A stretch of DNA of 64,000 nt, taken from positions 248,001-312,000 of the forward strand of contig SCMY01000006.1 of NCBI GenBank assembly GCA_005502805.1, in the 5' to 3' direction. Made by a program: the position numbers and the translations under genes. Positions within the stretch are counted from its first letter, which is position 1, and each line of letters opens with the position of its first letter. Source of the stretch: Rhizobiales bacterium 2SD. Its GTDB lineage: Bacteria > Pseudomonadota > Alphaproteobacteria > Rhizobiales > Beijerinckiaceae. The notes under the pieces were generated by a model, which ran no database searches, had not been told where the DNA came from, and was given only the letters and a program-made list of their open reading frames with translations. Of the stretch, positions 1 to 64,000 are shown one piece after another.

Positions 1-51
1 GATCGCCGCCGCGTCGTCCTGCTTGGCGGGCTTTGCAGCGGGAGCGGTCAT
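1..51 (-). CDS. 5' end of an unidentified protein (partial, runs off the window start)
   Basis: Only the first 17 codons are in the window, reading MTAPAAKPAKQDDAAAI on the minus strand. The ATG is preceded by AGGAAA with 6 bases between, a good ribosome binding site, and the alanine/lysine-rich start looks like the cytoplasmic leader often seen on ABC permeases and similar proteins. It is divergent from the GntR gene at 180, so it is a plausible target of that regulator. The function cannot be read from so short a piece. Confidence 0.45.
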   Translation of the reverse strand, partial: MTAPAAKPAKQDDAAAI

Positions 52-76
52 GCGGCGTTTCCTGATTGGTTATAAG

Positions 77-88
77 ATTGGCGCCAAT
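77..88. promoter_or_regulatory. 12-bp perfect palindrome, candidate operator
   Basis: ATTGGCGCCAAT is a perfect palindrome in the 128-bp gap between the divergent partial gene (start at 51) and the GntR gene (start at 180). A site here could control both. Assigning it to the GntR protein is inference from position. Confidence 0.35.
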
Positions 89-179
89 TTTGTTGCATGA
101 TACGATCGGCCCTGCAAGCCGGATTCGACAGATTTCGAGCCGGCTCGCCTGCATCGCTCCGATGCTCTAGAGACCCGTC

Positions 180-830
180 ATGGCCACCCGTCCAAAGACC
201 CGCCAGCGCGCCAAGGGCGAACTCGCCAACGAGATCGCCCGGGCGATTCATGTCCGCGCCTATCGGCCAGGCGAGTGGCTTCGGCAGATCGATCTGGAGG
301 AAGCCTTCCAGGCGACGCGCTTCGATGTCCGTACCGCGCTCGACGAACTCGCCGTGCGCAAGACGATCGAGCATGTGCCCAATCGCGGCTACCGGGTGAC
401 CGAGATCGATCTTGAGACCTATCGCGCGATCCGCGACACTCGCATCATCCTCGAAAGCGCCGCCGCCCGCCTCGTCATCGGCAAGATGGATGATGCGGCT
501 CTCGCCAAGCTCGAGGCGCTTGCTCGGGAGTTCAGCGGCGCCGTGCAGAGCGGCACGCGCGTCGAGCAGAGCGAGATCAACCGCGCCTTCCATAGCCTGA
601 TCTATGCTCATTGCGGCAATCCGGTCCTGGTCGAGACGATCTGGAGCCTGCGCGATCGCTCGCGTGGCTCGGCTGTCACGGTCTGGGCCTCGCATCAGGC
701 CCTGCTCGCCAGCGACGCCGACCATCACGCCATGGTCGCGGCGATCCGGGCCGGGGATGGCGAGCGCCTCGCGGAACTCACCAGCCACCACATCATCAAG
801 GACCTGATCGAGGTTTCCGGGGCGGCCTAG
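180..830 (+). CDS. GntR-family transcriptional regulator, FCD (FadR-like) subfamily
   Basis: 216 aa, the usual length for the FCD subgroup. Residues about 10-75 form the winged helix-turn-helix, ending in the wing pattern HVPNRGYRV. Residues about 85-210 are the all-helical FCD ligand-binding domain, with the histidines expected for a metal/carboxylate pocket (AFHSLIYAH, DADHH, TSHHI). Such proteins normally repress a neighbouring catabolic or transport operon and release DNA on binding a small organic acid. It is divergent from the partial gene at 1..51 and convergent with the solute-binding protein gene ending at 890. The ATG at 180 follows a weak ribosome binding site. The effector is unknown. 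Confidence 0.9.
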   Translation: MATRPKTRQRAKGELANEIARAIHVRAYRPGEWLRQIDLEEAFQATRFDVRTALDELAVRKTIEHVPNRGYRVTEIDLETYRAIRDTRIILESAAARLVIGKMDDAALAKLEALAREFSGAVQSGTRVEQSEINRAFHSLIYAHCGNPVLVETIWSLRDRSRGSAVTVWASHQALLASDADHHAMVAAIRAGDGERLAELTSHHIIKDLIEVSGAA

Positions 831-831
831 A

Positions 832-875
832 GCATTTTCAAGCGAAGTGGACACCGGTTCGCGTGAAGAAAATGC
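832..875. repeat. Dispersed hairpin repeat, Hyphomicrobiales type
   Basis: The element begins two bases after the GntR stop. Outer arms GCATTTTC (832..839) and GAAAATGC (868..875) pair perfectly, and a CGAA/TTCG pair inside extends the structure. From memory, nearly the same sequence recurs between genes in Bosea, Methylobacterium and Bradyrhizobium genomes. It sits between convergent genes and could act as a bidirectional terminator. Confidence 0.6.
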
Positions 876-889
876 GATAAAACAAAACT

Positions 890-2449
890 CTAGTCGGCGA
901 CCGTTACTTCCCAGAGGCGTGGCTTCGACAGGATCGAGGACTTGTACCCCTTGATCCGCTTGCCATAGGCGCCGGCGTCGATGCCGTTATAGAGCATCAC
1001 CATCGGCACATCGGCGATGAAGCGCTGATGCAATTCGTCGAACAGCTTCTGGCGCTCGGCCTTGTCCGAGACGACCATCGACTTGTCGAGCAGCGCCTGC
1101 GCTTCCGGATTATCCCAGACCTTGCGCGGCTGCGTCGCCTTCGGGCCGGTCACCGATTCAAAGCTTAGGGCAGGGTCCAGCCTGGCCGAATAGGGGAAGG
1201 CCTGGAGCTGATAATTGCCCTTGCTGTAGCGGTCGAGCTGCGTCGCCCATTCCAGCACCTCGATCTGGACGTTGATGCCGGCGGCCTGCAGCATCTGCTG
1301 CGAGACGACGGCGGCATCGAAGCTCTGTGGGTAGCGCTTGTTCGCCAGCATCACCAAGGGCTCGCCCTTGTAGCCGGCCTCCTGCAGCAGCTTCTTGGCG
1401 GCGGCGAGGTCGTGCTTGTAGCCCTTGGCCTGGACCGGCCCGTAATAGGACGACAGCGCCGGCACGATCGAATTGTTGCGCTTGCCGAGCCCGTCGGTGA
1501 CCTGGGCGACCAGCTCTTCGGTGTCGATCGCCGCCGCGATCGCCTGGCGCAGCTTGACGTTCCCGAGCAGCGGATAGCGCGTCTGCAAGAGGATGCCGAC
1601 CAGGCCCATATTCTGCGTGATCGACAGCCCGATGCGCTGGTCCTTCCGGAGTTCCTTGACCTCGGCATTGGCGACATCCGGCACGATGTCGATGTCGCCG
1701 CGCAGCAGCGCCGCCTTGGCGGTGGCGCCGTCCGGGATGACCATGAAACGGACCTCGTCGACGAGCGGGCGCTTGCCGCCGGTATAGCCGTCCGGCGCGC
1801 CCGGCAGGCTGGCATAGGCCTCGTTGCGGCTGAGGCGGATGAACTCGCCGCGCTTCCACTCGGTGAGCTTGTACGGGCCGGTGCCAACAGGCTTGTCGAA
1901 GGAGCCGTCGGCCTTGAGCGAATCCTTGTGCAGGATCGCGGTCATCGCGCAGTCGGTGCGGGCGATGTTGGCGAGGAAGAGCGAGCTCGGCTTGTCGAGC
2001 TTGAAGACGACGGTGGCGGGATCGGGCGCCGTGACCGCCTCGACCTTGGCGCGGCCGCGACCATCGAATTCCGACAGGCAGCGCCAGTCGGTCTTCGGGT
2101 CGATGTAGCGGTTCCAGCTCCAGACCACGTCGGCCGAGGTGAGCTCGGCGCCGTTGTGGAACTTGATGCCCTTGCGCAAGGTGAAGGTGTAGCTCAGCCC
2201 ATCCGGCGAGACCGCGACCTTCTCGGCCAGCAGCGGCTTGACCTCGGAGTCCTCGCCATAGGCGACGAGGCCTTCGACGATGTGCAGGACGACCGAGTCG
2301 GTGTTGTCGTCGCGGTTGACGCCCGGATTGATGCTGCGGATGTCGGCGTTCAGGTGCACCCGCAAAGTCGCAGCCGCGGCCGGCAAAACGGCGGTGGTCG
2401 CAAGGCCCAATCCGGCGAGGGCGAGGGAAAGGCGGCGTCGGCTATGCAT
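890..2449 (-). CDS. ABC transporter substrate-binding protein, family 5 (DppA/OppA type)
   Basis: 519 aa. A Sec signal peptide is clear (MHSRRRLSLALAGLGL, then an Ala-rich stretch ending near residue 27). The mature protein shows the family 5 features: an N-terminal lobe starting LRVHLNADIRSINPG, the signature region YTFTLRKGIKFHNGAELTSADV at about 110-130, and a VGTGPYKL loop. It binds peptides or other oligomeric ligands in the periplasm for an ABC importer. No permease or ATPase gene adjoins it, so it is an orphan that must dock to a transporter elsewhere, perhaps the one at 12215..18953. It is 52 bp downstream of the C45 hydrolase gene on the same strand. Confidence 0.9.
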   Translation of the reverse strand: MHSRRRLSLALAGLGLATTAVLPAAAATLRVHLNADIRSINPGVNRDDNTDSVVLHIVEGLVAYGEDSEVKPLLAEKVAVSPDGLSYTFTLRKGIKFHNGAELTSADVVWSWNRYIDPKTDWRCLSEFDGRGRAKVEAVTAPDPATVVFKLDKPSSLFLANIARTDCAMTAILHKDSLKADGSFDKPVGTGPYKLTEWKRGEFIRLSRNEAYASLPGAPDGYTGGKRPLVDEVRFMVIPDGATAKAALLRGDIDIVPDVANAEVKELRKDQRIGLSITQNMGLVGILLQTRYPLLGNVKLRQAIAAAIDTEELVAQVTDGLGKRNNSIVPALSSYYGPVQAKGYKHDLAAAKKLLQEAGYKGEPLVMLANKRYPQSFDAAVVSQQMLQAAGINVQIEVLEWATQLDRYSKGNYQLQAFPYSARLDPALSFESVTGPKATQPRKVWDNPEAQALLDKSMVVSDKAERQKLFDELHQRFIADVPMVMLYNGIDAGAYGKRIKGYKSSILSKPRLWEVTVAD

Positions 2450-2501
2450 CGGCGGGTTCCCCTTGTCTTTTGATTTTGGCTTGTAAGCTGTGGCTGCCGC
2501 C

Positions 2502-3644
2502 TTATTCGGCGGCTTGCGCCAGCGTCATCGGTTCATCGGTGAGGCTGTAGCGGGTGAAGATGCGGTTGAGGGCGGGCAGGGGCGCGACCTCCATCGTGCC
2601 CTTGGCCGGCTGCATGATCACCATCGAGACGGTGGCCGAGAGATTGCCGGTGTCGTTGAGGCGCGGCGGCCGGCAGACCGAATGCGGCGTCAGGAAATCG
2701 TCGAAGAAGGCCTGCTTGAGGTCGTCAACCGTGAGCTTGCGGCCGGCCTCGTTGAGCAGCTTCCTGACGCGCCAATCGCGGTAGAAGCTCTCGGGAACGC
2801 GCGGGATGCCGGTGTCGGTGATCTTGGTCAGCGCGACCTGGCCGACCCAATGGTTGGCGTGCACGATCAGCCCATCCTCGGGATAGAGCGGGAAGGCGGC
2901 GTCGGGCGCGCATTCGAAGTCGATGCCGAAGCCCGCGACGGTCGAGAGCATCATGTTGTTCGAGCAGGCCTTCGGCGTCGTCGCCACGGCCTTGATCGCG
3001 TAGGCGAGGTGTTCCTGCTCCAGCACCTTGCGGCGGATCAAGGCGAGGGGTACGCCGGCTTGCGTGAAGTCGCGTTCGCTTTCGAGATAATTGGCGGTGA
3101 TCGAGATACCGGCCGCGTTCATGCCGCAGCGGGCGAGGCCGCCGGCCTCGACGAAGGTCAGGAAGTCCGGCCCGTCGTCGCGGCGCACGCGCAGCACGAT
3201 CGCCGTCTCCGCGCATTCGGCCTTCCAGTCCCAGTTCTGGCCGTGGATCAGCTCGCCCGAGGCACTGCGCTCGGGCAGGATGATCGCGCCGGTACAGCCG
3301 TCGTCGAGCTCTTCCTCCGCCCCGACCGGCTTGCTCTTTTCGAGCTTCGCCTTGGCGATCACCTCGGTGCGGGCATTGATCATGATGACGTCTTCGAGGG
3401 CGACGCCGGCGCCATCGGCGATGCCACGCATCTCCTCGACATAGTGCGCGCCGAAAGCCTCGATCTCGCGGGCGAACTCGCCGATGAGGCGCGACTTGGC
3501 GGCGGCGTCATAGCCGAGATCGCCGAGCTGTCCGCCATAGAGTTCGATCGAACGCTTGACGCGCTTCGGCACCGCCGCACCATGCTGGCGGCCGCGTTCA
3601 TAGGGCGTGCCGGAGACATCGACGAAGGGAAAGGGCTCGACCAT
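2502..3644 (-). CDS. C45-family peptidase / acyl-CoA:6-aminopenicillanate acyltransferase-like Ntn hydrolase
   Basis: 380 aa. These N-terminal-nucleophile amidases cut themselves before a cysteine, which becomes the catalytic residue. Here the expected Gly-Cys is in DDGCTGA (Cys117), followed by HGQNWDW, the conserved block that builds the active site. The N-terminal part (GTPYERGRQHG) is the usual family start. Members hydrolyse or transfer acyl groups on amides such as penicillins, N-acyl amino acids or small peptides. No signal peptide is seen, so it is probably cytoplasmic. The ATG has GGAGATCC upstream. It leads a two-gene operon with the binding protein at 890..2449 and faces the GntR gene at 3727, its likely regulator. 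The substrate is not known. Confidence 0.85.
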   Translation of the reverse strand: MVEPFPFVDVSGTPYERGRQHGAAVPKRVKRSIELYGGQLGDLGYDAAAKSRLIGEFAREIEAFGAHYVEEMRGIADGAGVALEDVIMINARTEVIAKAKLEKSKPVGAEEELDDGCTGAIILPERSASGELIHGQNWDWKAECAETAIVLRVRRDDGPDFLTFVEAGGLARCGMNAAGISITANYLESERDFTQAGVPLALIRRKVLEQEHLAYAIKAVATTPKACSNNMMLSTVAGFGIDFECAPDAAFPLYPEDGLIVHANHWVGQVALTKITDTGIPRVPESFYRDWRVRKLLNEAGRKLTVDDLKQAFFDDFLTPHSVCRPPRLNDTGNLSATVSMVIMQPAKGTMEVAPLPALNRIFTRYSLTDEPMTLAQAAE

Positions 3645-3682
3645 GACCGGATCTCCACGCTCGCACTGGTGCTGTGTCTGGC

Positions 3683-3688
3683 TATAAT
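3683..3688 (+). promoter_or_regulatory. Candidate -10 box for the GntR gene
   Basis: TATAAT is a perfect -10 hexamer 38 bases upstream of the ATG at 3727, in an AT-rich divergent gap (3645..3726). No good -35 lies 17 bases upstream, as expected if an activator is needed or if the match is chance. Confidence 0.35.
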
Positions 3689-3726
3689 GTATTTCATTTC
3701 AAACTAAAACAATCAAGGGCCTTTCG

Positions 3727-4608
3727 ATGACGGCGCCGACACGATTGCAGCAGGAGATCGCCGAGCGGATCCTCCGCATGGTCCGCGAGGATGGGCTCGA
3801 AGCCGGCGCCTGGCTCAATGAGAACAGCGCGGCGCGCCGCCTCAACGTCTCGCGCACACCGGTGCGGGCAGCGATCGACCATCTCGCCAAGCAGGGGCTG
3901 GTGCGCCGGCATCCCAACAAGGGCGTCGAGCTGCTAAGCGCGCCCGAGGCATCCGCCGACACTGGCGCCAGTGCCGATGCGACCGAGTTCGTCATGGTCA
4001 AGGTGGCGCAGGATCGGCATGGCGGGCGCCTGCCTGACGAGATCTCCGAACTCGAACTGATGCGGCGCTATGAACTCGGCCGGCCCGAGGTGCAGCGCCT
4101 GATGGCGCGGCTCGCCGATCTCGACATGGTCGAGCGCAAGCGCGGCTATGGCTGGCGTTTCCTGCACGAGGCGCGCGACCAGTCGGCGCATGACGAGCGC
4201 TATCGCTTCCGTCTGCTGATCGAGCCGATGGTCTTCCTCGAACCGGGCTTCTCGCTCGACCAGGGCTGGATCGACGAGATGCGGGCCCGGCACGAACAGG
4301 CCCTGTCGCAGCGCTGGAAGGAAAGCTCGGCGATCGGCTTCTACGAAATGAACGCGGATTTCCACGAGGGGCTGGCGGCCGCCTCCGGCAATCGCTTCAT
4401 CCACTCGGCCATCCGCCGGCAGAACCAGATGCGCCGGCTCTCCAATTACGACTGGACCTATGGCTATGAGCGCGTCGTGGTGAACAGCCGCGAGCACCTG
4501 CAGATGCTCGCGACCATCGAGGCGGGCGATCTCCAGCTCGCCAGTGCGCTGATGCGCAGCCATCTCCAGCGCGCCATGCAACTGCGTCGGCCGGATGGGC
4601 TGGATTGA
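3727..4608 (+). CDS. GntR-family regulator with two predicted winged-helix domains and an FCD domain
   Basis: 293 aa, about 60-80 longer than ordinary FCD regulators. Residues about 5-72 are a standard GntR winged helix (SAARRLNVSRTPVRAAIDHL, wing RRHPNKGVEL). After a short linker a second helix-turn-helix with a wing appears at about 85-148 (GRLPDEISELELMRRYELGR, then VERKRGYGWRFL). The FCD effector domain fills about 155-285 (FHEGLAAASGNRF, NSREHLQMLATIEAG). It lies between the divergent C45/solute-binding operon and the aminotransferase gene 77 bp downstream, and probably controls both. An inverted repeat at 4631..4654 is a candidate binding site. The second domain is my reading of the sequence. 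Confidence 0.88.
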   Translation: MTAPTRLQQEIAERILRMVREDGLEAGAWLNENSAARRLNVSRTPVRAAIDHLAKQGLVRRHPNKGVELLSAPEASADTGASADATEFVMVKVAQDRHGGRLPDEISELELMRRYELGRPEVQRLMARLADLDMVERKRGYGWRFLHEARDQSAHDERYRFRLLIEPMVFLEPGFSLDQGWIDEMRARHEQALSQRWKESSAIGFYEMNADFHEGLAAASGNRFIHSAIRRQNQMRRLSNYDWTYGYERVVVNSREHLQMLATIEAGDLQLASALMRSHLQRAMQLRRPDGLD

Positions 4609-4630
4609 AGTGCCTCAGCATTCTCACTAT

Positions 4631-4654
4631 TGTCTTTTGAATTTAAAAAAGACA
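4631..4654. promoter_or_regulatory. Inverted repeat, candidate GntR operator
   Basis: TGTCTTTT and AAAAGACA pair perfectly around an 8-base AT-rich centre, in the 77-bp gap before the aminotransferase gene. A loosely similar AT-rich stretch lies upstream of the GntR gene itself (about 3688..3710). A hairpin terminator for the GntR gene is the alternative reading. Confidence 0.45.
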
Positions 4655-4685
4655 TCATACGGCTGTTCATAGCGAGGATCCGCCG

Positions 4686-6026
4686 ATGACTGCGCATGCG
4701 CTTGCTCCCGAAACTCGCCGCGACAACGCTCCCGACGCGTTCTGGATGCCGTTCACGCCGATGCGGGCCTTCCGGCAGGCGCCGCTGCTGTTCGAGCAGG
4801 CTGAGGGCATGCACTACATCACCCCGGACGGGCGGCGCGTGCTCGATGGCATGGCCGGGCTCTGGTGCGTCAATGCCGGGCACGGTCAGGCCAGGATCAC
4901 TGAGGCGATCCGCGCCGCGGCCGGCCGACTCGATTTCGTCTCCTCCTTCAAGATGAGCCATCCCGATGCGCAGGCCTACGCAGCGCGACTCGCCGATTTC
5001 GCGCCGGAGGGGATCGAGCATGTCTTCTTCGTCAATTCCGGCTCGGAGGCGGTCGACACCGCCCTGAAGATCGCCCGCGCCTATCACCAGGCGCGCGGCC
5101 AGGCCGGGCGCACCAAGCTGATCGGCCGGGCCAAGGGCTATCACGGCATGGGCTGGGGCGGGCTCTCGGTCTCCGGCATCGGCCGGCACAAGGCCGCCTT
5201 CGGGCCGCTATTGCCCGATGTCGCGCATCTGCCTCTGCCTTATGACCGCACGACGATGGCCTTCTCGCGCGGCCGGCCGGAAGGTGGGCTCGCCGCGGCC
5301 GAGGCGCTGGAGAGCCTGCTGCAGATCCATGATCCCCAGACGGTCGCCGCCGTCATCGTCGAGCCGGTGACCGGCTCGGGCGGAGTCTATCCGCCGCCGA
5401 AGGGCTATCTCGAACGTCTGCGCGCGATGTGCGACAGGCACGGCATCCTGCTGATCTTCGACGAGGTCATCACCGGCTTCGGCCGGCTGGGCAGCCCCTT
5501 CGCGGCACAGGCCTATGGCGTCAGGCCGGATCTGATGAGCTGCGCCAAGGGCATGACCAATGGCGCGGTGCCGATGGGTGGCGTCCTCGTCGCCGGTCAT
5601 GTCTACGAGGCCTTCATGGCCGGGCCGCCCGAGGCGATCGAGCTCTTCCACGGCTACACCTATTCGGCCCATCCGCTGGCCTGCGCTGCAGGCCTCGCGA
5701 CGCTCGACGTCTTCGCCGAGCAGGACATTCTTGGGCGGCTCGCCAAGGTGCTGCCGCTCTGGGAGGAGCGGGCGCATCGGCTGAAGGGCGCGGCCCATGT
5801 CGTCGACATCCGCACCGCCGGCCTGCTCTGCGCGATCGACCTTGCGCCGCGTCCCGGCGCCGATGGCGCCAGGGGCGGGGAGGCGAACACGCTCTGCCTC
5901 GATGCCGGCGTGCTGATCCGCAATGCCGGCGACACGCTGGTGCTGTCGCCACCGCTGGTGATCGCGCCCGCCGAGATCGAGGAGATCTTCGCCGCGATCG
6001 ACCAGGCGCTGGGCCGGATCGGCTGA
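4686..6026 (+). CDS. Class III PLP-dependent aminotransferase (omega-amino acid/beta-alanine:pyruvate type)
   Basis: 446 aa, full length for the class. The fold is marked by the N-terminal DAFWMPFTPMRAF block typical of omega-amino acid:pyruvate transaminases, the cofactor phosphate loop NSGSEAVDTA (117-126), the IFDEVITGFGR motif (about 258-268, Asp259 to the PLP ring nitrogen) and the Schiff-base lysine in SCAKGMTNG (Lys288). It moves an amino group from a terminal or beta amine to pyruvate or a similar keto acid in the cytoplasm. It follows the two-winged-helix GntR gene and is convergent with the rhodanese gene. With the C45 amidase upstream, the module could release and deaminate an amine; that link is inference. 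The exact amino donor is not visible. Confidence 0.93.
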   Translation: MTAHALAPETRRDNAPDAFWMPFTPMRAFRQAPLLFEQAEGMHYITPDGRRVLDGMAGLWCVNAGHGQARITEAIRAAAGRLDFVSSFKMSHPDAQAYAARLADFAPEGIEHVFFVNSGSEAVDTALKIARAYHQARGQAGRTKLIGRAKGYHGMGWGGLSVSGIGRHKAAFGPLLPDVAHLPLPYDRTTMAFSRGRPEGGLAAAEALESLLQIHDPQTVAAVIVEPVTGSGGVYPPPKGYLERLRAMCDRHGILLIFDEVITGFGRLGSPFAAQAYGVRPDLMSCAKGMTNGAVPMGGVLVAGHVYEAFMAGPPEAIELFHGYTYSAHPLACAAGLATLDVFAEQDILGRLAKVLPLWEERAHRLKGAAHVVDIRTAGLLCAIDLAPRPGADGARGGEANTLCLDAGVLIRNAGDTLVLSPPLVIAPAEIEEIFAAIDQALGRIG

Positions 6027-6027
6027 C

Positions 6028-6426
6028 TCAGCCGGCGGCGGTCAGCGAAAAACCCTCGTCGATCCAGCCGGTGACGCCGCCGATCAGCAGCTTGACCGGC
6101 AGGCCGAGGCGCGAGAGCCGGACAGCGGCGCGGTTGGCGCCATTGCAGTGCGGGCCGGCGCAATAGACCACGAAGGTCTTGCCCTCCGGCTGCTCGGCCA
6201 TCCGGGAGGCGGTCATCTTGCCATGCGGGATGTTGATTGCGCCGTCGATATGGCCTTCGGCATAGAGTGCGGGCGAGCGCACGTCCACCAGGACGAAGTC
6301 GCGATCGTTCGCCTTCAGCGCCTCATGGGTGTCCCAGCAATCTGTCTCGAAGGTCAGCATCGCCTCGAAATGGGCGCGGGCGATGTGCGCGGGAGCGGCG
6401 GGGATTTCGGTGACTGCGGTGGCCAT
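6028..6426 (-). CDS. Single-domain rhodanese-like protein
   Basis: 132 aa from the ATG at 6426, chosen because GAGGA sits 5 bases before it; an upstream in-frame ATG at 6438 lacks such a site. One rhodanese domain fills the protein: LVDVRSPALYAEGHIDGAINIP is the N-terminal signature and YCAGPHCNGANRAA carries the catalytic loop, with the first Cys as the expected persulfide carrier. The loop is CAGPHCN rather than the common CxxGxR, so sulfurtransferase activity is likely but not certain. It is divergent from the FtrA-like regulator at 6524, a pairing I remember as common in rhizobial relatives. Confidence 0.88.
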   Translation of the reverse strand: MATAVTEIPAAPAHIARAHFEAMLTFETDCWDTHEALKANDRDFVLVDVRSPALYAEGHIDGAINIPHGKMTASRMAEQPEGKTFVVYCAGPHCNGANRAAVRLSRLGLPVKLLIGGVTGWIDEGFSLTAAG

Positions 6427-6523
6427 GGCGGTCCTCATTGGGCTTGCGATGACGACAGGGGTAGCGGCCGGCGCGGATTTCAGGCAGTAGCGGAAATGAC
6501 AATGTCTGGCAGGTTTCCGCCAA

Positions 6524-7501
6524 ATGCACGCTGACGCTGGAATCGATCGCCTAGCCACGCCGCATGAGGTCGTCGCCATCGCCTATGACGGCCTGTGCAC
6601 CTTCGAGTTCGGCATCGTCGTCGAGGCCTTCGCCTTGCCGCGCCCGGAGTTCGACTTTCCCTGGTACCGCTTTCGCGTCGCCGCGGCCGAGCGGCCGATC
6701 CGGGCGATGGGCGGCTTCTCGCTGCAGGTCGATGCCGGGCTCGAGATTCTCGCGGAAGCGCAAACCATCGTCATCCCCGGCTGGCGCAATCGCGACGAGG
6801 TTCCGCCTCCTGCGCTGGTCAAGGCGCTGCAAGCGGCGCATCGGCGCGGCGCGCGGCTGCTCTCGATCTGCTCCGGCGCCTTCGTGCTCGGGGCGGCTGG
6901 CCTGCTCGACGGGCGGCGGGCGACGACGCATTGGCGGCACGCGCCACATCTCGCCGATGCCTGCCCGGGTGCGACGCTGGTCGACGACGTGCTCTATGTC
7001 GAGGACGAGGGCGTCGTCACCTCGGCTGGCAGCAGCGCCGGCATCGATGCGTGCCTGCACCTGATCCGCGCCGATCATGGCACCAAGATCGCCAATATCG
7101 TCGCGCGCCGGCTGGTGATGCCGCCTCACCGCGATGGCGGCCAGGCGCAGTATGTCGAGGCGCCGATCCAGGCGCGGCCAGGCCGTTCGATCGCCGCGGT
7201 GCTCGACTGGGCGCGCGAGCGCCTGTCCGAGCCGCTGGAGATCGGCGCGCTGGCGCGCCATGCCGGCCTGAGCGAACGCACCTTCCTGCGCCGTTTCCGC
7301 GACGGCACCGGGATCAGCCCGCTGAAATGGCTCAGGCGCGAGCGCATCGGCCGGGCGATGAAGCTGCTTGAGGACAGCGACATGGCGCTCGCCGATGTCG
7401 GGGCCGCCTGCGGCTTCGCCTCGCCGGAGAGCTTCCGCAAGGCCTTCTTCGAGATCGCCCGGACGTCGCCGGCTGCCTACCGCAACCGCTTCAGGCGGTA
7501 G
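6524..7501 (+). CDS. ftrA: GlxA/FtrA-type transcriptional regulator (DJ-1/PfpI domain + AraC helix-turn-helix)
   Basis: 325 aa. Residues about 15-190 form a DJ-1/PfpI-like domain, with the nucleophile-elbow cysteine retained in LLSICSGAFVLG (Cys116). Residues about 215-322 are a double AraC helix-turn-helix (GALARHAGLSERTFLRRFRDGTG, then ALADVGAACGFASPESFRKAF). This is the architecture of GlxA-family regulators. The symbol ftrA is given because the protein and its divergent rhodanese neighbour match the group usually named so in Hyphomicrobiales. It probably controls the rhodanese gene from the 97-bp shared gap. The inducing signal is unknown. Confidence 0.88.
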   Translation: MHADAGIDRLATPHEVVAIAYDGLCTFEFGIVVEAFALPRPEFDFPWYRFRVAAAERPIRAMGGFSLQVDAGLEILAEAQTIVIPGWRNRDEVPPPALVKALQAAHRRGARLLSICSGAFVLGAAGLLDGRRATTHWRHAPHLADACPGATLVDDVLYVEDEGVVTSAGSSAGIDACLHLIRADHGTKIANIVARRLVMPPHRDGGQAQYVEAPIQARPGRSIAAVLDWARERLSEPLEIGALARHAGLSERTFLRRFRDGTGISPLKWLRRERIGRAMKLLEDSDMALADVGAACGFASPESFRKAFFEIARTSPAAYRNRFRR

Positions 7502-7520
7502 GCGCCGGCCGGGATGCTCC

Positions 7521-8765
7521 TCAGGCCCATTCGCCCTTGCGGAAGACCGCGACGCGGCTGCCATCCGGCTTGATGCCGTCGATGTCGACTTCGCCGGAAC
7601 CGATCATCCAGTCGATATGGATCAGGCTCTTGTTGCCGCCCTGAGCCGCGATCTGCTCCGGCGTCAGCTTGGTGCCGTCGATGAAGCACTTCGAATAGCA
7701 CTGGCCGAGCGCGATGTGGCAGGAGGCGTTCTCGTCGAAGAGCGTGTTGTAGAACAGGATGCCGCTCTGCGAGATCGGCGAGGAGTGCGGCACCAGCGCG
7801 ACCTCGCCAAGCCGGCGCGCGCCCTCGTCGGTGTCGAGCACCTTGTTCAGCACCTCTTCGCCACGGCTCGCCTTGGCCTCGACAATCCGGCCTTCCTCGA
7901 AGCGCACCTGGATATTGTCGATCAGCGTGCCCTGATAGGAAAGCGGCTTGGTCGAGGAGACATGGCCCTCGACGCGCCGAGCATGCGGGGTGGTAAAGAC
8001 CTCCTCCGTGGGTATGTTGGCGTTGCAGGTGACGCCGTTCTTGGCGGTCGAGGCGCCGCCTTCCCATTCATGCCCGTCGGCGAGGCCGATGGTGAGATTC
8101 GTGCCCGGGCCGGTGAAATGCAGCGCGGAGAAACGTTGGCCGTTCAGCCATTTCGTGCGCTGTGCCAGCGCGGCGTTGTGCTCAGCCCAGGCCGCGATCG
8201 GATCGTCGCGGTCGACGCGCGATGCCGCGAAGATCGCCTCGGCGAGGCGGGCGACCGCGACCTCCTCGGCATCACCGGGGAAAACCTGCTGCGCCCAGGC
8301 CGCACCGGGATAGGAGACGATGTTCCAGTTGATGTCGAAATTGGCGATCTTCTCCAGCGCCGGCTGGTAGGCGATCGAGTTCGCCTTGTTGGCGCGCGCG
8401 ACCTTGGCCGGATCCTGCTCGGCGAGCAGCATTGGATTGTCGCCGACGATGGCGAGGCGAGCGGTGTTGGCGGCGAACGCCTTGCCGACGCCCTCATAGA
8501 GCCAGGTCGGAGCGCGATCGAAGCTGGCATCCTGGCCGAAGCGATAGCGCGCCAGTGTCAGCGCCTCGTCGGAAAGGATCGGCGTGACCAGGCCGGCGCC
8601 GGCCTTGTAAGCGTGCTCGGCGATGCGCCGGACCAGCGGCAGCGCCGCGACCGGCGCGGTCAGGAACAGGTCCTGCCCGGGCTGCAGGTTGAGGCCGACC
8701 TTGATCGCGACCTGCGCCAGCTTGTCGAGCTTGTTGGCGTCGATGCCGGAGACGTGGTTGTTCAT
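7521..8765 (-). CDS. M29-family metallo-aminopeptidase
   Basis: 414 aa, the usual length of the thermophilic aminopeptidase (AmpS/AmpT) family. The C-terminal half carries the likely two-metal ligands: NIPTEEVFTTP, RRVEGHV, VPHSSPIS, HIALGQCY and HIDWMIGS. It removes N-terminal amino acids from peptides in the cytoplasm. It is last of three minus-strand genes (GntR, flavin reductase, this), 88 bp after the flavin reductase, and this operon is divergent from a peptide-type ABC importer. That fits breakdown of an imported peptide-like or amide compound. The ATG has GAGG 5-6 bases upstream. Confidence 0.92.
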   Translation of the reverse strand: MNNHVSGIDANKLDKLAQVAIKVGLNLQPGQDLFLTAPVAALPLVRRIAEHAYKAGAGLVTPILSDEALTLARYRFGQDASFDRAPTWLYEGVGKAFAANTARLAIVGDNPMLLAEQDPAKVARANKANSIAYQPALEKIANFDINWNIVSYPGAAWAQQVFPGDAEEVAVARLAEAIFAASRVDRDDPIAAWAEHNAALAQRTKWLNGQRFSALHFTGPGTNLTIGLADGHEWEGGASTAKNGVTCNANIPTEEVFTTPHARRVEGHVSSTKPLSYQGTLIDNIQVRFEEGRIVEAKASRGEEVLNKVLDTDEGARRLGEVALVPHSSPISQSGILFYNTLFDENASCHIALGQCYSKCFIDGTKLTPEQIAAQGGNKSLIHIDWMIGSGEVDIDGIKPDGSRVAVFRKGEWA

Positions 8766-8853
8766 GAGGGCCTCGTCGAACTGATTTGCGAGGCCGCATT
8801 GCTGGCCGAAATCCTGCCCGGGTCAACCGCTCCCGAGCAGAGGGCGCATTCGT

Positions 8854-9558
8854 TCAGCGCCGGTCGGGCCGTGTGCGCCTTGCCTTGGAGCGGTCGCCGC
8901 GCCAATCGGCCACCGACATGGTCGGCAGGTCGAAATAATCGCGCGTCGTGGCGTAGCCATGCCCGCCCATGCGGCCGATCGCATCGAGCGCGACCGGGTC
9001 GACATAGTGCTTCAGCGTATCGACCGTATCGGCGCGGAAATGGGCGTAGACGACCTCGCCCAGAATGATCTCGCGCGAATTGCCGATGCCGAGCGTGGTG
9101 TGATGGCGGCATTCGAAGGCCGCCGGCGCCTGGCCGATCCAGGGACAGGGCACCTTGACGCCGGGCATGGCGGTGAGGCCGGCTTCGGCGAGCTCGTCCG
9201 TGCCCGGCTCGAACGGCACGGCGCAGGCGTTCATGCCGTCGAGCAGCGCGTCGGAGACGATATTGACGGTGAAGGCCAGCGTCTCGCGGACATTGCGGCC
9301 GGTATCCTTCTGCCCGCCGGTCTGGCGGTATTCGACGCCGAGCGCCAGGATCGCCGGGTCGGCGGAGAGGCAGTTGAAGAAGGAGAACGGCGCGGCGTTG
9401 ACGACGCCGTTGGCATCGATGGTGGTCACTAGCGCGATTGGGCGCGGCACCACCGCGCCGATCAACAGCTTGTAGCGCTCGCGCGGGGTCAGGGCGGCGA
9501 AGTCGAAGGTGACGATCTCGGCGGCGGCCGACCGGTCCTGCGTCAGCGTCTGGGTCAC
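8854..9558 (-). CDS. Flavin reductase family protein (FMN-binding split barrel)
   Basis: 234 aa. The flavin-reductase-like domain covers about 20-200, with LTPRERYKLLIGAVVPRPIALVTT and NAAPFSFFNCLSADPAI, the conserved FMN-binding segments. The AGHGYATTRDY-like C-terminus belongs to the DIM6/NTAB group. Such proteins either supply reduced flavin to a monooxygenase or act alone on small substrates; no monooxygenase gene lies next to it. Its ATG overlaps the GntR stop by 4 bp (9555..9558), so the two are translationally coupled. Confidence 0.88.
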   Translation of the reverse strand: MTQTLTQDRSAAAEIVTFDFAALTPRERYKLLIGAVVPRPIALVTTIDANGVVNAAPFSFFNCLSADPAILALGVEYRQTGGQKDTGRNVRETLAFTVNIVSDALLDGMNACAVPFEPGTDELAEAGLTAMPGVKVPCPWIGQAPAAFECRHHTTLGIGNSREIILGEVVYAHFRADTVDTLKHYVDPVALDAIGRMGGHGYATTRDYFDLPTMSVADWRGDRSKARRTRPDRR

Positions 9559-10316
9559 GATGGGGTCAATCCTTCACTCAAGGCATAGGGCGCGAGCACG
9601 TCGCGGATGTCGCGTTCGCCGCGCGGCGCCAGCAAGGCGCGGGTGACGACCGATTGCAGGTGATGGTCCATCAACGCGGCGGCGCGGGCGGCGTCACCGG
9701 CGCGCAGCGCCTCGATCAGCTGGCGATGCTCGGAGACGGCGCATTCGGAGGAATGCGGCCGGCCATAGATCGCGAGGATCAGCGAGCAGCGCGACGAGGC
9801 CTCCTGGACATAGCGCAGCAGCAGGGCATTGCCGGTCATCTCGGCGAGCTTGATGTGGAACTCGCCGGAGAGCCGGATCGATTCCGGCCCATCCTGCTCA
9901 TGCGCCTTCTCCTCGAGCCGGACATGCGCCTCGAGCTCGGCCGATTGCGTCGCGGTCAGCCTTCCGGCGAGGTTCTCGGCGACGAGGCGCTCCAGCCCGC
10001 GGCGAACTTCGAAAACGTCACGCGCTTCTTCAAGCGTCGGATAGGCGACATTGGCGCCGCGATTGGGCTTGAGCTCGACCAGGCCCTCGACGGCCAGCCG
10101 CCCGAAAGCCTCGCGCACCAGAGTGCGGCTGACGCCGAGCTGCTCGCCGATCGAATCCTCCGGCAGTTTCATCCCGGGCTTCAGCGCTTGCTCGATGATG
10201 GCGCGGCGCAGCGCCTTGTAGACCGCCTGCGCGCGCGGCACCGGCACATCGGTCTTGGCCTTCTTGCCGTTGAGGCTGGGTGTGTTCGCAGCGAGTGGGC
10301 GGGCAGGGCGCGGCAT
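9555..10316 (-). CDS. GntR-family transcriptional regulator, FCD subfamily
   Basis: 253 aa. The winged helix is at about 27-95 (SIGEQLGVSRTLVREAFGRLAVEGLVELKPNRGANV) and the FCD domain at about 105-230, with the metal-site pattern GEFHIKLAEMTGN and SEHRQLIEALRAGD. It starts the minus-strand operon with the flavin reductase and M29 aminopeptidase and is divergent from the dpp-like operon at 10501. The perfect inverted repeat at 10349..10368, 33-52 bp before its start, is the probable operator, letting it govern both sides and itself. Confidence 0.92.
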   Translation of the reverse strand: MPRPARPLAANTPSLNGKKAKTDVPVPRAQAVYKALRRAIIEQALKPGMKLPEDSIGEQLGVSRTLVREAFGRLAVEGLVELKPNRGANVAYPTLEEARDVFEVRRGLERLVAENLAGRLTATQSAELEAHVRLEEKAHEQDGPESIRLSGEFHIKLAEMTGNALLLRYVQEASSRCSLILAIYGRPHSSECAVSEHRQLIEALRAGDAARAAALMDHHLQSVVTRALLAPRGERDIRDVLAPYALSEGLTPS

Positions 10317-10348
10317 GAATCGAGTTTCCGCTTGTCTTCAATAATCGC

Positions 10349-10368
10349 ATACAATACGTTTATTGTAT
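10349..10368. promoter_or_regulatory. Inverted repeat operator between divergent operons
   Basis: ATACAATA - CGTT - TATTGTAT is a perfect 8+8 inverted repeat in an AT-rich patch of a GC-rich region, inside the 184-bp gap between the GntR start (10316) and the solute-binding protein start (10501). The TTGTAT/ATACAA halves are typical of FCD-type GntR sites. Binding by the adjacent GntR is inference. Confidence 0.65.
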
Positions 10369-10500
10369 CGTATGCAAGTTTGCTCAACGATCGCACACGA
10401 GATGGCGCAGAAAGCGTCACGGTGATCACAGAGGTGGCAGCGGAACGGCATTCCCCGGTGCGCGAAGCGGGCCGGCAAGCAACGAAAAGGGGAGAGTTCG

Positions 10501-12069
<1,569 letters not shown>

Positions 12070-12078
12070 AGGCGAGCC

Positions 12079-12179
12079 GTCATTCTCGGGCGAAGCGAAG
12101 CGCAGACCCGAGAATCTCGTGACGAGAAGGCAATGCCGCCCCCTGGTCCTGAGATGCTCGGGTCAAGCCCGAGCATGAC
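12079..12179. repeat. Intergenic hairpin repeat between binding protein and permease genes
   Basis: The element begins GTCATTCTCGGG and ends CCCGAGCATGAC. It holds two hairpins: TTCTCGGG...CCCGAGAA at the left and TGCTCGGG TCAAG CCCGAGCA at the right. It shares the GTCAT...ATGAC ends and the hairpin-spacer-hairpin plan of the elements at 14166 and 19041 but differs in sequence. Such REP-like elements often stabilise upstream mRNA. Confidence 0.6.
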
Positions 12180-12214
12180 GGCGGAATTCATCCGAGAGCT
12201 GGAGTAGCCATTCC

Positions 12215-13207
12215 ATGCCCGCCTTCCTGTTCAAGCGCTTCGTCAATGCCGCCGGCGTGATGCTGGCGGTGGCGTTCCTGGCCTTCCTGACCTTCCGCTT
12301 CGTCGGCGATCCCGTCGAATTGATGCTGAACGAGCAGGCGAGCCAGGCGCAGCGCGACGAGCTGCGCGTAAGGCTCGGGCTCGACAAGGGTTTCCTGCTG
12401 CAGTTCGCGACCTTCGTCGGCAACGCGCTGCGCGGCGATTTCGGCATCTCCTATCGCAACCAGCAGGAGGTGTTCACGCTGATCGCCGAGCGCTTCCCGG
12501 CGACCTTCGAGCTGGTGCTGGTCGCGACCTTCCTGTCGCTGGCGATCGGGATTCCGCTGGGGGTCTACACCGCGATCAGGCGCGATAGCCTGCTCGCCAA
12601 GGCCTTGCAGTTCGTCTCGGTGCTCGGCGTCTCCCTGCCGAGCTTCGCGCTCGGTATCCTGTTCATCCTGGTCTTCTCGGTGAACCTGCAATGGCTGCCG
12701 GCCTTCGGCCGCGGCGAAGTCGTGCAACTGGGATGGTGGAGCACCGGGCTGCTGACCGCATCGGGCCGTAAGGCGCTGATCCTGCCCGGCATTACGCTCT
12801 CGCTGTTCCAGATCACGCTCGTGATGCGGCTGGTGCGGGCCGAGATGCTGGAGACGATGCGGACCGATTTCATCCGCTTCGCCCGGGCGCGCGGCCTGCC
12901 GGCGCGTGCCGTGAACTTCCGGCACGCGCTGCGCAACTGCCTGATGCCGGTGATCACGGTGACCGGTTTGCAGATCGGCAATCTCATTGCCTTCGCGCTG
13001 GTCACGGAGACGGTGTTCCAGTGGCCGGGCATGGGCATGCTCTTCGTCCAGGCCGTCACCTTCGTCGATATCCCGGTGATGGCGGCCTACCTGATCGTCG
13101 TCTCCTTCATCTTCGTCTCGCTCAACACGCTGGTCGACCTGACCTATGCCTGGGTCGATCCGCGCTTGCGCGAAGACGCGCTTTCGGGAGGCGCCAATGC
13201 CCGCTGA
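12215..13207 (+). CDS. ABC transporter permease, DppB type
   Basis: 330 aa inner-membrane protein with about six membrane segments, the first at residues 9-30 (FVNAAGVMLAVAFLAFLTFRF). The N-terminal extracytoplasmic part and the pattern GLPARAVNFRHALRNCLMPVITV, which includes the ATPase-contact (EAA) loop, are typical of the DppB/OppB half of peptide importers. It pairs with the DppC-type permease, whose ATG overlaps its end by 11 bp. GGAG precedes the ATG. Confidence 0.95.
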   Translation: MPAFLFKRFVNAAGVMLAVAFLAFLTFRFVGDPVELMLNEQASQAQRDELRVRLGLDKGFLLQFATFVGNALRGDFGISYRNQQEVFTLIAERFPATFELVLVATFLSLAIGIPLGVYTAIRRDSLLAKALQFVSVLGVSLPSFALGILFILVFSVNLQWLPAFGRGEVVQLGWWSTGLLTASGRKALILPGITLSLFQITLVMRLVRAEMLETMRTDFIRFARARGLPARAVNFRHALRNCLMPVITVTGLQIGNLIAFALVTETVFQWPGMGMLFVQAVTFVDIPVMAAYLIVVSFIFVSLNTLVDLTYAWVDPRLREDALSGGANAR

Positions 13208-14141
13208 AGCCGCCAAAGCCGCTGCAAAGCCCGGGCGCCTGCGCCGCTTCCTCGACAGCGACATCGGCTGGAGCTTCCGGCATACGCCGGCGGCCTGGCT
13301 CTCGGCGCTGGTGCTGGCGCTGCTGATCCTGACGGCGCTGTTCTGCCCGCTGATCGCGCCGCAGAACCCGCACGACCTCGCTCAGATCTTCATCGATAAG
13401 GCCGAGATCCCGCCGATCTGGTCGGCGGACGGTGAATGGCCCTTCCTGCTCGGCACCGATCCGCAGGGGCGCGACGTCTTCTCTGCCATCCTCTACGGCA
13501 CGCGGGTCTCGCTGATCATCGGCTTCTCGGCCGTGCTGGTCTCGATGGCGATCGGCGTCTCGATCGGCCTGATCGCCGGCTTCTATGGCGGGCGCATCGA
13601 TAACCTGCTGATGCGGCTCGGCGACACCGTTTTGTCGATCCCGACGCTGCTGATGGCGATCCTGGTCTCGGCGATCTTCCGCGAATTGCTGCCGCCGGCG
13701 CTGCGCGACCCCTTCGCCGCCGCGGTGCTCGTCGTCTCGATCGCGCTGACGAGCTGGGTGCAGTACGCCCGCACCGTGCGCGCCTCGACCATGGTCGAGC
13801 GGCGCAAGGAGTATGTGCTGGCGGCGCGGATCATCAAGGTGCCGGCCGGACGGATCATGCGCCGGCACATCCTGCCGAACACGCTGACCCCGGTGATGGT
13901 CGCGGCCACGCTCAATCTCGGCCTCGCCATCCTCTCGGAAGCGACGCTCTCCTTCCTCGGCGTCGGCATGCCGATCACCCAGCCCTCGCTCGGCACGCTG
14001 ATCCGGATCGGCAACCAGTACCTGTTCTCCGGCTCCTGGTGGCTCGTCGTCTTCCCCTCGCTGCAGCTCGGCCTGATCGTGCTCTCGGTCAACCTGCTCG
14101 GCGACTGGCTGCGCGACGCGCTGAACCCGAAGCTGAGATGA
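13197..14141 (+). CDS. ABC transporter permease, DppC type
   Basis: 314 aa from the ATG at 13197, chosen because GGGAGG precedes it and it overlaps the upstream gene by 11 bp; a longer frame from 13146 would run inside the DppB gene. Features are the N-terminal OppC leader with a membrane segment at about 40-62, LGTDPQGRDVFSAILYGTRVSL (the conserved DppC block), several more membrane segments, and the EAA loop VPAGRIMRRHILPNTLTPV. With the DppB-type permease it forms the channel of the importer. Confidence 0.95.
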   Translation: MPAEAAKAAAKPGRLRRFLDSDIGWSFRHTPAAWLSALVLALLILTALFCPLIAPQNPHDLAQIFIDKAEIPPIWSADGEWPFLLGTDPQGRDVFSAILYGTRVSLIIGFSAVLVSMAIGVSIGLIAGFYGGRIDNLLMRLGDTVLSIPTLLMAILVSAIFRELLPPALRDPFAAAVLVVSIALTSWVQYARTVRASTMVERRKEYVLAARIIKVPAGRIMRRHILPNTLTPVMVAATLNLGLAILSEATLSFLGVGMPITQPSLGTLIRIGNQYLFSGSWWLVVFPSLQLGLIVLSVNLLGDWLRDALNPKLR

Positions 14142-14165
14142 TGGGGATGATGCTGACTCTCACCC

Positions 14166-14256
14166 GTCATGGTCGGGCTTGTCCCGACCATCCACGCCTT
14201 CGTTCTTCGAGAGCGGTGTTCAAGACGTGGATGCTCGCCACAAGGGCGAGCATGAC
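14166..14256. repeat. 91-bp hairpin repeat, inverted copy of 19041..19131
   Basis: Read on the opposite strand it matches 19041..19131 along all 91 bases with about 10 differences by eye, most of them in the middle. It contains TGGTCGGG CTTGT CCCGACCA and TGCTCGCC ACAAG GGCGAGCA, two perfect 8-bp hairpins at its ends, and begins GTCAT and ends ATGAC. It fills the gap between the DppC-type gene and the first amidohydrolase gene. Confidence 0.8.
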
Positions 14257-14310
14257 GGTGAAGCCCAGCTCAGCCGCAACGATGAAAAACGACATGAGGA
14301 TACGCCTGCG

Positions 14311-15510
14311 ATGACCGCTTCCCTGCTGCTCCGCAATGTCCGCCCCTATGCCGGCAAGGCCGTCGACCTGCTGATCGAGAATGGCAAGATCGCGCAGGTC
14401 GGCGCAAACCTTGCCGCGCCCGCTGGCGTCGCGGTCGAGGACGGCAAAGGCGAGATCATCATCCCTGGCCTGGTCGAGGCCCATACCCATCTCGACAAGA
14501 GCCTGCTCGGCCTGCCCTGGTACACCAACGAGGTCGGCCCCAAGCTGCTCGACAAGATCGACAATGAGCGGGAGAACAAGAAGCGGCTCGACATCGATCC
14601 CGAGCGCCAGTCCGCCCGCCAGAGCATCCTCTCCTCGCTCAAGGGCACGACCCATATCCGCAGCCATGTCGACGTCGATACCGAGCATGGGATGTGGGGC
14701 GTCGAAGGCGTGATGAAGACGCGCGATGCCTATCGCGACATCGTCGACATCGAGCTCGTCGCCTTCCCGCAATCGGGCCTGCTGCGCCGGCCAGGCACGC
14801 TCGAACTGATGGACCAGGCGATGAAGGCCGGCTGCGAGATCGTCGGCGGGCTCGACCCCTGCACGATCGATCGTGACCCGAAGGGTCATCTCGACGCGGT
14901 GTTCGCGCTCTGCCAGCGCTATGGCAAGCCGCTCGACATCCATCTGCACGAGCCGGGCGAGGTCGGGGCCTTCTCGCTCGATCTGATCATCGAGCGCACC
15001 CGCGCACTCGGGATGACCGGCAAGGTCACGGTCAGCCACGCTTTCTGCCTGGGGACGCCCGATCCGGCCCTGATCGACCCGCTGATTGATGAACTCGCCG
15101 CGCTCGACATCGCGATCATGACGACCGCGCCGGCGAGCCGTCCCGCTCCGCCGGTCAAGAAGTTGCTCCAGGCCGGCGTGCGCGTCTGCTCCGGCTCCGA
15201 CGGTATCCGCGACACCTGGAGCCCCTATGGCAATGGCGACATGCTGGAGCGGGCGATGTTCGTCGGCCTGCGCAACAATTTTCGCCGTGACGACGAGGTC
15301 CGGCTGGCGCTCGACGTCTGTACCGTCGAGGGCGCCAAGGTGATGGAGATCGAGGGCTATGGGCTCGCTGTCGGCTGCGTCGCCGATCTCGTCCTGCTGC
15401 CGACCGAGTCGATCGCCGAAGCTGTCGCGACCCGCCCGGCGCAGCGCCGCGTGATCAAGCGCGGCAAGGTCGTCGCCCGTGACGGCGTCTCGATCAGGAC
15501 CGCACCGTGA
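14311..15510 (+). CDS. Amidohydrolase, cytosine deaminase/AtzC-like
   Basis: 399 aa from the ATG at 14311; upstream in-frame codons fall in the repeat. Metal-site motifs in order: GLVEAHTHLDKS (His-x-His near 60), HIRSHVDVD (about 115), DIHLHEPGE (about 213), the VSHAF histidine (about 245) and the catalytic Asp in CSGSDGIRDTW (about 296). This arrangement, especially HTHLDKS and SDGIRDTW, is that of cytosine deaminase and N-isopropylammelide hydrolase relatives, which remove amino groups from N-heterocycles in the cytoplasm. It sits inside the ABC importer operon, so it probably acts on the imported compound. The substrate is unknown. Confidence 0.9.
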   Translation: MTASLLLRNVRPYAGKAVDLLIENGKIAQVGANLAAPAGVAVEDGKGEIIIPGLVEAHTHLDKSLLGLPWYTNEVGPKLLDKIDNERENKKRLDIDPERQSARQSILSSLKGTTHIRSHVDVDTEHGMWGVEGVMKTRDAYRDIVDIELVAFPQSGLLRRPGTLELMDQAMKAGCEIVGGLDPCTIDRDPKGHLDAVFALCQRYGKPLDIHLHEPGEVGAFSLDLIIERTRALGMTGKVTVSHAFCLGTPDPALIDPLIDELAALDIAIMTTAPASRPAPPVKKLLQAGVRVCSGSDGIRDTWSPYGNGDMLERAMFVGLRNNFRRDDEVRLALDVCTVEGAKVMEIEGYGLAVGCVADLVLLPTESIAEAVATRPAQRRVIKRGKVVARDGVSIRTAP

Positions 15511-17012
15511 GCCTGCAAGCGAAGAAGCGGCCGGACGGCCGCATCCTGATGACCGCGCGCTGGGTGGTCGGCCACAAGGACGGCCGCCATCGCCTCTACG
15601 AGCACGGCGAGGTCGTGTTCGAGAATGGCGAGGTCGTCTTCGTCGGCCACGATTTTCCTGGCGAGGTCGCCCGCCGCATCGATTACGGCCATGCCCTGAT
15701 CGGGCCGGGCTTCATCGATTGCGACGCGCTCTCGGACCTCGACACCACCATCCTCGGCTATGACAACCAGCCGGCCTGGAAGAAGGGGCGCGTCTGGCCG
15801 CGCAGCTATCTCGAGGCCGGCCCTTACGAGATGTACACGCGCGAGGAGCTCGCTTTCCAGAAGCGCTATGCCTTCTCCCAGCTGATCCGCAACGGCATCA
15901 CCACGGCGCTGCCGATCGCCTCGCTGTTCTACCGCGCTTGGGGCGAGACGGTGCAGGAGTTCGAGGACGCGGCGGAAGCGGCTGTCGATCTCGGCCTACG
16001 CGCTTATCTCGGCCCGGCCTATCGCACCGGCAACCAGCTGGTCGAGGCGGACGGGCGCATCGTCACGCATTACGACGAGCCGCGCGGCCTCGCCGAGCTC
16101 GACGCCGCCATCGACTTCGCCCGGCGCCATGACGGCGCGGCCGGTGGGCTGATCCGGGCGATGCTCGCGCCCGACCGCATCGAGACCTCGACGGCCGAGC
16201 TGCTGCGCCGCACCGCCGCCGCGGCGCGCGAGCTCGATATCCCCGTCCGCCTGCACTGCTGCCAGTCGAAGATCGAGTACGATCTCGTCCTCGCCCAGCA
16301 CGGGCTGAGCCCGCCGGAATGGCTGGAGAGCCTCGGTTTCCTCGATGAGCGCTGCCTGCTGCCGCATGGCACCGTCGTCTCCGGCAGCCGCCTGATCGAG
16401 CGTCCCGGCCGCGACCTCGAGATCATCCGCGATTCCGGCGCCAGCATTGTGCATTGCCCGCTGGTCTCGGGCCGGCACGGCAACGCGATCAACCATTTCG
16501 GCAGCTATCGCGCCATGGGCCTCAACATCGCCATGGGGACCGATACCGCCCCGCCGGACATGATCATGAACCTGCAGATCGGCATGATTCTCTCCCGGAC
16601 CATGGCCGGCAATGTCGGCGCCGTGCGCTCCGAGGACTATTACGACGCCGCGACCATCGGCGGCGCGGATGCGCTGCAGCGGCCCGATCTCGGCCGCCTC
16701 CAGCCGGGCTCGCGCGCCGACATCACCGTCTTCGACTTCGACCGGCCGCATAGCGGCCAGGTCATCGATCCCATCCAGACGATGATGCTGACCGGCCATG
16801 GCCGCGACTTTTCGACGGTGGTGATCGACGGCCGCTTCGTCATGGAGAACCGGGCAATTCCCGGTCAGGACGAGGCCGCCGACAACGTCCGTGCCCAGAA
16901 GCAGTTCGAGGGCGTGATGGCGCGCTATCCGCAGCGCACTTTGGGCCATCCGCCGATGAGCGAGATCTTCTCGTCCAGCTACGCCATCGAACGCAGGGAG
17001 GATGCCGCGTGA
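15507..17012 (+). CDS. Amidohydrolase, TrzA/AtzB/guanine-deaminase-like
   Basis: 501 aa from a GTG that overlaps the previous stop (GTGA, 15507..15510), so translation is coupled. It is a second metal-dependent hydrolase of the same superfamily but another branch: the first metal motif is degraded (GPGFIDCDALSDLD in place of HxH), while LHCCQSKIEYD, LPHGTVVSG, IVHCPLVSGRHG and the MGTDTAPPDMI aspartate remain. The missing first HxH means the metal site must differ from textbook members. It is followed by the ATPase genes of the importer. Confidence 0.85.
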   Translation: MSLQAKKRPDGRILMTARWVVGHKDGRHRLYEHGEVVFENGEVVFVGHDFPGEVARRIDYGHALIGPGFIDCDALSDLDTTILGYDNQPAWKKGRVWPRSYLEAGPYEMYTREELAFQKRYAFSQLIRNGITTALPIASLFYRAWGETVQEFEDAAEAAVDLGLRAYLGPAYRTGNQLVEADGRIVTHYDEPRGLAELDAAIDFARRHDGAAGGLIRAMLAPDRIETSTAELLRRTAAAARELDIPVRLHCCQSKIEYDLVLAQHGLSPPEWLESLGFLDERCLLPHGTVVSGSRLIERPGRDLEIIRDSGASIVHCPLVSGRHGNAINHFGSYRAMGLNIAMGTDTAPPDMIMNLQIGMILSRTMAGNVGAVRSEDYYDAATIGGADALQRPDLGRLQPGSRADITVFDFDRPHSGQVIDPIQTMMLTGHGRDFSTVVIDGRFVMENRAIPGQDEAADNVRAQKQFEGVMARYPQRTLGHPPMSEIFSSSYAIERREDAA

Positions 17013-17992
17013 ACGCCCAGCCCGCGCTGCTCTCGGTCCGCGACCTGCGCATCGTCTTCGACGGGCGGCGCGGCCCGCTGACGGCGCTCGACGGCGTCTC
17101 CTTCGAAATCGCGCCGGGAGAGATCCTTGGCGTGGTCGGCGAATCCGGCGCCGGCAAGTCGCTCACCGGCACGGCGGTGATCGGCCTGCTCGACCCGCCC
17201 GGACGCCTGGCCGGCGGCGAGATCAGGCTGTCCGGCCAGCGCATCGACAATTTGCCGGGGGAGGCGATGCGCAAGCTGCGCGGCCGCCGGATCGGTGCGA
17301 TCTTCCAGGACCCGCTGACCTCGCTGCATCCGCTGCTGACCGTCGGCGAGCAACTGGTCGAGACCATCACCACCCATCTGCCGGTCAGCAAGGCACAGGC
17401 GCGCGAGCGGGCGCTCAATCTGCTGAAGGAGGTCGGCATCCCCGCAGCCGAGACGCGGATCGACCATTTCCCGCACCAATTCTCCGGCGGCATGCGCCAG
17501 CGCGTCGTCATCGCGCTCGCGCTCTGCGCCGAGCCGACGCTGATCATCGCCGACGAGCCGACCACGGCGCTCGATGTCTCCATCCAGGCGCAGATCACCA
17601 CGCTGCTGAAGCGGCTCTGCCGCGAGCACGGTACTGCGATCATGCTGGTGACGCACGACATGGGCGTGATCGCCGAGACGGCCGACCGGGTCGCGGTGAT
17701 GTATGCCGGGCGGGTCGTCGAGATCGGCCCGGTCGAGGAGGTGACGCGCCGGCCGCGCCATCCCTACACCGCCGGTTTGATGGCCTCGATCCCGAGCGTC
17801 CACCGCCGCAACGCCCATCTCAACCAGATCGACGGGGCGATGCCGCGGCTGAACGCCATTCCCGCCGGCTGCGCCTTCAACCCGCGCTGCGGCTTCGCCA
17901 CCGATTTCTGCCGCGAGAACAAGCCCGGCCTGCCGCCATCCGGCCATGCCGCGGCCTGCCATTTCCCGCTGCGGGAGATGGCCCATGGCTGA
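17009..17992 (+). CDS. ABC transporter ATP-binding protein, DppD type
   Basis: 327 aa from a GTG overlapping the previous stop by 4 bp. Walker A is GESGAGKS (about 45-52), the signature is FSGGMRQR, and Walker B is LIIADEPTTALD. The C-terminal tail CAFNPRCGFATDFC is the cysteine-containing oligopeptide-transporter domain found in DppD/OppD. It powers the importer from the cytoplasmic side as one half of a heterodimer with the next gene product. Confidence 0.96.
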   Translation: MNAQPALLSVRDLRIVFDGRRGPLTALDGVSFEIAPGEILGVVGESGAGKSLTGTAVIGLLDPPGRLAGGEIRLSGQRIDNLPGEAMRKLRGRRIGAIFQDPLTSLHPLLTVGEQLVETITTHLPVSKAQARERALNLLKEVGIPAAETRIDHFPHQFSGGMRQRVVIALALCAEPTLIIADEPTTALDVSIQAQITTLLKRLCREHGTAIMLVTHDMGVIAETADRVAVMYAGRVVEIGPVEEVTRRPRHPYTAGLMASIPSVHRRNAHLNQIDGAMPRLNAIPAGCAFNPRCGFATDFCRENKPGLPPSGHAAACHFPLREMAHG

Positions 17993-18953
17993 GGCGAACA
18001 CCATCCTCAAAGTCACCTCGGCGTCCTGCCGTTTCGACGTCTCGGCGCCGACGCTGTCGCGTCTGTTCTCGCATGAGCCGCGCCGGATCCTGCGCGCGGT
18101 CGAGAACGTCTCGTTCAGCGTCCAGCGCGGCACGACCTTCAGCATCGTCGGCGAGTCCGGCTGCGGGAAGTCGACGCTGGCGCGGATGGTCGTCGGCCTG
18201 CAGCGGCCGACGCAGGGCATGCTCGATTTCAAGGACATCAGGCGTGCCGACGGCTCGGTCGGGCCGCCGCGGGTGCAGATGATCTTCCAGGACCCCTACG
18301 CCTCGCTCAATCCACGCTGGCGCGTCGGCGACATCATCGCCGAGCCGATCCGCGAGCTGAAGCTGCGCAAGGACGAAGGCGAGACCGCGACCCGCGTCGG
18401 CGACCTTCTGGAGATCGTCGGCCTGTCGCGCGCGGATGCGAGCCGCTTCCCGCACGAATTCTCCGGCGGCCAGCGCCAGCGCATCTCGATCGCCCGCGCG
18501 CTGGCGACCGAGGCGGATTTCCTGGTCTGCGACGAGCCGACCTCGGCGCTCGACGTCTCCGTCCAGGCGCAGATCCTCAATTTGATGGTCCGGCTGCAGA
18601 AGGAATTCGGGCTGACCTATCTCTTCATCAGCCACAACCTCTCGGTGGTCCGGCACATGTCGGACCATCTCGCCATCATGTATCTCGGCCGCTTCGTCGA
18701 GAGCGGGCCGGCGGAAGAGGTGTTCGGCCGGCCGCGCCACCCCTATACGCGGCTCCTCCTCGACACGATCCCCGATGTCGAGCAGCCGAACCGCCAGCGC
18801 CGGCCGATGTCGGGCGAGGTGCCGAGCCCGATCGCGCCGCCGCCGGGCTGCGCCTTCCATCCGCGCTGCGCGCAGGCGGTCGAGCGCTGCCGCACCGAGG
18901 CGCCGGCGCTGCGGCGCGAGGGCGAGCTGGAGATCGCCTGCCATTTGGCGTGA
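17985..18953 (+). CDS. ABC transporter ATP-binding protein, DppF type
   Basis: 322 aa from the ATG at 17985, overlapping the DppD-type gene by 8 bp with GGGAGATGG just before it; a longer frame from 17946 adds residues unlike the family. Walker A is GESGCGKST, the signature is FSGGQRQR, and Walker B is FLVCDEPTSALD. The C-terminal CAFHPRCAQAVERC matches the DppF/OppF tail. It is the last gene of the operon that begins at 10501 and ends just before the nested repeat at 18978. Confidence 0.96.
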   Translation: MAEANTILKVTSASCRFDVSAPTLSRLFSHEPRRILRAVENVSFSVQRGTTFSIVGESGCGKSTLARMVVGLQRPTQGMLDFKDIRRADGSVGPPRVQMIFQDPYASLNPRWRVGDIIAEPIRELKLRKDEGETATRVGDLLEIVGLSRADASRFPHEFSGGQRQRISIARALATEADFLVCDEPTSALDVSVQAQILNLMVRLQKEFGLTYLFISHNLSVVRHMSDHLAIMYLGRFVESGPAEEVFGRPRHPYTRLLLDTIPDVEQPNRQRRPMSGEVPSPIAPPPGCAFHPRCAQAVERCRTEAPALRREGELEIACHLA

Positions 18954-18977
18954 GGTGAGCCAGCACGGAAACTCGCC

Positions 18978-19188
18978 GTCATTCCGGGGTGCTGCGCAGC
19001 AGCAAGCCCGGAACCCATAACCACGGCGCTTATCCAGTTCGTCATGCTCGCCCTTGTGGCGAGCATCCACGTCTTGGACACCACCTTGCCCGAACGAAGA
19101 CGTGGATGGTCGGGACAAGCCCGACCAAGACGGGAAGGCCTGTGTTCATGGGTTCCGGGCTCTTCGCTGCGCGAAGCCCCGGAAAGAC
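18978..19188. repeat. Nested hairpin repeat between convergent genes (outer element)
   Basis: The left end, GTCATTCCGGGG...CCCGGAACCCAT, and the right end, ATGGGTTCCGGG...CCCCGGAAAGAC, are inverted copies of each other and each also folds as a hairpin. The 91-bp element 19041..19131 lies in the middle, as if inserted into a pre-existing element of the same plan. The whole fills the 244-bp gap between the convergent DppF-type gene (ends 18953) and the IlvD/Edd gene (ends 19198), where it would act as a two-way terminator. Confidence 0.7.
19041..19131. repeat. 91-bp hairpin repeat (inner element), inverted copy of 14166..14256
   Basis: The outer hairpins are TGCTCGCC CTTGT GGCGAGCA and TGGTCGGG ACAAG CCCGACCA. 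Between them ATCCACGTCTT (19065..19075) pairs perfectly with AAGACGTGGAT (19097..19107), giving a hairpin-stem-hairpin cruciform. The length is exactly that of the copy at 14166..14256, in opposite orientation. Confidence 0.8.
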
Positions 19189-19197
19189 GGTGGAGGC

Positions 19198-20901
19198 TCA
19201 GCAGAAGTCGAAATCGACACCTTCGTCGGCCTGAAGGACGTGCTCACCATAGAGCCGGTCATAGCCGCGGCGCTCCCTTGCGGGCGGCTGCGGCAGCGCT
19301 GCCCGGCGCGCTTCTCGCTCAGACTCACTGACCAGAAGATCGAGCCGGCGTTCGGCGACGCTGAGCCTGATCCGGTCGCCATTGCGGACCAGCGCCAGCG
19401 GCCCCCCGACCGCCGCCTCCGGCGCGACATGCAGCACGATCGCGCCATAGGCGGTGCCGGACATGCGCGCATCGGAGATGCGGACCATATCCTTGACGCC
19501 CCTGGCTGCGAGCTTGCGCGGGATCGGCAGATAGCCGGCTTCCGGCATGGCCGCGGCGCTCTTGGGACCGGCATTCTGCAGCACGAGGATATCGTCCGGG
19601 CCGACATCGAGATCGGGATCGTCGATGCGGGCCGAGAGGTCTTCGAGCGATGAGAAGACGACGGCGCGGCCCTCATGTTCGAGCAGGCGCTTCTCGGCGG
19701 CGGCGCGCTTGACGATGGCGCCGCGTGGGGCGAGCGAACCGAACACCGCGACGAGGCCGCCATCGGGATCGACCGGCTCCGCCCGCGAACGGATGATCGT
19801 ACGGTCGACCTGGTCGACGAGGGGAGCGTCGATCAATTCGCGCAGGGTCTGCCCGGTCACGCTGAGGCAGTCGAGATGCAGCAGGTCGCGCAATTCCCGC
19901 AACACGGCAGGCACGCCGCCGGCGGCGAAGAAGTCCTCCATGTAGTTGTTGCCGACCGGCTTCAGGTTCACCAGCACCGGCGTCTCGTCCGAGAGCTGGT
20001 TGAGGCGGCTGAGGTCGACCTTGATGCCGGCGCGGCGGGCGATCGCGGTGAGGTGGACGACGGCGTTGGTCGAGCCCGAGATCGCCAGCAGCACGCGCCA
20101 GGCGTTCTCGATCGCCTGCTCGGTGACGATCTGGCGCGGCAGCAGCGTTTGCGTGCCGATCAGCGCGACGGCGCGCTTGCCGCTCTCCTCGGCGTTGCGC
20201 AGACGATCAGCGTGGACGGCCGGGATCGCGGCCGAGCGCGGCAGCGACAGCCCGAGCGTCTCGGCGATGCAGGCCATGGTCGAGGCGGTGCCCATCACTG
20301 CGCAGGTGCCGGCGGTGGTCGCGAGCCGGCCTTCGACGACGTCGATCTCGGCCTGGTCGATCTCGCCGGCGCGGAAACGGGCCCAGAAGCGGCGGCAATC
20401 GGTGCAGGCGCCGAGCCGCTCGCCCTTGTGGCGGCCGGTCGACATTGGCCCGGCGACGAGCTGGACGGTCGGGACATTGGCCGAGAGCGCCGCCATCAAC
20501 TGCGCCGGGACGGTCTTGTCGCAGCCGCCCATCAGCACGACGGCGTCGATCGGCTGGGCCCGGATCATCTCCTCCGTGCCCATCGCCATCAGGTTGCGGA
20601 ACTTCAGGCTGGTCGGGTTGAGGAAGACCTCGCCGAGCGAGATGGTCGGGAACTCGACCGGCAGGCCGCCGGCCATCAGCACGCCGCGCTTCACCGCCTC
20701 CAGCAGTTCAGGGAAGTGGCGGTGGCAGTTGTTGAAGCCGCTATAGGTGTTGGCGATGCCGACGATCGGCCGCGCCAGCGCCTCGTCGGAATAGCCCATC
20801 GAGCGGGCGAAGGAGCGGCGCAGATAGGCGGCGAAGTCCGGGTCGCCATAGTTGGTCAGCCCCCCGGCGATGCCGCGCCCCTTCGTTTCCTCGCCCGCCA
20901 T
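19198..20901 (-). CDS. IlvD/Edd-family dehydratase (dihydroxy-acid or sugar-acid dehydratase)
   Basis: 567 aa, full length for the family. The three iron-sulfur cysteines are present (NNCHRH Cys59, GGCDKT Cys127, GTCAVMG Cys200), as is the Lys129 next to the second, which is carbamylated in the family for Mg binding. Later blocks FFAAGGVPAVLREL and RISDARMSGTAYG are intact. These enzymes dehydrate dihydroxy acids to 2-keto acids. The PYSG-like NTYSGFNNCHRH start and the lone genomic setting favour a sugar-acid (aldonate) or other catabolic substrate over branched-chain amino acid synthesis. It follows the gamma-glutamyltransferase gene, after a strong hairpin. Confidence 0.9.
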   Translation of the reverse strand: MAGEETKGRGIAGGLTNYGDPDFAAYLRRSFARSMGYSDEALARPIVGIANTYSGFNNCHRHFPELLEAVKRGVLMAGGLPVEFPTISLGEVFLNPTSLKFRNLMAMGTEEMIRAQPIDAVVLMGGCDKTVPAQLMAALSANVPTVQLVAGPMSTGRHKGERLGACTDCRRFWARFRAGEIDQAEIDVVEGRLATTAGTCAVMGTASTMACIAETLGLSLPRSAAIPAVHADRLRNAEESGKRAVALIGTQTLLPRQIVTEQAIENAWRVLLAISGSTNAVVHLTAIARRAGIKVDLSRLNQLSDETPVLVNLKPVGNNYMEDFFAAGGVPAVLRELRDLLHLDCLSVTGQTLRELIDAPLVDQVDRTIIRSRAEPVDPDGGLVAVFGSLAPRGAIVKRAAAEKRLLEHEGRAVVFSSLEDLSARIDDPDLDVGPDDILVLQNAGPKSAAAMPEAGYLPIPRKLAARGVKDMVRISDARMSGTAYGAIVLHVAPEAAVGGPLALVRNGDRIRLSVAERRLDLLVSESEREARRAALPQPPARERRGYDRLYGEHVLQADEGVDFDFC

Positions 20902-20958
20902 GCCCGCTTCTCCCTCGACTTGTTCTGAGGAGAAGCTTGCCGGGATCGCCGGCGCTGT

Positions 20959-20986
20959 CGAGGCCGCCCTGTGCAGGGCGGCCTCG
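20959..20986 (-). terminator. Strong hairpin after the gamma-glutamyltransferase gene
   Basis: CGAGGCCGCCCT - GTGC - AGGGCGGCCTCG is a perfect 12-bp stem with a 4-base loop, 9 bases after the stop of the gene at 20995..22590. No T-run follows on the minus strand, so it is either an imperfect intrinsic terminator or an RNA-stabilising stem between that gene and the dehydratase gene. Confidence 0.6.
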
Positions 20987-20994
20987 CGCTGGGT

Positions 20995-22590
20995 TCAGTA
21001 GCCGAGGGCGCAGCCATCCTTGCGCGGGTCGGAGCCGCCGGTCAGCGTGCCCTTTTCCCAGTCGATCCAGATCGCCTGCGCGCCGCCCATCGGCGATTTC
21101 GGGACCTCGACCTTGAAGCCACGCGCCGTGAGGGCTGCACCGACGCTGTCGCGCAGGCGCCCTTCCGCCTCGACCGTGTTCGTGCCCGGCAGCGGGAACA
21201 GGCGGGGCAGGTCGATCGCCTCCTGCAGATCGAGGCCGTGGTCGAACAGCTTTGCCAGGAAATGAGCGTGGCCCATCGCCTGGTAGTGCCCGCCCATTAC
21301 GCCGAAGGGCATGACGACGCGACCGTTCTCGGCCAGCATGCCGGGGATGATGGTGTGCATCGGCCGCTTGCGCGGGGCGATGGCGTTGGGGTGACCCTGC
21401 TTCAGCACGAAGCTCTGGCCGCGATTATGGAAGAGCACGCCGGACTTCTTGGTCATCAGCCCGCTGCCATAGGGCGAGAAGATCGAGTTGATGAAGGAGA
21501 CGGCGTTGCGGTCCTTGTCGACGACGCTGATGTAGACAGTATCCTTGTGCTCGGCCCCGCCCGGGATGACCGGCAGCGGATCGAGTGCGCGCTGCGGATC
21601 GATCATGCCTGCGAGCTCGTCGGCGAGCGCATCCGAGAGTAGATGCTCGACCGGGACGTCGGCCTTGGCGGGGTCGGCGAGGAAGCGGTCGCGGGCGGCA
21701 TAGGCGAGGCGGGTCGCTTCCAGCTCGATATGCAGGTTCTCGACGGCGAGCGGGCCGCCCTTAGGCTGGAAGCGCTCGAGGATCTTCATGATCAGCAGGG
21801 CGATGACGCCCTGGCCGTTCGGCGGGCACTCATAGACGATGCGGCCGCGGAATGTGGCGCTGATCGGCGTGACGTATTCGCCCTCGGCCGCGGCGAAGTC
21901 GTCAGCCGTGTGCAGGCCGCCGGCAGCCTTGAGATAGTCGACCATCTCCCTGGCGATATCGCCGCGATAGAAGGCGTCGCGGCCCTCGCGGCCGATCGCT
22001 TCGAGCGTATCGGCGAGCGCTGGCTGGCGCTGGACGGTGCCGGCGGCCGGAGCCCTGCCGTCGACCAGGAAGATCGCGGTGGCGTTGGCGTCCTGGATCA
22101 GGGTCTCGTGCTGGGCGGCGAGGTCGTAGGCGACGCGCGGCGTCAGCGCATAGCCGTCGCGGGCATAGGCGATGGCGGGGGCGAGGACTTCCGACAGCGG
22201 CAGGCGGCCATGATCCTTGTTGAGCCGCGTCCAGGCGTCGATCGCGCCGGGCACGGTGACGACATGCGGCGAATGCCGCTCCAGCGTGGTGATGCCGGCC
22301 TTCTCGTACCAGTCCAGCGTCGCGGCGGCGGGCGTCCGGCCCGAGCCGTTATAGGCGACGATGTCGGTCGAGCCGCCGCGCGAATAGAGCACGAAGCAGT
22401 CGCCGCCGACGCCGGTCGACCCCGCCTCGACCACGCATTGCACGGCGCAGGCGGCGATCGCCGCGTCGATCGCGTTGCCACCAGCCTTCATGATGTCGAG
22501 CGCGGCGAGCGTCGAGGCGGGATGCGAGGTCGCCGCCATCGCATTGCGGCTGATGGCGAGGGACCGACCGGGAAGCTCAAGATCGCGCAT
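20995..22590 (-). CDS. Gamma-glutamyltransferase family protein (Ntn hydrolase)
   Basis: 531 aa. These enzymes are made as a precursor and cut themselves before a threonine that becomes the catalytic nucleophile; here it is Thr351 in EHKDTVYISVVD. The large-subunit signatures GGNAIDAAIAACAVQCVVE and GVGGDCFVLYS, and the small-subunit GVMGGHYQAMGHAH loop, are present. No signal peptide is visible, so it is probably cytoplasmic, as in many catabolic gamma-glutamyl or amide-cleaving members. It lies 68 bp after the binding protein gene at 22659 on the same strand, which suggests hydrolysis of the imported ligand. No good ribosome binding site precedes the ATG. Confidence 0.93.
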   Translation of the reverse strand: MRDLELPGRSLAISRNAMAATSHPASTLAALDIMKAGGNAIDAAIAACAVQCVVEAGSTGVGGDCFVLYSRGGSTDIVAYNGSGRTPAAATLDWYEKAGITTLERHSPHVVTVPGAIDAWTRLNKDHGRLPLSEVLAPAIAYARDGYALTPRVAYDLAAQHETLIQDANATAIFLVDGRAPAAGTVQRQPALADTLEAIGREGRDAFYRGDIAREMVDYLKAAGGLHTADDFAAAEGEYVTPISATFRGRIVYECPPNGQGVIALLIMKILERFQPKGGPLAVENLHIELEATRLAYAARDRFLADPAKADVPVEHLLSDALADELAGMIDPQRALDPLPVIPGGAEHKDTVYISVVDKDRNAVSFINSIFSPYGSGLMTKKSGVLFHNRGQSFVLKQGHPNAIAPRKRPMHTIIPGMLAENGRVVMPFGVMGGHYQAMGHAHFLAKLFDHGLDLQEAIDLPRLFPLPGTNTVEAEGRLRDSVGAALTARGFKVEVPKSPMGGAQAIWIDWEKGTLTGGSDPRKDGCALGY

Positions 22591-22658
22591 GGACTAGCTT
22601 TCGTGGAACATGGCTGGCGTCGATCGCCGGCCCTTCTGGGGAAGGAAGCGAAGGGCGG

Positions 22659-24242
22659 TCAGCCCTTGCGCAGATTGGTGAAGACCGGGACGCCGTTCAG
22701 CATGCCGGTGAGGTTCTTGCGATAGGCGACCGGCTGCAGGTACTGGCCGGCTGGAACATAGGGCACGTCCTGCATCGCCTGCAGCTCGATCTCGCGGGCG
22801 ATCGCCTTCTGCTGCGCCGGGTCGGCGTTGGCGAGGAAGCGGGCGCGCAGCGCCTCGATCTGCGGGCTGTCGGGCCAGCCGGGGCTGCCCTTGGCGCCGT
22901 TGCCGCGTAAGGGGGAGTTGGTCGCGGGCGAGCCGAGATCGATGCCGGACCAGTAGCTGACATAGCAGCTCCATCCGCCCTGCTCGACCGGCTGGCGGCT
23001 GCTGATACGCTGCAGCACCGTGCCCCAGTCGGCGGCGACGAAATCGACATTGCAGCCGATCCTGCGCAGCGCATCGGCCGCGACCTCGCAGACCAGAGCG
23101 ATGCGCGGCACGTCCTGGCCGGAGAGGAAGACGATGCGCTCGCCCTTGTAGCCGGAAGCCTCCAGCTCCTGCTTCAGCTTGGCGATGTCCTTGGGTGATT
23201 TGCGCAATTCGGCTGAGGCATCGGACGCCAAAGGCGAATTGCCGAAGAAGCCCATGCTGCCGCGCTCGACCTGCGGATCACCGCCGCAGACCGCGTTCAT
23301 GCAGTCCTCCTGGTCGATCGCCTTGAGGATCACACGGCGGATCGCCGGGTTGTTGAAGGGCGGCTGCAGATGGTTCAGTCGGAGCTGCCCGGCCATGCCG
23401 GTCCGGTCCTTGACCTCGACCACGATGTTCGGGTCCTTCCGCAGCAGCGGCAGCAAGTCGATGATCGGCTGCTCGACCCAATCGACCGCGCCGGTCTGCA
23501 AGGCCGCGACCGCGGTCGCGGCATCCGGCATCACGGTGAATTCGATGCGGTCGAGATAGGGCGTGCGCGGGCCGGCGGTGAAGCTCGGCGTGCCGCTCGG
23601 ACGCGGGACGTAGCCATCGTGCCTGGCATAGACATGGCGGGCGCCGGCGATGCGCTCGGCAGTGAGATATCGATAGGGGCCGCTGCCTATCGCCTCGGGG
23701 ATCTGCTTGAACGGGTCGGTCGCGGCAAGGCGTTCCGGCATGATCGCGGCGACGAGCGCGCTCGGGCGGGCGAGCGCCGCCGGCAGCTGCGGGAAGGGCG
23801 CCTTCAGCCGGAAGACGATGGTGCGGTCGTCAGGCGCCGAAAGCTCGTCGGTCGCCGCCATCAGTGCCTGGCCGAAAGTGTCGCGGGCGCCCCAGCGCTT
23901 GATCGAGGCGACGGCGTCGCGCGCCAGCACCTTGCTGCCGTCGTGGAAGACGAGGCCGGGCCGCAACGTCAGCGTCCAGCGCTTGCCGTCCTCCTCGACG
24001 ACATGGCCCTCGACCATTTGCGGCTGCGGCTGGAACTGGTCGTCCAGGCCGTAGAGCGTGTCCCAGACCAGCAGGGCATGGGTGCGGGTCGAATAGCCAT
24101 TGGTCCAGATCGGATCGATGATCGCGACGTCGGAATAGGGCACGAAGCGCAGGGTCTTGGCATCCTGCGCCGTGGCGAGATGCGGCGCGGCCGGCAGGAA
24201 GGCGGCTGCGGCCGAGGCTTTCAGGAACTGGCGTCGATCCAT
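22659..24242 (-). CDS. ABC transporter substrate-binding protein, family 5, Tat-exported
   Basis: 527 aa. The leader MDRRQFLKASAAAAFLPAAP has a twin-arginine motif (RRQFLK) and a cleavage region near residue 25, so export is probably by Tat. The family signature is WTLTLRPGLVFHDGSKVLARDAV (about 89-111), with SGPYRYL following. It binds a peptide-like ligand. No permease or ATPase gene is adjacent, making it the second orphan family 5 binding protein in this window. It lies between a GntR gene and the gamma-glutamyltransferase gene and is likely co-transcribed with both. GGGGAT precedes the ATG. Confidence 0.92.
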   Translation of the reverse strand: MDRRQFLKASAAAAFLPAAPHLATAQDAKTLRFVPYSDVAIIDPIWTNGYSTRTHALLVWDTLYGLDDQFQPQPQMVEGHVVEEDGKRWTLTLRPGLVFHDGSKVLARDAVASIKRWGARDTFGQALMAATDELSAPDDRTIVFRLKAPFPQLPAALARPSALVAAIMPERLAATDPFKQIPEAIGSGPYRYLTAERIAGARHVYARHDGYVPRPSGTPSFTAGPRTPYLDRIEFTVMPDAATAVAALQTGAVDWVEQPIIDLLPLLRKDPNIVVEVKDRTGMAGQLRLNHLQPPFNNPAIRRVILKAIDQEDCMNAVCGGDPQVERGSMGFFGNSPLASDASAELRKSPKDIAKLKQELEASGYKGERIVFLSGQDVPRIALVCEVAADALRRIGCNVDFVAADWGTVLQRISSRQPVEQGGWSCYVSYWSGIDLGSPATNSPLRGNGAKGSPGWPDSPQIEALRARFLANADPAQQKAIAREIELQAMQDVPYVPAGQYLQPVAYRKNLTGMLNGVPVFTNLRKG

Positions 24243-24323
24243 GGTTGATCCCCTCTTTGTTCTGGCTGGCCTTCGGGCGTTCTCGGGCGCGCGACCTTCT
24301 GGCGAGCCGCTGCGCCATTCAGT

Positions 24324-25031
24324 TCAAGGCTGAGTGCTCGCCGGCAGGGCTGAAGACGCTCCGACTGCCTGGCCGCGTTTGCGCAGGAACTCGGCAAGGC
24401 GAGGCGCGGTGCGCAGGACGTGGTCGCGCATCACCGCCTCGGCGTGCTCGGCGTCGCCGGTCCTGATGGCTTCGACAACCTCGTCCTGGCGTTCGGTGGC
24501 ATAAGCGGGCTGGGCGACGTGATGGAGCCAGACGCGCATATAAGGCTCGACGGCGATATGCAGCGCTGCGATCTGGGCGATCAGCTTGGGGTGACGGCTG
24601 AAGCCGCAGATATAGGCGTGGAATTCCTGGTGCCGGCTCAGCCAGTCGGCGCCGCCGGCAGCGCCGGCGCGGTGCATGCGGGCGACGTGGTCGTCGAGCT
24701 CTGCCAGAGCCGCGGCATCGAAGCGTGGCATGGCCAAGCGGACCGCCAGCCCCTCCAGCACCGAGCGGATCTCGAAAAGCTCGTAGATCTCCTCGATGGT
24801 CAGGCCTGAGACGATGCAGCCGCGATTGGGCCGGATGAGGACGAGGCCTTCATTGGCGAGGCGCTGGAAGGCTTCGCGCACCGGCATGCGGCTCATGGCG
24901 AGCTCGCGCGCGATCGTCTCCGGGATCAGGCGCTCGCCGGGTTGATAGCGCCCGCTGCGGATGTCTTGGAGAATGGCGCGATAGGCTTCGTCCTGCGCGG
25001 TCGCGGCCATTCCCTTGGAGGCGAAGCTCAT
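24324..25031 (-). CDS. GntR-family transcriptional regulator, FCD subfamily
   Basis: 235 aa. The winged helix is at about 15-80 (ETIARELAMSRMPVREAFQRLANEGLVLIRPNRGCIV) and the FCD domain at about 90-220 (SRHQEFHAYICGFSRHP, DEVVEAIRTGDAEHAEAVMRDH). It is the first gene of the operon with the Tat-exported binding protein and the gamma-glutamyltransferase. AGGGGA precedes the ATG. An inverted repeat 37-67 bp upstream of its start (25069..25098) is a candidate autoregulatory site. Confidence 0.92.
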   Translation of the reverse strand: MSFASKGMAATAQDEAYRAILQDIRSGRYQPGERLIPETIARELAMSRMPVREAFQRLANEGLVLIRPNRGCIVSGLTIEEIYELFEIRSVLEGLAVRLAMPRFDAAALAELDDHVARMHRAGAAGGADWLSRHQEFHAYICGFSRHPKLIAQIAALHIAVEPYMRVWLHHVAQPAYATERQDEVVEAIRTGDAEHAEAVMRDHVLRTAPRLAEFLRKRGQAVGASSALPASTQP

Positions 25032-25068
25032 CCCGTTCCCCTGCGCGCTGCCGCCATGCGGTCAGCTA

Positions 25069-25098
25069 CTTTGTATGAGTGTATCCACTATTACAAAG
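25069..25098. promoter_or_regulatory. Spaced inverted repeat, candidate GntR operator
   Basis: CTTTGTA and TACAAAG are perfect 7-base arms separated by 16 bases, in an AT-rich patch upstream of the GntR gene (start 25031) and downstream of the GT4 gene end (25157). Position favours autoregulation. Confidence 0.4.
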
Positions 25099-25156
25099 CC
25101 AGAAATCGACGGTGCGCAAGGGGTTCCTCGTGTCGACTAGGGCGGCCGCGTCGAGG

Positions 25157-26308
25157 TCAGAGCGCTGCGGCGTAGAACTCGAGATAGCGGCGCGTGACCT
25201 CGTGCCAGGAATAGGATGCGAGGTCGGAGAGGCGCGGGCGCGTATTGCCGGGATAGTGGACGAGGTCGGCATGAGCCTGTTCGACCGCCGTTGCAGCCTC
25301 TTCCGCATCGGCGAAGTCGACCGTGCGAACGACCGGGAACTTGCCGGCGAGGCTGGCGAAGGCGGCATTGGGCTGGACGATCGGCACCAGACCGGCGCTC
25401 ATCGCCTCGACCAAAGCAAGGCCGAAGCCCTCGAACTCGGAGGCCGAGACGAAGAGCGAGGCGTGGCTCATCACTTGCCTGGCCGCGGCATCGTCGAGGC
25501 CGAGATGCAGCGTGACGTTCTGCCCCATGCCGGCGTCTGCTATTGCCTTGCGCAGTGCTTCTTCCGTCCAGTCCGAGGCGACGCCCAGCATGTCGAGCTG
25601 CCAGGACGGCTCGCGCCGCGCCAGCGCCGCCATCGTTGCGATCAGCCGGTCCGGTCGCTTGTTCTTGGAGAAGCGCCCGATGCTGACCAGGCGCCGTTGC
25701 GGATCGGGGCTGGAGGCGCCGGCGAACTTGTCGAGGTCGACGCCGTTCTCGATCACCCGGACCTTGCCCGGCGCCAATCGCTCGAACATGCGGGCATCGT
25801 TGGTGCTGCAGCCGGCGATGCCGCGATAGATCTGCGCGGAGAGCCGGGTCGGGCCGTTGAACCAGATCTTCTTCAGGCCGGCGAAGTCGGCGGTGTGGAA
25901 GAAGCCGCCATGGGTGGTCGCGACCAGCGGCTTGCGATGCAGCAGCCATCCCAGAGCGAGCGCATCGAAGAAGAAGTCGATCGCGTGGACATGGACGAGA
26001 TCGGCGTCGCGCAGGTGCTTGAAGACCTCGGGCGCGAGCGGATAGCGCGTCGAGCCGCGGAACGGGATGCGGGTGATGGGGATGCCGTCGATCACCTCGC
26101 TCGCTGGCAGGACCAACCCCGGCTGGGAGAACAGCCGATCGAGCGTCACCACGGAAGGCCTGAGGCCGAGCGCGGCCTGTGCCCGGCAGAGATTGGCGAC
26201 GACGTCTTCCAGCCCGCCGCGATTGGGCAGGAACTGGCGCACGACATGGACAATGCGCGTGCCGGCCGGGACGGCGGGCGTGGCGCGATGGGAGAAGGGG
26301 GCGGTCAC
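25157..26308 (-). CDS. Glycosyltransferase family 4
   Basis: 383 aa from a GTG at 26308, chosen because GGGAGG lies 7 bases upstream and the GTGA overlaps the GH5 stop; longer frames run into the GH5 gene. GT-B fold: the N-terminal acceptor domain begins RIVHVVRQFLPNRGGLEDVV, and the C-terminal donor-binding domain has LVSIGRFSKNKRPDRLI and the EX7E motif EFEGFGLALVE. It is a retaining sugar transferase acting at the cytoplasmic face on a lipid-linked exopolysaccharide intermediate. It is the last gene of a five-gene operon (31713 to 25157) linked throughout by 4-bp overlaps. Confidence 0.92.
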   Translation of the reverse strand: MTAPFSHRATPAVPAGTRIVHVVRQFLPNRGGLEDVVANLCRAQAALGLRPSVVTLDRLFSQPGLVLPASEVIDGIPITRIPFRGSTRYPLAPEVFKHLRDADLVHVHAIDFFFDALALGWLLHRKPLVATTHGGFFHTADFAGLKKIWFNGPTRLSAQIYRGIAGCSTNDARMFERLAPGKVRVIENGVDLDKFAGASSPDPQRRLVSIGRFSKNKRPDRLIATMAALARREPSWQLDMLGVASDWTEEALRKAIADAGMGQNVTLHLGLDDAAARQVMSHASLFVSASEFEGFGLALVEAMSAGLVPIVQPNAAFASLAGKFPVVRTVDFADAEEAATAVEQAHADLVHYPGNTRPRLSDLASYSWHEVTRRYLEFYAAAL

Positions 26309-27333
26309 GGTTTGGCCTCCCGGCCGCAAATGGCGCTCAGCCGCTTTGTCTTCAAGCGTTCGAGCAGCACCTTCATCTGCGGGCGCTCGCCGGCTTTGGT
26401 CGGCTCGAGGTTGAAGATGTAGTCCGCCGGCCACCAGGGCCCGGCGCCCCAGGCGGTCCAGCCGAGCCACTGCTGCGGATGAGCATCGACTTTCGCCGCC
26501 ATCTGCCTGAGGGCGGTGAGGCATTCCGGCTTGTTCGACGCGGCGAACTCGCCGAGGAAGCCGCGGCGGCCGTTGGCCTTGAGCCAGGCGGTGACGTCGT
26601 CGATCGCCTTGAGCGCATTGGCTGCAGCCGAGCATTCGGCGGCGCGGCCGGAATAGTCGGCGTCGAGATATTGGTGGAAATCGTAGGCATAGCGGTCGAG
26701 CGGATCGACCACGCCCATAAGATCGCGGCCATTGTTGCCGACCGGAAGATCGGAGGTCCAGCTATGGGCGCCGCCGAAGGCCGTGCCGGTGACCAGCAGG
26801 AGCTGCTTGGCGCCGGCCTTGCGGATCGCGGCGATGGCGCCGTTCTGGATCCTGGCCCAGTTCGCGCTGGTGATGTCGTAGGGCTCGTTCATCAGCGAGA
26901 AGACGAGCTTGGGCCGATCGCGATAATGCTCGGCGAGCCGGCGCCAGACATCGGCGAGCGCCTCGGCCGGGAGTTCCTTCGAGCCGAGCTGCTTCTTGGC
27001 GTAATAGCCGTAATTGTGCAGGTCGATGATGGCGATAAGCCCGGCCTCGTTGATCCGGCGCACTGTCTGGTCGAGATAGGCCAGCTCCATGATGTCGAGC
27101 CCGCCATTGAGCTGCGGCTGGATGCGCTCCCAGCGGAAGGGCAGGCGGATGGCGCTCGCGCCGAGCGTGCCGAGGCGCTGGATCGCGGCTTCGCCGGGAT
27201 AGGTGTAGTCGGTATCGACCTTGCCGGGTGTATCGCCGAACTCGGCGCCAGACAGGTTGACGCCGCGCAGACATGTCTCCGCCTGCGCCGGCAAGGCGGC
27301 GAGCAGCGCCAAGACGAGCGCGGCCAGCCTCAT
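26305..27333 (-). CDS. Secreted glycoside hydrolase family 5 (cellulase-type) glycanase
   Basis: 342 aa from the ATG at 27333, which begins a clear signal peptide (MRLAALVLALLAALPAQA) and overlaps the upstream stop as ATGA. The GH5 (beta/alpha)8 barrel shows RLPFRWERIQP, IDLHNYG, the acid/base in SLMNEPYD (Glu150) and the nucleophile in FLGEFAAS (Glu262), so both catalytic residues are present. It would cut beta-linked glucan or mannan in the periplasm or outside. In exopolysaccharide loci such enzymes trim or release the polymer. Confidence 0.92.
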   Translation of the reverse strand: MRLAALVLALLAALPAQAETCLRGVNLSGAEFGDTPGKVDTDYTYPGEAAIQRLGTLGASAIRLPFRWERIQPQLNGGLDIMELAYLDQTVRRINEAGLIAIIDLHNYGYYAKKQLGSKELPAEALADVWRRLAEHYRDRPKLVFSLMNEPYDITSANWARIQNGAIAAIRKAGAKQLLLVTGTAFGGAHSWTSDLPVGNNGRDLMGVVDPLDRYAYDFHQYLDADYSGRAAECSAAANALKAIDDVTAWLKANGRRGFLGEFAASNKPECLTALRQMAAKVDAHPQQWLGWTAWGAGPWWPADYIFNLEPTKAGERPQMKVLLERLKTKRLSAICGREAKP

Positions 27334-29114
27334 GGCGCAACGATCCGCATGAGCGCATCGAGCAGCCGGCGGCCGGCGGCGAGATGGGTGAAGTTGTGGT
27401 CGGCATCTGCAAGCATGGTCAGCGAGGCGTTCGGGTAGGCGGCAAGGTCCTTGCCGGCTTCGCCGAAATAGGTCTCGAGCTCGGCGAGGCCGACGTCGCC
27501 ATCGGCGTAGAGCAGCGACAATTCGACATTGCGCGCCGCGAGCGTGGCGAAATGACGATGGCACTGGTGGTGGAGCCGGCCATGCTTGGTCAAGCGTCCG
27601 AGCACGGGGGCGAGCTTGACCGAGAGCCGCTTGCGATAGCGGTAGATCAGATAGCGCCCGGCCGGTCCGACGCGGAGCTTGCCAGTGAGCAGGCGGCGCA
27701 GGCCGTCCTTGCGGGCCAAGGTCGCGCCGAGATCGCCGGCGCTGCGATGGGCATAGCGGATCGCATCCTCGACGCTCTCGTCGGGGTCCCAGACGAAGCG
27801 CTCATTGTTGACGATGACGAGGCGGCGGATGCGTTCGTCAACGACGGCGGCATGGAAGGCGGCATAGGCGCCGCTGCAGCGCCCGATCAGGATGGGCGCG
27901 TCGAAGCCGTGTGCCTGCATGGCGTCGATGGCGAGACGGACATCGTCGATCTGCGCCTGCGAATAGAGGATCTCCTCCGGCCCGTCGGCCGCCACCCCGC
28001 TGTCGCCGACGCTGCTGGCGTCGAAGCGTAGCGAGGCCACGCCTCGCTGGGCGAAGGCGCGCGCCTGGCTGACGCTGACCCGGGCCCAGCCGATATGGTA
28101 GTCGCGGCCGGCATTGACGAAGATGATCGGCTCACGTGCCGCCGGCCCCAGCGGCTCGCAGAGCACGCCGAAGAGGCGACCATCCGGCCCGAAGCGGATC
28201 GGCCGCTCGATGAAGCCGTCGCCGAGCAGGCCGGCCGCGGGGCCGGGCGGCTGCGGTGCCCGGATGTCGGCCGGAGCAGAACTGACGGCCGCCGCACGCT
28301 TCGCGATCCAGTCGGCGATGCCGGCGATCGTCGCCTTGGGCGGGCGGGCCGCGGTCGGGTCGGTGGTCAGGGTCTCGTAGCCGTCATAGTCGCGCTGCGT
28401 GACGGCGGCGCCCAGACCGGTGAGCGTCTCGGCAAGAGCAGCATCGCCGCCGTGGCCGGCGCGCGACAGTAGCAGGACCTGTTCGGGCGGCGCCTGCTGG
28501 ATCTCTGCCGTATTGAGCGTCGCGATTGCGGGTAGGCGGCCGGGCGCGATGCGCAGTCCAGCCACGGCGCAGCGGGTGTCGTCGTCCGGGTCGGTGCCGA
28601 TTCCGATCCGGTCGGAGACGATGCGCGTCCAGGCCGAGAGCTCGCGCAGATAGCGCTTTCCGTTGCCGACTGGGGCCATCAGCACGCTCGCTGCGACCGG
28701 AGCGAGTTCCTCCGCAAGCTTGAGCGCCAGCGTACCGCCAAGGCCCTGGCCCAGCAGGACGAGGCGCTCGCAGCCGCTGGCGCGACGCAGCAGGTCCGCG
28801 GCGGTGCGGATGGTCTCGAACCAGTCGTCCAGCCCTTGTACATCGGCGGCTTCGTGGGCGTCGCCCTGGCCGGGATAGTCGAAGCGCAGGCAAGCGATGC
28901 CCTTGTCGGACAGCGCCTGAGCCAGGCTGCGCCAGGTCGCGCGCAGGCAAAGCTCCTCATAGCCGATGGCGCCGAGCATCAGCACCGCGACCGGCGCGCG
29001 GCCGGCATGGAGCATGCCCATGCTGCGGCCGAAGGTCACCGGTGTGCCGTAGGGCGAGGGGGCCGTCGCTGTCTCGCCGGCCGGGTCGATACGGTAGGCT
29101 GCGACTGCCGTCAT
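27330..29114 (-). CDS. Double-domain alpha/beta-hydrolase fold protein of an exopolysaccharide operon
   Basis: 594 aa from the ATG at 29114, which overlaps the flippase stop by 4 bp. Two alpha/beta-hydrolase domains lie in tandem, about 1-280 and 300-590. In the first, the nucleophile elbow reads GQGLG (122-126), with Gly124 where Ser is expected, so it is probably inactive. In the second it reads GRCSG (411-415), placing Cys413 at the nucleophile position, with a likely catalytic His in DADHNFTH near the end. The pattern recalls the exosortase-associated hydrolase pair, here fused. A role in acyl or aminoacyl transfer to, or removal from, the polysaccharide is inference; the elbow residues are seen directly. 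Confidence 0.82.
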   Translation of the reverse strand: MTAVAAYRIDPAGETATAPSPYGTPVTFGRSMGMLHAGRAPVAVLMLGAIGYEELCLRATWRSLAQALSDKGIACLRFDYPGQGDAHEAADVQGLDDWFETIRTAADLLRRASGCERLVLLGQGLGGTLALKLAEELAPVAASVLMAPVGNGKRYLRELSAWTRIVSDRIGIGTDPDDDTRCAVAGLRIAPGRLPAIATLNTAEIQQAPPEQVLLLSRAGHGGDAALAETLTGLGAAVTQRDYDGYETLTTDPTAARPPKATIAGIADWIAKRAAAVSSAPADIRAPQPPGPAAGLLGDGFIERPIRFGPDGRLFGVLCEPLGPAAREPIIFVNAGRDYHIGWARVSVSQARAFAQRGVASLRFDASSVGDSGVAADGPEEILYSQAQIDDVRLAIDAMQAHGFDAPILIGRCSGAYAAFHAAVVDERIRRLVIVNNERFVWDPDESVEDAIRYAHRSAGDLGATLARKDGLRRLLTGKLRVGPAGRYLIYRYRKRLSVKLAPVLGRLTKHGRLHHQCHRHFATLAARNVELSLLYADGDVGLAELETYFGEAGKDLAAYPNASLTMLADADHNFTHLAAGRRLLDALMRIVAP

Positions 29115-30493
29115 CGGCCGGCTCCTTCGCTGGCGCGGCCCGGCGGCAGCGGGTCTGTCTTGTCCTGCGGCGTGCCGCCGAACAGGAAGGGCCGGAAAAA
29201 GGCGGTCGCCATGTTGTCGATCCGCCATTTCTGTTTGATCCAGTACCAGGCGGCGAGGCTCGAGGCGGTGCTGAAGATCAGTCCGGCGATAGCGATGCCC
29301 ATCAGTCCGCCGACACGCGCCAGCCCGTAGAGCAGGCCGAGATAGATGACGAACATGATCGCGCGCGCAATCAGGAAGAAGCGCTCGCCGCCGCCGATCA
29401 TCAGCAGCCAGGAGCCGGGGCCGAAGAAGGCGAGCGAGACCGAGAGCACGCAGAGCGCGGTGAGCACTTCGGCATGCCGCACGAACTCAGGGTTGAACAG
29501 GTGCAGGATGAAGGGCGCGACCACGGCGAGAGCCAGCGCGCCGAGCAGCGAGATGCAGAAGCTCGCGAAGGAGAGCCGCCCGATCAGCAGTTGGGCACCG
29601 GCCGTGTCGGATTTCTGGAAGCGGGCGGCGATCATCGGGATGCCGACCGTGTCGATCGCCGCCAGCGGCAGCAAGAGCAGCATCGAGATCCGCAACGCGA
29701 CGAAATAGAAGCCGGCCTCGTTCAGGCCGAGCAATGCGCCGATCAGGATGGTCTCGAGATAGGCCGAGGCCGAGTTCAGCACATTGTTGGCGATGAAATA
29801 GCCGCTTTCCCGGCGCCATTCGCCATGGGTCTGCGGCGGAACCTGGTCGCGCGCCTTGAGCCAGCCAAGCCCTTCGTCCTGAATGAAGCAGACGCTCTGG
29901 TAGAGTGTGGTCGCGGCGAGCAGGCCGGTGATGATCGCCATCGCGCTCGCGCCGCCGGTCAGCAAGCCGGCGAGTCCGGCACCGGCGATCAGCAGGATCG
30001 AGCTGCCGCGCCAGACGATCTCGCGCGGCACCAGCGACATGTTGATGCGGCCATGGATGCGGAAATAGTTCTGAAGATACTCGCTGAGCGCGAAGATCGC
30101 GGCGAAGACGAAGGCGAGCCAGAGATAGTGATAGGTCGGCGGCAGCCGCTCGGCGAAGAGCCAGAGCGGCAGCGCAGCCGCCAGCAGCACGAAGCAGCCG
30201 AGCGCGAGCCAGCGGGCGTTGACGCCGAGCAGGGCCTGGTTGAGCGGGTGGCCGTTCGCCTCGGCCCGGCGATAATGCTTCACCACGAGGATCTGCTGGC
30301 CGAGGACGGCGATCAGTCCGAGCGCGCTGCCGATCGAGAACAGGAAGACATAGAGGCCGTATTCCGAGGTCGGCAGGAAATGGCTCGCGGCGAGCAGCAC
30401 GAGGAAACTCAGCAGCGTGCTGCTGAAGCGCGACGAGAAGGCCGGCAGGAAGCGGCCAGCTCCGGTCCAAGCCAGCTCCAGCAGCGCCTTCAC
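29111..30493 (-). CDS. Oligosaccharide flippase, Wzx-like (MOP superfamily)
   Basis: 460 aa, very hydrophobic, with about 12-14 membrane segments and the N-terminal pattern RFSSTLLSFLVLLAASHFLPTSEYGLYVFLFSIGSALG typical of polysaccharide exporters (GxY after the first segments). It would flip the lipid-linked repeat unit across the inner membrane for polymerisation. It overlaps the GT4 gene upstream (30490..30493) and the hydrolase gene downstream (29111..29114) by 4 bp. Confidence 0.92.
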   Translation of the reverse strand: MKALLELAWTGAGRFLPAFSSRFSSTLLSFLVLLAASHFLPTSEYGLYVFLFSIGSALGLIAVLGQQILVVKHYRRAEANGHPLNQALLGVNARWLALGCFVLLAAALPLWLFAERLPPTYHYLWLAFVFAAIFALSEYLQNYFRIHGRINMSLVPREIVWRGSSILLIAGAGLAGLLTGGASAMAIITGLLAATTLYQSVCFIQDEGLGWLKARDQVPPQTHGEWRRESGYFIANNVLNSASAYLETILIGALLGLNEAGFYFVALRISMLLLLPLAAIDTVGIPMIAARFQKSDTAGAQLLIGRLSFASFCISLLGALALAVVAPFILHLFNPEFVRHAEVLTALCVLSVSLAFFGPGSWLLMIGGGERFFLIARAIMFVIYLGLLYGLARVGGLMGIAIAGLIFSTASSLAAWYWIKQKWRIDNMATAFFRPFLFGGTPQDKTDPLPPGRASEGAGR

Positions 30494-31713
30494 AGCCGCG
30501 CCTCCCGCGCCTGCGGCAAGGCGGATTCGGTCGACTTGCCGACAAGGCCTTCGAAAACGGCGCCGTAGGCGGCGGCAATACGCTCCGGCGCATAGCGGGT
30601 GGCGGCGGCGAGCGCGCCGGCCGATAGCGTGGCGACCAGGGCGCGGTCACTGGCGAAAGCCGAGAGCTGTTCCGCCAGCGCGGCATCGTCGCCCGGCTTG
30701 AACAGGGCTCCGTTGACGCCTGGCTGAATCGTCTCGGGGATGCCACCGGATCTGGCGCCGACGACCGGGACGCCATAGGCGAAGGCTTCGATCACCACTC
30801 GGCCGAAGGGCTCGCGGAACAGCGAGGGAACAGCCAGGACATCGATCTGCGGCAGGAAATCTTCCGGCTTGGTCCAGCCGAGGAAGCGGGTGTTCTGCGC
30901 CGGAAAGCGCTCGGGTAGGGCCTTGGCGTAGTCGCTCTGGCCGGTGCCGGCGATCAGGAACTCGACCGGCTGGCCCGAAAGCCGATGCGCCGCCGCAGCC
31001 AGTGTATCGAGGCCTTTGACCGGGTCATGGACGCCGATGAAGCCGACGCGGAGCGGGCGCTCCGCCGACGCTGTGCGGGGCAGGGCGCCGGGCACTGACG
31101 CGATCGCGCCGGGTATGGCGTGCGTCGATGCGTTCGGGAAATAGCCGTGTTCGGTGTGGCGGCCGATGATGAAGTCGGTCTCGCCGATCACCGCGTCGAC
31201 GAAGCGCGAGTTGAGCTTCTTGCCATAGGAGGTCACCTGGCAGGAGCTGCAGGCGCGCCCGCAATTGTCGCTGCCACGCCACATGCTGCCCTTCCAGCAG
31301 AGCAGGAAGGTGCTGCGCAGGATGTGCGCGACCGGCAGACCGCAGCTCTTCGCTGCTGCCCAGGTCGCGACATTGATGTTCTCGATCGAGTCGGTCAGCA
31401 CGATATCTGGACGCAGGCGCTTGATCTCTCGCCGCATGATGAAGAAGGCGCGCGGATTGAAGTTTTCCAGCGCGTGCCAGATCGCCTTCTTCCAGCCTGG
31501 ACGCGGCAGCCGGTAGTTCCAGTCGATGTTGAGCGAACGCAGACGGTGCACCGGCACGCCGTCGAAGACCTCGTGCCGGTCCTCGCCGGAGACGTTGACG
31601 ACGGTCAGGTCATGACCAGCCGCGCGCAGCAGCTTGGCGACGATCATCGCCGAGATCGGTCCGCCGCCGTCGATGAAGGGCGGGAACGCTGCACAGGCCA
31701 TCAGGATACGCAT
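30490..31713 (-). CDS. Glycosyltransferase family 4 with a cysteine-cluster insertion
   Basis: 407 aa from the ATG at 31713 (MRILMACAAFPPFIDGGGP), the usual GT4 start; a weak GAGGA lies 13 bases upstream, so the start is less certain. The donor domain has VGFIGVHDPVKGLDTL and the EX7E motif EPFGRVVIE. Between the domains (about 150-180) is a cluster LLCWKG...DNCGRACSSCQ, with a CX3CX2C pattern that could bind zinc or an iron-sulfur cluster. It is first in the minus-strand arm of the exopolysaccharide locus, divergent from the GumC-like gene. Confidence 0.9.
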   Translation of the reverse strand: MRILMACAAFPPFIDGGGPISAMIVAKLLRAAGHDLTVVNVSGEDRHEVFDGVPVHRLRSLNIDWNYRLPRPGWKKAIWHALENFNPRAFFIMRREIKRLRPDIVLTDSIENINVATWAAAKSCGLPVAHILRSTFLLCWKGSMWRGSDNCGRACSSCQVTSYGKKLNSRFVDAVIGETDFIIGRHTEHGYFPNASTHAIPGAIASVPGALPRTASAERPLRVGFIGVHDPVKGLDTLAAAAHRLSGQPVEFLIAGTGQSDYAKALPERFPAQNTRFLGWTKPEDFLPQIDVLAVPSLFREPFGRVVIEAFAYGVPVVGARSGGIPETIQPGVNGALFKPGDDAALAEQLSAFASDRALVATLSAGALAAATRYAPERIAAAYGAVFEGLVGKSTESALPQAREARL

Positions 31714-32136
31714 GCTGTCTGGACCGTCCTCGTCACGGCGTGGTTGCTGAGCCGGCCTTTCCAAGGGGCAGGAATACCCGGGACGACCTAAGCAAAGGTT
31801 GGCGTGACCGGGGGATTTCTTCCTGTTGTAAACGAGGCATGAATGGGATCGCGTGGACGATGAGTACGCCGTCGGAAGAGGGCTCCGATGACGTTGATTT
31901 TCGTAAATGTTGAACTATCACCAGCGCGCTCGGGGCGAAATATTTCTTTGAATCGCGTTGGTTGAGTAGTTAATTTTCATGAAGTTGAATGGCTGAATAC
32001 TCCAGTAAAATCACGCTTATTCCGTTACCGGAATGTTAACCACGCACCGGCAGGATGCGCGGTGGAATTCCAGCCGAGTCCGTCGGCGCGTCCAGCCGCG
32101 GATGCGCCGTGCCGGGCCGGATCGAGGAGGCTTGCG
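31714..32136. promoter_or_regulatory. Divergent control region of the exopolysaccharide locus
   Basis: 423 bp between the two arms. About 31880..32040 is AT-rich against a GC-rich background and probably holds both promoters, but no convincing -35/-10 pair stands out. ATTCCG - TTAC - CGGAAT (32019..32034) is a perfect 6+6 inverted repeat near the start of the plus-strand arm and a possible regulator site. The last 75 bases are in frame with the GumC-like gene (possible GTG start at 32062). Confidence 0.55.
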
Positions 32137-34128
32137 GTGTCGGCTGCGTTGGAGGCGGGGGGACGGGAGGACGTGTCGGCGCGAGGCCGTGCCTCCGCCG
32201 CTTTCAGCCTGTCCGAATTGCTCCAGCTACTCCGTCGTCGCCGCCGGCTGGTGATTGCGAGCGCCGGCATATGCCTGTTGTTCGCACTCGCTTATCTCTC
32301 CGTGCAGGTGCCGGTCTATCGCGCGACGGCCGAGCTGCTCGTCGACCCGCAGGCGCTCCAGGTCGTCGGCAAGGACATCGTGCGCACCGACACCTCGGCC
32401 TCGATCGATTTTGCCAATGTCGACAGCCAGTCGCTGGTGATGACCTCCACCGGCGTGCTGCGCCAGGTGATCGACGAGCTCGACCTTGAGAAAGATCCTG
32501 CCTTCGTCCGCCCCCCCGGGCTGATCTCGCGCCTGCTCGGGCGGCTGGTGCAGCCGACACCGGAGCAGCGGCTGGCTCAGGCGGTCGATGCGCTCAAGAA
32601 GGCGATCGTGATCCAGCGCGTCGACAACTCGCTGGTCTTCCGCATCACCGTCTCGCATCCGCAGGCGCAAAAGGCGGCCGACATCGCCAATGCCCTGGCT
32701 CAGGTCTATTTCCGCCAGGGCAATGACGGTCGCCGCGCCGTGGTCGAGCGCGCCAACACGACGCTGATCGATCAGATCTCGGGCTTGAGGACGCAGCTCG
32801 ACACGGCCGAGCGCGCCGTCCAGGCCTTTCGCAGCCAGCACAGCCTGGTCAGCACGGGCGAAGGCGGGCTGATCATCTCGCAGCAGTTGCGTGACCTCTA
32901 CGGCCAGATCAGCCAGGCGGAAGCCGAGTTCGCGCGCCAGCAGGCCCGGCGCGACCAGCTCACCCGATATCAGAACCGCGACCCGCTGTCCGATACGCTG
33001 CCGGAGGCGCTCACCTCATCGGTGGTGACCTCGTTGCGGGGGCAATATGCGCAAAGTGCGCGCGAGGCGGCGAGCCTTGCCCAGACGCTGGCGCCGCAGC
33101 ACCCGCGCCTGATCGAGATCCGGGCCGAGCTTGCCGAGACGCGCCGACTTCTCACTGGAGAGCTGGCCCGTCTGCGGGCCACGGTGCAGGAAGGCTATCG
33201 CCAGGCCGAGGCCAATCTCGCCAATCTCAGGAAGCGCGCGACCGAGCTGACCAGGTCGCAGGAGGTCAGCGGCGCCGCGCAGATCAAGCTGCGCCAGCTC
33301 GAAAGCGAAGCCGAGGCGGTGCGGGTGGTCTACAGCGCCTCGCTGCAGCGCGCCAAGGAGCTGGAGCAGCAGAAGCGGATCGAGACCAACAATTCGCGTA
33401 TGCTCTCGGAGGCGGTGGCGCCGGCCACGCCGACCAAGCCACCGGCTCCGCTCGTGCTCGCCGCCGCGCTGCTCTTCGGCGCCTGCGCTGGCCTCGGCCT
33501 CGCCTATCTCTTGGAATGGCTGCCGACATCGCAGATCATGCCCGCGCGGCTGAAACCTCTGGCGTCGCTGACGCCGGAGGCCGCCGGTCAGGCGATCGGC
33601 GTCGGCACCGTGGTCTCGCTGCCCGCCGCTGTCGCCCGCCGCGAAGACGCGCTGATCCCGGTGACGCGCCTGCTCCAGAAGACGCTCGGCCCTCATCTCC
33701 CGGCTTCGGTGATGATCGCCGGCTCGGTCGACGACGCTACGCAGAAGGCGCTCGCCGAGCATCTCGCCAACAGTTTGGCGGCCCATGGCGAAAGCGTGCT
33801 GCTCTGCCAGGATGGCTCCGGCCGCGACATGAACATCCGCCGTATCGAGCCGTCCGCATCCGCGGCGGCAAGGCCCGGTCGGCGGCGCAACTTCATCATC
33901 ATGCGGCGCACCTCTCCCTCCGACGGCAAGGCGGGTGCACGGCCGGACGCGATCGTGCTCGCCTCGTCCCTGACCGGCGAGACACCGCGCAGTCTGGTCG
34001 ACCAGGCTGCGGCGATCGATCCCGTAGGCGAGCACATCGTCGCACTCGTCGTTCCCGAGGATACGCAAACCGGCGCCCGCGGCCTGGCGTCGCGCTGGCT
34101 GCGCCGTCCTGCACAGGCCGCTGCGTGA
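32137..34128 (+). CDS. GumC/Wzc-like polysaccharide co-polymerase with a degenerate kinase domain
   Basis: 663 aa from the GTG at 32137, chosen for the strong GAGGAGG 6 bases upstream; a GTG at 32062 would add 25 residues. Order: N-terminal membrane segment (LVIASAGICLLFALAYL), Wzz domain (VYRATAELLVDPQ), a long periplasmic coiled coil (about 150-400), second membrane segment (LVLAAALLFGACAGLGLAYL), then a cytoplasmic domain that begins like a tyrosine autokinase (SVMIAGSVDD) but lacks a Walker A GKS/T and a tyrosine tail. It sets chain length and couples polymerisation to export of the exopolysaccharide. The kinase part is probably inactive. Confidence 0.88.
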   Translation: MSAALEAGGREDVSARGRASAAFSLSELLQLLRRRRRLVIASAGICLLFALAYLSVQVPVYRATAELLVDPQALQVVGKDIVRTDTSASIDFANVDSQSLVMTSTGVLRQVIDELDLEKDPAFVRPPGLISRLLGRLVQPTPEQRLAQAVDALKKAIVIQRVDNSLVFRITVSHPQAQKAADIANALAQVYFRQGNDGRRAVVERANTTLIDQISGLRTQLDTAERAVQAFRSQHSLVSTGEGGLIISQQLRDLYGQISQAEAEFARQQARRDQLTRYQNRDPLSDTLPEALTSSVVTSLRGQYAQSAREAASLAQTLAPQHPRLIEIRAELAETRRLLTGELARLRATVQEGYRQAEANLANLRKRATELTRSQEVSGAAQIKLRQLESEAEAVRVVYSASLQRAKELEQQKRIETNNSRMLSEAVAPATPTKPPAPLVLAAALLFGACAGLGLAYLLEWLPTSQIMPARLKPLASLTPEAAGQAIGVGTVVSLPAAVARREDALIPVTRLLQKTLGPHLPASVMIAGSVDDATQKALAEHLANSLAAHGESVLLCQDGSGRDMNIRRIEPSASAAARPGRRRNFIIMRRTSPSDGKAGARPDAIVLASSLTGETPRSLVDQAAAIDPVGEHIVALVVPEDTQTGARGLASRWLRRPAQAAA

Positions 34129-35381
34129 GCGGGCCGGCGGCGATGGCCGGCGGCGCCGACCCGGTCCGCCCGATGCCGACCCTGCCGATTGCGCTGCTGA
34201 TCGGCGCTCTCACCTTCAACATGGCGTTGTGCTTCATCAACACCAACGTCATGGGCATCAACGACACCATGGTGATGGGCTGCGAGGTGGTGCTGGTCGC
34301 GACCGCGCTCTATCTCGGTCTCGGGCGTAACGCGGCGCCCTATCTGCTGTTGGCGATCTTCCTCTCCTACGCCGCCATGCTGATGGCGATGCGCCCGCTG
34401 ATCGATCCCAAGGCAGTGCGCGACTTCCTGATCCCGGTCGCCTTCTATCTGCTCGGCAAGAGCTGCAACGACATACGCCTGGCCGATCGCGCCGCCTTGC
34501 TCTGCGGGATCATCGTCGTTGCGTTCGGCCTGTTCGAGTTCCTCGCCCTCGACGTCTACGTAAGCTATTTCAACATCATCAAATACTATGTCGCGCGCGG
34601 CACGGTGGCGCCGAGCGACGTCAGCAGCCAGACCGGCGCACTTTTCGCCAGCGGCCTGCGGCCGGATTCTCGGACATTGCTGCCCTTTCTCGGGCCGCAC
34701 CGCGCCTCATCGGTCTTCCTCGAGCCGATCTCGACCGGCAATTTCGGCGCGATTCTCTATATCTGGGCCCTCAATCGCCCGGCGATGGCGAAGCGCTGGC
34801 TGACAATGGCCGCCGGCATGACGGCGATCGTGCTCAGCGATTCCCGTTTCGGCGCCAATGTCTGCATCGTTGCGACGGCCGCCTATCTGGTGGCGCCTAT
34901 CACTCCGCGCTTCGTCTGGTTGGCTGCGCCGTTCACCTTGTTGATCGGCTTCGCCGTCTACGGCTTCGTCAGCGCCGAGGTGAACTGGGAGAACAATTTC
35001 GCCGGCCGCATGCTCTGGACGGCACGGCTGATCACCTCGCTTTCGCCCGCTGCGGTCTTCGGCCTGTCGCCGGACAAGCCATTCCTGTCGGATTCCGGCT
35101 ACGCCTATTCGTTGAATCAGATCGGATTGCTCGGCGTCATCGGCTTCTGGAGCCTGTTCATTTTCGCGCCGGAGCGGTCTCCTCGGGCCTGGCGCTTCAA
35201 GGTCTGCGTGGCGACCTATATCTGCCTGCTGATGATCGTCAGCGACTCCGTCTATTCGATCAAGACGGCGGCATTGCTCTGGTTCATGACCGGGGCGAGC
35301 GATGGAGATGCGGAGGGCGAGCCTGCGCCAGCCGATCAGCGCAGCTTAGCCACGGGCTATTCCTCTGCTGCAGCAAGCTGA
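34125..35381 (+). CDS. O-antigen ligase/polymerase-like membrane protein
   Basis: 418 aa from a GTG that overlaps the GumC-like stop (GTGA, 34125..34128); an ATG at 34143 is the alternative. About ten membrane segments are visible, with a larger periplasmic loop in the second half, as in Wzy/WaaL proteins. Family-like patches are LSDSRFG (about 225) and the final YAYSLNQIGLLGVIGF. It probably polymerises or ligates the repeat units exported by the flippase. The class is diverse in sequence, so polymerase versus ligase cannot be settled. Confidence 0.78.
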   Translation: MSGPAAMAGGADPVRPMPTLPIALLIGALTFNMALCFINTNVMGINDTMVMGCEVVLVATALYLGLGRNAAPYLLLAIFLSYAAMLMAMRPLIDPKAVRDFLIPVAFYLLGKSCNDIRLADRAALLCGIIVVAFGLFEFLALDVYVSYFNIIKYYVARGTVAPSDVSSQTGALFASGLRPDSRTLLPFLGPHRASSVFLEPISTGNFGAILYIWALNRPAMAKRWLTMAAGMTAIVLSDSRFGANVCIVATAAYLVAPITPRFVWLAAPFTLLIGFAVYGFVSAEVNWENNFAGRMLWTARLITSLSPAAVFGLSPDKPFLSDSGYAYSLNQIGLLGVIGFWSLFIFAPERSPRAWRFKVCVATYICLLMIVSDSVYSIKTAALLWFMTGASDGDAEGEPAPADQRSLATGYSSAAAS

Positions 35382-35665
35382 ATTCTCCGGAAATCGAGTA
35401 TTCGCGGCAATCCGCCGTTTACCACATCTCCAGACGTCGGCCGGCAGAGCCGGTCTGCCAGTCTTTCGGTGGCCGACGCAAGGTAGCTTTAAATTTTATG
35501 CGTTAGGTCTGACGCAACGAAACAACACGGCGTCAAATCCAACCGTCCCAAGCGTCACAACGGCCAAGCGAGCGCCCAGCGCGAGCCTGTGCTGCCGCGC
35601 GCCGAGGGCGGGCATGGCGTGGCTGCGAGGCGGCGCCGCTCAATCAGACAGGGCAGGACCGAAAG
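35382..35665. promoter_or_regulatory. Gap before the carrier protein operon
   Basis: 284 bp with no gene seen. An AT-rich patch (TTTAAATTTTAT, about 35488..35499) precedes TGCGT...ACGCA (35499..35516), a short inverted repeat. A promoter for the carrier-protein operon is likely here because the gap is long and the following five genes are tightly packed. AGGA precedes the ATG at 35666. Confidence 0.4.
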
Positions 35666-35911
35666 ATGAAGACCAGGATCCGCGAAATCCTCAAGAGCAC
35701 CGGCAAGCTGCCGGTCGATGTCGCCACCCTCGCCGACGAGGCCGATCTCTACAATGCCGGCCTCACCTCCTTCGGCACGGTCGAGCTGATGATGGCGCTC
35801 GAGGAGGCCTTCGAGGTCGAATTCCCGGACAACATGATGAACCGGCGCAACTTCGCCTCGGTCGCGGCGATCGAGAACGCGATCCGCACCATCCAGAGCG
35901 AGCACGTCTGA
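35666..35911 (+). CDS. Acyl carrier protein dedicated to an amino acid:[carrier protein] ligase
   Basis: 81 aa, a four-helix carrier. The 4'-phosphopantetheine serine is Ser35 in NAGLTSFGTVELMMALEE, where TSFG replaces the usual DSLD/DSLG of fatty-acid carriers. The same change is found, as I recall, in the small carriers charged by Bradyrhizobium amino acid:CP ligases. It is followed at once by the flavoprotein gene (TGATG overlap) and then the ligase gene, so it is almost surely their substrate carrier, holding an amino acid as a thioester in the cytoplasm. Confidence 0.93.
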   Translation: MKTRIREILKSTGKLPVDVATLADEADLYNAGLTSFGTVELMMALEEAFEVEFPDNMMNRRNFASVAAIENAIRTIQSEHV

Positions 35912-37146
35912 TGACGACGCTCGCCCGCCTGGCCGAAGCCGGCTACCAGCTCACTGCCGAGGCGCCCGGCGCCAGTGCCGAGGCGCAGAAGGCGATGATC
36001 GCCAAGGCGCGCAAGATCGCCAAGCTCGCGGCCGAGCATGCCGGCGATGTCGACGCAAGGTCGCGCTTTCCGCACGAGGCCTTCGAGGCGCTGAAGCGCG
36101 AGCGTCTGCTCGGGATCATGATCCCGGCCGCCCATGGCGGCGAGGAAGCGAGCCACGCGACCATCGCCGAGATCTGCTCGGTGCTGGCCCAGGCCTGCGC
36201 CTCGACCGGCATGATCTACGCGATGCACCAGATCAAGGCGTCGAGTCTGGTCGTGCATTGCAACGACGATCCCTGGCACGCATCCTTCATGGCGCGCATC
36301 GCCCGCGAGCAGCTGCTGCTCGCCTCGGCCACGACCGAGGGTGGCGGCGTCGGCGGCGACCTGCGCTCCTCGATCTGCGGCGTGGTCCGCGAGGGCGACG
36401 ACTTCACTCTCGACAAGGAAGGCTGCCTGATCTCCTACGGCGCGCAGGCCGACGCCATCCTGATCACCTCGCGGCGCACGCCAGAGGCGCCGCCCTCCGA
36501 TCAGGTCATGTCCGTCCTGACCAAGGACCAGTACACGCTGGAGCGCAGCGCCGCCTGGGACACCATGGGCATGCGCGGCACCTGCTCCGACAATTTCACC
36601 TTCTCGGGCCGTGCCCCGGCCGAGCAGATCATCCCGGTCTCCTTCGCCGAGATCGCGGCGCAGTCGATGCTTCCCAACGCGCATCTGCTCTGGGCCTCGG
36701 TCTGGTACGGCATCGCGGCCGAGGCCGTCGCCCGCGCCGAGGGCTTCGTGCGCAGCGAGGCGCGCAAGCGCCCGGGCTCGACCCCGCCGAGCGCGCTGCG
36801 CCTGGCCGAATTGCTCGCCCGCCTGCAGCAGTTCAAGGCGCTGGTCGTCGCCGGGCTCGATCGCTACGAGCGCGCTCGCGGCGATGCCGACGAGCTCTCC
36901 TCGATGGGCTTCGTCGTGGCGATGAACAGCATCAAGGTCGTCGCCTCGCAAAGCGTCGGCGAGATCGTGATGCAGGCCTTCCTGATCTGCGGCATCCAGG
37001 GCTATCGCAATGACAGCCCGGCAAGCCTGGCGCGCCTGATGCGCGATGCGCTCTCGGCGCCGATCATGATCAACAACGACCGAATCCTCGGCAACACCTC
37101 CAACCTGCTGGCGGTCTACAAGCACGACCCCAGCCTCTCCAGGTGA
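35911..37146 (+). CDS. Acyl-CoA dehydrogenase family flavoprotein, probably acting on an aminoacyl-carrier protein
   Basis: 411 aa from the ATG at 35911, which shares one base with the carrier stop. Domains follow the family: N-terminal helices (about 20-140, [24 protein letters not shown]), a mid beta-domain with the FAD-contacting stretch [16 protein letters not shown] (about 140-155), and a C-terminal helical domain ([18 protein letters not shown], then [12 protein letters not shown]). Homologues such as PltE and RedW oxidise prolyl groups on carrier proteins, so a carrier-bound amino acid is a reasonable substrate here. The catalytic base was not assigned. It lies between the carrier gene and the ligase gene. 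Confidence 0.88.
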
Positions 37147-37150
37147 TCGC

Positions 37151-38071
37151 ATGTGCCAGAACTGCCCCCAGCCGCAGAGCTTCCTCGCGGAACTGATTGA
37201 TACTGGCCTGCTGATCGACACCGGCGTCGACGGGCTCTATGGCCGTAGCGGCCTGTTCGAGGAGGTCATCGCCCGCTTCGACGACCTGATCACCCGCCAT
37301 GGCGGGCAGGACGGCGCCGAGATCGTCCGCTTTCCGCCGGCGATGAGCCGCAAGCATTTCGAGAAGAGCGGCTATCTCAAGAGCTTCCCGCAGCTTGCCG
37401 GCACCGTGCACTCCTTCGCCGGCAACGAGCGCGCCCATGCCGAACTGCTGCACAAGGTGGCTGACGGGGTCGACTGGACCGACGGACAGATCTCGACCGA
37501 GGTCGTGCTGACCCCGGCCGCCTGCTACCCGCTCTACCCGGTCGTCGCCAAGCGCGGCCCGCTCAAGACCGAAGGCGCGCTGTTCGACCTGCAATCCTAC
37601 TGCTTCCGGCACGAGCCCTCGAAGGACCCGGCCCGGATGCAGCTCTTCCGGATGCGCGAATATGTCCGCTTCGGCACGCCCGAGCAGGTCACGGAGTTCC
37701 GCGCGACCTGGCTGGAGCGCGGCCAGGAGATGATGGCCTCGCTCGGCGTACCGCTCAATCTCGACGTCGCCAATGACCCGTTCTTCGGCCGTGCCGGCCG
37801 CATGCTCGCCAACAACCAGCGCGACCAGCGCCTGAAGTTCGAGCTGCTGATCCCGATCGAGAGCGAGGAGAAGCCGACGGCCTGCCTCTCCTTCAACTAC
37901 CATCAGGACCATTTCGGCACGACCTGGGGCATCCAGACCGCCGCCGGCGAGACCGCGCACACCGCCTGCGTCGGCTTCGGCATGGAGCGGGTCGCGCTCG
38001 CTTTGTTCAAGCACCATGGCTACGACGTCGCGCGCTGGCCGGCTTCGGTCCGCAACGTGCTCTGGCCGTGA
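37151..38071 (+). CDS. Amino acid--[acyl-carrier-protein] ligase (class II aaRS-like)
   Basis: 306 aa. It resembles the catalytic core of an unusual seryl-tRNA synthetase without the tRNA-binding arm. The class II motif 2 is [23 protein letters not shown] and motif 3 is GFGMERVAL. The likely zinc ligands are Cys125 (TPAACYPL), Glu170 (RMREYVRF) and Cys273 (HTACVGFG); their spacing matches what I recall for the Bradyrhizobium enzyme. These enzymes adenylate an amino acid, usually glycine or alanine, and load it onto the phosphopantetheine of a small carrier protein, linking aaRS chemistry to non-ribosomal pathways. The carrier is two genes upstream. Confidence 0.95.
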
Positions 38072-39090
38072 GCACGATGACGGCCCAGCAAAAGATCGCC
38101 GCGCCCGCCGGTCTGGCGGGCCGGCTCCTGCCGGTCGATCCGCTCGCCTATGACCGGCATGCCATGCATGCGGGCGAGCGGCATTGGCCGCAGACCAATT
38201 GCTATGCCGATCTCTGGATCGAGATCCTGCATGCGCTGGGCCTGGAGCCGGCGGCGGCCTTCGGCTTCACGATCACGCAGGATTTCGAGGGCGACCAGTT
38301 CACCTTCTTCAAGCCGCCGCTCGACGATCTCGAAGCGCTCTACGGCCTCAGGGTGACCGAGCTGGCGCTCTATGACGATCTGATCGGCCATATCGAGCAG
38401 CAGATCGGGCTCGGCCGCCTCGTCCTGCTCGAACTCGATTCCTTCTACATGCCCGACACCCGCGGCGTCTCCTATCGTGACAGCCACGGCAAGACGACGA
38501 TCGCGGTGAACCGGCTCGACCGCGCCGCCCGCGAGCTCGACTATTTCCACAATGACGGCCTGCATCGCGCCGAAGGCGAGGATTTCGACGGCCTGTTCCG
38601 TTTGCTGCCGGGGCAGATGCGCGAGGACACGCTCTTCCCCTATGCCGAGATGGTGCGCCTGCCGCAGCGTCGGCCGGACGAGGCGGCCCTGCGCGCCACC
38701 GCGCTGAAGCTGCTCGCCCGCCATGTCGCGCGCCGGCCAAGCGACAACCCGGTCGCGGCCTTCCGGGCTGTCGCGACCGCACAGGCCGAGGCGCTGGCCG
38801 AGCGGCCGGGTGCGGCCTTCCACCATTACGCCTTCAACACGCTGCGCCAGCTCGGCGCCAATTTCGAGCTGCTCGCCAGCCATCTCGCCTGGCTCGGCCA
38901 GGGCGTGGATGGACTGGACGCGGCTCGCGACGGTTCGCTTCGTATCGCCGAGGGCGCCAAGGTGGCGCAGTTCCATCTCGCCAGGGCAATGAAGCAGAAG
39001 CGCTTCGAGCGCTTCGACACGACGCTCGCTGGACTCATCACCGAGCACGATCAGGTCAGCGAGGCGCTCGGGCAGCGCTTCCCCGGCTGA
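38068..39090 (+). CDS. DUF1839 family protein
   Basis: 340 aa from a GTG that overlaps the ligase stop by 4 bp. The family has no established function, but is repeatedly found beside amino acid:[carrier protein] ligases. Conserved-looking patches are [27 protein letters not shown] (about 38-64), [27 protein letters not shown] (about 128-147) and YFHNDGLHR. The Cys/His-containing NCYADLW and LDSFYMPD segments resemble the active-site layout of a papain-like or transglutaminase-like acyltransferase, which would suit transfer of the aminoacyl group. That proposal is inference. Confidence 0.9.
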
Positions 39091-39093
39091 GCC

Positions 39094-41577
39094 ATGGCCC
39101 GCATCGTCGCGCGTAGCGCAGAACGGACCCTGCCGCTCGCGGGCTGGTCCTGGCTCGCGATAGCGGCGGATGCCGCCGCGACGCCGGCTGATCTGCCAGA
39201 GACAGGCGACTGGCGGGAAGCCGCGGTGCCCGGCACGGTCGCCGGGACGCTGCGCGCGCTCGGCCAACTCGACGACGCCAGTGCCGAAGCGATCGGCCAG
39301 CAGGATCACTGGTATCGCACGCGATTGACCGAAGCACTGAACGGACGCCTGTGCTTCGAGGGACTGGCGACCGTCACGGAGATCTGGGTTGGCGGCGTCA
39401 AGCAGGCCGACAGTGCCTCTATGTTCGCGCCCGTCGAGTTCGCCGTGAGTTGCCCGGCCGGGACCGAGATCGCGCTGTGCTTCCGCGCACTTGCGCCGAA
39501 GCTGGCTGTGGCCCCACGCCGCTCCCGCTGGCGGCCGGCGATGATCCAGCCCAACGGCCTGCGCTGGTTCCGCACCAGCGCGCTCGGCTCGATGCCGGGC
39601 TGGTGCCCGCCCGGCCTCCCGACTGGGCCTTATCGCCCGGTGTTGCGGATCGAGAGCGAGCAGAATGCGCCGCGGATCGAATCCGTCGATCTGCGCACGA
39701 GCTACGATGGGCAGACAGGCACCGTCGCGCTCAGCCTGAGGCTCGCCGCGAACACGCCGCTGCCGGGTCGCGTCATCATGCGCTGCGCAGGCGGCGAGGC
39801 GGCTTTGCACGCGGATGGCGACAGTCAATTAGCCGGCACATTGTCTCTGCCCGGTATCACGCCCTGGTTCCCGCACACCCATGGCGAGCCGGCGCTGCAC
39901 GATCTCACCCTCACGCTCGATGGTGAGACGATCGATCTCGGCCGCATCGGTTTCCGCTCGCTGGAGGTCGATCGCGGCGAGGACGGCGACGGCTTCGGGC
40001 TGATCGTCAACGGCGTGCCGGTGTTCTGCCGCGGCGCCTGCTGGAGCAATGCCGACGTCGCGACGCTGGCCGGTGGCCGCGCCGCCTACGAGCCCTGGCT
40101 CCGGCTGGCGCGCGAGGCCGGGATGAACATGATCCGCCTGCCCGGCGTGATGACCTATGAGGACGACGCCTTCTTCGCGCTCTGCGACGAACTCGGCATC
40201 ATGGTCTGGCAGGAGATGATGCTGGCCAATTTCGACTATCCGCAGGGCGATGCCGGCTTCCGTGCCGCGATCGCGGCGGAGGCCGAAGCGCTGCTCGGCC
40301 GCACGCAGGGCTCGCCCTGCCTCGCCGTGCTCTGCGGCGGCAGCGAGGTCTTCCAGCAATCGGCGATGCTGGGCGCGCCGCCCGAAGCCTGGTCCGGCCC
40401 CGTCTTCGACGAGGTGCTGCCGGAGGCGGTCGCCCGCTTGCGGCCGGACATCGCCTATGTCCCGAACTCGCCCTCGGGCGGGCCATTGCCCTTTGTTGCC
40501 GACAAGGGCGTGACGCATTATTACGGCGTCGGTGCCTATATGCGCGGCCTCGACGATGCCCGCCGCGCCAATGTCCGCTTCGCCGCCGAGAGCCTTGCCT
40601 TCGCCAATGTTCCGGAGGAGGTGTCGCTGCGCGCCGGCAGGCCGCCGGCGATCACGCATCACCCCGACTGGAAGCGCGCCGTGCCGCGCGATGCCGGTGC
40701 CTCCTGGGATTTCGAGGATGTGCGCGACCACTATCTCGAACGGCTCTATGGGCTTGAACCGGCGCGTCTGCGGCGCGAGGACCCGGAGCGCTATTTCGCT
40801 TTGTCACGCGCGGTCGTCGCCGATGTGATGGAAGAGACCTTCGCCGAATGGCGCCGGCCGGGCTCGCCGACGCGGGGGGCGCTGGTCTGGCTGCTGCAGG
40901 ATCTGCAAGCTGGCGCCGGTTGGGGCGTGATCGCGGCTGATGGCGAGCCGAAATCGGCCTGGCACGGGCTCGCCCGCGCCTTCCGGTCAATCCAGATTGC
41001 GATGACCGATGAGGGCGTCAACGGGCTCGGCCTGCATGTCCTGAACGAGCGGCCACAGCCGTTGGCCGCGACCGTCGAACTGACCTGCTGGCGCGCCGGC
41101 GAGGTCGCCGTGGTGCAGGCGAAACGCGAGGTCGCGCTCGCGCCGCACTCAGCGACGACACTCTCGGCCTTTGACCTGATCGGCCGCTTCTTCGACATCG
41201 CCTATGCCTATCGCTTCGGCCCGCCCGGGCATGACGTGACCTCGGCGGTGCTGCACGATGCCGCGAGCGGCGCGGTGCTGGCCGAGGCTTTCCACTTCCC
41301 GCTTGGGCGCGGCCATGAGCGCCATCATTGTGGGCTCGCCGCACAGCTGGAGCGAGAGGGCGACGACTGGAGCCTCGTGCTCTCGACCCAGCGCTTCGCG
41401 CAATCGGTCGAGATCGTCGATGCCGGCTGGCGGCCGGAGCGGAGCTGGTTCCATCTCGCGCCGGGCGAGCCGCGCCGGGTTCGCCTGCATCGCCGTCCCG
41501 GCACCAGCGGCGAGCCTTCCGGCGCGGTCCGCGCGGTCAACGCGCTCGACCGTGCCGGCTACGCTGCGGGAGCGTAA
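39094..41577 (+). CDS. Glycoside hydrolase family 2 / beta-mannosidase-like protein
   Basis: 827 aa. Layout follows GH2: an N-terminal sugar-binding jelly roll (about 15-190), an immunoglobulin-like domain (about 190-290), and a (beta/alpha)8 barrel from about 300 with MNMIRLPGVMTYEDDAFFALCDELGIMVWQEMM. The acid/base is probably Glu418 in LCGGSEVFQQ (GGSE in place of the usual GNNE) and the nucleophile Glu499 in FAAESLAF. No signal peptide is seen, so it appears cytoplasmic. It is the last gene of the carrier-protein operon and ends 4 bp before the convergent lyase-like gene. Substrate unknown; a mannosyl or related oligosaccharide is likely. Confidence 0.88.
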   Translation: MARIVARSAERTLPLAGWSWLAIAADAAATPADLPETGDWREAAVPGTVAGTLRALGQLDDASAEAIGQQDHWYRTRLTEALNGRLCFEGLATVTEIWVGGVKQADSASMFAPVEFAVSCPAGTEIALCFRALAPKLAVAPRRSRWRPAMIQPNGLRWFRTSALGSMPGWCPPGLPTGPYRPVLRIESEQNAPRIESVDLRTSYDGQTGTVALSLRLAANTPLPGRVIMRCAGGEAALHADGDSQLAGTLSLPGITPWFPHTHGEPALHDLTLTLDGETIDLGRIGFRSLEVDRGEDGDGFGLIVNGVPVFCRGACWSNADVATLAGGRAAYEPWLRLAREAGMNMIRLPGVMTYEDDAFFALCDELGIMVWQEMMLANFDYPQGDAGFRAAIAAEAEALLGRTQGSPCLAVLCGGSEVFQQSAMLGAPPEAWSGPVFDEVLPEAVARLRPDIAYVPNSPSGGPLPFVADKGVTHYYGVGAYMRGLDDARRANVRFAAESLAFANVPEEVSLRAGRPPAITHHPDWKRAVPRDAGASWDFEDVRDHYLERLYGLEPARLRREDPERYFALSRAVVADVMEETFAEWRRPGSPTRGALVWLLQDLQAGAGWGVIAADGEPKSAWHGLARAFRSIQIAMTDEGVNGLGLHVLNERPQPLAATVELTCWRAGEVAVVQAKREVALAPHSATTLSAFDLIGRFFDIAYAYRFGPPGHDVTSAVLHDAASGAVLAEAFHFPLGRGHERHHCGLAAQLEREGDDWSLVLSTQRFAQSVEIVDAGWRPERSWFHLAPGEPRRVRLHRRPGTSGEPSGAVRAVNALDRAGYAAGA

Positions 41578-41581
41578 ACGC

Positions 41582-43036
41582 TCAATCGTTCGCGCCTATC
41601 AGGGCGCCGATCTCATCGCGCCGCGCCTCGATATGCCGCAGCAGCGAGTCGAGATGCGGCACGCGGTCCCCGGCCGCAGCGAAGGGGACCGTTTCGCGCA
41701 CCAAAGCGAAGAGCTTGCCGGTGGTGGCGCCGAGCGGCGTCGCCTTGCGGCTCTGGGTCGCCTGGGCTGCGACCATCAGCTCGATCGCGGCGATCGACTT
41801 GCACAGATCCCCCAGCTCCAGCGTCTTGCGCGCTGCGAAGGTCGCCATGCCCGCCCGGTCGAGATTGCCGTTGGAATGGCTGGAGCTGGCGAGCTCCTGA
41901 ACCACCGGGGCGGTCGCCAGCCTGGCCTCCGAGGTGATCGCCTTGTGGAACTGGGCGAGGCCATTGAAGCCGGGCAGGCCGACGCCGTCCTCCTCAATCA
42001 GCCCGACGGTCAGGCCCGACCAGAAGGAATCGACCTGCTTGGCGACGCGCTCGGCCGAAGCGGTCACGACGGGCGCGAAGGCGAGGCGGGTGATGTCGAG
42101 CGCCATAGAGAGCGAGACCGTGTCGAAATTGGCGACCGAGACCAGCGAGCGCTCTTCCAGCGAGACGATCGGATTGTTCTGGCTCGCCCGGAACTCGGTC
42201 TCGACCTGGCGCCAGGCGAAGTCCAGGCTGTCCGCCGCCGTGCCGTGCAGCAGCGGCAGCGAGCGGAAGCTCAGCGGATCCTGCAGATGGCGCGGCCCGC
42301 CCTTGGCCAGGATGTAGCTGCCGTCGAGATAGCGCCTGATCCGGCGCCCATGCCGCTCCAGCCCGGCAAAGGGGCGCGAGCGCAAGGCGGCTTCCGAGAC
42401 GATCGACGGGTTGGCGGCAAAACCTTCCATGCTGAGCGCGCCGATCAGGCTCCAGAGGTCGAGGCTGCGCTGCAGATCGGCCATGGCCAGCGCCGAAATG
42501 CCGAGGGCGAGCGCGCTGGAGTTGAGCACCGCCAGCGCCTCGCCGGCCTGCAAATCGAGATCGCCGTAGAGCGCGAGCGCGAGATCGGTGATCGGCGCCA
42601 TGTCGCTCTGGCCCATCGAGCCCCAGACATGCACCTCGATCCGCCTGTCGCTGTTGAGGGCGTCGACCAGCCGCTCGGCCAGCAGTGGGCGCCCGCCGAG
42701 GCGCCCGCTCGCCATCGCGTTGAGCAGGACGAGCATCATCGCCCGGACAGCTTCGAGCGAGGCGAGGGGGCCGTGGGCGACATTATGGGTGAGCAGCAGG
42801 CGGCGGTTGAACTCGCCGATGCGCTCCGGCGCGAGCGGCACGCCGGTCTTGGCGCCGACACTGGTGGTGACGCCATAGACCTTCTCGCCACGCGCCACGG
42901 CGTCGTCGATGATGGCGCGGGCGGCTTGCATCCGCTCGACCGCCTCCGGCGTCACGGCGACAGGCGCCTTCTCCCTGGCGACGCGGATGATCTCGTCGAT
43001 CGTCAGGTCGAAGCCGGTGATGTCGACATGGCTCAT
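41582..43036 (-). CDS. Aromatic amino acid lyase (HAL/PAL) family protein without the MIO triad
   Basis: 484 aa from the ATG at 43036 (AGGA 9 bases upstream). The fold is clear: YGVTTSVGAKTGVPL (about 54-68, the active-site Tyr loop), NRRLLLTHNVAHGP, the final LASSSHSNGNLD and KTLELGD helices. In true members the electrophilic cofactor MIO forms from Ala-Ser-Gly in GSVGASGDLAPL. Here the site reads GSMGQSDMAPIT (139-150): Ala is Gln and Gly is missing, so normal MIO cannot form. It is either a non-lyase, a binding protein, or an enzyme with other chemistry. The family is certain; the reaction is not. Divergent from the fumarase-like genes. Confidence 0.85.
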   Translation of the reverse strand: MSHVDITGFDLTIDEIIRVAREKAPVAVTPEAVERMQAARAIIDDAVARGEKVYGVTTSVGAKTGVPLAPERIGEFNRRLLLTHNVAHGPLASLEAVRAMMLVLLNAMASGRLGGRPLLAERLVDALNSDRRIEVHVWGSMGQSDMAPITDLALALYGDLDLQAGEALAVLNSSALALGISALAMADLQRSLDLWSLIGALSMEGFAANPSIVSEAALRSRPFAGLERHGRRIRRYLDGSYILAKGGPRHLQDPLSFRSLPLLHGTAADSLDFAWRQVETEFRASQNNPIVSLEERSLVSVANFDTVSLSMALDITRLAFAPVVTASAERVAKQVDSFWSGLTVGLIEEDGVGLPGFNGLAQFHKAITSEARLATAPVVQELASSSHSNGNLDRAGMATFAARKTLELGDLCKSIAAIELMVAAQATQSRKATPLGATTGKLFALVRETVPFAAAGDRVPHLDSLLRHIEARRDEIGALIGAND

Positions 43037-43203
43037 GATCGCTCGTCCTATTCCCGGGCGCACTGCTCGCTGATCCCGTCAATAGAGCGAAGCCGGGAAG
43101 CGGGCAGGGACGCGGCCTCAATTTCACTTCGCGAAACGCAACGCAGGCACCCAGCCGACTTCTGTCATTCGACTAGTTTCATGCCGTCGAACGGACGGTG
43201 CGC

Positions 43204-44073
43204 ATGGCAATCACCTACGAGCTGGTCAAGGAGGTCACCGCCAATCTCTATGATTGGTCGCTGCGCCGTATTCCTGAATCCTCCAAGGCCGAGTTCCGCA
43301 AGGCGCTGGCGACAGAAACGGAGCCGCAGGCCCGCCAGACGCTCGCCTTCATGCTGGACAGCGCCGAGCGGGCCGAGACGACCGGCAAGTTCCTCTGCTC
43401 GGATGCCGGCGTGCCGAGCTACTCGATCAAGATCGGCTCCGGCGCGCGGATGGAAGGCGATATCCGCCAGGCGATCGTCGATGGCTTCGCCGAGCTCACC
43501 CGGACGATCCAGCCGCCGCTGCTGCGCTTCGTCACCAACCCGCTGACCAATGAGCGCAGTTTCCACGGCAAGGACATGCCGCTGGTCTCATGGGACCTCG
43601 TCGGCGAGGGCGATTATCTCGACATCACCTGCGCGCCGAAGGCGCTCGGCGGCGGGCGTTGGGCCGCGGTTGAGATACTCGTCAGCCCGAGCCTCGGCGA
43701 GATCGAGCGCTGCATCCTGGAGATCGTGCTCAGGGCCGGCGGCCAGCATTGCCCGCCGGTGGTGATCGGCGTCGGCATCGGCGGCACCTTCGACCATGCG
43801 GCGAAGCTCTCCAAGGACGCGACCTTGCGCCCCTTCGGCGAGCGCAATCCCGAGCCGATGGTCGCCGAGATGGAGGAGCGCCTGACTCGCGCGGTCAATC
43901 AGATGGGCTTCGGCCCAATGGGCGTCGGCGGCGCGACCACCACCTTCGGCGTGCATGTTGAATACGCCTCCGGCCACGGCTTCACCCCGGTCGCGGTCTC
44001 GTTCAACTGCTGGATCAACCGGCGGACACGGGCGCGGATCTACAATTCCGGCGTGGTGGAGCGGATCGAATGA
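43204..44073 (+). CDS. Class I fumarase/tartrate dehydratase-like, alpha subunit
   Basis: 289 aa from the ATG at 43204; a GTG two codons upstream is possible. It matches the N-terminal half of class I fumarases or the TtdA subunit. Three cysteines for a [4Fe-4S] cluster are visible: Cys65 (KFLCSDAG), Cys143 (ITCAPKALGGG) and Cys183 (GGQHCPPVV), plus the VGIGGTFDHA turn. It dehydrates or hydrates a 2-hydroxy dicarboxylate such as fumarate/malate or tartrate together with the beta subunit encoded next. The 167-bp gap shared with the divergent lyase-like gene probably holds their control. Confidence 0.9.
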   Translation: MAITYELVKEVTANLYDWSLRRIPESSKAEFRKALATETEPQARQTLAFMLDSAERAETTGKFLCSDAGVPSYSIKIGSGARMEGDIRQAIVDGFAELTRTIQPPLLRFVTNPLTNERSFHGKDMPLVSWDLVGEGDYLDITCAPKALGGGRWAAVEILVSPSLGEIERCILEIVLRAGGQHCPPVVIGVGIGGTFDHAAKLSKDATLRPFGERNPEPMVAEMEERLTRAVNQMGFGPMGVGGATTTFGVHVEYASGHGFTPVAVSFNCWINRRTRARIYNSGVVERIE

Positions 44074-44708
44074 CGGGCTCGTCTCCCATCCGCCTCTCCC
44101 TGCCGTTGACGTCGGAGGCGGCGCGCGCGCTCAAGGTCGGCGACGTCGTGTTGCTCGATGGCGATGCCGTCGCGACCGTCGGCATGCCCACCCAGAAGCG
44201 CATGGTCGCGGAGGTCGAGGCCGGGCGCGAATTGCCGCTCTCGCTGCGCGACGGCGCCTTCTTCCACATGGGCGTGAGCTATGAGGACGATGGCGGCCGA
44301 CCCGGCGCGGTCCACTACGTCAACCCGACGACTTCCAGCCGCTTCAACCATCTGATGCCGACGCTGATCCGGGGCCTCGGTCTCACTGCTACGGGTGGCA
44401 AGGGCGGGCTCTCGCAGGACAGTGTCGACGCCATGCGCGAGGTCGGCTGCGTCTATTTCTCCTTCGTCGGCGGCGCTTCGGCGCTGCTGAGCGAGGGCGT
44501 CGAGGCCGTGACCGATTGCGCCTGGCGCGACCTGATCATGCAGTTCCGCCTCAACCGGCTCCGGCTCAGCGGCTTCGGCCCGGTGATCGTCGCGATCGAT
44601 GCCAATGGCAACTCGATCTATGAGCGCCTGATGACGTCCGCCAGGGAGCGCCTGCCGGAGATCATCCGTTCGCTCGACCCCACGGAACACGACAACGAGA
44701 CCCACTGA
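44070..44708 (+). CDS. Class I fumarase/tartrate dehydratase-like, beta subunit
   Basis: 212 aa, starting in an ATGA overlap with the alpha gene. It matches the C-terminal fumarase domain/TtdB: LPLTSEAARALKVGDVVLLDGD, then GPTT-like NPTTSSRFNHLMPTLI, GKGGLS (the Lys-Gly-Gly substrate loop), and VGGASALLSEGVEAV. Split two-subunit forms are common for tartrate dehydratase and for archaeal and alphaproteobacterial fumarases. Substrate choice between fumarate, mesaconate and tartrate cannot be read from sequence. Confidence 0.92.
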   Translation: MTGSSPIRLSLPLTSEAARALKVGDVVLLDGDAVATVGMPTQKRMVAEVEAGRELPLSLRDGAFFHMGVSYEDDGGRPGAVHYVNPTTSSRFNHLMPTLIRGLGLTATGGKGGLSQDSVDAMREVGCVYFSFVGGASALLSEGVEAVTDCAWRDLIMQFRLNRLRLSGFGPVIVAIDANGNSIYERLMTSARERLPEIIRSLDPTEHDNETH

Positions 44709-45691
44709 TGCAAGCGATCGAGATCACCAGGCCGGGCGGCCCCGAAGTCCTCGCCTTCTGCGACCGCCCGATGCCGGCGCTCGGCCCCGGCGACGTGCTG
44801 ATCCGCGTGCGGGCGGCGGGCGTGAACCGGCCCGACATCCAGCAGCGGCGCGGCCTCTATCCGCCCCCGCCCGGCGCGACCGATTTGCCCGGTCTCGACG
44901 TCTCCGGCGTGGTCGAGGCCGTCGGCGCCGAGGTGAGCTGGCCGAAGGTCGGCGATGCCGTCTGCGCGCTCGCCAATGGCGGTGGCTATGCCGAGTTCTG
45001 CGCCGTGCCGGCCCTGCAATGCATGCCGTTGCCGCGGGGCTTTTCCTTCGCAGAGGCGGCGGCACTGCCGGAGGTGTTCTTCACGGCCTGGAACAATGTC
45101 GTCTGGCTCGGCCGGCTCGCCGACGGAGAAACCCTGCTGGTCCAGGGCGGCACCAGCGGCGTCGGCATGGCCGCGATCCAGATCGCCAGGCAGCTCCGCG
45201 GCGCTCGTGTGATCGCGACCGCCGGCACCGCCGAGAAGCGCGCGGTCTGCCTGGAGATCGGCGCCGATCTCGCCGTCGACTACCGCGTCGACTGGGTCGC
45301 GGAGATCGAGGCGGCGATCGGCAAGGAGAAGGTCGACGTCGTCCTCGATGCGCAGGCCGGGCCCTATACCGAAAAGCAGCTGCAATTGCTGGCGCCCGAT
45401 GGCCGCGTCGTGCTGATCGCCAGCCATCTCGGCCAGATGGCCGAGGTCAATGTCCGCAACATCGTCCGCCGTCGGCTGACCCTGACCGGCTCGACGTTAC
45501 GGCCGCGCGATGCCGCCTATAAGGGGCGGATCGCCGCCAAGCTGGTCGAGAAGGTCTGGCCGCTGCTGGAGAGCGGCGCGATCCGCAGCCATATCTGCGC
45601 GAGCTTCGACTGGCGCGATGTCCAGGACGCCCATGCGCTGATGGATGCGGGTGACCAAGTCGGCAAGGTCGTCCTGACCATGCCGGAATAG
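44708..45691 (+). CDS. NAD(P)H quinone oxidoreductase, zinc-independent MDR superfamily (PIG3-like)
   Basis: 327 aa. Its ATG shares one base with the fumarase beta stop. The GroES-like start MQAIEITRPGGPEVLAF and NRPDIQQRRGLYPPPPGATDLPGLDVSG are typical of the PIG3/QOR group. The nucleotide-binding turn is QGGTSGVGMAAIQIA (about 150-164), and catalytic zinc ligands are absent. It reduces quinones or alpha,beta-unsaturated carbonyls using NADPH. Co-transcription with the fumarase pair suggests detoxification or reduction of a pathway intermediate; that is inference. Confidence 0.92.
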   Translation: MQAIEITRPGGPEVLAFCDRPMPALGPGDVLIRVRAAGVNRPDIQQRRGLYPPPPGATDLPGLDVSGVVEAVGAEVSWPKVGDAVCALANGGGYAEFCAVPALQCMPLPRGFSFAEAAALPEVFFTAWNNVVWLGRLADGETLLVQGGTSGVGMAAIQIARQLRGARVIATAGTAEKRAVCLEIGADLAVDYRVDWVAEIEAAIGKEKVDVVLDAQAGPYTEKQLQLLAPDGRVVLIASHLGQMAEVNVRNIVRRRLTLTGSTLRPRDAAYKGRIAAKLVEKVWPLLESGAIRSHICASFDWRDVQDAHALMDAGDQVGKVVLTMPE

Positions 45692-45776
45692 TCCGGCGGA
45701 CTGCGCGAAGAACTATCCAGTTGGGAGAATTCTCATCTAGAACAGCGGTTCGTGCTCGCTTAGCCGGATCCGCCGC

Positions 45777-46580
45777 GTGTTCTCCTTCGCGCCCGTCCAG
45801 TCCGTTCTCAAGGCGCTACGGCTGCTGACCGAGGTCAATCGCTGCAGCGTCGCGACCGTGGGCGAACTGCATCGCCGCACCGGCATGCCGAAGCCGACGA
45901 TCGTGCGGCTGCTCGAGACCTTGATCGAAGCCGGCTATGTCGTGCGCGACGAGCGCATGCGCGGCTATCTCGTGACGTCGCAGGTGGCGCATCTGAGCGC
46001 GGGTTTCCATGGCGCGCCGATGGTGATCGAGGCGGCGCGGCCCTGGGCGACGGCGCTGACGCGTCAGATCAAATGGCCCTGCGCCGTCTGCCTGCTCGAC
46101 TATGATGCGGTGGTGGTGCGCTTCTCGACCATCCCCGACAGCCCGATCTCGCCCTTCCATGCGACGCTCGGCTACCGGCTGAATCTCGGTGGCCGGGCGC
46201 TGGGCCGTGCCTATCTCGCCTTCTGTCCCGACGAGGAGCGCGAGGTCTTGCGCGCGGCGATGCGTAGCTCGGCTGAACCTGAGAACAGCAGCCTCAGCGA
46301 CGAGGATGTCGAGGGCATGATCGAGCAGGCGCGCCGGCGCGGCTATACCGAGCGCGATCCGGCGGCCGAGCCGACGAATTCAGCGACGATCGCGGTGCCG
46401 ATCAAGCTCGGCGAGCGCGTGCTCGCGACCTTCGGCGTCACTTTCTTCCGCGCCGCGGTGCCCAATCCCGAGGACAGGGCCAGGATCATCCATCCGCTGA
46501 AGAAGGCGGCGGCGAATATCGAGGCGCAATTGGAGGCGCTCTCGCAATCCATGGGCGTTGCGTTTCAAGGCGAGAAATAG
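45777..46580 (+). CDS. IclR-family transcriptional regulator
   Basis: 267 aa from a GTG at 45777. The N-terminal winged helix (about 5-65) reads SVLKALRLLTEVNRCSVATVGELHRRTGMPKPTIVRLLETLIEAGYV, and the C-terminal GAF-like effector domain (about 80-255) ends in NSATIAVPIKLGERVLATFGVTFFR. IclR proteins control aromatic-acid and organic-acid catabolism. It lies between the fumarase/quinone reductase operon and the Bug-type binding protein gene and may regulate both. The inverted repeat 46621..46654 is a candidate site. Confidence 0.93.
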   Translation: MFSFAPVQSVLKALRLLTEVNRCSVATVGELHRRTGMPKPTIVRLLETLIEAGYVVRDERMRGYLVTSQVAHLSAGFHGAPMVIEAARPWATALTRQIKWPCAVCLLDYDAVVVRFSTIPDSPISPFHATLGYRLNLGGRALGRAYLAFCPDEEREVLRAAMRSSAEPENSSLSDEDVEGMIEQARRRGYTERDPAAEPTNSATIAVPIKLGERVLATFGVTFFRAAVPNPEDRARIIHPLKKAAANIEAQLEALSQSMGVAFQGEK

Positions 46581-46620
46581 CGGCGCTTTCCCAAGGCGTG
46601 CCGGCGGCTCGTGCCTAGTG

Positions 46621-46654
46621 TCCGGACAACAGCTGCAAAGCGATCTTGTCCGGA
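46621..46654. promoter_or_regulatory. 9-bp inverted repeat overlapping the ribosome binding site of the Bug-type gene
   Basis: TCCGGACAA (46621..46629) and TTGTCCGGA (46646..46654) are perfect inverted arms 16 bases apart. The right arm runs into GGAGG, the ribosome binding site for the ATG at 46666. It could be an IclR operator in DNA or, as an RNA hairpin, hide the ribosome binding site. Confidence 0.45.
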
Positions 46655-46665
46655 GGAAACCTCAG

Positions 46666-47652
46666 ATGATGCGGCCGATCTCACGCCGTCGTTTCATGGT
46701 GTCGCTTGCAGGCGCCGGTGCGCTGGCTGCCAGCGGGCAGGCCTTCGCCGACACATGGCCGAGCCGCCCTGTCACCATCGTCGTGCCGTTCCCGGCGGGG
46801 GCCTCGACCGATGTGGTCGCCCGCCTGTTGGCGGAGAGGCTGCGCAGCCAGCTCGGTCAGGGCTTCGTCGTCGAGAACAAGACCGGCGCCGGCGGCAACA
46901 TCGCGGCGACCGGCGTCGTCCGGGCGGCAGCGGATGGCTACACGCTGCTGTTCTCGTCCTCGGGGCCGCTCGCCACCAACAAGCTGCTCTACAAGAAGCT
47001 GACCTTCGATCCGCTCGCCGATTTCGCTCCGGTCGCATTACTCGGCGACGTCCAGGGCATCGTCGCGGTGCATCCCTCGCTGCCGGTCAAATCCCTCGCC
47101 GAGCTTGTCGCTTACGGCAAGGCCAATCCCGGCAAGCTCACCTTCGGCAGCCCCGGCTTCGGGCTGATGGGCCATGTCACCGGCGAGCTGATCCAGCGCA
47201 AGGCCGATTTCCAGATGACGCATGTGCCCTATCGCGGCTCGGCGCCACTCTCGACGGATTTGCTGGCGGGGACTGTGAATGTCGCCATCGACTTCATCCC
47301 GGCCTATATCCCGCATGTCAAAAGCGGCGCGATCCGGGCGCTCGCGGTGACCAGCGATCAGCGCGCCCCGCAATTGCCTGAGGTGCCGACTTTGGCCGAG
47401 GCGGGATTGCCTGACGTCAACGCGACCGGCTGGTTCGCGATGGTCGGGCCGAAGGGGCTGCCCGAGCCGATCGTGACGCGTATCGCCGCGATCACGCGGG
47501 CCTATGTCGAGAGCGCCGAGGGCCGCGAGAAGCTCGCGACGATCGGCGTGCGCTCGCTCAGCGGCGATGCCACGGCGGTGCGGACTGCTCAGACACAGGA
47601 AGTCGCGAAATGGGCGGATGTGGTCCGCGCTGCGGCGATCTCGCTGGATTGA
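46666..47652 (+). CDS. Bug/TctC-type tripartite tricarboxylate transporter substrate-binding protein
   Basis: 328 aa from the ATG at 46666 with GGAGG about 9 bases upstream; longer frames enter the IclR gene. The leader MMRPISRRRFMVSLAGAGAL carries a twin-arginine-like SRRRFM, so export may be by Tat, with cleavage near AFA-D. The mature protein starts TWPSRPVTIVVPFPAGASTDVVAR, the Bug signature, and has SPGFGLMGHVTGELI and VPYRGSAPLSTDLLAG in the ligand pocket. It binds carboxylates in the periplasm. No tctAB membrane genes are adjacent, which is usual for this expanded family. Confidence 0.94.
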   Translation: MMRPISRRRFMVSLAGAGALAASGQAFADTWPSRPVTIVVPFPAGASTDVVARLLAERLRSQLGQGFVVENKTGAGGNIAATGVVRAAADGYTLLFSSSGPLATNKLLYKKLTFDPLADFAPVALLGDVQGIVAVHPSLPVKSLAELVAYGKANPGKLTFGSPGFGLMGHVTGELIQRKADFQMTHVPYRGSAPLSTDLLAGTVNVAIDFIPAYIPHVKSGAIRALAVTSDQRAPQLPEVPTLAEAGLPDVNATGWFAMVGPKGLPEPIVTRIAAITRAYVESAEGREKLATIGVRSLSGDATAVRTAQTQEVAKWADVVRAAAISLD

Positions 47653-47674
47653 TCTGAAGGTTACCAAATAGAAT

Positions 47675-47698
47675 CTGGCCTGGGGTTGTCCGGGCCAG
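47675..47698 (+). terminator. Hairpin after the Bug-type gene
   Basis: CTGGCCTGG - GGTTGT - CCGGGCCAG forms a 9-bp stem with one G-T pair, 22 bases after the stop at 47652. There is no T-run, so termination may be weak. Confidence 0.4.
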
Positions 47699-48032
47699 GT
47701 CCATGCTCTCCATCCGGCTATGGTCAGCAAGTCACCTGACGTGACGAATGTCGTGATGGGGTCGGGAGCTGACGTTCGCTGCTGGAAAGCAGGCACAACC
47801 AGGCGATCGTTGCTTATTATCCGCTATCGGCCCTCAGCGGGCATTCGCAAGAGTCGCTGGCCATCAAGCGAGCCGCGGGCTCGTCATTGCACTCCGATTT
47901 CCTCCCCTGGGCGAATTTGTCGCCCCACGCCTGCCATGTCCCTAACTCGCCCTTAACCTTGATCCGTCATTTCCTCGGAGGAGTGGTGGCTTCGCGCGGG
48001 CTGTGGCTACTGCGGTGCGAGGGTGACACACC
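47699..48032. other. Non-coding gap before motA
   Basis: 334 bp without a convincing gene. Short frames in it have no ribosome binding site or family resemblance. The last 100 bases, ending GAGGGTGACACACC before the ATG, should hold the motA promoter, but no clear sigma-70 or sigma-54 (GG-N10-GC) element was found. Confidence 0.4.
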
Positions 48033-48890
48033 ATGCGGCTGATCGTCGGCGCAATCATTGTCTTCGTCTGCGTCTTCGGCAGCTACGCGGCCATGGGTGG
48101 CCACCTCCTCGTCCTTTGGCAGCCGTTCGAGTTCGTCATCATCCTCGGTGCGGCGATCGGCGCCTTCGTCATCGGCAATCCCCCGCCGGTGCTCAAGGCC
48201 GTGCCGTCCATGCTCGGCACGATCTTCAAGGGCTCCAAGTACACGCAGGAATGCTATGTCGAACTGCTGGGGATGCAGTATTCCTTGTATAAGCTCGTCA
48301 AGCAGAAGGGCATGCTCGCGCTCGAGGAGCACATTGAAAATCCGGACAAGTCGTCGCTGTTCAATGCCTTCCCGACATTCGCCGCGAACCATCATGCGGT
48401 CGAGTTCGTCTGCGACTACATGCGGATGTTGACGCTGGGCGCCAACAACGTCCACGAGATCGACGCGCTGATGGACGAGGAACTGGAGACACACCACCAG
48501 GAGCAGGAGCGTCTCGTTTCGGCCATGCAGTCGATCGCCGACGGAACACCGGCGCTCGGCATCGTCGCCGCCGTGCTCGGCGTGATCAAGACGATGGGGG
48601 CGATCAAGGAGCCGCCGGAGGTGCTGGGACACCTGATCGGCGGCGCGCTCGTCGGCACCTTCTTCGGCGTCTTCGTCGCCTACGGCTTCTTCGCGCCCAT
48701 GGCGGCGTCGCTCAAGAGCACCTTCGAGGCGGAATCCAAATACTTCCTGTCACTCAAGGCGGGTTTGCTCGCCCATATCAGCGGCCAGCCGCCGGTGATG
48801 GCGGTCGAATTTGCTCGCAAGGCTCTGATGAGCGACGTCCGCCCGACCTTCAACGAAGTGGAAGCGGCAACCGCCAAACTGGCCGCCTAG
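48033..48890 (+). CDS. motA: Flagellar motor stator protein MotA
   Basis: 285 aa. Four membrane segments: residues 1-20 (MRLIVGAIIVFVCVFGSYAAM), about 28-50 (WQPFEFVIILGAAIGAFVIG), and two in the second half around GIVAAVLGVIKTMG and HLIGGALVGTFFGVFVAYGFFAPM. A charged cytoplasmic loop between segments 2 and 3 contacts the rotor. With MotB it forms the proton channel that drives the flagellum. motB follows 28 bp downstream. Confidence 0.96.
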   Translation: MRLIVGAIIVFVCVFGSYAAMGGHLLVLWQPFEFVIILGAAIGAFVIGNPPPVLKAVPSMLGTIFKGSKYTQECYVELLGMQYSLYKLVKQKGMLALEEHIENPDKSSLFNAFPTFAANHHAVEFVCDYMRMLTLGANNVHEIDALMDEELETHHQEQERLVSAMQSIADGTPALGIVAAVLGVIKTMGAIKEPPEVLGHLIGGALVGTFFGVFVAYGFFAPMAASLKSTFEAESKYFLSLKAGLLAHISGQPPVMAVEFARKALMSDVRPTFNEVEAATAKLAA

Positions 48891-48918
48891 AGCCGGCTCA
48901 ATCTCCAGCAGGGACCCG

Positions 48919-49788
48919 ATGACCAAGCCCGCCCAGCAGATTATCGTCAAGAAGGTCAAGAAGGCCGCTCATGTGCACCATGGCGGGGCCTGGAAGATCG
49001 CCTATGCGGACTTCGTGACCGCCATGATGGCGTTCTTTCTGCTGATGTGGCTGATCAGCATGACGACGCAGGAGCAGAAGGAAGGCCTGGCGGAGTATTT
49101 CGCACCGGGAGCTGTGAGTCCCAGCACCAGTGGCGCTGGCGGTATGTTGTGGGGTAGCGCCCTCGACAAATCAGGCAGCAAGCCGCTGACGCCACGCGAG
49201 GTGGCGATGGGGACCACAAGGCAGGAGGACAAGGCGCGCCAGACCAACTCTGGCGCCGCCGACCGCGAGGTCAACCGCTCGGCCGCCGCCCAGCAGGCCA
49301 ACCACAGTGCGATAGCCAGCCTCCGGCAGACGCTCCAGAGCATGCCCGAAATTGCCGATCTGTCGCGCAACATTGTGATCGAGCCGACCAAGGAGGGGCT
49401 GGATGTCGCCCTCATGGACGAGACCGGCCGTTCCATGTTCCCCGAGGGCTCGGTCCAACCCTACCCGAGCACCCGTCGCGTGCTGGAGACGCTCGCGCCC
49501 ACTCTGCGCCGCTTGCCCAATCGCCTGGCGATCACCGGCCACACGTCCGCCGCACGCCCGGGTTCGGCGGTGGGCGCCGAGCCCTGGAGCCTGACCACCG
49601 GGCGCGCGCTCGCCGTCCGCGAGATCCTGTCGGGCGCAGGGTTCCCCAACGACCGCTTCGCTTCCGTGGTGGGGCGCGCCGACACCGAGCCGGTCTTCCC
49701 CGACAATCCCTACATCGCACCAAACCGGCGGGTGAGGATCACTCTGCTCAATGAAGAGCCGCCATTGCCCCCGAACCACTTTCGCTGA
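48919..49788 (+). CDS. motB: Flagellar motor stator protein MotB
   Basis: 289 aa. A short basic cytoplasmic tail leads into one membrane segment, WKIAYADFVTAMMAFFLLMWLIS, with the proton-binding Asp31. A plug-like amphipathic stretch follows (about 50-65, EQKEGLAEYFAPGA), then a linker and a C-terminal OmpA-like peptidoglycan-binding domain (about 150-285; ITGHTSAARPG, LSLTTGRALAVREILSGAG-type helix, IAPNRRVRITLL). It anchors the stator to the cell wall. AGGGACCCG precedes the ATG. Confidence 0.95.
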   Translation: MTKPAQQIIVKKVKKAAHVHHGGAWKIAYADFVTAMMAFFLLMWLISMTTQEQKEGLAEYFAPGAVSPSTSGAGGMLWGSALDKSGSKPLTPREVAMGTTRQEDKARQTNSGAADREVNRSAAAQQANHSAIASLRQTLQSMPEIADLSRNIVIEPTKEGLDVALMDETGRSMFPEGSVQPYPSTRRVLETLAPTLRRLPNRLAITGHTSAARPGSAVGAEPWSLTTGRALAVREILSGAGFPNDRFASVVGRADTEPVFPDNPYIAPNRRVRITLLNEEPPLPPNHFR

Positions 49789-49834
49789 ACACACCGCCTC
49801 GGCCGCCTCACAGGCCGCCGGTCTCTGACTTTTT

Positions 49835-50767
49835 TCAGGCAGCCGCCTCCAGCCCCAGCAACTCCGCCGCATGGCCGCCGGTCAGCCGCTTGATCTCGGC
49901 TTCTGTGAATTGCAGGTCGAGCAGGTGGCCGACGATTTCGCGATAGCCGTCGATTGGGCGCGGCGAGCCCATCAATCCGAGGTCCGAGCAGAGCACGGTG
50001 TTCTCGACGCCGGCGACCTCGATCACCCGGCGCAGCTCCGGCGGCTCGAATTTCTTCGACTTGCCCTCGACGAACATACAGATCGAATGCTCCATCGCCG
50101 CGCCGAGCGAGACGAGGTCGCGGATCTCCGCATCGCTGCAGTTGTTGACCATGTAGGTCGGGTGGTTGACGAGCAGCTTCCTGACGCCGCGGGCTTTTGC
50201 CTCCTCGAACACCGCGAAGAGCTCGGGCGTCGAGAGGTGCCCGCCCGCGAGGATGATGTCGCCGGCGGCGATCAGGTCGAGGATCAGCTTGACCTCGTCG
50301 GTGAGCTTGCCGTCGGTTCCGAACGGTGTGAGCGGGATCGGATCGAGCATCTTCTGCGCGGTCTTCGGGAAGGTCTTCACCGCCCCGGAGGCGAGCACGT
50401 CGATATGGTTCTTGGCCGAGAGCGTCGGCATCCAGACGATTCTGCCGCCGAGCTTGATGGCATGGTCGACCGCATGCGGGTTGAAGCCGCCCGACGCGTT
50501 GTTGAGCGCGATGCCGGAGAACAGCCTGACGCCGGTGTCCGGCACCAGCTTCTCGAGCAGGATCGAATGGGCGGTGCCGAGGTAGAAATGGTCCTTGTAG
50601 ACGACCGCGCGGAACTTGGCCGCGGCGGCGTCGAGCATCGCCTCGTGATGGTCGAGGATGCGCGGCATCGCGGCCGGGCCGCTATGGCAATGCAGGTCGA
50701 CGGCGCCGATCAGGAGATCGGCGATCTGTCGGCTGCGTGCGTCGGTGGTCTCAGTGGCGGCGATCAT
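49835..50767 (-). CDS. DUF6282 family amidohydrolase-like protein
   Basis: 310 aa. It looks like a TIM-barrel metal hydrolase: GAVDLHCHSGPAAMPR (HxH, about 22-37), VVYKDHFYLGTA (Lys/His), GGHLSTPELF, LLVNHPTYMVNN, and CSDLGLMGSPRP with the likely catalytic Asp (about 272). These match the metal-ligand order of the amidohydrolase superfamily, but the substrate of this family is not known to me. It is last of three minus-strand genes with the cupin (10-bp gap) and the aldolase, which together look like a small catabolic cassette. Confidence 0.85.
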   Translation of the reverse strand: MIAATETTDARSRQIADLLIGAVDLHCHSGPAAMPRILDHHEAMLDAAAAKFRAVVYKDHFYLGTAHSILLEKLVPDTGVRLFSGIALNNASGGFNPHAVDHAIKLGGRIVWMPTLSAKNHIDVLASGAVKTFPKTAQKMLDPIPLTPFGTDGKLTDEVKLILDLIAAGDIILAGGHLSTPELFAVFEEAKARGVRKLLVNHPTYMVNNCSDAEIRDLVSLGAAMEHSICMFVEGKSKKFEPPELRRVIEVAGVENTVLCSDLGLMGSPRPIDGYREIVGHLLDLQFTEAEIKRLTGGHAAELLGLEAAA

Positions 50768-50777
50768 GTCGGGAGCC

Positions 50778-51695
50778 TCAAGCGGTTTCGCCGGGCATCG
50801 GATAATCCGCGGCGTTGATGACCCAGCCGGGCTTCTGCGAGAAGTCGAGGCGGGGCGGCGAGAAGATGTCGATCATCTGGTTCAGCCCGGGCAGGACCGA
50901 GCGCGAGGTGTGGATCGAGGGCGGCGGGATCACGGTCAGCGACGGCGCCGCCATCAGTTCGTGCTCGTCCTCGCGCCAGATCCGCATGTCGGGCGTCCAC
51001 GGCCAGCGGATGTCGTGGATGTAGCCGCCGTCGATCACGAGGGAGCCCTGCTCGAAATCGTCGTGGTGATGCGGCGAGAGCGCGGTGACGTCGCGCAGGC
51101 CGAAGCGCGGATCGAGCATGTTCACCATCAGCGTGGTGCAGCGGAAGATGCGGCCGAAGCGGCCTTCGCTGCCGCCGGCATCGAGGCTGTAGGCGCGAAC
51201 CTTGAAGCCGCCGGATGGCTCCGGCCAGGGCTCGAGCAGCGCGACATTGGCATGGGGCTGCGCATAGGAGGCGGCGTTCGAGCATGCCGCCGCAAGGTCG
51301 GCCGCGACGCTTGAAAAAATGCGGATGACGCGGCCGGCGCCCTTCAGCGTGATGCGCGAGGCGCCCGGCGGCACGAAGACGATCGAGCCGCCCGCGACCT
51401 CGACCGTCTCGGCTCCGGCCGTGACCGTCGCGCCGAGCTCCTTCTCCGGCAGGATCAGGCAGTATTCGTCCGGCTGCGCCGCGCGCGCCAGCACCGCACC
51501 CGGCTTCACCTGCGAATAGGCGACGATGAAGTTCTGGCCGCGCGCCAGCCAGGTGCGCTCGCTCTCGTTCGCCTGCTGCGGTTCTTCTGCGTAGAAGCGG
51601 GCATAGTCGGCGCCGGCATAGGCTTTGACCGGGGGCGCCTTCGCCGCCGCAGGAGCAGCCAGTTTCGAGCGTGGATCGCTGGAGGGATAGCTCAC
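50778..51695 (-). CDS. Cupin-fold protein of unknown function
   Basis: 305 aa from a GTG at 51695, with AGGAGA about 9 bases upstream; upstream in-frame sequence overlaps the aldolase gene. Two beta-barrel halves are suggested: about 65-165 (EKELGATVTAGAETVEVAGGSIVFVPPGASRI) and about 190-290, where ALSPHHHDDFEQGSLVIDGGYIH gives the His/His/Glu metal pattern. It may be an isomerase, dioxygenase or epimerase acting with its neighbours, a HpcH/HpaI aldolase and a DUF6282 hydrolase. The precise reaction is unknown. Confidence 0.75.
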   Translation of the reverse strand: MSYPSSDPRSKLAAPAAAKAPPVKAYAGADYARFYAEEPQQANESERTWLARGQNFIVAYSQVKPGAVLARAAQPDEYCLILPEKELGATVTAGAETVEVAGGSIVFVPPGASRITLKGAGRVIRIFSSVAADLAAACSNAASYAQPHANVALLEPWPEPSGGFKVRAYSLDAGGSEGRFGRIFRCTTLMVNMLDPRFGLRDVTALSPHHHDDFEQGSLVIDGGYIHDIRWPWTPDMRIWREDEHELMAAPSLTVIPPPSIHTSRSVLPGLNQMIDIFSPPRLDFSQKPGWVINAADYPMPGETA

Positions 51696-51708
51696 GGGTC
51701 CATGTCTC

Positions 51709-52509
51709 CTATCGCGCGCCGGGGGTCTCGACCCGGCTCCTGGCTGTCTGCATCTGCCCCAGCGCCTCGCTCGCCGCCTTGCGCAAAAAACCCTGGTCAG
51801 AAGAGAGAATGAAGGCGCTGGCGCCGCGCTCGGCGAAGCCTGCGGATTCCTCGCCATTATCGGTCATCACGCAGACTGGCTTGCCGGCCTTCCTGGCGGC
51901 GTTGAGGATTGTATCGACGGCATTGCGGACCTCCGGCGCATCGCGGGTCGGCGCTCCGAAGGCGACGGTGAGGTCGCCGCGGCCGATGAAGACGGCATCG
52001 AGCCCCTCGACCGCGAGGATGGCGTCGATCTCACCCAGCGCCGACGGGTCCTCGATCATCGCGATCGTCGCGACCGACGCATCGGCCGCGTCGACGAGGT
52101 CCCACATCTTGCTGCCGCCATAGCGGCCGGCGCGGGTGACGCCGGAGAAGCCGCGCTTGCCGCCGCGATAGCGGCAGGCGGCGACGAGTGCCTGCGCATC
52201 GGCGACGCTCGCGACATGCGGGGCGAGGATGCCGACCGCGCCGCAATCGAGCGGGGCCTGGATCGCATCGCTCGTCAGCGTCGGGACGCGGACGACGCCG
52301 GCGATCCCGGCGGCCCGCGCCGCGAGCAGCACGAGGTCGGTCGTGCCGCGGTCGAAGGGGGCGTGCTCCTGGTCGACGACGATGAAGTCGAAGCCGCTAT
52401 TGCCGAGGATCTCGGTGGCGTGCGGGCTCGGTGTCTTGACGAAGCTGCCGGCGAGGAAGGCGCCGCTGACGAGGCGCTGACGGAAGCTGGACTGGGCGGA
52501 TGTCTGCAT
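51709..52509 (-). CDS. HpcH/HpaI-family aldolase
   Basis: 266 aa from the ATG at 52509 (MQTSAQSSFRQRL); no strong ribosome binding site is seen. The class II pyruvate aldolase motifs are present: FIVVDQEHAPFD with the catalytic His (about 50), VVRVPT with the substrate Arg (about 76), MIEDPSAL with the metal Glu, and GRGDLTVAFG with the metal Asp. Such enzymes split 4-hydroxy-2-keto acids into pyruvate and an aldehyde. It is the first gene of the minus-strand cassette with the cupin and DUF6282 genes. Confidence 0.93.
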   Translation of the reverse strand: MQTSAQSSFRQRLVSGAFLAGSFVKTPSPHATEILGNSGFDFIVVDQEHAPFDRGTTDLVLLAARAAGIAGVVRVPTLTSDAIQAPLDCGAVGILAPHVASVADAQALVAACRYRGGKRGFSGVTRAGRYGGSKMWDLVDAADASVATIAMIEDPSALGEIDAILAVEGLDAVFIGRGDLTVAFGAPTRDAPEVRNAVDTILNAARKAGKPVCVMTDNGEESAGFAERGASAFILSSDQGFLRKAASEALGQMQTARSRVETPGAR

Positions 52510-52694
52510 GGTCTGCCGTGCCGATCTCGATGGCCGGATGATGGCACTCCCGCTCCCGGATATGGCCGGAAGCCCCGGCGTTTCACATCTCGAAATCAAC
52601 CGAGGCGCGCGCCCCCTGCGTCAGAAAGCCGTCAGGATCGCCCTGGGATCTGGCGAACAAACGTCGGATACGACACTCGGGGGGAGGGTATCCG

Positions 52695-53705
52695 ATGAAG
52701 ACACGCCTGTTGCTGATCGCCGGCCTGATGGCCGCCTGCGCCATGCCGGCCGCCGCCGGTACGCTCGATACCGTGCGGAGCCGCGGCGAGATGATCTGCG
52801 GCGTCAGCCCGGGCGTCGCCGGCTTTTCGGTGCCGGACGAAGCCGGGCGCTGGGGCGGCTTCGATGTCGATATCTGCCGGGCCGTCGCCGCCGCCGTCTT
52901 CGGCGACGCCGGCAAGGTCCGCTACACCCCGCTCAGCCCGAAAGACCGCTTCGTCAGCCTGCAGAGCGGCGAGATCGACGTCCTTTCTCGCCAGGCGACC
53001 TGGACGCTCTCGCGCGATACCCAGATGGGCCTGCGCTATGTCGGCATCGGCTATTACGACGGCCAGGGCTTCATGGTCCGCAAGTCGCTGAACATCAAAT
53101 CGGCGAAGGAGCTGAACGGCGCCTCGGTCTGCGTGCCGACCGGCACCACCACCGAGCTCAACATCGCCGACTATTTCCGCGCCAACGGCATGAAGTTCGA
53201 GGGCGTCGCCTTCGAAGCCGGCGACCAGGTCGCCAAGGCCTTCGAATCCGGCCGCTGCGACGTCTTCAGCAACGACGTCTCGGCGCTCTCGGCCTATCGG
53301 CTGAAGCTGGTCAACCCGACCGAATACGTGATCCTGCCCGAGCTGATCTCGAAGGAGCCGCTCGGCCCGGTCGTGCGCCAGGGCGACGAGACCTGGACCA
53401 GCATCGTGCGCTGGTCGCTCTATGCCATGCTCGTCGGCGAGGAACTCGGCGTCACCTCCGCCAATGCCGAGGAGCAGAAGAAAACCGGCTCGCCTGAAGT
53501 CCAGCGCCTGCTCGGTACGACCGGCAATCTCGGCGAGTCGATGGGCCTCAAGCCGGATTGGGCGCTGCAGATCGTCAAGCAGGTCGGCAATTACGGCGAA
53601 GTCTATGAGCGCAATGTCGGCAAAGGCTCGAAGCTCGGCATCGAGCGCGGCCTCAACAAGCTCTGGACGCAGGGTGGCCTGCAATACGCGCCGCCGGTGC
53701 GCTGA
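52695..53705 (+). CDS. Amino acid ABC transporter substrate-binding protein, AapJ-like
   Basis: 336 aa with a signal peptide (MKTRLLLIAGLMAACAMPAAAG). The mature start TLDTVRSRGEMICGVSPGVAGFS and WGGFDVDICRAVAAAVFGD, and later GTTTELNIADYFRANG and FSNDVSALSAYR, are the pattern of the general L-amino-acid binding protein AapJ/YhdW. It delivers amino acids to an AapQMP-type importer, whose genes are not in the window. GGGAGGG precedes the ATG. The next gene starts in a TGATG overlap. Confidence 0.93.
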   Translation: MKTRLLLIAGLMAACAMPAAAGTLDTVRSRGEMICGVSPGVAGFSVPDEAGRWGGFDVDICRAVAAAVFGDAGKVRYTPLSPKDRFVSLQSGEIDVLSRQATWTLSRDTQMGLRYVGIGYYDGQGFMVRKSLNIKSAKELNGASVCVPTGTTTELNIADYFRANGMKFEGVAFEAGDQVAKAFESGRCDVFSNDVSALSAYRLKLVNPTEYVILPELISKEPLGPVVRQGDETWTSIVRWSLYAMLVGEELGVTSANAEEQKKTGSPEVQRLLGTTGNLGESMGLKPDWALQIVKQVGNYGEVYERNVGKGSKLGIERGLNKLWTQGGLQYAPPVR

Positions 53706-54763
53706 TGCCGGTGTCGGGCCGCTATCTCGCTGAGGCGCTGAGCCGCTGCGCCGCCGCCCTGCTGGAGGCGGCCGGGACGCCGCCCGACAATGCCGCTCTG
53801 GTGGCCGAGGCCCTCGTCGATGCCGATATCGAGGGCCTGGCCTCGCATGGCCTGCTCCAGCTGCCGATGTATCTGGAGCGGATCGCGCAAGGCTCGGTCG
53901 ATCCCACAGCCAAGGGCGAGATCGTCGTCGATGCCGGTTCCCGGTTGACACTCGACGCTCAAAACGGGCTCGGCCATGTCACGGCCGAGCGCGCCTGCGA
54001 GATCGCGATCGCCCGCGCCGCCGAGCATGGCGTCGCGATCGTCGCCGTCCGCAACGCCTTCCATTTCGGCGCGGCCGGGCGTTTCGCCCGCAGGATCGCG
54101 CTCGCCGGCAAGATCGGCATCGTCATGGCCAATACCCGCCCGATGCTGCCGGCGCCGGGCGGCGCCGAAGCGGTCGTCGGCAACAACCCGCTGGCGATCG
54201 CCGTCCCGACCGGTGGCGAACCGATCGTGCTCGACCTTGCCATGAGCGCCGGCGCGATGGGCAAGGTCCGACTGGCCGCAAGCAAGGGCGAACCCATTCC
54301 CGAGGGCTGGGCCCAGACCGCCGAGGGGCTGCCGACACGCGACGCGGCCGCGGCGATCAAGGGCGTGCTCCTGCCGGCGGCTGGTGCGAAGGGCTTTGGC
54401 CTTGCCGTGATGGTCGATCTGCTCGCCGGCGGCCTGTCGGCCCGCGGGATCGGCGCCGACGTGCAGCCGCTCTATGGCGATCTCTCCCGGCCCTATGGCA
54501 GCGCCAACCTCGTCATGGCGATCAAGATCGAAGGATTCAGGCCCGTCGCAGACTATGAGGGCGCCGCCGCCGGCTTCGCCGATCGCATCCGGCAGTCGAA
54601 GCCGGTTCCGGGCGCCGCTCCGATCCGCCTGCCCGGCGATCGCGCTGCCGAGGCGCGTAACCGTTTCGATGGCACCTGCGCGCTGGCCGCGGAGACGCTC
54701 GCAGCTTTACACGCCCAGGCTCGCCGCCTTGGGGTTGTGATCCCGGACAGTCTTGACGGCTGA
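53705..54763 (+). CDS. Ldh-family oxidoreductase (malate/L-sulfolactate dehydrogenase type)
   Basis: 352 aa, starting in a TGATG overlap with the binding protein gene. The family's own NAD(P) fold, not a Rossmann fold, is marked by ALVDADIEGLASHGL, VRNAFHFGAAGRFARRIA (catalytic His region, about 115-135), NTRPMLPAPGGAEAVVGNNPLAIAVP and the end block KGFGLAVMVDLLAGGLS. It oxidises 2-hydroxy acids or reduces 2-keto or imine acids; delta-1-piperideine-2-carboxylate reductases are also members, which would suit its amino-acid transport neighbour. Confidence 0.92.
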   Translation: MPVSGRYLAEALSRCAAALLEAAGTPPDNAALVAEALVDADIEGLASHGLLQLPMYLERIAQGSVDPTAKGEIVVDAGSRLTLDAQNGLGHVTAERACEIAIARAAEHGVAIVAVRNAFHFGAAGRFARRIALAGKIGIVMANTRPMLPAPGGAEAVVGNNPLAIAVPTGGEPIVLDLAMSAGAMGKVRLAASKGEPIPEGWAQTAEGLPTRDAAAAIKGVLLPAAGAKGFGLAVMVDLLAGGLSARGIGADVQPLYGDLSRPYGSANLVMAIKIEGFRPVADYEGAAAGFADRIRQSKPVPGAAPIRLPGDRAAEARNRFDGTCALAAETLAALHAQARRLGVVIPDSLDG

Positions 54764-54806
54764 GGTCGATACAGGTTGGTCACGGACGCCATGCAAGCGT
54801 ACTTGA

Positions 54807-54837
54807 TTGATATGCAAAACTGATTCTTGTATATCAA
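54807..54837. promoter_or_regulatory. Inverted repeat, candidate operator for the SDR gene
   Basis: TTGATATGCAA - 9 bases - TTGTATATCAA forms an 11+11 inverted repeat with one mismatch, in an AT-rich patch between the Ldh-family gene stop (54763) and the SDR start (54887). The TTGTAT-type half resembles FCD-GntR sites, but no GntR gene is adjacent. Confidence 0.5.
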
Positions 54838-54886
54838 ACTAAAGCGAGCGGCGTCTGATCGATCGCCAGGAGAAGAAGCCCGCATC

Positions 54887-55672
54887 ATGCCAGCGCAATC
54901 GTCCCGTGCTCCCTCTCTCTCCGGCAAGGTTGCCATCGTTACCGGCGGTGGCACGGGCATCGGCCTGGCCATTGCCAAGGTGTTCGTCGATGAGGGCGCG
55001 CAGGTGGTGATCGCCGGCCGTTCCCAAGCCTCGCTCGACAAGGCTGCAGCGGAGATCGGGGCGCATGCCATCGCCGCCGATGTCTCGCAGGAGGCTGATG
55101 CCGCGAGGCTCGCCAGGGAGACGGCGGCGCGCTTCGGTGGCGTCGATATCCTCGTCAACAATGCCGGCGTGACCGGGCAGGTCGCCAATGCCGAGGATCT
55201 CGACATCGCTCAATGGGACGAGACCATGGCGATCAACATCCGTGGCACGATCCTCTGCATCAAGCATTGCGTGCCGCTGATGCGAGCCCGCGGCGGCGGC
55301 TCGATCATCAATATGTCGTCGCTGATGGGTCTGCGCGGCTATCCGATGCGCAGCGCCTACACCGCGACGAAGTTCGCGGTAATCGGCATCACCCAGGCCG
55401 TGGCGCAGGAAGTCGGCATCGACGGTATCAGGGTCAATGCGCTCTGCCCCGGCGCGGTCAACGGCGAGTTGATGCAGCGCGTCATCGCTGCCCGCGCTGC
55501 CAAGGAGAACCGACCGGCGGACGAGATCATCAAGGTCAATTACACCGACAAGGCGGCGCTGAAGCGCTGGGTCGAGCCGGAGGAGGTGGCGCGCGCCGCG
55601 CTGTTCCTGGCGTGCGAGCAGTCCTCCGCGGTCACCTCCGAGAGCATCAAGGTCGACGCCGGCCGGATGTGA
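54887..55672 (+). CDS. Short-chain dehydrogenase/reductase
   Basis: 261 aa from the ATG at 54887, preceded by CAGGAGAAGAAG; a frame from 54827 would start inside the operator. NAD(P) motif TGGGTGIG (about 20-27), NNAG (about 90-93), catalytic Ser in INMSSLMGL and Tyr-x-x-x-Lys in SAYTATKFA. It interconverts an alcohol and a ketone. It stands alone between the inverted repeat at 54807 and the TRAP operon, and may be controlled together with one of them. Substrate unknown. Confidence 0.93.
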   Translation: MPAQSSRAPSLSGKVAIVTGGGTGIGLAIAKVFVDEGAQVVIAGRSQASLDKAAAEIGAHAIAADVSQEADAARLARETAARFGGVDILVNNAGVTGQVANAEDLDIAQWDETMAINIRGTILCIKHCVPLMRARGGGSIINMSSLMGLRGYPMRSAYTATKFAVIGITQAVAQEVGIDGIRVNALCPGAVNGELMQRVIAARAAKENRPADEIIKVNYTDKAALKRWVEPEEVARAALFLACEQSSAVTSESIKVDAGRM

Positions 55673-56068
55673 TGAGATCGAGAGCCTGGTAGCCGCTTGC
55701 GTGCTCGCGCAGGCGCGGTCCCGAGCTCTTTCCGGATCGATCCTGGCTGTTGTGGCGCGAGGCACGCGATGCTTCCGACGCTCTGGGACTATGTCGACGC
55801 GGCGCTCAGAGCCGCTGCCAAGGTCCATGTCGCGCGAGTAGCCGTTTCACGGCCCCGGCGGGTTTTGTCAGATCAGTCTTGGACGCCGGTGCGTGGTGCT
55901 CGAACACCCGCTGCGGGCTGAAAACTCTCATCGCGAGAACAGGGTGAGGACGTTCCGCCGGTCTCACATCCGGAAATGATGCTTGACTCCTGTGAATTTC
56001 GTATATGAAAGTTGATTTCATATACGTAAGAGGCGCTCGACCAGAACGGCGCCCATCGGGAGGCGCCC
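55673..56068. other. Non-coding gap before the TRAP operon
   Basis: 396 bp. Short open stretches lack ribosome binding sites and family resemblance. The notable content is the perfect palindrome at 56000..56026, with TTGACT (55983..55988, -35-like) just upstream, so the TRAP promoter and its regulator site are probably here. Confidence 0.5.
56000..56026. promoter_or_regulatory. Perfect 11-bp inverted repeat, operator of the TRAP operon
   Basis: CGTATATGAAA - GTTGA - TTTCATATACG is perfect over 11 bases per arm, 43 bp before the TTG start of the small TRAP permease. It is AT-rich in a GC-rich region. The IclR protein encoded at 58887 is the only regulator in the same gene run and is a reasonable ligand; this is inference. 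Confidence 0.7.
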
Positions 56069-56539
56069 TTGCATATTCTCGCTGCCGTTTATCGGGCGCT
56101 GCTGATCGCGCTCGTGGCGCTGATCGTCGCGATCGTGGCGATCGCCGTGATCTTCCGCTACGTGCTCAACACGCCGCTGATCTTCAGCTTCGATCTCGCC
56201 ACGATCCTGTTCGTCTGGCTGGTCTTCCTCGGGCTCGCGCCGGCGGCGCATGAGGGCTCGCACATGGCGGTCGACCTCTTCACCGCCATGCTGCCGGAAG
56301 GGATCGCGAAGGTGCTGGCGGTGATCGTGCGCCTGCTGATGATCGCGATCGCACTCTTCCTGATCCGCCACTCCTGGGACCTCGCCATGCGCACCCGGAT
56401 GGAGATCGCCTCGATGCGCATCTCGATGATCTGGGTCTATCTCGCGATGCCGGTCGGCTTTGCCGTGTTCGCCGCCTACGAGGCCTGGGCGCTCGCGATG
56501 AGCGCGCTCGGCCGGCCGATCGGGAGGCACGCGCAATGA
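56069..56539 (+). CDS. TRAP transporter small permease (DctQ type)
   Basis: 156 aa from a TTG start, supported by GGGAGG 6 bases upstream. Four membrane segments are visible, with FRYVLNTPLIFSFDLATILFVWLVFLGLA (about 29-57) being the DctQ hallmark. It forms the membrane part with the large permease, whose ATG overlaps its stop by 4 bp. The system imports a carboxylate using an ion gradient. Confidence 0.93.
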   Translation: MHILAAVYRALLIALVALIVAIVAIAVIFRYVLNTPLIFSFDLATILFVWLVFLGLAPAAHEGSHMAVDLFTAMLPEGIAKVLAVIVRLLMIAIALFLIRHSWDLAMRTRMEIASMRISMIWVYLAMPVGFAVFAAYEAWALAMSALGRPIGRHAQ

Positions 56540-57807
56540 GCCCGAGCGCACTTCTCGGCGTCTTCCTGTCGCTGACCGTCATCGGCCTGCCGATCGCCTT
56601 CGTGCTGCTCGGCACGGGCATCGCGATGACGCTGATGGACCCCGACATCCTTGAGGTCGCCTATATCCAGAACATCATCGTCGGGACGCAATCCTTCCCG
56701 CTGATCGCGATCCCGTTGTTCATCCTCGCCGGCGAGCTGATGAACATCTCCGGCATCACCCGCCGGCTGATGGACTTCGCCCAGGCGCTGACCGCGAACA
56801 TGATCGGCGGCCTCGCGCAGGTGAACATCGTGCTGTCGACGCTGAAGGCGGGCATGATGGGCTCGGCCAATGCCGACGCGGCCATGGACGCCAAGACCCT
56901 CGTGCCCGAGATGGTCAATCGCGGCTACAGCCCGGCCTATGCCTCGGTAGTGACGGCCGCCTCTGCCCTGATCGCGCCGATGATCCCGCCCGGCATCGGC
57001 CTCATCCTCTACGGCTTCGTCACCGACACCTCGATCGGCCAGCTCTTCATGGCCGGCATCCTGCCTGGCCTGATCATGACGGTCGCGATGATGGCGATGT
57101 CACACTGGGTCGCCAAGCGCCGTGGCTATGGCCGCGACAGCGAGCCCGTCGACAGGGCGCAGATGTGGCGCACCTTCCTCGGCTCGGTGCCGGCGCTGCT
57201 GATGCCCGTCATCATCGTGCTCGGCATCCGCGGCGGCATCTTCACTGCCTCGGAAGCCGGCGCCGTCGCCGTGGTCTATTCGCTGATCTTCTGCGTGGTC
57301 TATCGCGAATGCGGCTGGAAGGACCTCGCAAACGCACTTGCCTCGACGGCGTCGACGACCAGCGTGATCATGATCGTGCTGGCGGCATCGGCAGCGCTGA
57401 GCTGGACCCTGTCCTTCGAGCAGTTGCCGCAGAAGGTCGCGGAGATGCTGGTCGACAGCTCATCGAACCAGCTCTCCCTTTTCCTGATCGTCGCCGTGCT
57501 GCTGCTGATCGCCGGCATGTTCGTCGAGGGGACGGCGCTGATCCTGATCCTGGCGCCGATGTTCGCGCCGGCGGCGGCGAAACTGAATGTCGATCCCGTC
57601 CATTTCGGCATCTTCTTCGTCTACATGATCCATCTCGGCGGCATCACGCCACCGGTCGGGACGATCATGTTCACGACCTGCGCGATCACGCGCGTGCCGC
57701 TCCAGGACTTCATCAGGGAATCGCTGCCCTGGCTGGTGATGCTGCTCGGCATCGCGGCGCTGATCGCGGCCGTGCCGGGCACCGCGACCTGGCTCGGCTA
57801 TCTCTGA
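56536..57807 (+). CDS. TRAP transporter large permease (DctM type)
   Basis: 423 aa with about 12 membrane segments. DctM marks include SFPLIAIPLFILAGELMNISGITRRLMDFA (about 53-82), AMMGSANADAAMDAK-like GMMGSANADAAMD (about 111-123) and the late HLGGITPPVGTIMF (about 366-379). It is the main translocating subunit. The binding protein gene follows 36 bp downstream. Confidence 0.96.
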   Translation: MSPSALLGVFLSLTVIGLPIAFVLLGTGIAMTLMDPDILEVAYIQNIIVGTQSFPLIAIPLFILAGELMNISGITRRLMDFAQALTANMIGGLAQVNIVLSTLKAGMMGSANADAAMDAKTLVPEMVNRGYSPAYASVVTAASALIAPMIPPGIGLILYGFVTDTSIGQLFMAGILPGLIMTVAMMAMSHWVAKRRGYGRDSEPVDRAQMWRTFLGSVPALLMPVIIVLGIRGGIFTASEAGAVAVVYSLIFCVVYRECGWKDLANALASTASTTSVIMIVLAASAALSWTLSFEQLPQKVAEMLVDSSSNQLSLFLIVAVLLLIAGMFVEGTALILILAPMFAPAAAKLNVDPVHFGIFFVYMIHLGGITPPVGTIMFTTCAITRVPLQDFIRESLPWLVMLLGIAALIAAVPGTATWLGYL

Positions 57808-57843
57808 ACCAAAACGAAGAACGACAAAACGGGAGGAAGACCC

Positions 57844-58836
57844 ATGACGATGAAGACGATCGCGGCCACCGCCGCACTGACCGGCCTGCTGATCGCAAGT
57901 GCGCCAGCCGTGCAGGCTCAGCAGAAGACGCCGGTACTGCGCTTCGGCCACATGAATTCGCCGACCCATATCGTCAATCTCGGCGGCCAGCGCCTCAAGG
58001 CGGCGATGGAGAAGGCGAGCGGCGGGGCTGTACAGATCGACCTGTTCCCGAGCGCCCAGCTCGGTGAGAACTCGGCCGTTCTGGAGCAGCTCACGCTCGG
58101 CTCCAACATCATCACCCAGGTCGGTCCCGGCACGATCGCGCAATATGTGCCGAACTACGCGGTCATGGTGCATCCGTTCCTGTTCAAGACCTGGGACGAG
58201 GTGAAGAAGGTCGCGGGCTCCGAGCTGGTCAAGGGCTGGGAGAAGGATCTCGTCAAGCACAACATCAAGCCGCTGTGCTTCTTCAATTTCGGCACGCGCG
58301 ATCTCTACACCCGCAACAAGGCGGTGAAGACGCCGGCCGATTCCGCCGGCCTGAAGATCCGCGTGCAGCCGGTCGCGATCTATACCGAGCTGGTCAAGGC
58401 GATGGGCGGGCAGCCGACGCCGATGCCCTGGCCGGAAGTGTACAGCGCGCTCTCGCAAGGCGTGATCGACGCCGCCGAGGCGCCGCCGAATGCGATCGTC
58501 GACCAGAAGCATTTCGAGGCGGCCAAGTTCTACATGAAGACCAATCACATCCTCGACGCCTCGATCGTGGTGATGAGCCTGCGCGCCTTCAACGCGCTCA
58601 ACGCAGAGCAGAAGAAGGTGCTGGAGAGCGAGGCCAACGCCGCCTGCGACTGGATGACCGAGGAGTCCAACAAGGTCTATGACGGTGCCGTCGCCGAGCT
58701 TGAGAAGCGCGGCATGACCGTCGTGTCGGATGTCGACCGTGCGGCCTTCGAGAAATCGGCGGAGTCGATCCAGAAGGCTTTTCCGGCCTGGTCGCCCAAT
58801 CTCGTCGCCGATATCCGCAAGCAGCTCGGACGCTGA
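57844..58836 (+). CDS. TRAP transporter substrate-binding protein (DctP type)
   Basis: 330 aa with a signal peptide ending near QAQQ (about residue 24). The mature start VLRFGHMNSPTHIVNLGGQRLKAAMEKAS and the substrate-arginine region GLKIRVQPVAIYTELVKAMGGQPTPMPWPEVYSALSQGVIDAAE (about 170-215) are standard for the family. It binds an organic acid in the periplasm. GGGAGGAAG precedes the ATG. The ligand class is unknown, but the downstream CoA transferase and hydratase suggest a carboxylic acid that is activated as a CoA ester. Confidence 0.95.
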   Translation: MTMKTIAATAALTGLLIASAPAVQAQQKTPVLRFGHMNSPTHIVNLGGQRLKAAMEKASGGAVQIDLFPSAQLGENSAVLEQLTLGSNIITQVGPGTIAQYVPNYAVMVHPFLFKTWDEVKKVAGSELVKGWEKDLVKHNIKPLCFFNFGTRDLYTRNKAVKTPADSAGLKIRVQPVAIYTELVKAMGGQPTPMPWPEVYSALSQGVIDAAEAPPNAIVDQKHFEAAKFYMKTNHILDASIVVMSLRAFNALNAEQKKVLESEANAACDWMTEESNKVYDGAVAELEKRGMTVVSDVDRAAFEKSAESIQKAFPAWSPNLVADIRKQLGR

Positions 58837-58886
58837 GCCGAAGACCGGCCGGGCGCTCGCGCGCCCGGCCATATCGGAGCCTGATC

Positions 58887-59693
58887 GTGACAGACGACAA
58901 CGACGCCACCAGCCGCTACCGCGCCCCCGCGCTCGAAAAGGGGCTCGACATCATCGAATTGCTCGCGAGCTCGGCGAGCGGCATGTCGCTGACGGTGATC
59001 GCCAGCACGCTCGGCCGTTCCATGGGCGAGATCTACCGGATCGCGCTCGCCCTCGAAGCGCGCGGCTACATCCGCCGCGACCAGGATTCCGATCACTACG
59101 CGCTGACGCTGAAGCTCTTCGAGTTGTCGCACGAGAACCCACCGACCAATCGGCTGCTCTCGGTTGCGCTGCCGCAGATGGAGAAGCTCGCCTTCGATGC
59201 TCAGCAATCCTGCCATCTCGCCGTGCTCAGCGGTGCGCGCGTCCTGATCGTCGCCCAGGCCGATGCGCCGCGGCCGATGCACTACGCGGTTCGGCTCGGG
59301 GCGCAATTCCCTCTCGCGGAGACAAGTTCCGGCGCGGTGCTGTTCGCCTATCAGCCGGAGCATCACCGGCAGGCGCTGCTGGAGGCCAGCATCGCCTCCT
59401 TCCCGGAGCTGGCCGAGACGCTGCCCGAGCGCGCTGAGAAGGTGCTCGCTGAAGGCGGCGAGCGGCGCGAGAGCCTGGTCGTCTCCGGCGTGACCAATCT
59501 CAGCCAGCCGGTCTTCGACCATCGCGGCGTCATTGCGGCCTGCCTCACCATCCCGTTCCTCGCCCAGAAGGGCCTCGCCGTCGATGTCGACGCGGCGGAA
59601 CGAGCTGTTATCGCAACCGCGGCCGGAATCTCGGCCGCACTCGGCTGGCGCGATCCGCGCCAGGCCACCGACAACGAAGGAGAAGCCGCATGA
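58887..59693 (+). CDS. IclR-family transcriptional regulator
   Basis: 268 aa from a GTG with GGAG 7 bases upstream. The winged helix covers about 10-70 (APALEKGLDIIELLASSASGMSLTVIASTLGRSMGEIYRIALALEARGYI) and the effector domain about 85-260 (ETSSGAVLFAY, VSGVTNLSQPVFDHRGVIAACLTIPFL). It follows the TRAP genes by 50 bp and its stop overlaps the CoA transferase ATG (ATGA), so it belongs to the same operon and probably regulates it through 56000..56026. Confidence 0.94.
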   Translation: MTDDNDATSRYRAPALEKGLDIIELLASSASGMSLTVIASTLGRSMGEIYRIALALEARGYIRRDQDSDHYALTLKLFELSHENPPTNRLLSVALPQMEKLAFDAQQSCHLAVLSGARVLIVAQADAPRPMHYAVRLGAQFPLAETSSGAVLFAYQPEHHRQALLEASIASFPELAETLPERAEKVLAEGGERRESLVVSGVTNLSQPVFDHRGVIAACLTIPFLAQKGLAVDVDAAERAVIATAAGISAALGWRDPRQATDNEGEAA

Positions 59694-60913
59694 GCGGAGC
59701 GCTCTCAGGACTGCGCGTCCTCGATTTCAGCCATCTGCTGTTCGGCCCCTTCGCCACGCAGATGCTCGGCGATCTCGGCGCCGACGTGATCAAGGTCGAG
59801 CGGCCGGTCAGCGGCGACCTCTACCGGGACCTGCCGCCCTTTTTCAATCGCAAGGTCGGCGATTTCGAGAATCCGAGCTTCCTCGCCTGGAACCGCAACA
59901 AGCGCTCGCTCGCGGTCGATCTGAAGAACCCGGAAGGCAGGAAACTGCTGCAGGACATCGCCGCCACGGCCGATGTGTTCGTCCAGAATTTCCGCCCGGG
60001 CGTGCTCGATCGGCTCGGCTTCGGCTACGAGGAGTTGTCGCGGCTCAACCCACGGCTGATCTACTGCTCCGGTTCCGGCTATGGCGAGAGCGGGCCTTAT
60101 CTGGAGCGCCCCGGCCAGGACCTGCTGCTGCAGGGGCTATCCGGCATCATGTCGATGACCGGGCGCGCCGGCGTCTCGCCGACGCCCCTCGGTGTCGCCA
60201 TCGCCGACCAGCTCGGCTCCTACCACATGATCTACGGCATCCTCGCGGCGCTCTATCACCGCGAGAAGACCGGCCGTGGCCAGAAGGTCGAGGTCGACCT
60301 GTTCCGCGCTCTGCTCGCGCACCAGACCCAGGAGTTCGTGACGACGCTCAACACCGGCCGCGTCTTCGAACGCCCGCGTTCGGGCATCGCCCATCCCGGC
60401 ATGCCGGCGCCTTTCGGGGTCTACCGGACCAAGGACGGTTATCTGAACATCGCGATGAATCCGTTCGCCCGGCTGGTCGAAGCACTGGAGGCGCCCGAGC
60501 TCTCGCGCTTCGATGATGCCGAAGCGCTGTTCGACCGGCGCGACGAGGTCCATGCCGCGATCGAAGCGGTGACGCAGACGCGCACCACCGCGGCCTGGAT
60601 GGAGCGGCTGCTCGCCTTCGACCTCTGGTGCGGCGAGATCCTGCGCCAGGAGGACGTGCCGGAGGATCCGCAGGTGCAGCACATGGAGGCGTTCACCTCC
60701 TACCAGCACCCGGTGATTGGCGAGGTGAAGACGGTCAACGTGCCGATCAGCCTGTCCGAGACGCCCGGCAAGGTCGAGCGGCATGCTCCGATGGTCGGCG
60801 AGCACACGGTCGAGATCCTGGCCGAGCTCGGCTTCGACGGTGAGCGCATCGCGGCGCTGCGTGCCTCCGGCGCGGTCTGGGTCCATCCCAAGGCGGACGC
60901 GGCAGCGGCATGA
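59690..60913 (+). CDS. CaiB/BaiF-family (family III) CoA transferase
   Basis: 407 aa, the family's usual length. N-terminal LRVLDFSHLLFGPFATQMLGDLGADVIKVERP is the CoA-binding signature. RPGQDLLLQGLSGIMSMTG (about 144-162) carries the likely catalytic Asp147 that forms the acyl anhydride. It transfers CoA between carboxylates, here probably activating the acid imported by the TRAP system. It overlaps both the IclR and the enoyl-CoA hydratase genes by 4 bp. Confidence 0.94.
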   Translation: MSGALSGLRVLDFSHLLFGPFATQMLGDLGADVIKVERPVSGDLYRDLPPFFNRKVGDFENPSFLAWNRNKRSLAVDLKNPEGRKLLQDIAATADVFVQNFRPGVLDRLGFGYEELSRLNPRLIYCSGSGYGESGPYLERPGQDLLLQGLSGIMSMTGRAGVSPTPLGVAIADQLGSYHMIYGILAALYHREKTGRGQKVEVDLFRALLAHQTQEFVTTLNTGRVFERPRSGIAHPGMPAPFGVYRTKDGYLNIAMNPFARLVEALEAPELSRFDDAEALFDRRDEVHAAIEAVTQTRTTAAWMERLLAFDLWCGEILRQEDVPEDPQVQHMEAFTSYQHPVIGEVKTVNVPISLSETPGKVERHAPMVGEHTVEILAELGFDGERIAALRASGAVWVHPKADAAAA

Positions 60914-61692
60914 CCTCAATCTTCATCACAGTCGAGCGGCGCGGCTCGGTCGCGCTGCTGACCTTCTCGCGGCCCGACCAGCTCAACGCCATGAACGACG
61001 CCATGGTCGAGGAGATCGTAGCGGCGATCGCCGAGGCGGAGCGTGACGACACTGCGCGCGCCCTCGTCCTGCGCGGCGCCGGCGGCAACTTCATGGCCGG
61101 CGCCGACGTCAAGGCCTATGCCGAACAATCGGCCGAGGCCTTCCGTGACTTCCAGGGGAGCGCGGGCCGCATCTACGGCGCGCTCGAGCGCCTGGCCAAG
61201 CCGGTGATTGCCGCGATCGAGGGCTATGCGCTCGGTGGCGGCTTCGAGATCGCGCTGTCGGCCGATCTCATCGTCGCGCATCCGCAGGCGAAGCTCGGCC
61301 TGCCCGAGGTCAAGCTCGGGCTCGTCCCGGGCGGTGGCGGAACGCAACGGCTCGCCCGCAAGCTCGGGCCGAACCGGGCCGCCGAATTGCTGATGACCGG
61401 TCGCTTCGCCAGCGCGCAGGAGATGGCGAACTGGGGCGTGGTCAACCGCGTCGCGGAAGACGCGCTCGGCGAGGCATTGGCGCTGGCCGAGCAGATGGCG
61501 CGCCATCCTGCGGGCGCGCTCGCCGATCTCAAGCGCCTCAATCTCGCGGCGTGGCAGACCGGCCTCGATGCCGGGCTCGAGGCCGAGCGCGACGCGGTCT
61601 GCGCGCTCTTCCTCACCGGCGACGGCATGCAGCGCATCCGCGACTTCGTCGCGCGCTCCGAACGCAAGAAGACTGAAGGAAGCAAGGCGTGA
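60910..61692 (+). CDS. Enoyl-CoA hydratase/isomerase family protein
   Basis: 260 aa crotonase fold. The oxyanion-hole segments are GAGGNFMAGADVKAYA (about 57-72) and AIEGYALGGGFEIALSADLIVA (about 99-120). Both glutamates used by hydratases are present: GGGFEIAL and LGLPEVKLG. It would hydrate the unsaturated CoA ester in the pathway that begins with the CoA transferase. Its stop overlaps the GTG of the next gene by 4 bp. Confidence 0.94.
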   Translation: MTSIFITVERRGSVALLTFSRPDQLNAMNDAMVEEIVAAIAEAERDDTARALVLRGAGGNFMAGADVKAYAEQSAEAFRDFQGSAGRIYGALERLAKPVIAAIEGYALGGGFEIALSADLIVAHPQAKLGLPEVKLGLVPGGGGTQRLARKLGPNRAAELLMTGRFASAQEMANWGVVNRVAEDALGEALALAEQMARHPAGALADLKRLNLAAWQTGLDAGLEAERDAVCALFLTGDGMQRIRDFVARSERKKTEGSKA

Positions 61693-62849
61693 GCATCGCT
61701 CTCGAAGGCATCACCTGGGACCACCCGCGCGGACGCGGGCCGCTGGAGAAGAGCATCGCCCGCTACCGCGGCGAACGGCCCGATGTCGCGATCTCCTGGC
61801 GGGCGCGCAGCCTGCGGGATTTCGGCGAGTTGCCGCTGGAGGAACTGGCCGGGCGCTTTGATCTCATCATCTTCGATCACCCCTTCGTCGGTCAGGCGGC
61901 GAAGCGCAGGCTGCTCGTCGACCTGACGCCGCATATCCCGGCGGAGGCGATGACTTGGCTCGATGCCGGCGCGGTCGGCCCGTCCTGGCGCTCCTATCAC
62001 TGGCAGGGCGCGATCTACGGATTGCCGATCGATGCGGCGGCGCAGGTCGCCGCCTATCGGCCCGATCTGATGGAGAAGGCCGGGCGCTATCCGCCGGCGA
62101 CCTTCGACCAGTTGCTGCGGTTGGCGCGGGACCTGCGCGAGCATGGCCTCTGGGTCGGTGTTCCCGCTTGCCCGATCGACGCCGTCTGCATGGTGCTGAC
62201 GCTCGCAGCCAATATGGGCCAGCCGGTGACGGTCGATCGGAAGACTTTCCTCGAACGTGAATTCGGCATCGCCCTGCTGGAGCGATTGAAGGCGCTGGTC
62301 TCGCTGAGCCACCCGGATTCCGTACGGATGAATCCGATCCAGATGCTCGATCTCGCTGCGGAGAGCGATGAGGTCGCCTATGTCCCCTACACCTTCGGCT
62401 ATACCAACTACTGCCGTCCGGATTCGCAAAAGCCGCTGCGCTTCGCCGATATCGTCGCGGCCGGCGATCTCGCCTGCCAGGGCACATTGCTCGGCGGCGC
62501 CGGCTTCGGCGTCACCAGCCGCTGCCGCAATGTCGCGGAGGCGGTGCGCTACGGGCTCTTTCTGTGCGCGCCGGACTATCAGCGCACGCATTACTTCGCC
62601 GATGGTGGTCAGCCCGGCGTGCTGCAGGCCTGGACCGATCCGGCTTGTGACGCGCAGAGCCTCGGCTTCTTCTCCGGCACGCTGCAGACGCTAGGCTCCG
62701 CTTATCTGCGGCCACGCTTTGCCGGCTATGTTCCGTTCTTCGAAGAAGGCGGCGTCAGGACGAACGCCTTCCTGCGTGGCGAAGGCAGCGCCGAGAACCT
62801 GGTCGGCTGGTTCAACGCCGCCTTCACCGACGCCATCCAGAACGCCTGA
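61689..62849 (+). CDS. Solute-binding-protein-like protein without signal peptide (first paralogue)
   Basis: 386 aa from a GTG overlapping the hydratase stop by 4 bp. The sequence has the two-lobe plan of family 1 extracellular binding proteins (LIIFDHPFVGQA, LPIDAAAQVAAYRPDLMEKAG, TFDQLLRLARDL, TLAANMGQPV), yet begins directly with SIALEGITWDHPRGRGPLEKSIARY and has no signal peptide or membrane anchor, so it should stay in the cytoplasm. The coupling to CoA-ester genes suggests ligand sensing or carriage, not import. A true exported protein with a missed upstream leader is excluded by the gene overlap. Confidence 0.8.
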   Translation: MSIALEGITWDHPRGRGPLEKSIARYRGERPDVAISWRARSLRDFGELPLEELAGRFDLIIFDHPFVGQAAKRRLLVDLTPHIPAEAMTWLDAGAVGPSWRSYHWQGAIYGLPIDAAAQVAAYRPDLMEKAGRYPPATFDQLLRLARDLREHGLWVGVPACPIDAVCMVLTLAANMGQPVTVDRKTFLEREFGIALLERLKALVSLSHPDSVRMNPIQMLDLAAESDEVAYVPYTFGYTNYCRPDSQKPLRFADIVAAGDLACQGTLLGGAGFGVTSRCRNVAEAVRYGLFLCAPDYQRTHYFADGGQPGVLQAWTDPACDAQSLGFFSGTLQTLGSAYLRPRFAGYVPFFEEGGVRTNAFLRGEGSAENLVGWFNAAFTDAIQNA

Positions 62850-62866
62850 CGCGAGGACCGACGACG

Positions 62867-64000
62867 ATGACTGGCATCCGCCTGCGCGGCATGACCTGGG
62901 ACCACCCGCGCGGCTATGATCCGCTCGTCGCCTGCTCGGCGCTCTACAAGGAGCGTGATGGCGTCGAGATCGTCTGGGAAAAGCGCTCGCTCCAGGATTT
63001 CGAATCCTTTCCCGTCGAGGAGCTGGCGCGCCGATACGATCTGATCGTCATCGACCACCCGCATGCCGGACAGGTGGCGCGCGAGGGCTGCCTGTATCCG
63101 CTCGACCAGCAGGGCTTTTCGGCGGAGCGACGCTCGATGCTCGCGGGCTCCGTCGGGCAGTCCTATCAGAGCTATGTCTTCGACGGCCGGCTCTGGGCGT
63201 TGCCGCTGGATGCGGCGGCCCAGGTCCAGGCCTGGCGGCAGGATCTCATCGGCAGCGCACCCGAAACCTGGGACGAAGTCATGATCCTGGCCCGCGCCGG
63301 CAAGGTCGTGCTGCCGTTGCGGGCGCCCCACAGTCTGATGTGCGTGATGACGCTTGCCGCCAATCTCGGCTGGAAGCCGGGCGGCATTGGTGAGGACTTC
63401 ATGCCGCAAACCTTCGGCGTGCCGGTAATCGAGCGGCTCGCCGAACTGGCCGGGCATCTGGACGAGCGCTGCCTTTCATTCGATCCGATCGCAGCGCTGG
63501 ACCTGATGGCGCAGAGCGACGACATCGCCTGCTGCCCGCTCGTCTATGGCTATGTCAGCTATGCCCATGCCGGTTTCCGCTCGCATCGGCTCGCATTCTC
63601 CGACATTCCGTGTCTTGGCTCGATCGGGCCGCTCGGCTCCGTCCTCGGCGGAACCGGCATCGCGGTCTCGGCGAGATCGGAGCATCCCGACGCGGCCGTG
63701 CGCTTCGCCTATTGGGTCGCCTCCGAGGCCGTGCAGCGTGGCCCCTATGCGGCATCGGGCGGCCAGCCGGGCCATGGCTCCGCCTGGCTGGATGCCGCTG
63801 TCGACCAAGCCTCCAATGGCTTCTACAGCCAGACGCGCGCGACGCTCGAAGGCGCCATGCTGAGACCCCGGCACGATGGCTACATGGCCTTTCAGGGCGG
63901 GGCTGCACGCGTGATCTCCGACGGGCTCCTCGCGAAGGCACCGGCAAGGCGGATCGTCGAGGACATCAATCGGCTGGCATGCCGGGCCAGCGGCGCGCAT
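62867..64000 (+). CDS. Solute-binding-protein-like protein without signal peptide (second paralogue, partial)
   Basis: 378 codons are open to the end of the window with no stop, so the C-terminus is missing. It is a paralogue of the preceding gene: it begins MTGIRLRGMTWDHPRGYDPL and shares LIVIDHPHAGQVA, LPLDAAAQVQAWRQDL, TLAANLGW and ALDLMAQSDDIAC with it in the same order. It too has no signal peptide. GAGGA lies 12-14 bases before the ATG at 62867, which is 17 bases after the previous stop. Tandem duplication followed by divergence is likely. Confidence 0.82.
   Translation, partial: MTGIRLRGMTWDHPRGYDPLVACSALYKERDGVEIVWEKRSLQDFESFPVEELARRYDLIVIDHPHAGQVAREGCLYPLDQQGFSAERRSMLAGSVGQSYQSYVFDGRLWALPLDAAAQVQAWRQDLIGSAPETWDEVMILARAGKVVLPLRAPHSLMCVMTLAANLGWKPGGIGEDFMPQTFGVPVIERLAELAGHLDERCLSFDPIAALDLMAQSDDIACCPLVYGYVSYAHAGFRSHRLAFSDIPCLGSIGPLGSVLGGTGIAVSARSEHPDAAVRFAYWVASEAVQRGPYAASGGQPGHGSAWLDAAVDQASNGFYSQTRATLEGAMLRPRHDGYMAFQGGAARVISDGLLAKAPARRIVEDINRLACRASGAH

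Follow-up and report, generated by a model that had tools for sequence, protein, structure and literature searches.

The locus treated here raises the question of why genes for the synthesis and export of a surface polysaccharide adjoin genes for the loading of an amino acid onto a carrier protein. In the source (Bosea) genome, an exopolysaccharide (EPS) locus of the Wzx/Wzz type lies next to a five-gene cassette, both within the window, i.e., the whole stretch of 64,000 nucleotides that was analysed, and all genes that an earlier note had named for the two divergent arms were recovered in place (Table 1). The answer that we favour, at a probability of roughly 0.55, is a carrier-protein-based pathway for the amino-acid decoration of surface polysaccharide. 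A more specific version, according to which a six-protein system (class I ligase, carrier, atypical flavoprotein, CcbD-like DUF1839 protein, GH2 enzyme and Cys-containing double hydrolase) attaches the amino acid, in oxidised form, to an amino sugar within the surface polysaccharide, chiefly in Rhizobiales, is advanced tentatively, at odds slightly short of even.

Table 1. Genes of the EPS locus and the adjoining cassette, with positions in the window.
Feature	Position	Strand	Remarks
GT4 glycosyltransferase	25157-26308	minus	minus arm
GH5 glycosidase	26305-27333	minus	PF00150; N-terminal hydrophobic segment; probably periplasmic
Double alpha/beta hydrolase	27330-29114	minus	sixth component by phylogenetic profile
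Wzx-type flippase	29111-30493	minus	PF01943
GT4 glycosyltransferase	30490-31713	minus	minus arm
GumC/Wzz-like chain-length protein	32062-34128	plus	PF02706, PF13807; TIGR01005 below cut-off
Wzy/ligase-like membrane protein	34125-35381	plus	at least 8 hydrophobic segments; without Pfam or NCBIfam match
Carrier protein	35666-35911	plus	PF00550; NF005480 over cut-off; phosphopantetheine serine S35
Acyl-CoA-dehydrogenase-like flavoprotein	35911-37146	plus	without either classical catalytic Glu
Amino acid:[carrier protein] ligase, class I (DUF1839-linked)	37151-38071	plus	NF005479; class by tree
DUF1839 (PF08893), predicted carrier-protein-dependent aminoacyltransferase	38068-39090	plus	CcbD/CtaG/AziU2-U3 fold; C45, D124, H140, D151
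GH2 beta-mannosidase-like glycosidase	39094-41577	plus	PF22666; 5n6u 155 bits

The tight junctions described earlier hold within the arms, with overlaps of 4 bases inside the minus arm, between the GumC-like and polymerase-like genes and between the ligase and DUF1839 genes, an overlap of 1 base between the carrier and flavoprotein genes and spacings of 4 and 3 bases between the genes at the remaining two cassette joints, but not at the transition from the EPS arm to the cassette, where a gap of 284 bases (35382-35665) precedes the carrier gene, so that the cassette may possess its own promoter. Flippase and chain-length protein both score above the cut-offs of PF01943 and PF02706, as expected of a Wzx/Wzy-dependent EPS locus. 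An initiating transferase (PF02397) and an outer-membrane exporter (PF02563) are absent from the locus, the matches in the source genome (three and two, respectively) residing on other contigs, and no amino-sugar biosynthesis genes were seen among the Pfam matches in the window's locus.

With regard to the cassette itself, co-occurrence of the five genes is far beyond chance. All five were found together at 122 of 126 DUF1839 loci (123 distinct DUF1839 sequences) vs. none of 35 control regions of 20 kb, the latter being placed at arbitrary round coordinates in 12 DUF1839-positive genomes and not drawn at random. Loci L237-L241 lie outside the analysed set. The HMMs behind these two counts, as well as those behind the neighbourhood counts given below for loci devoid of polysaccharide genes, EF-P and Epm-like genes, distant hydrolase loci and class II ligase loci, were seeded from the neighbourhoods themselves, and the counts therefore favour loci over controls.

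The ligase of the window matches NF005479 with 510 bits (curated cut-off 357) and Bll0957 (4h2w) with 363 bits. Residues C125, E155 and C273, presumably the zinc ligands, are kept in 124 of 124 homologues, as is S35 of the carrier protein. Charging of carriers by amino acid:[carrier protein] ligases was shown in 2010 (told in PMC2922099), while a passage of a 2022 review (PMC9437257) still calls their biological role unknown. By analogy with this biochemically established family activity, the enzyme would adenylate a small amino acid and load it onto the phosphopantetheine of the carrier. Phylogenetic analysis of 70 of the 134 ligases indicated two classes, a DUF1839-linked class I, supported at 0.19 on its side of the midpoint-rooted tree, and class II, a clade with a support of 1.0. 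DUF1839 and GH2 are absent from all ten class II loci examined, which probably make something else than class I loci. Bll0957 (PDB 3mey, 4h2w) belongs to the same ligase family as the window protein; unlike the latter, it shows the residue of class II wherever the two classes can be told apart (13 of 13 positions), as judged by eye. The Agrobacterium ligase is said to prefer alanine and Bll0957 glycine; since Bll0957 falls into the other class, we rejected its preference as a guide to the amino acid used by the window ligase.

The flavoprotein exceeds the cut-offs of PF02771 and PF00441 and stays below that of PF02770. At the two alignment columns that we take to be the classical catalytic glutamate positions of acyl-CoA dehydrogenases, 134 of 134 sequences carry Ile/Val and Ser/Ala/Cys/Thr, respectively, whereas five dehydrogenases from the source genome have Glu at one or the other position in the same alignment. 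These five stem from 16 further acyl-CoA-dehydrogenase matches in the Bosea genome, among which L191 (Glu) and L187 (Asp there) were readable but left out, while nine more could not be read clearly or came out in the wrong frame. With a base at neither usual position, we rejected classical acyl-CoA dehydrogenation, and the flavoprotein is no ordinary dehydrogenase. On the other hand, it accompanies class I and class II ligases alike, which makes oxidation on the carrier, as suggested in the earlier note, plausible. The enzyme may oxidise the carrier-bound aminoacyl group in a reaction that is probably of the monooxygenase/oxidase type rather than an alpha,beta-desaturation.

A pointer to the fate of the amino acid comes from DUF1839. 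The window protein matches PF08893 with 415 bits (gathering cut-off 22.5), and its AF2 model (pLDDT 89.8) aligned with CcbD over 289 residues at Z 20.1 and 3.6 Å (Foldseek, VIA-align), with AziU2-U3 at Z 18.8 and with CtaG at Z 17.3, the next chain reaching only 8.7; for the CcbD/CtaG/AziU2-U3 group overall, Z ranged from 16.6 to 20.1 with 271-292 of the 340 DUF1839 residues aligned. When the best-scoring copy per locus was considered (126 of 128 matches, the dropped ones being a second piece in L137 and a Cys-less second copy in L159), C45 was present in 125 of 126 and D124 and H140 each in 126 of 126 proteins. The cysteine is lost in cassette L161 and in one of the two L159 copies. The C45-D124-H140 spacing resembles that of C19-D114-H131 in CcbD, a likeness read from residue numbers. 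No similarity of DUF1839 to CcbD or BtrH_N is detectable at the sequence level: Pfam returned PF08893 alone at E 0.001, BtrH_N (PF14399) was not matched at this threshold, and the DUF1839 profile found three irrelevant matches among PDB sequences. BtrH_N occurred in none of 150 genomes of the order. A literature search yielded no biochemistry for DUF1839. For CcbD, PMC12945683 describes the joining of carrier-bound proline to an amino sugar in a ping-pong mechanism that involves Cys, His and Glu. DUF1839 is accordingly predicted, from its modelled fold, to be a carrier-dependent aminoacyltransferase of the CcbD/CtaG/AziU2-U3 type, in which Cys45 would accept the acyl group and pass it on to a sugar amino group, much as in CcbD.

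Transfer to a sugar, as proposed in the earlier note, thus gains support from the CcbD-like fold; as an idea, it was already in print in 2010. A pathway with Atu2574 as amide ligase was predicted in a note in proof (PMC2922099); it comprises the same ligase and carrier, along with the redox enzyme, the uncharacterised ORF and the glycosidase, and has the same type of acceptor. The section concerned argues from context only and gives no fold evidence, double hydrolase or counts. The core idea is therefore that of 2010, and new here are the CcbD match, the sixth component and the statistics. The system of the CcbD/LmbD enzymes, which condense the parts of lincosamides, with its carrier and adenylating enzyme shares stand-alone carrier-based amino-acid activation, a Cys-His transferase whose fold is predicted to be the same and a likely amino-sugar acceptor, but activation there is by an A domain and here by a class II aaRS-like ligase, in a polysaccharide-locus setting and with flavoprotein, GH2 and double hydrolase added. 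In D-alanylation by DltA/DltC, according to the accounts sampled, a carrier-borne amino acid is likewise bound for a surface polymer; the window carrier stays below both DltC model cut-offs. DltA/DltC employ a different ligase family and transfer mechanism.

A link of the cassette to polysaccharide export emerged when Pfam models were run on whole genomes, 52 in number, taken from the 72 that contain DUF1839. At a distance of up to 20 kb from DUF1839, Wzz was found in at least 29 of 52 genomes (1.31 expected), Wzx in at least 27 (1.40 expected) and one or the other in at least 32. Near matches were picked by eye from those listed and their coordinates copied by hand, and the genomes are related within families and hence phylogenetically non-independent. 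Among the matches listed, nine of 11 families have at least one such case. The co-occurrence survey that the earlier note had called for therefore came out in its favour for DUF1839-carrying ligase loci, which lie near polysaccharide-export genes far above chance. The joining of EPS locus and carrier module is nevertheless not general: among the matches listed, Wzz or Wzx occurs within 20 kb of the cassette in none of five f28 genomes, none of three f62 genomes (two of which, G998 and G1069, have no Wzx match genome-wide) and just one of seven f24 genomes, and with our own HMMs 49 of 126 loci proved devoid of polysaccharide genes over the examined stretch. In f28 and f62 the cassette thus appears self-contained.

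In a hand-picked set of 54 genomes, the double hydrolase was present in 24 of 24 DUF1839-positive and none of 30 DUF1839-negative genomes. Where cassettes lie away from export genes, the accompanying hydrolase mostly resides among EPS genes elsewhere; 20-kb stretches around ten such distant hydrolase loci contained GT4 in nine, PCP in seven and Wzx in seven cases.

These distributions bear on an unlikely alternative, namely that the product of the cassette is a small, diffusible aminoacyl-sugar, similar to lincosamides or mycothiol, and that the cassette is found near EPS genes because both respond to shared conditions. The self-contained f28 cassettes fit such a product, as does the fact that CcbD, a close structural relative of DUF1839, serves a small-molecule pathway; AziU2-U3 and CtaG do so as well. 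Against it, no transporter accompanies the cassette constantly in the listed flanking clusters, and the double hydrolase is present in all 24 DUF1839-positive genomes of the set, mostly amid GT4, Wzx and PCP genes even far from the cassette. Still less probable is an ester linkage of the acyl group to a hydroxyl of an EPS sugar, in which case DUF1839 would make an intermediate only and the double hydrolase would carry out the last transfer. The C-terminal half of the hydrolase has an invariant Cys413 (GxCSG, 84 of 84) at the nucleophile position together with conserved Asp and His, an equipment that would suit acyl transfer, and is accompanied by an N-terminal half mostly without nucleophile. 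Similarity to the exosortase-A-associated hydrolases 1 and 2, which would point the same way, is distant and below the cut-offs (TIGR03100, 90.4 vs. 168.45; TIGR03101, 61.2 vs. 202.75). Against the ester, the nearest folds are those of ordinary esterases and lipases, a likeness confined to the common esterase-like fold, and the CcbD precedent is one of amide formation. It is improbable that the cassette lies near EPS genes incidentally, because they share genomic islands, and that it serves to modify a lipid or protein, for although genes for EF-P, EpmA-like and EpmB-like proteins occur near 47 of 126 cassettes, largely in Rhizobiaceae, both the Wzz/Wzx enrichment across families and the hydrolase profile stand against it.

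For the favoured amino-acid decoration of a surface polysaccharide, roles can be suggested for the remaining proteins. GH2 has kept both catalytic glutamate positions (E418, E499) and, lacking a signal peptide by crude hydropathy, is apparently cytoplasmic; together with the Cys-nucleophile double hydrolase it might trim, proofread or relay the acyl-sugar. Judging from gene content, Wzx would then flip the modified lipid-linked unit, and Wzz/GumC would control its polymerisation. Among the papers listed on the subject, none named an amino-acid substituent of rhizobial EPS. If the pathway exists, it would provide the first physiological role for the tRNA-synthetase-like ligases and bring lincosamide-type chemistry into polymer decoration, linking tRNA-synthetase-like activation and antibiotic-type amide transfer to bacterial surface glycans, with a possible bearing on plant association. 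What the present work contributes is a named candidate transferase, for which a precedent of solved structure exists, together with a further partner that is constantly present and a definite class of polymer. In Agrobacterium, an ABC exporter comes after the cassette and the double hydrolase; it is apparently the Atu2577 exporter, which PMC9790009 places in an uncharacterised glycan cluster that includes a UDP-GlcNAc dehydrogenase.

The locus under study is real, well conserved and functionally coherent. Gene calls and family searches in the window resolved it into two divergent arms containing EPS-type genes and a five-gene cassette for a carrier protein, an acyl-CoA-dehydrogenase-like flavoprotein, an amino acid:[carrier protein] ligase, a DUF1839 protein and a GH2 protein, and the gene content described in the earlier note was thus recovered. 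The statement in the same note that nearly all junctions overlap or nearly touch holds within the arms, where genes overlap by 1-4 bases or are spaced by 3-4 bases, but not for a 284-base gap that separates the cassette from the membrane-protein gene. The closest named DUF1839 relatives (L040-L051, n = 12, Bosea accounting for 10) exhibit best-segment identities of 79-95 percent, from which the window is assigned to a probable Bosea genome. GH2 is followed in the window by two genes, one histidine ammonia-lyase-like and one with a fumarase domain; as the former occurs in just 3 of the 125 other loci, both probably lie outside the cassette. In L042 and eight similar loci, the Wzy-like gene and the cassette are separated by an opposite-strand gene that the window lacks; the single member scanned was identified as Acyl_transf_3 (PF01757).

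Coordinates of the arms of the window locus and of individual features in other loci
Feature	Coordinates	Strand
Minus arm, in listed order: GT4, GH5, double alpha/beta hydrolase, PF01943 flippase, GT4	window, within 25157-41577	-
Plus arm: GumC/Wzz-like protein, membrane protein with at least 8 hydrophobic segments, cassette	window, within 25157-41577	+
Cassette: carrier protein, flavoprotein, ligase, DUF1839, GH2		+
Histidine ammonia-lyase-like and fumarase-domain genes	window, 41582-44708	
Opposite-strand gene before the cassette	L042:5988-7190	
Cassette without ligase, Roseibium denhamense	L074:9937-9986	
DUF1839 in two-copy genomes	L159:7410-8366	
DUF1839 in two-copy genomes	L159:12262-13260	
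DUF1839 in two-copy genomes	L161:9947-10906	
DUF1839 in two-copy genomes	L162:112-1113	

The cassette is a stable unit. Among 126 surveyed DUF1839 loci (80 + 45 + the window; 123 distinct DUF1839 sequences), carrier, flavoprotein, ligase and GH2 genes were each present in 124 and all five genes jointly in 122, in constant order and on a single strand in every case. Exceptions are L054 and L162, which are located at contig ends, L155, which is devoid of GH2, and L074, where the ligase is missing while carrier, flavoprotein, DUF1839, GH2 and the double hydrolase are present. The five genes were found in none of 35 control regions (20 kb, arbitrarily placed in cassette-bearing genomes). Of 397 genomes from the order, 65 encode DUF1839, as do 16/398 of the phylum sample and 5/385 of the class sample; all 65 genomes of the order also contain a ligase above the cut-off, and so do 23 further genomes that lack DUF1839.

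The association with EPS genes envisaged in the earlier note was borne out for DUF1839-type ligase loci. Wzz (PF02706) was encoded within 20 kb of DUF1839 in at least 29 of 52 DUF1839 genomes (expected 1.31) and the flippase Wzx (PF01943) in at least 27 (expected 1.40); either of them was found in at least 32, and nine of eleven families contributed one case or more. Among the matches listed, families f28 (0/5) and f62 (0/3) had none, while f24 had at least one in seven. Custom HMMs detected a polysaccharide gene in 77 of the 126 loci vs. 3 of 35 controls. The double hydrolase, proposed as a sixth component, was present in 24/24 DUF1839-positive and 0/30 DUF1839-negative genomes; eleven of the latter carry the other ligase class, and the contrast persists inside three genera (g1, g68 and g41). 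In 9 of the 24 genomes the double hydrolase and the cassette are 88 kb or more apart or occupy different contigs, and the ten distant loci (20 kb each) feature GT4 (9), Wzz/GumC-type chain-length (PCP; 7), Wzx (7) and GH5 (4) genes. The EPS set of L221 equals that of the window (GT4, Wzx, GT4, PCP, Wzy-like, GH5, double hydrolase) and lies ~0.77 Mb from its own cassette. In L223, the double hydrolase is adjoined by GH2, which is missing from the cassette of the same genome, L155. The order in Agrobacterium is ligase, DUF1839, GH2, double hydrolase, ABC exporter, which fits the numbering Atu2573-2577. Going by gene order, Atu2574 would be the DUF1839 gene, and the exporter of L117 presumably corresponds to Atu2577. 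A passage in PMC9790009 assigns exporter Atu2577, UDP-GlcNAc dehydrogenase Atu2582 and glycosyltransferases to one cluster for an uncharacterised glycan that, with reference to an earlier paper, is needed for phenazine tolerance.

DUF1839 is a predicted transferase. Its AlphaFold2 model (31 sequences; mean pLDDT 89.8, pTM 0.88) retrieved 19 Foldseek matches at E<=0.001, all of them AziU2-U3, CtaG or CcbD chains. VIA-align ranked CcbD first (7yn1, Z 20.1, 3.6 A over 289 residues), then AziU2-U3 (8gs1, Z 18.8) and CtaG (9qvp, Z 17.3), followed by a de novo designed protein at Z 8.7; no match between DUF1839 and CcbD was found at the sequence level. In lincosamide biosynthesis, CcbD transfers carrier-bound proline via a Cys onto a thiooctose amino group, its sugar-binding residues including D114 and the catalytic H131, as described in part of PMC12945683. 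Considering the best DUF1839 copy per locus, C45 is conserved in 125, D124 and H140 in all and D151 in 119 of the 126 loci. We tentatively read the triad as Cys-His-Asp, unlike the C(T/S)H given in a section of PMC10318531, where DUF1839 is placed in the papain-like class and guessed from context to act at the cell wall in acyl-CoA-dependent glycan processing; a text search of that paper returned no naming of CcbD, CtaG or AziU3. One genus outside the order contributes two genomes with two DUF1839 copies each, the extra copy in L159 being on the opposite strand. The cassette-internal copy lacks the catalytic Cys, and the intact one, elsewhere, shares its stretch with PCP-like and double-hydrolase genes. 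By analogy, an active/inactive pair is conceivable because substrate contacts of CcbD reach across the dimer (PMC12945683, in part).

The proposal of the earlier note that an amino acid is placed on a sugar of the exported polymer or its precursor is a rediscovery, since a 2010 note in proof (PMC2922099), with Atu2574 as amide ligase, contains a prediction of the core idea. The present results strengthen that prediction and add one component to it; the amino acid, its oxidation, the acceptor and the linkage are inferences. A full-text search for DUF1839/PF08893 in a mainly open-access set of papers yielded one match, PMC10318531, and no functional study of the cassette system was found among the matches listed for ligase and locus-tag literature. 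In 2022, a statement in PMC9437257 still called the biological role of these ligases unknown.

PDB neighbours of the flavoprotein are dehydrogenases mixed with DszC, DnmZ and a nitrososynthase. At the two alignment positions that we take to hold the Glu of medium-chain-type and isovaleryl-type enzymes, all 134 module flavoproteins have Ile or Val and Ser, Ala, Cys or Thr, respectively, with His at the adjacent Arg position in all 134, while five dehydrogenases from the window's probable Bosea genome, included in the same alignment, retain Glu at one of the two sites. Since the flavoprotein accompanies the ligase in both classes (124 loci with DUF1839, 10/10 without), its substrate would most simply be the carrier-bound aminoacyl group. 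Ten ligases from loci without DUF1839 (class II, L227-L236) formed a separate clade with support 1.0 in a tree of 70 ligases, and by visual comparison the crystallised enzyme Bll0957 agrees with class II at all 13 diagnostic positions. A divergent carrier gene is present in nine of these ten loci and PCP or Wzx in five; DUF1839, GH2 and double hydrolase are absent from all ten. Recurrent partners are a homologous protein of ~290 residues (6/10; three scanned, no Pfam match), which is a candidate alternative transferase, a short-chain dehydrogenase (5/10; one scanned) and a putative acyl-CoA ligase, judged by appearance (6/10).

GH2 residues 39-639 match beta-mannosidase 5n6u, and both catalytic Glu positions are retained in 124/124. 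Crude hydropathy indicated no signal peptide or membrane segment in GH2, the other cassette proteins or the double hydrolase. In the N-half of the latter, the nucleophile site is occupied by Gly (61), Arg (20) or Ser (3), and the C-half has Cys413 in its nucleophile site in all 84 sequences; its best NCBIfam relatives are exosortase-A-associated hydrolases, with scores below cut-off, and its predicted fold is ordinary and esterase-like (pLDDT 89.4). Genes for EF-P and for EpmA-like and EpmB-like proteins occur near the cassette in 47 of the 126 loci (L057, L060, L085 and 44 others), many of Rhizobiaceae type, and the one member of each that was scanned contained EF-P domains, PF00152 and Radical_SAM, respectively.
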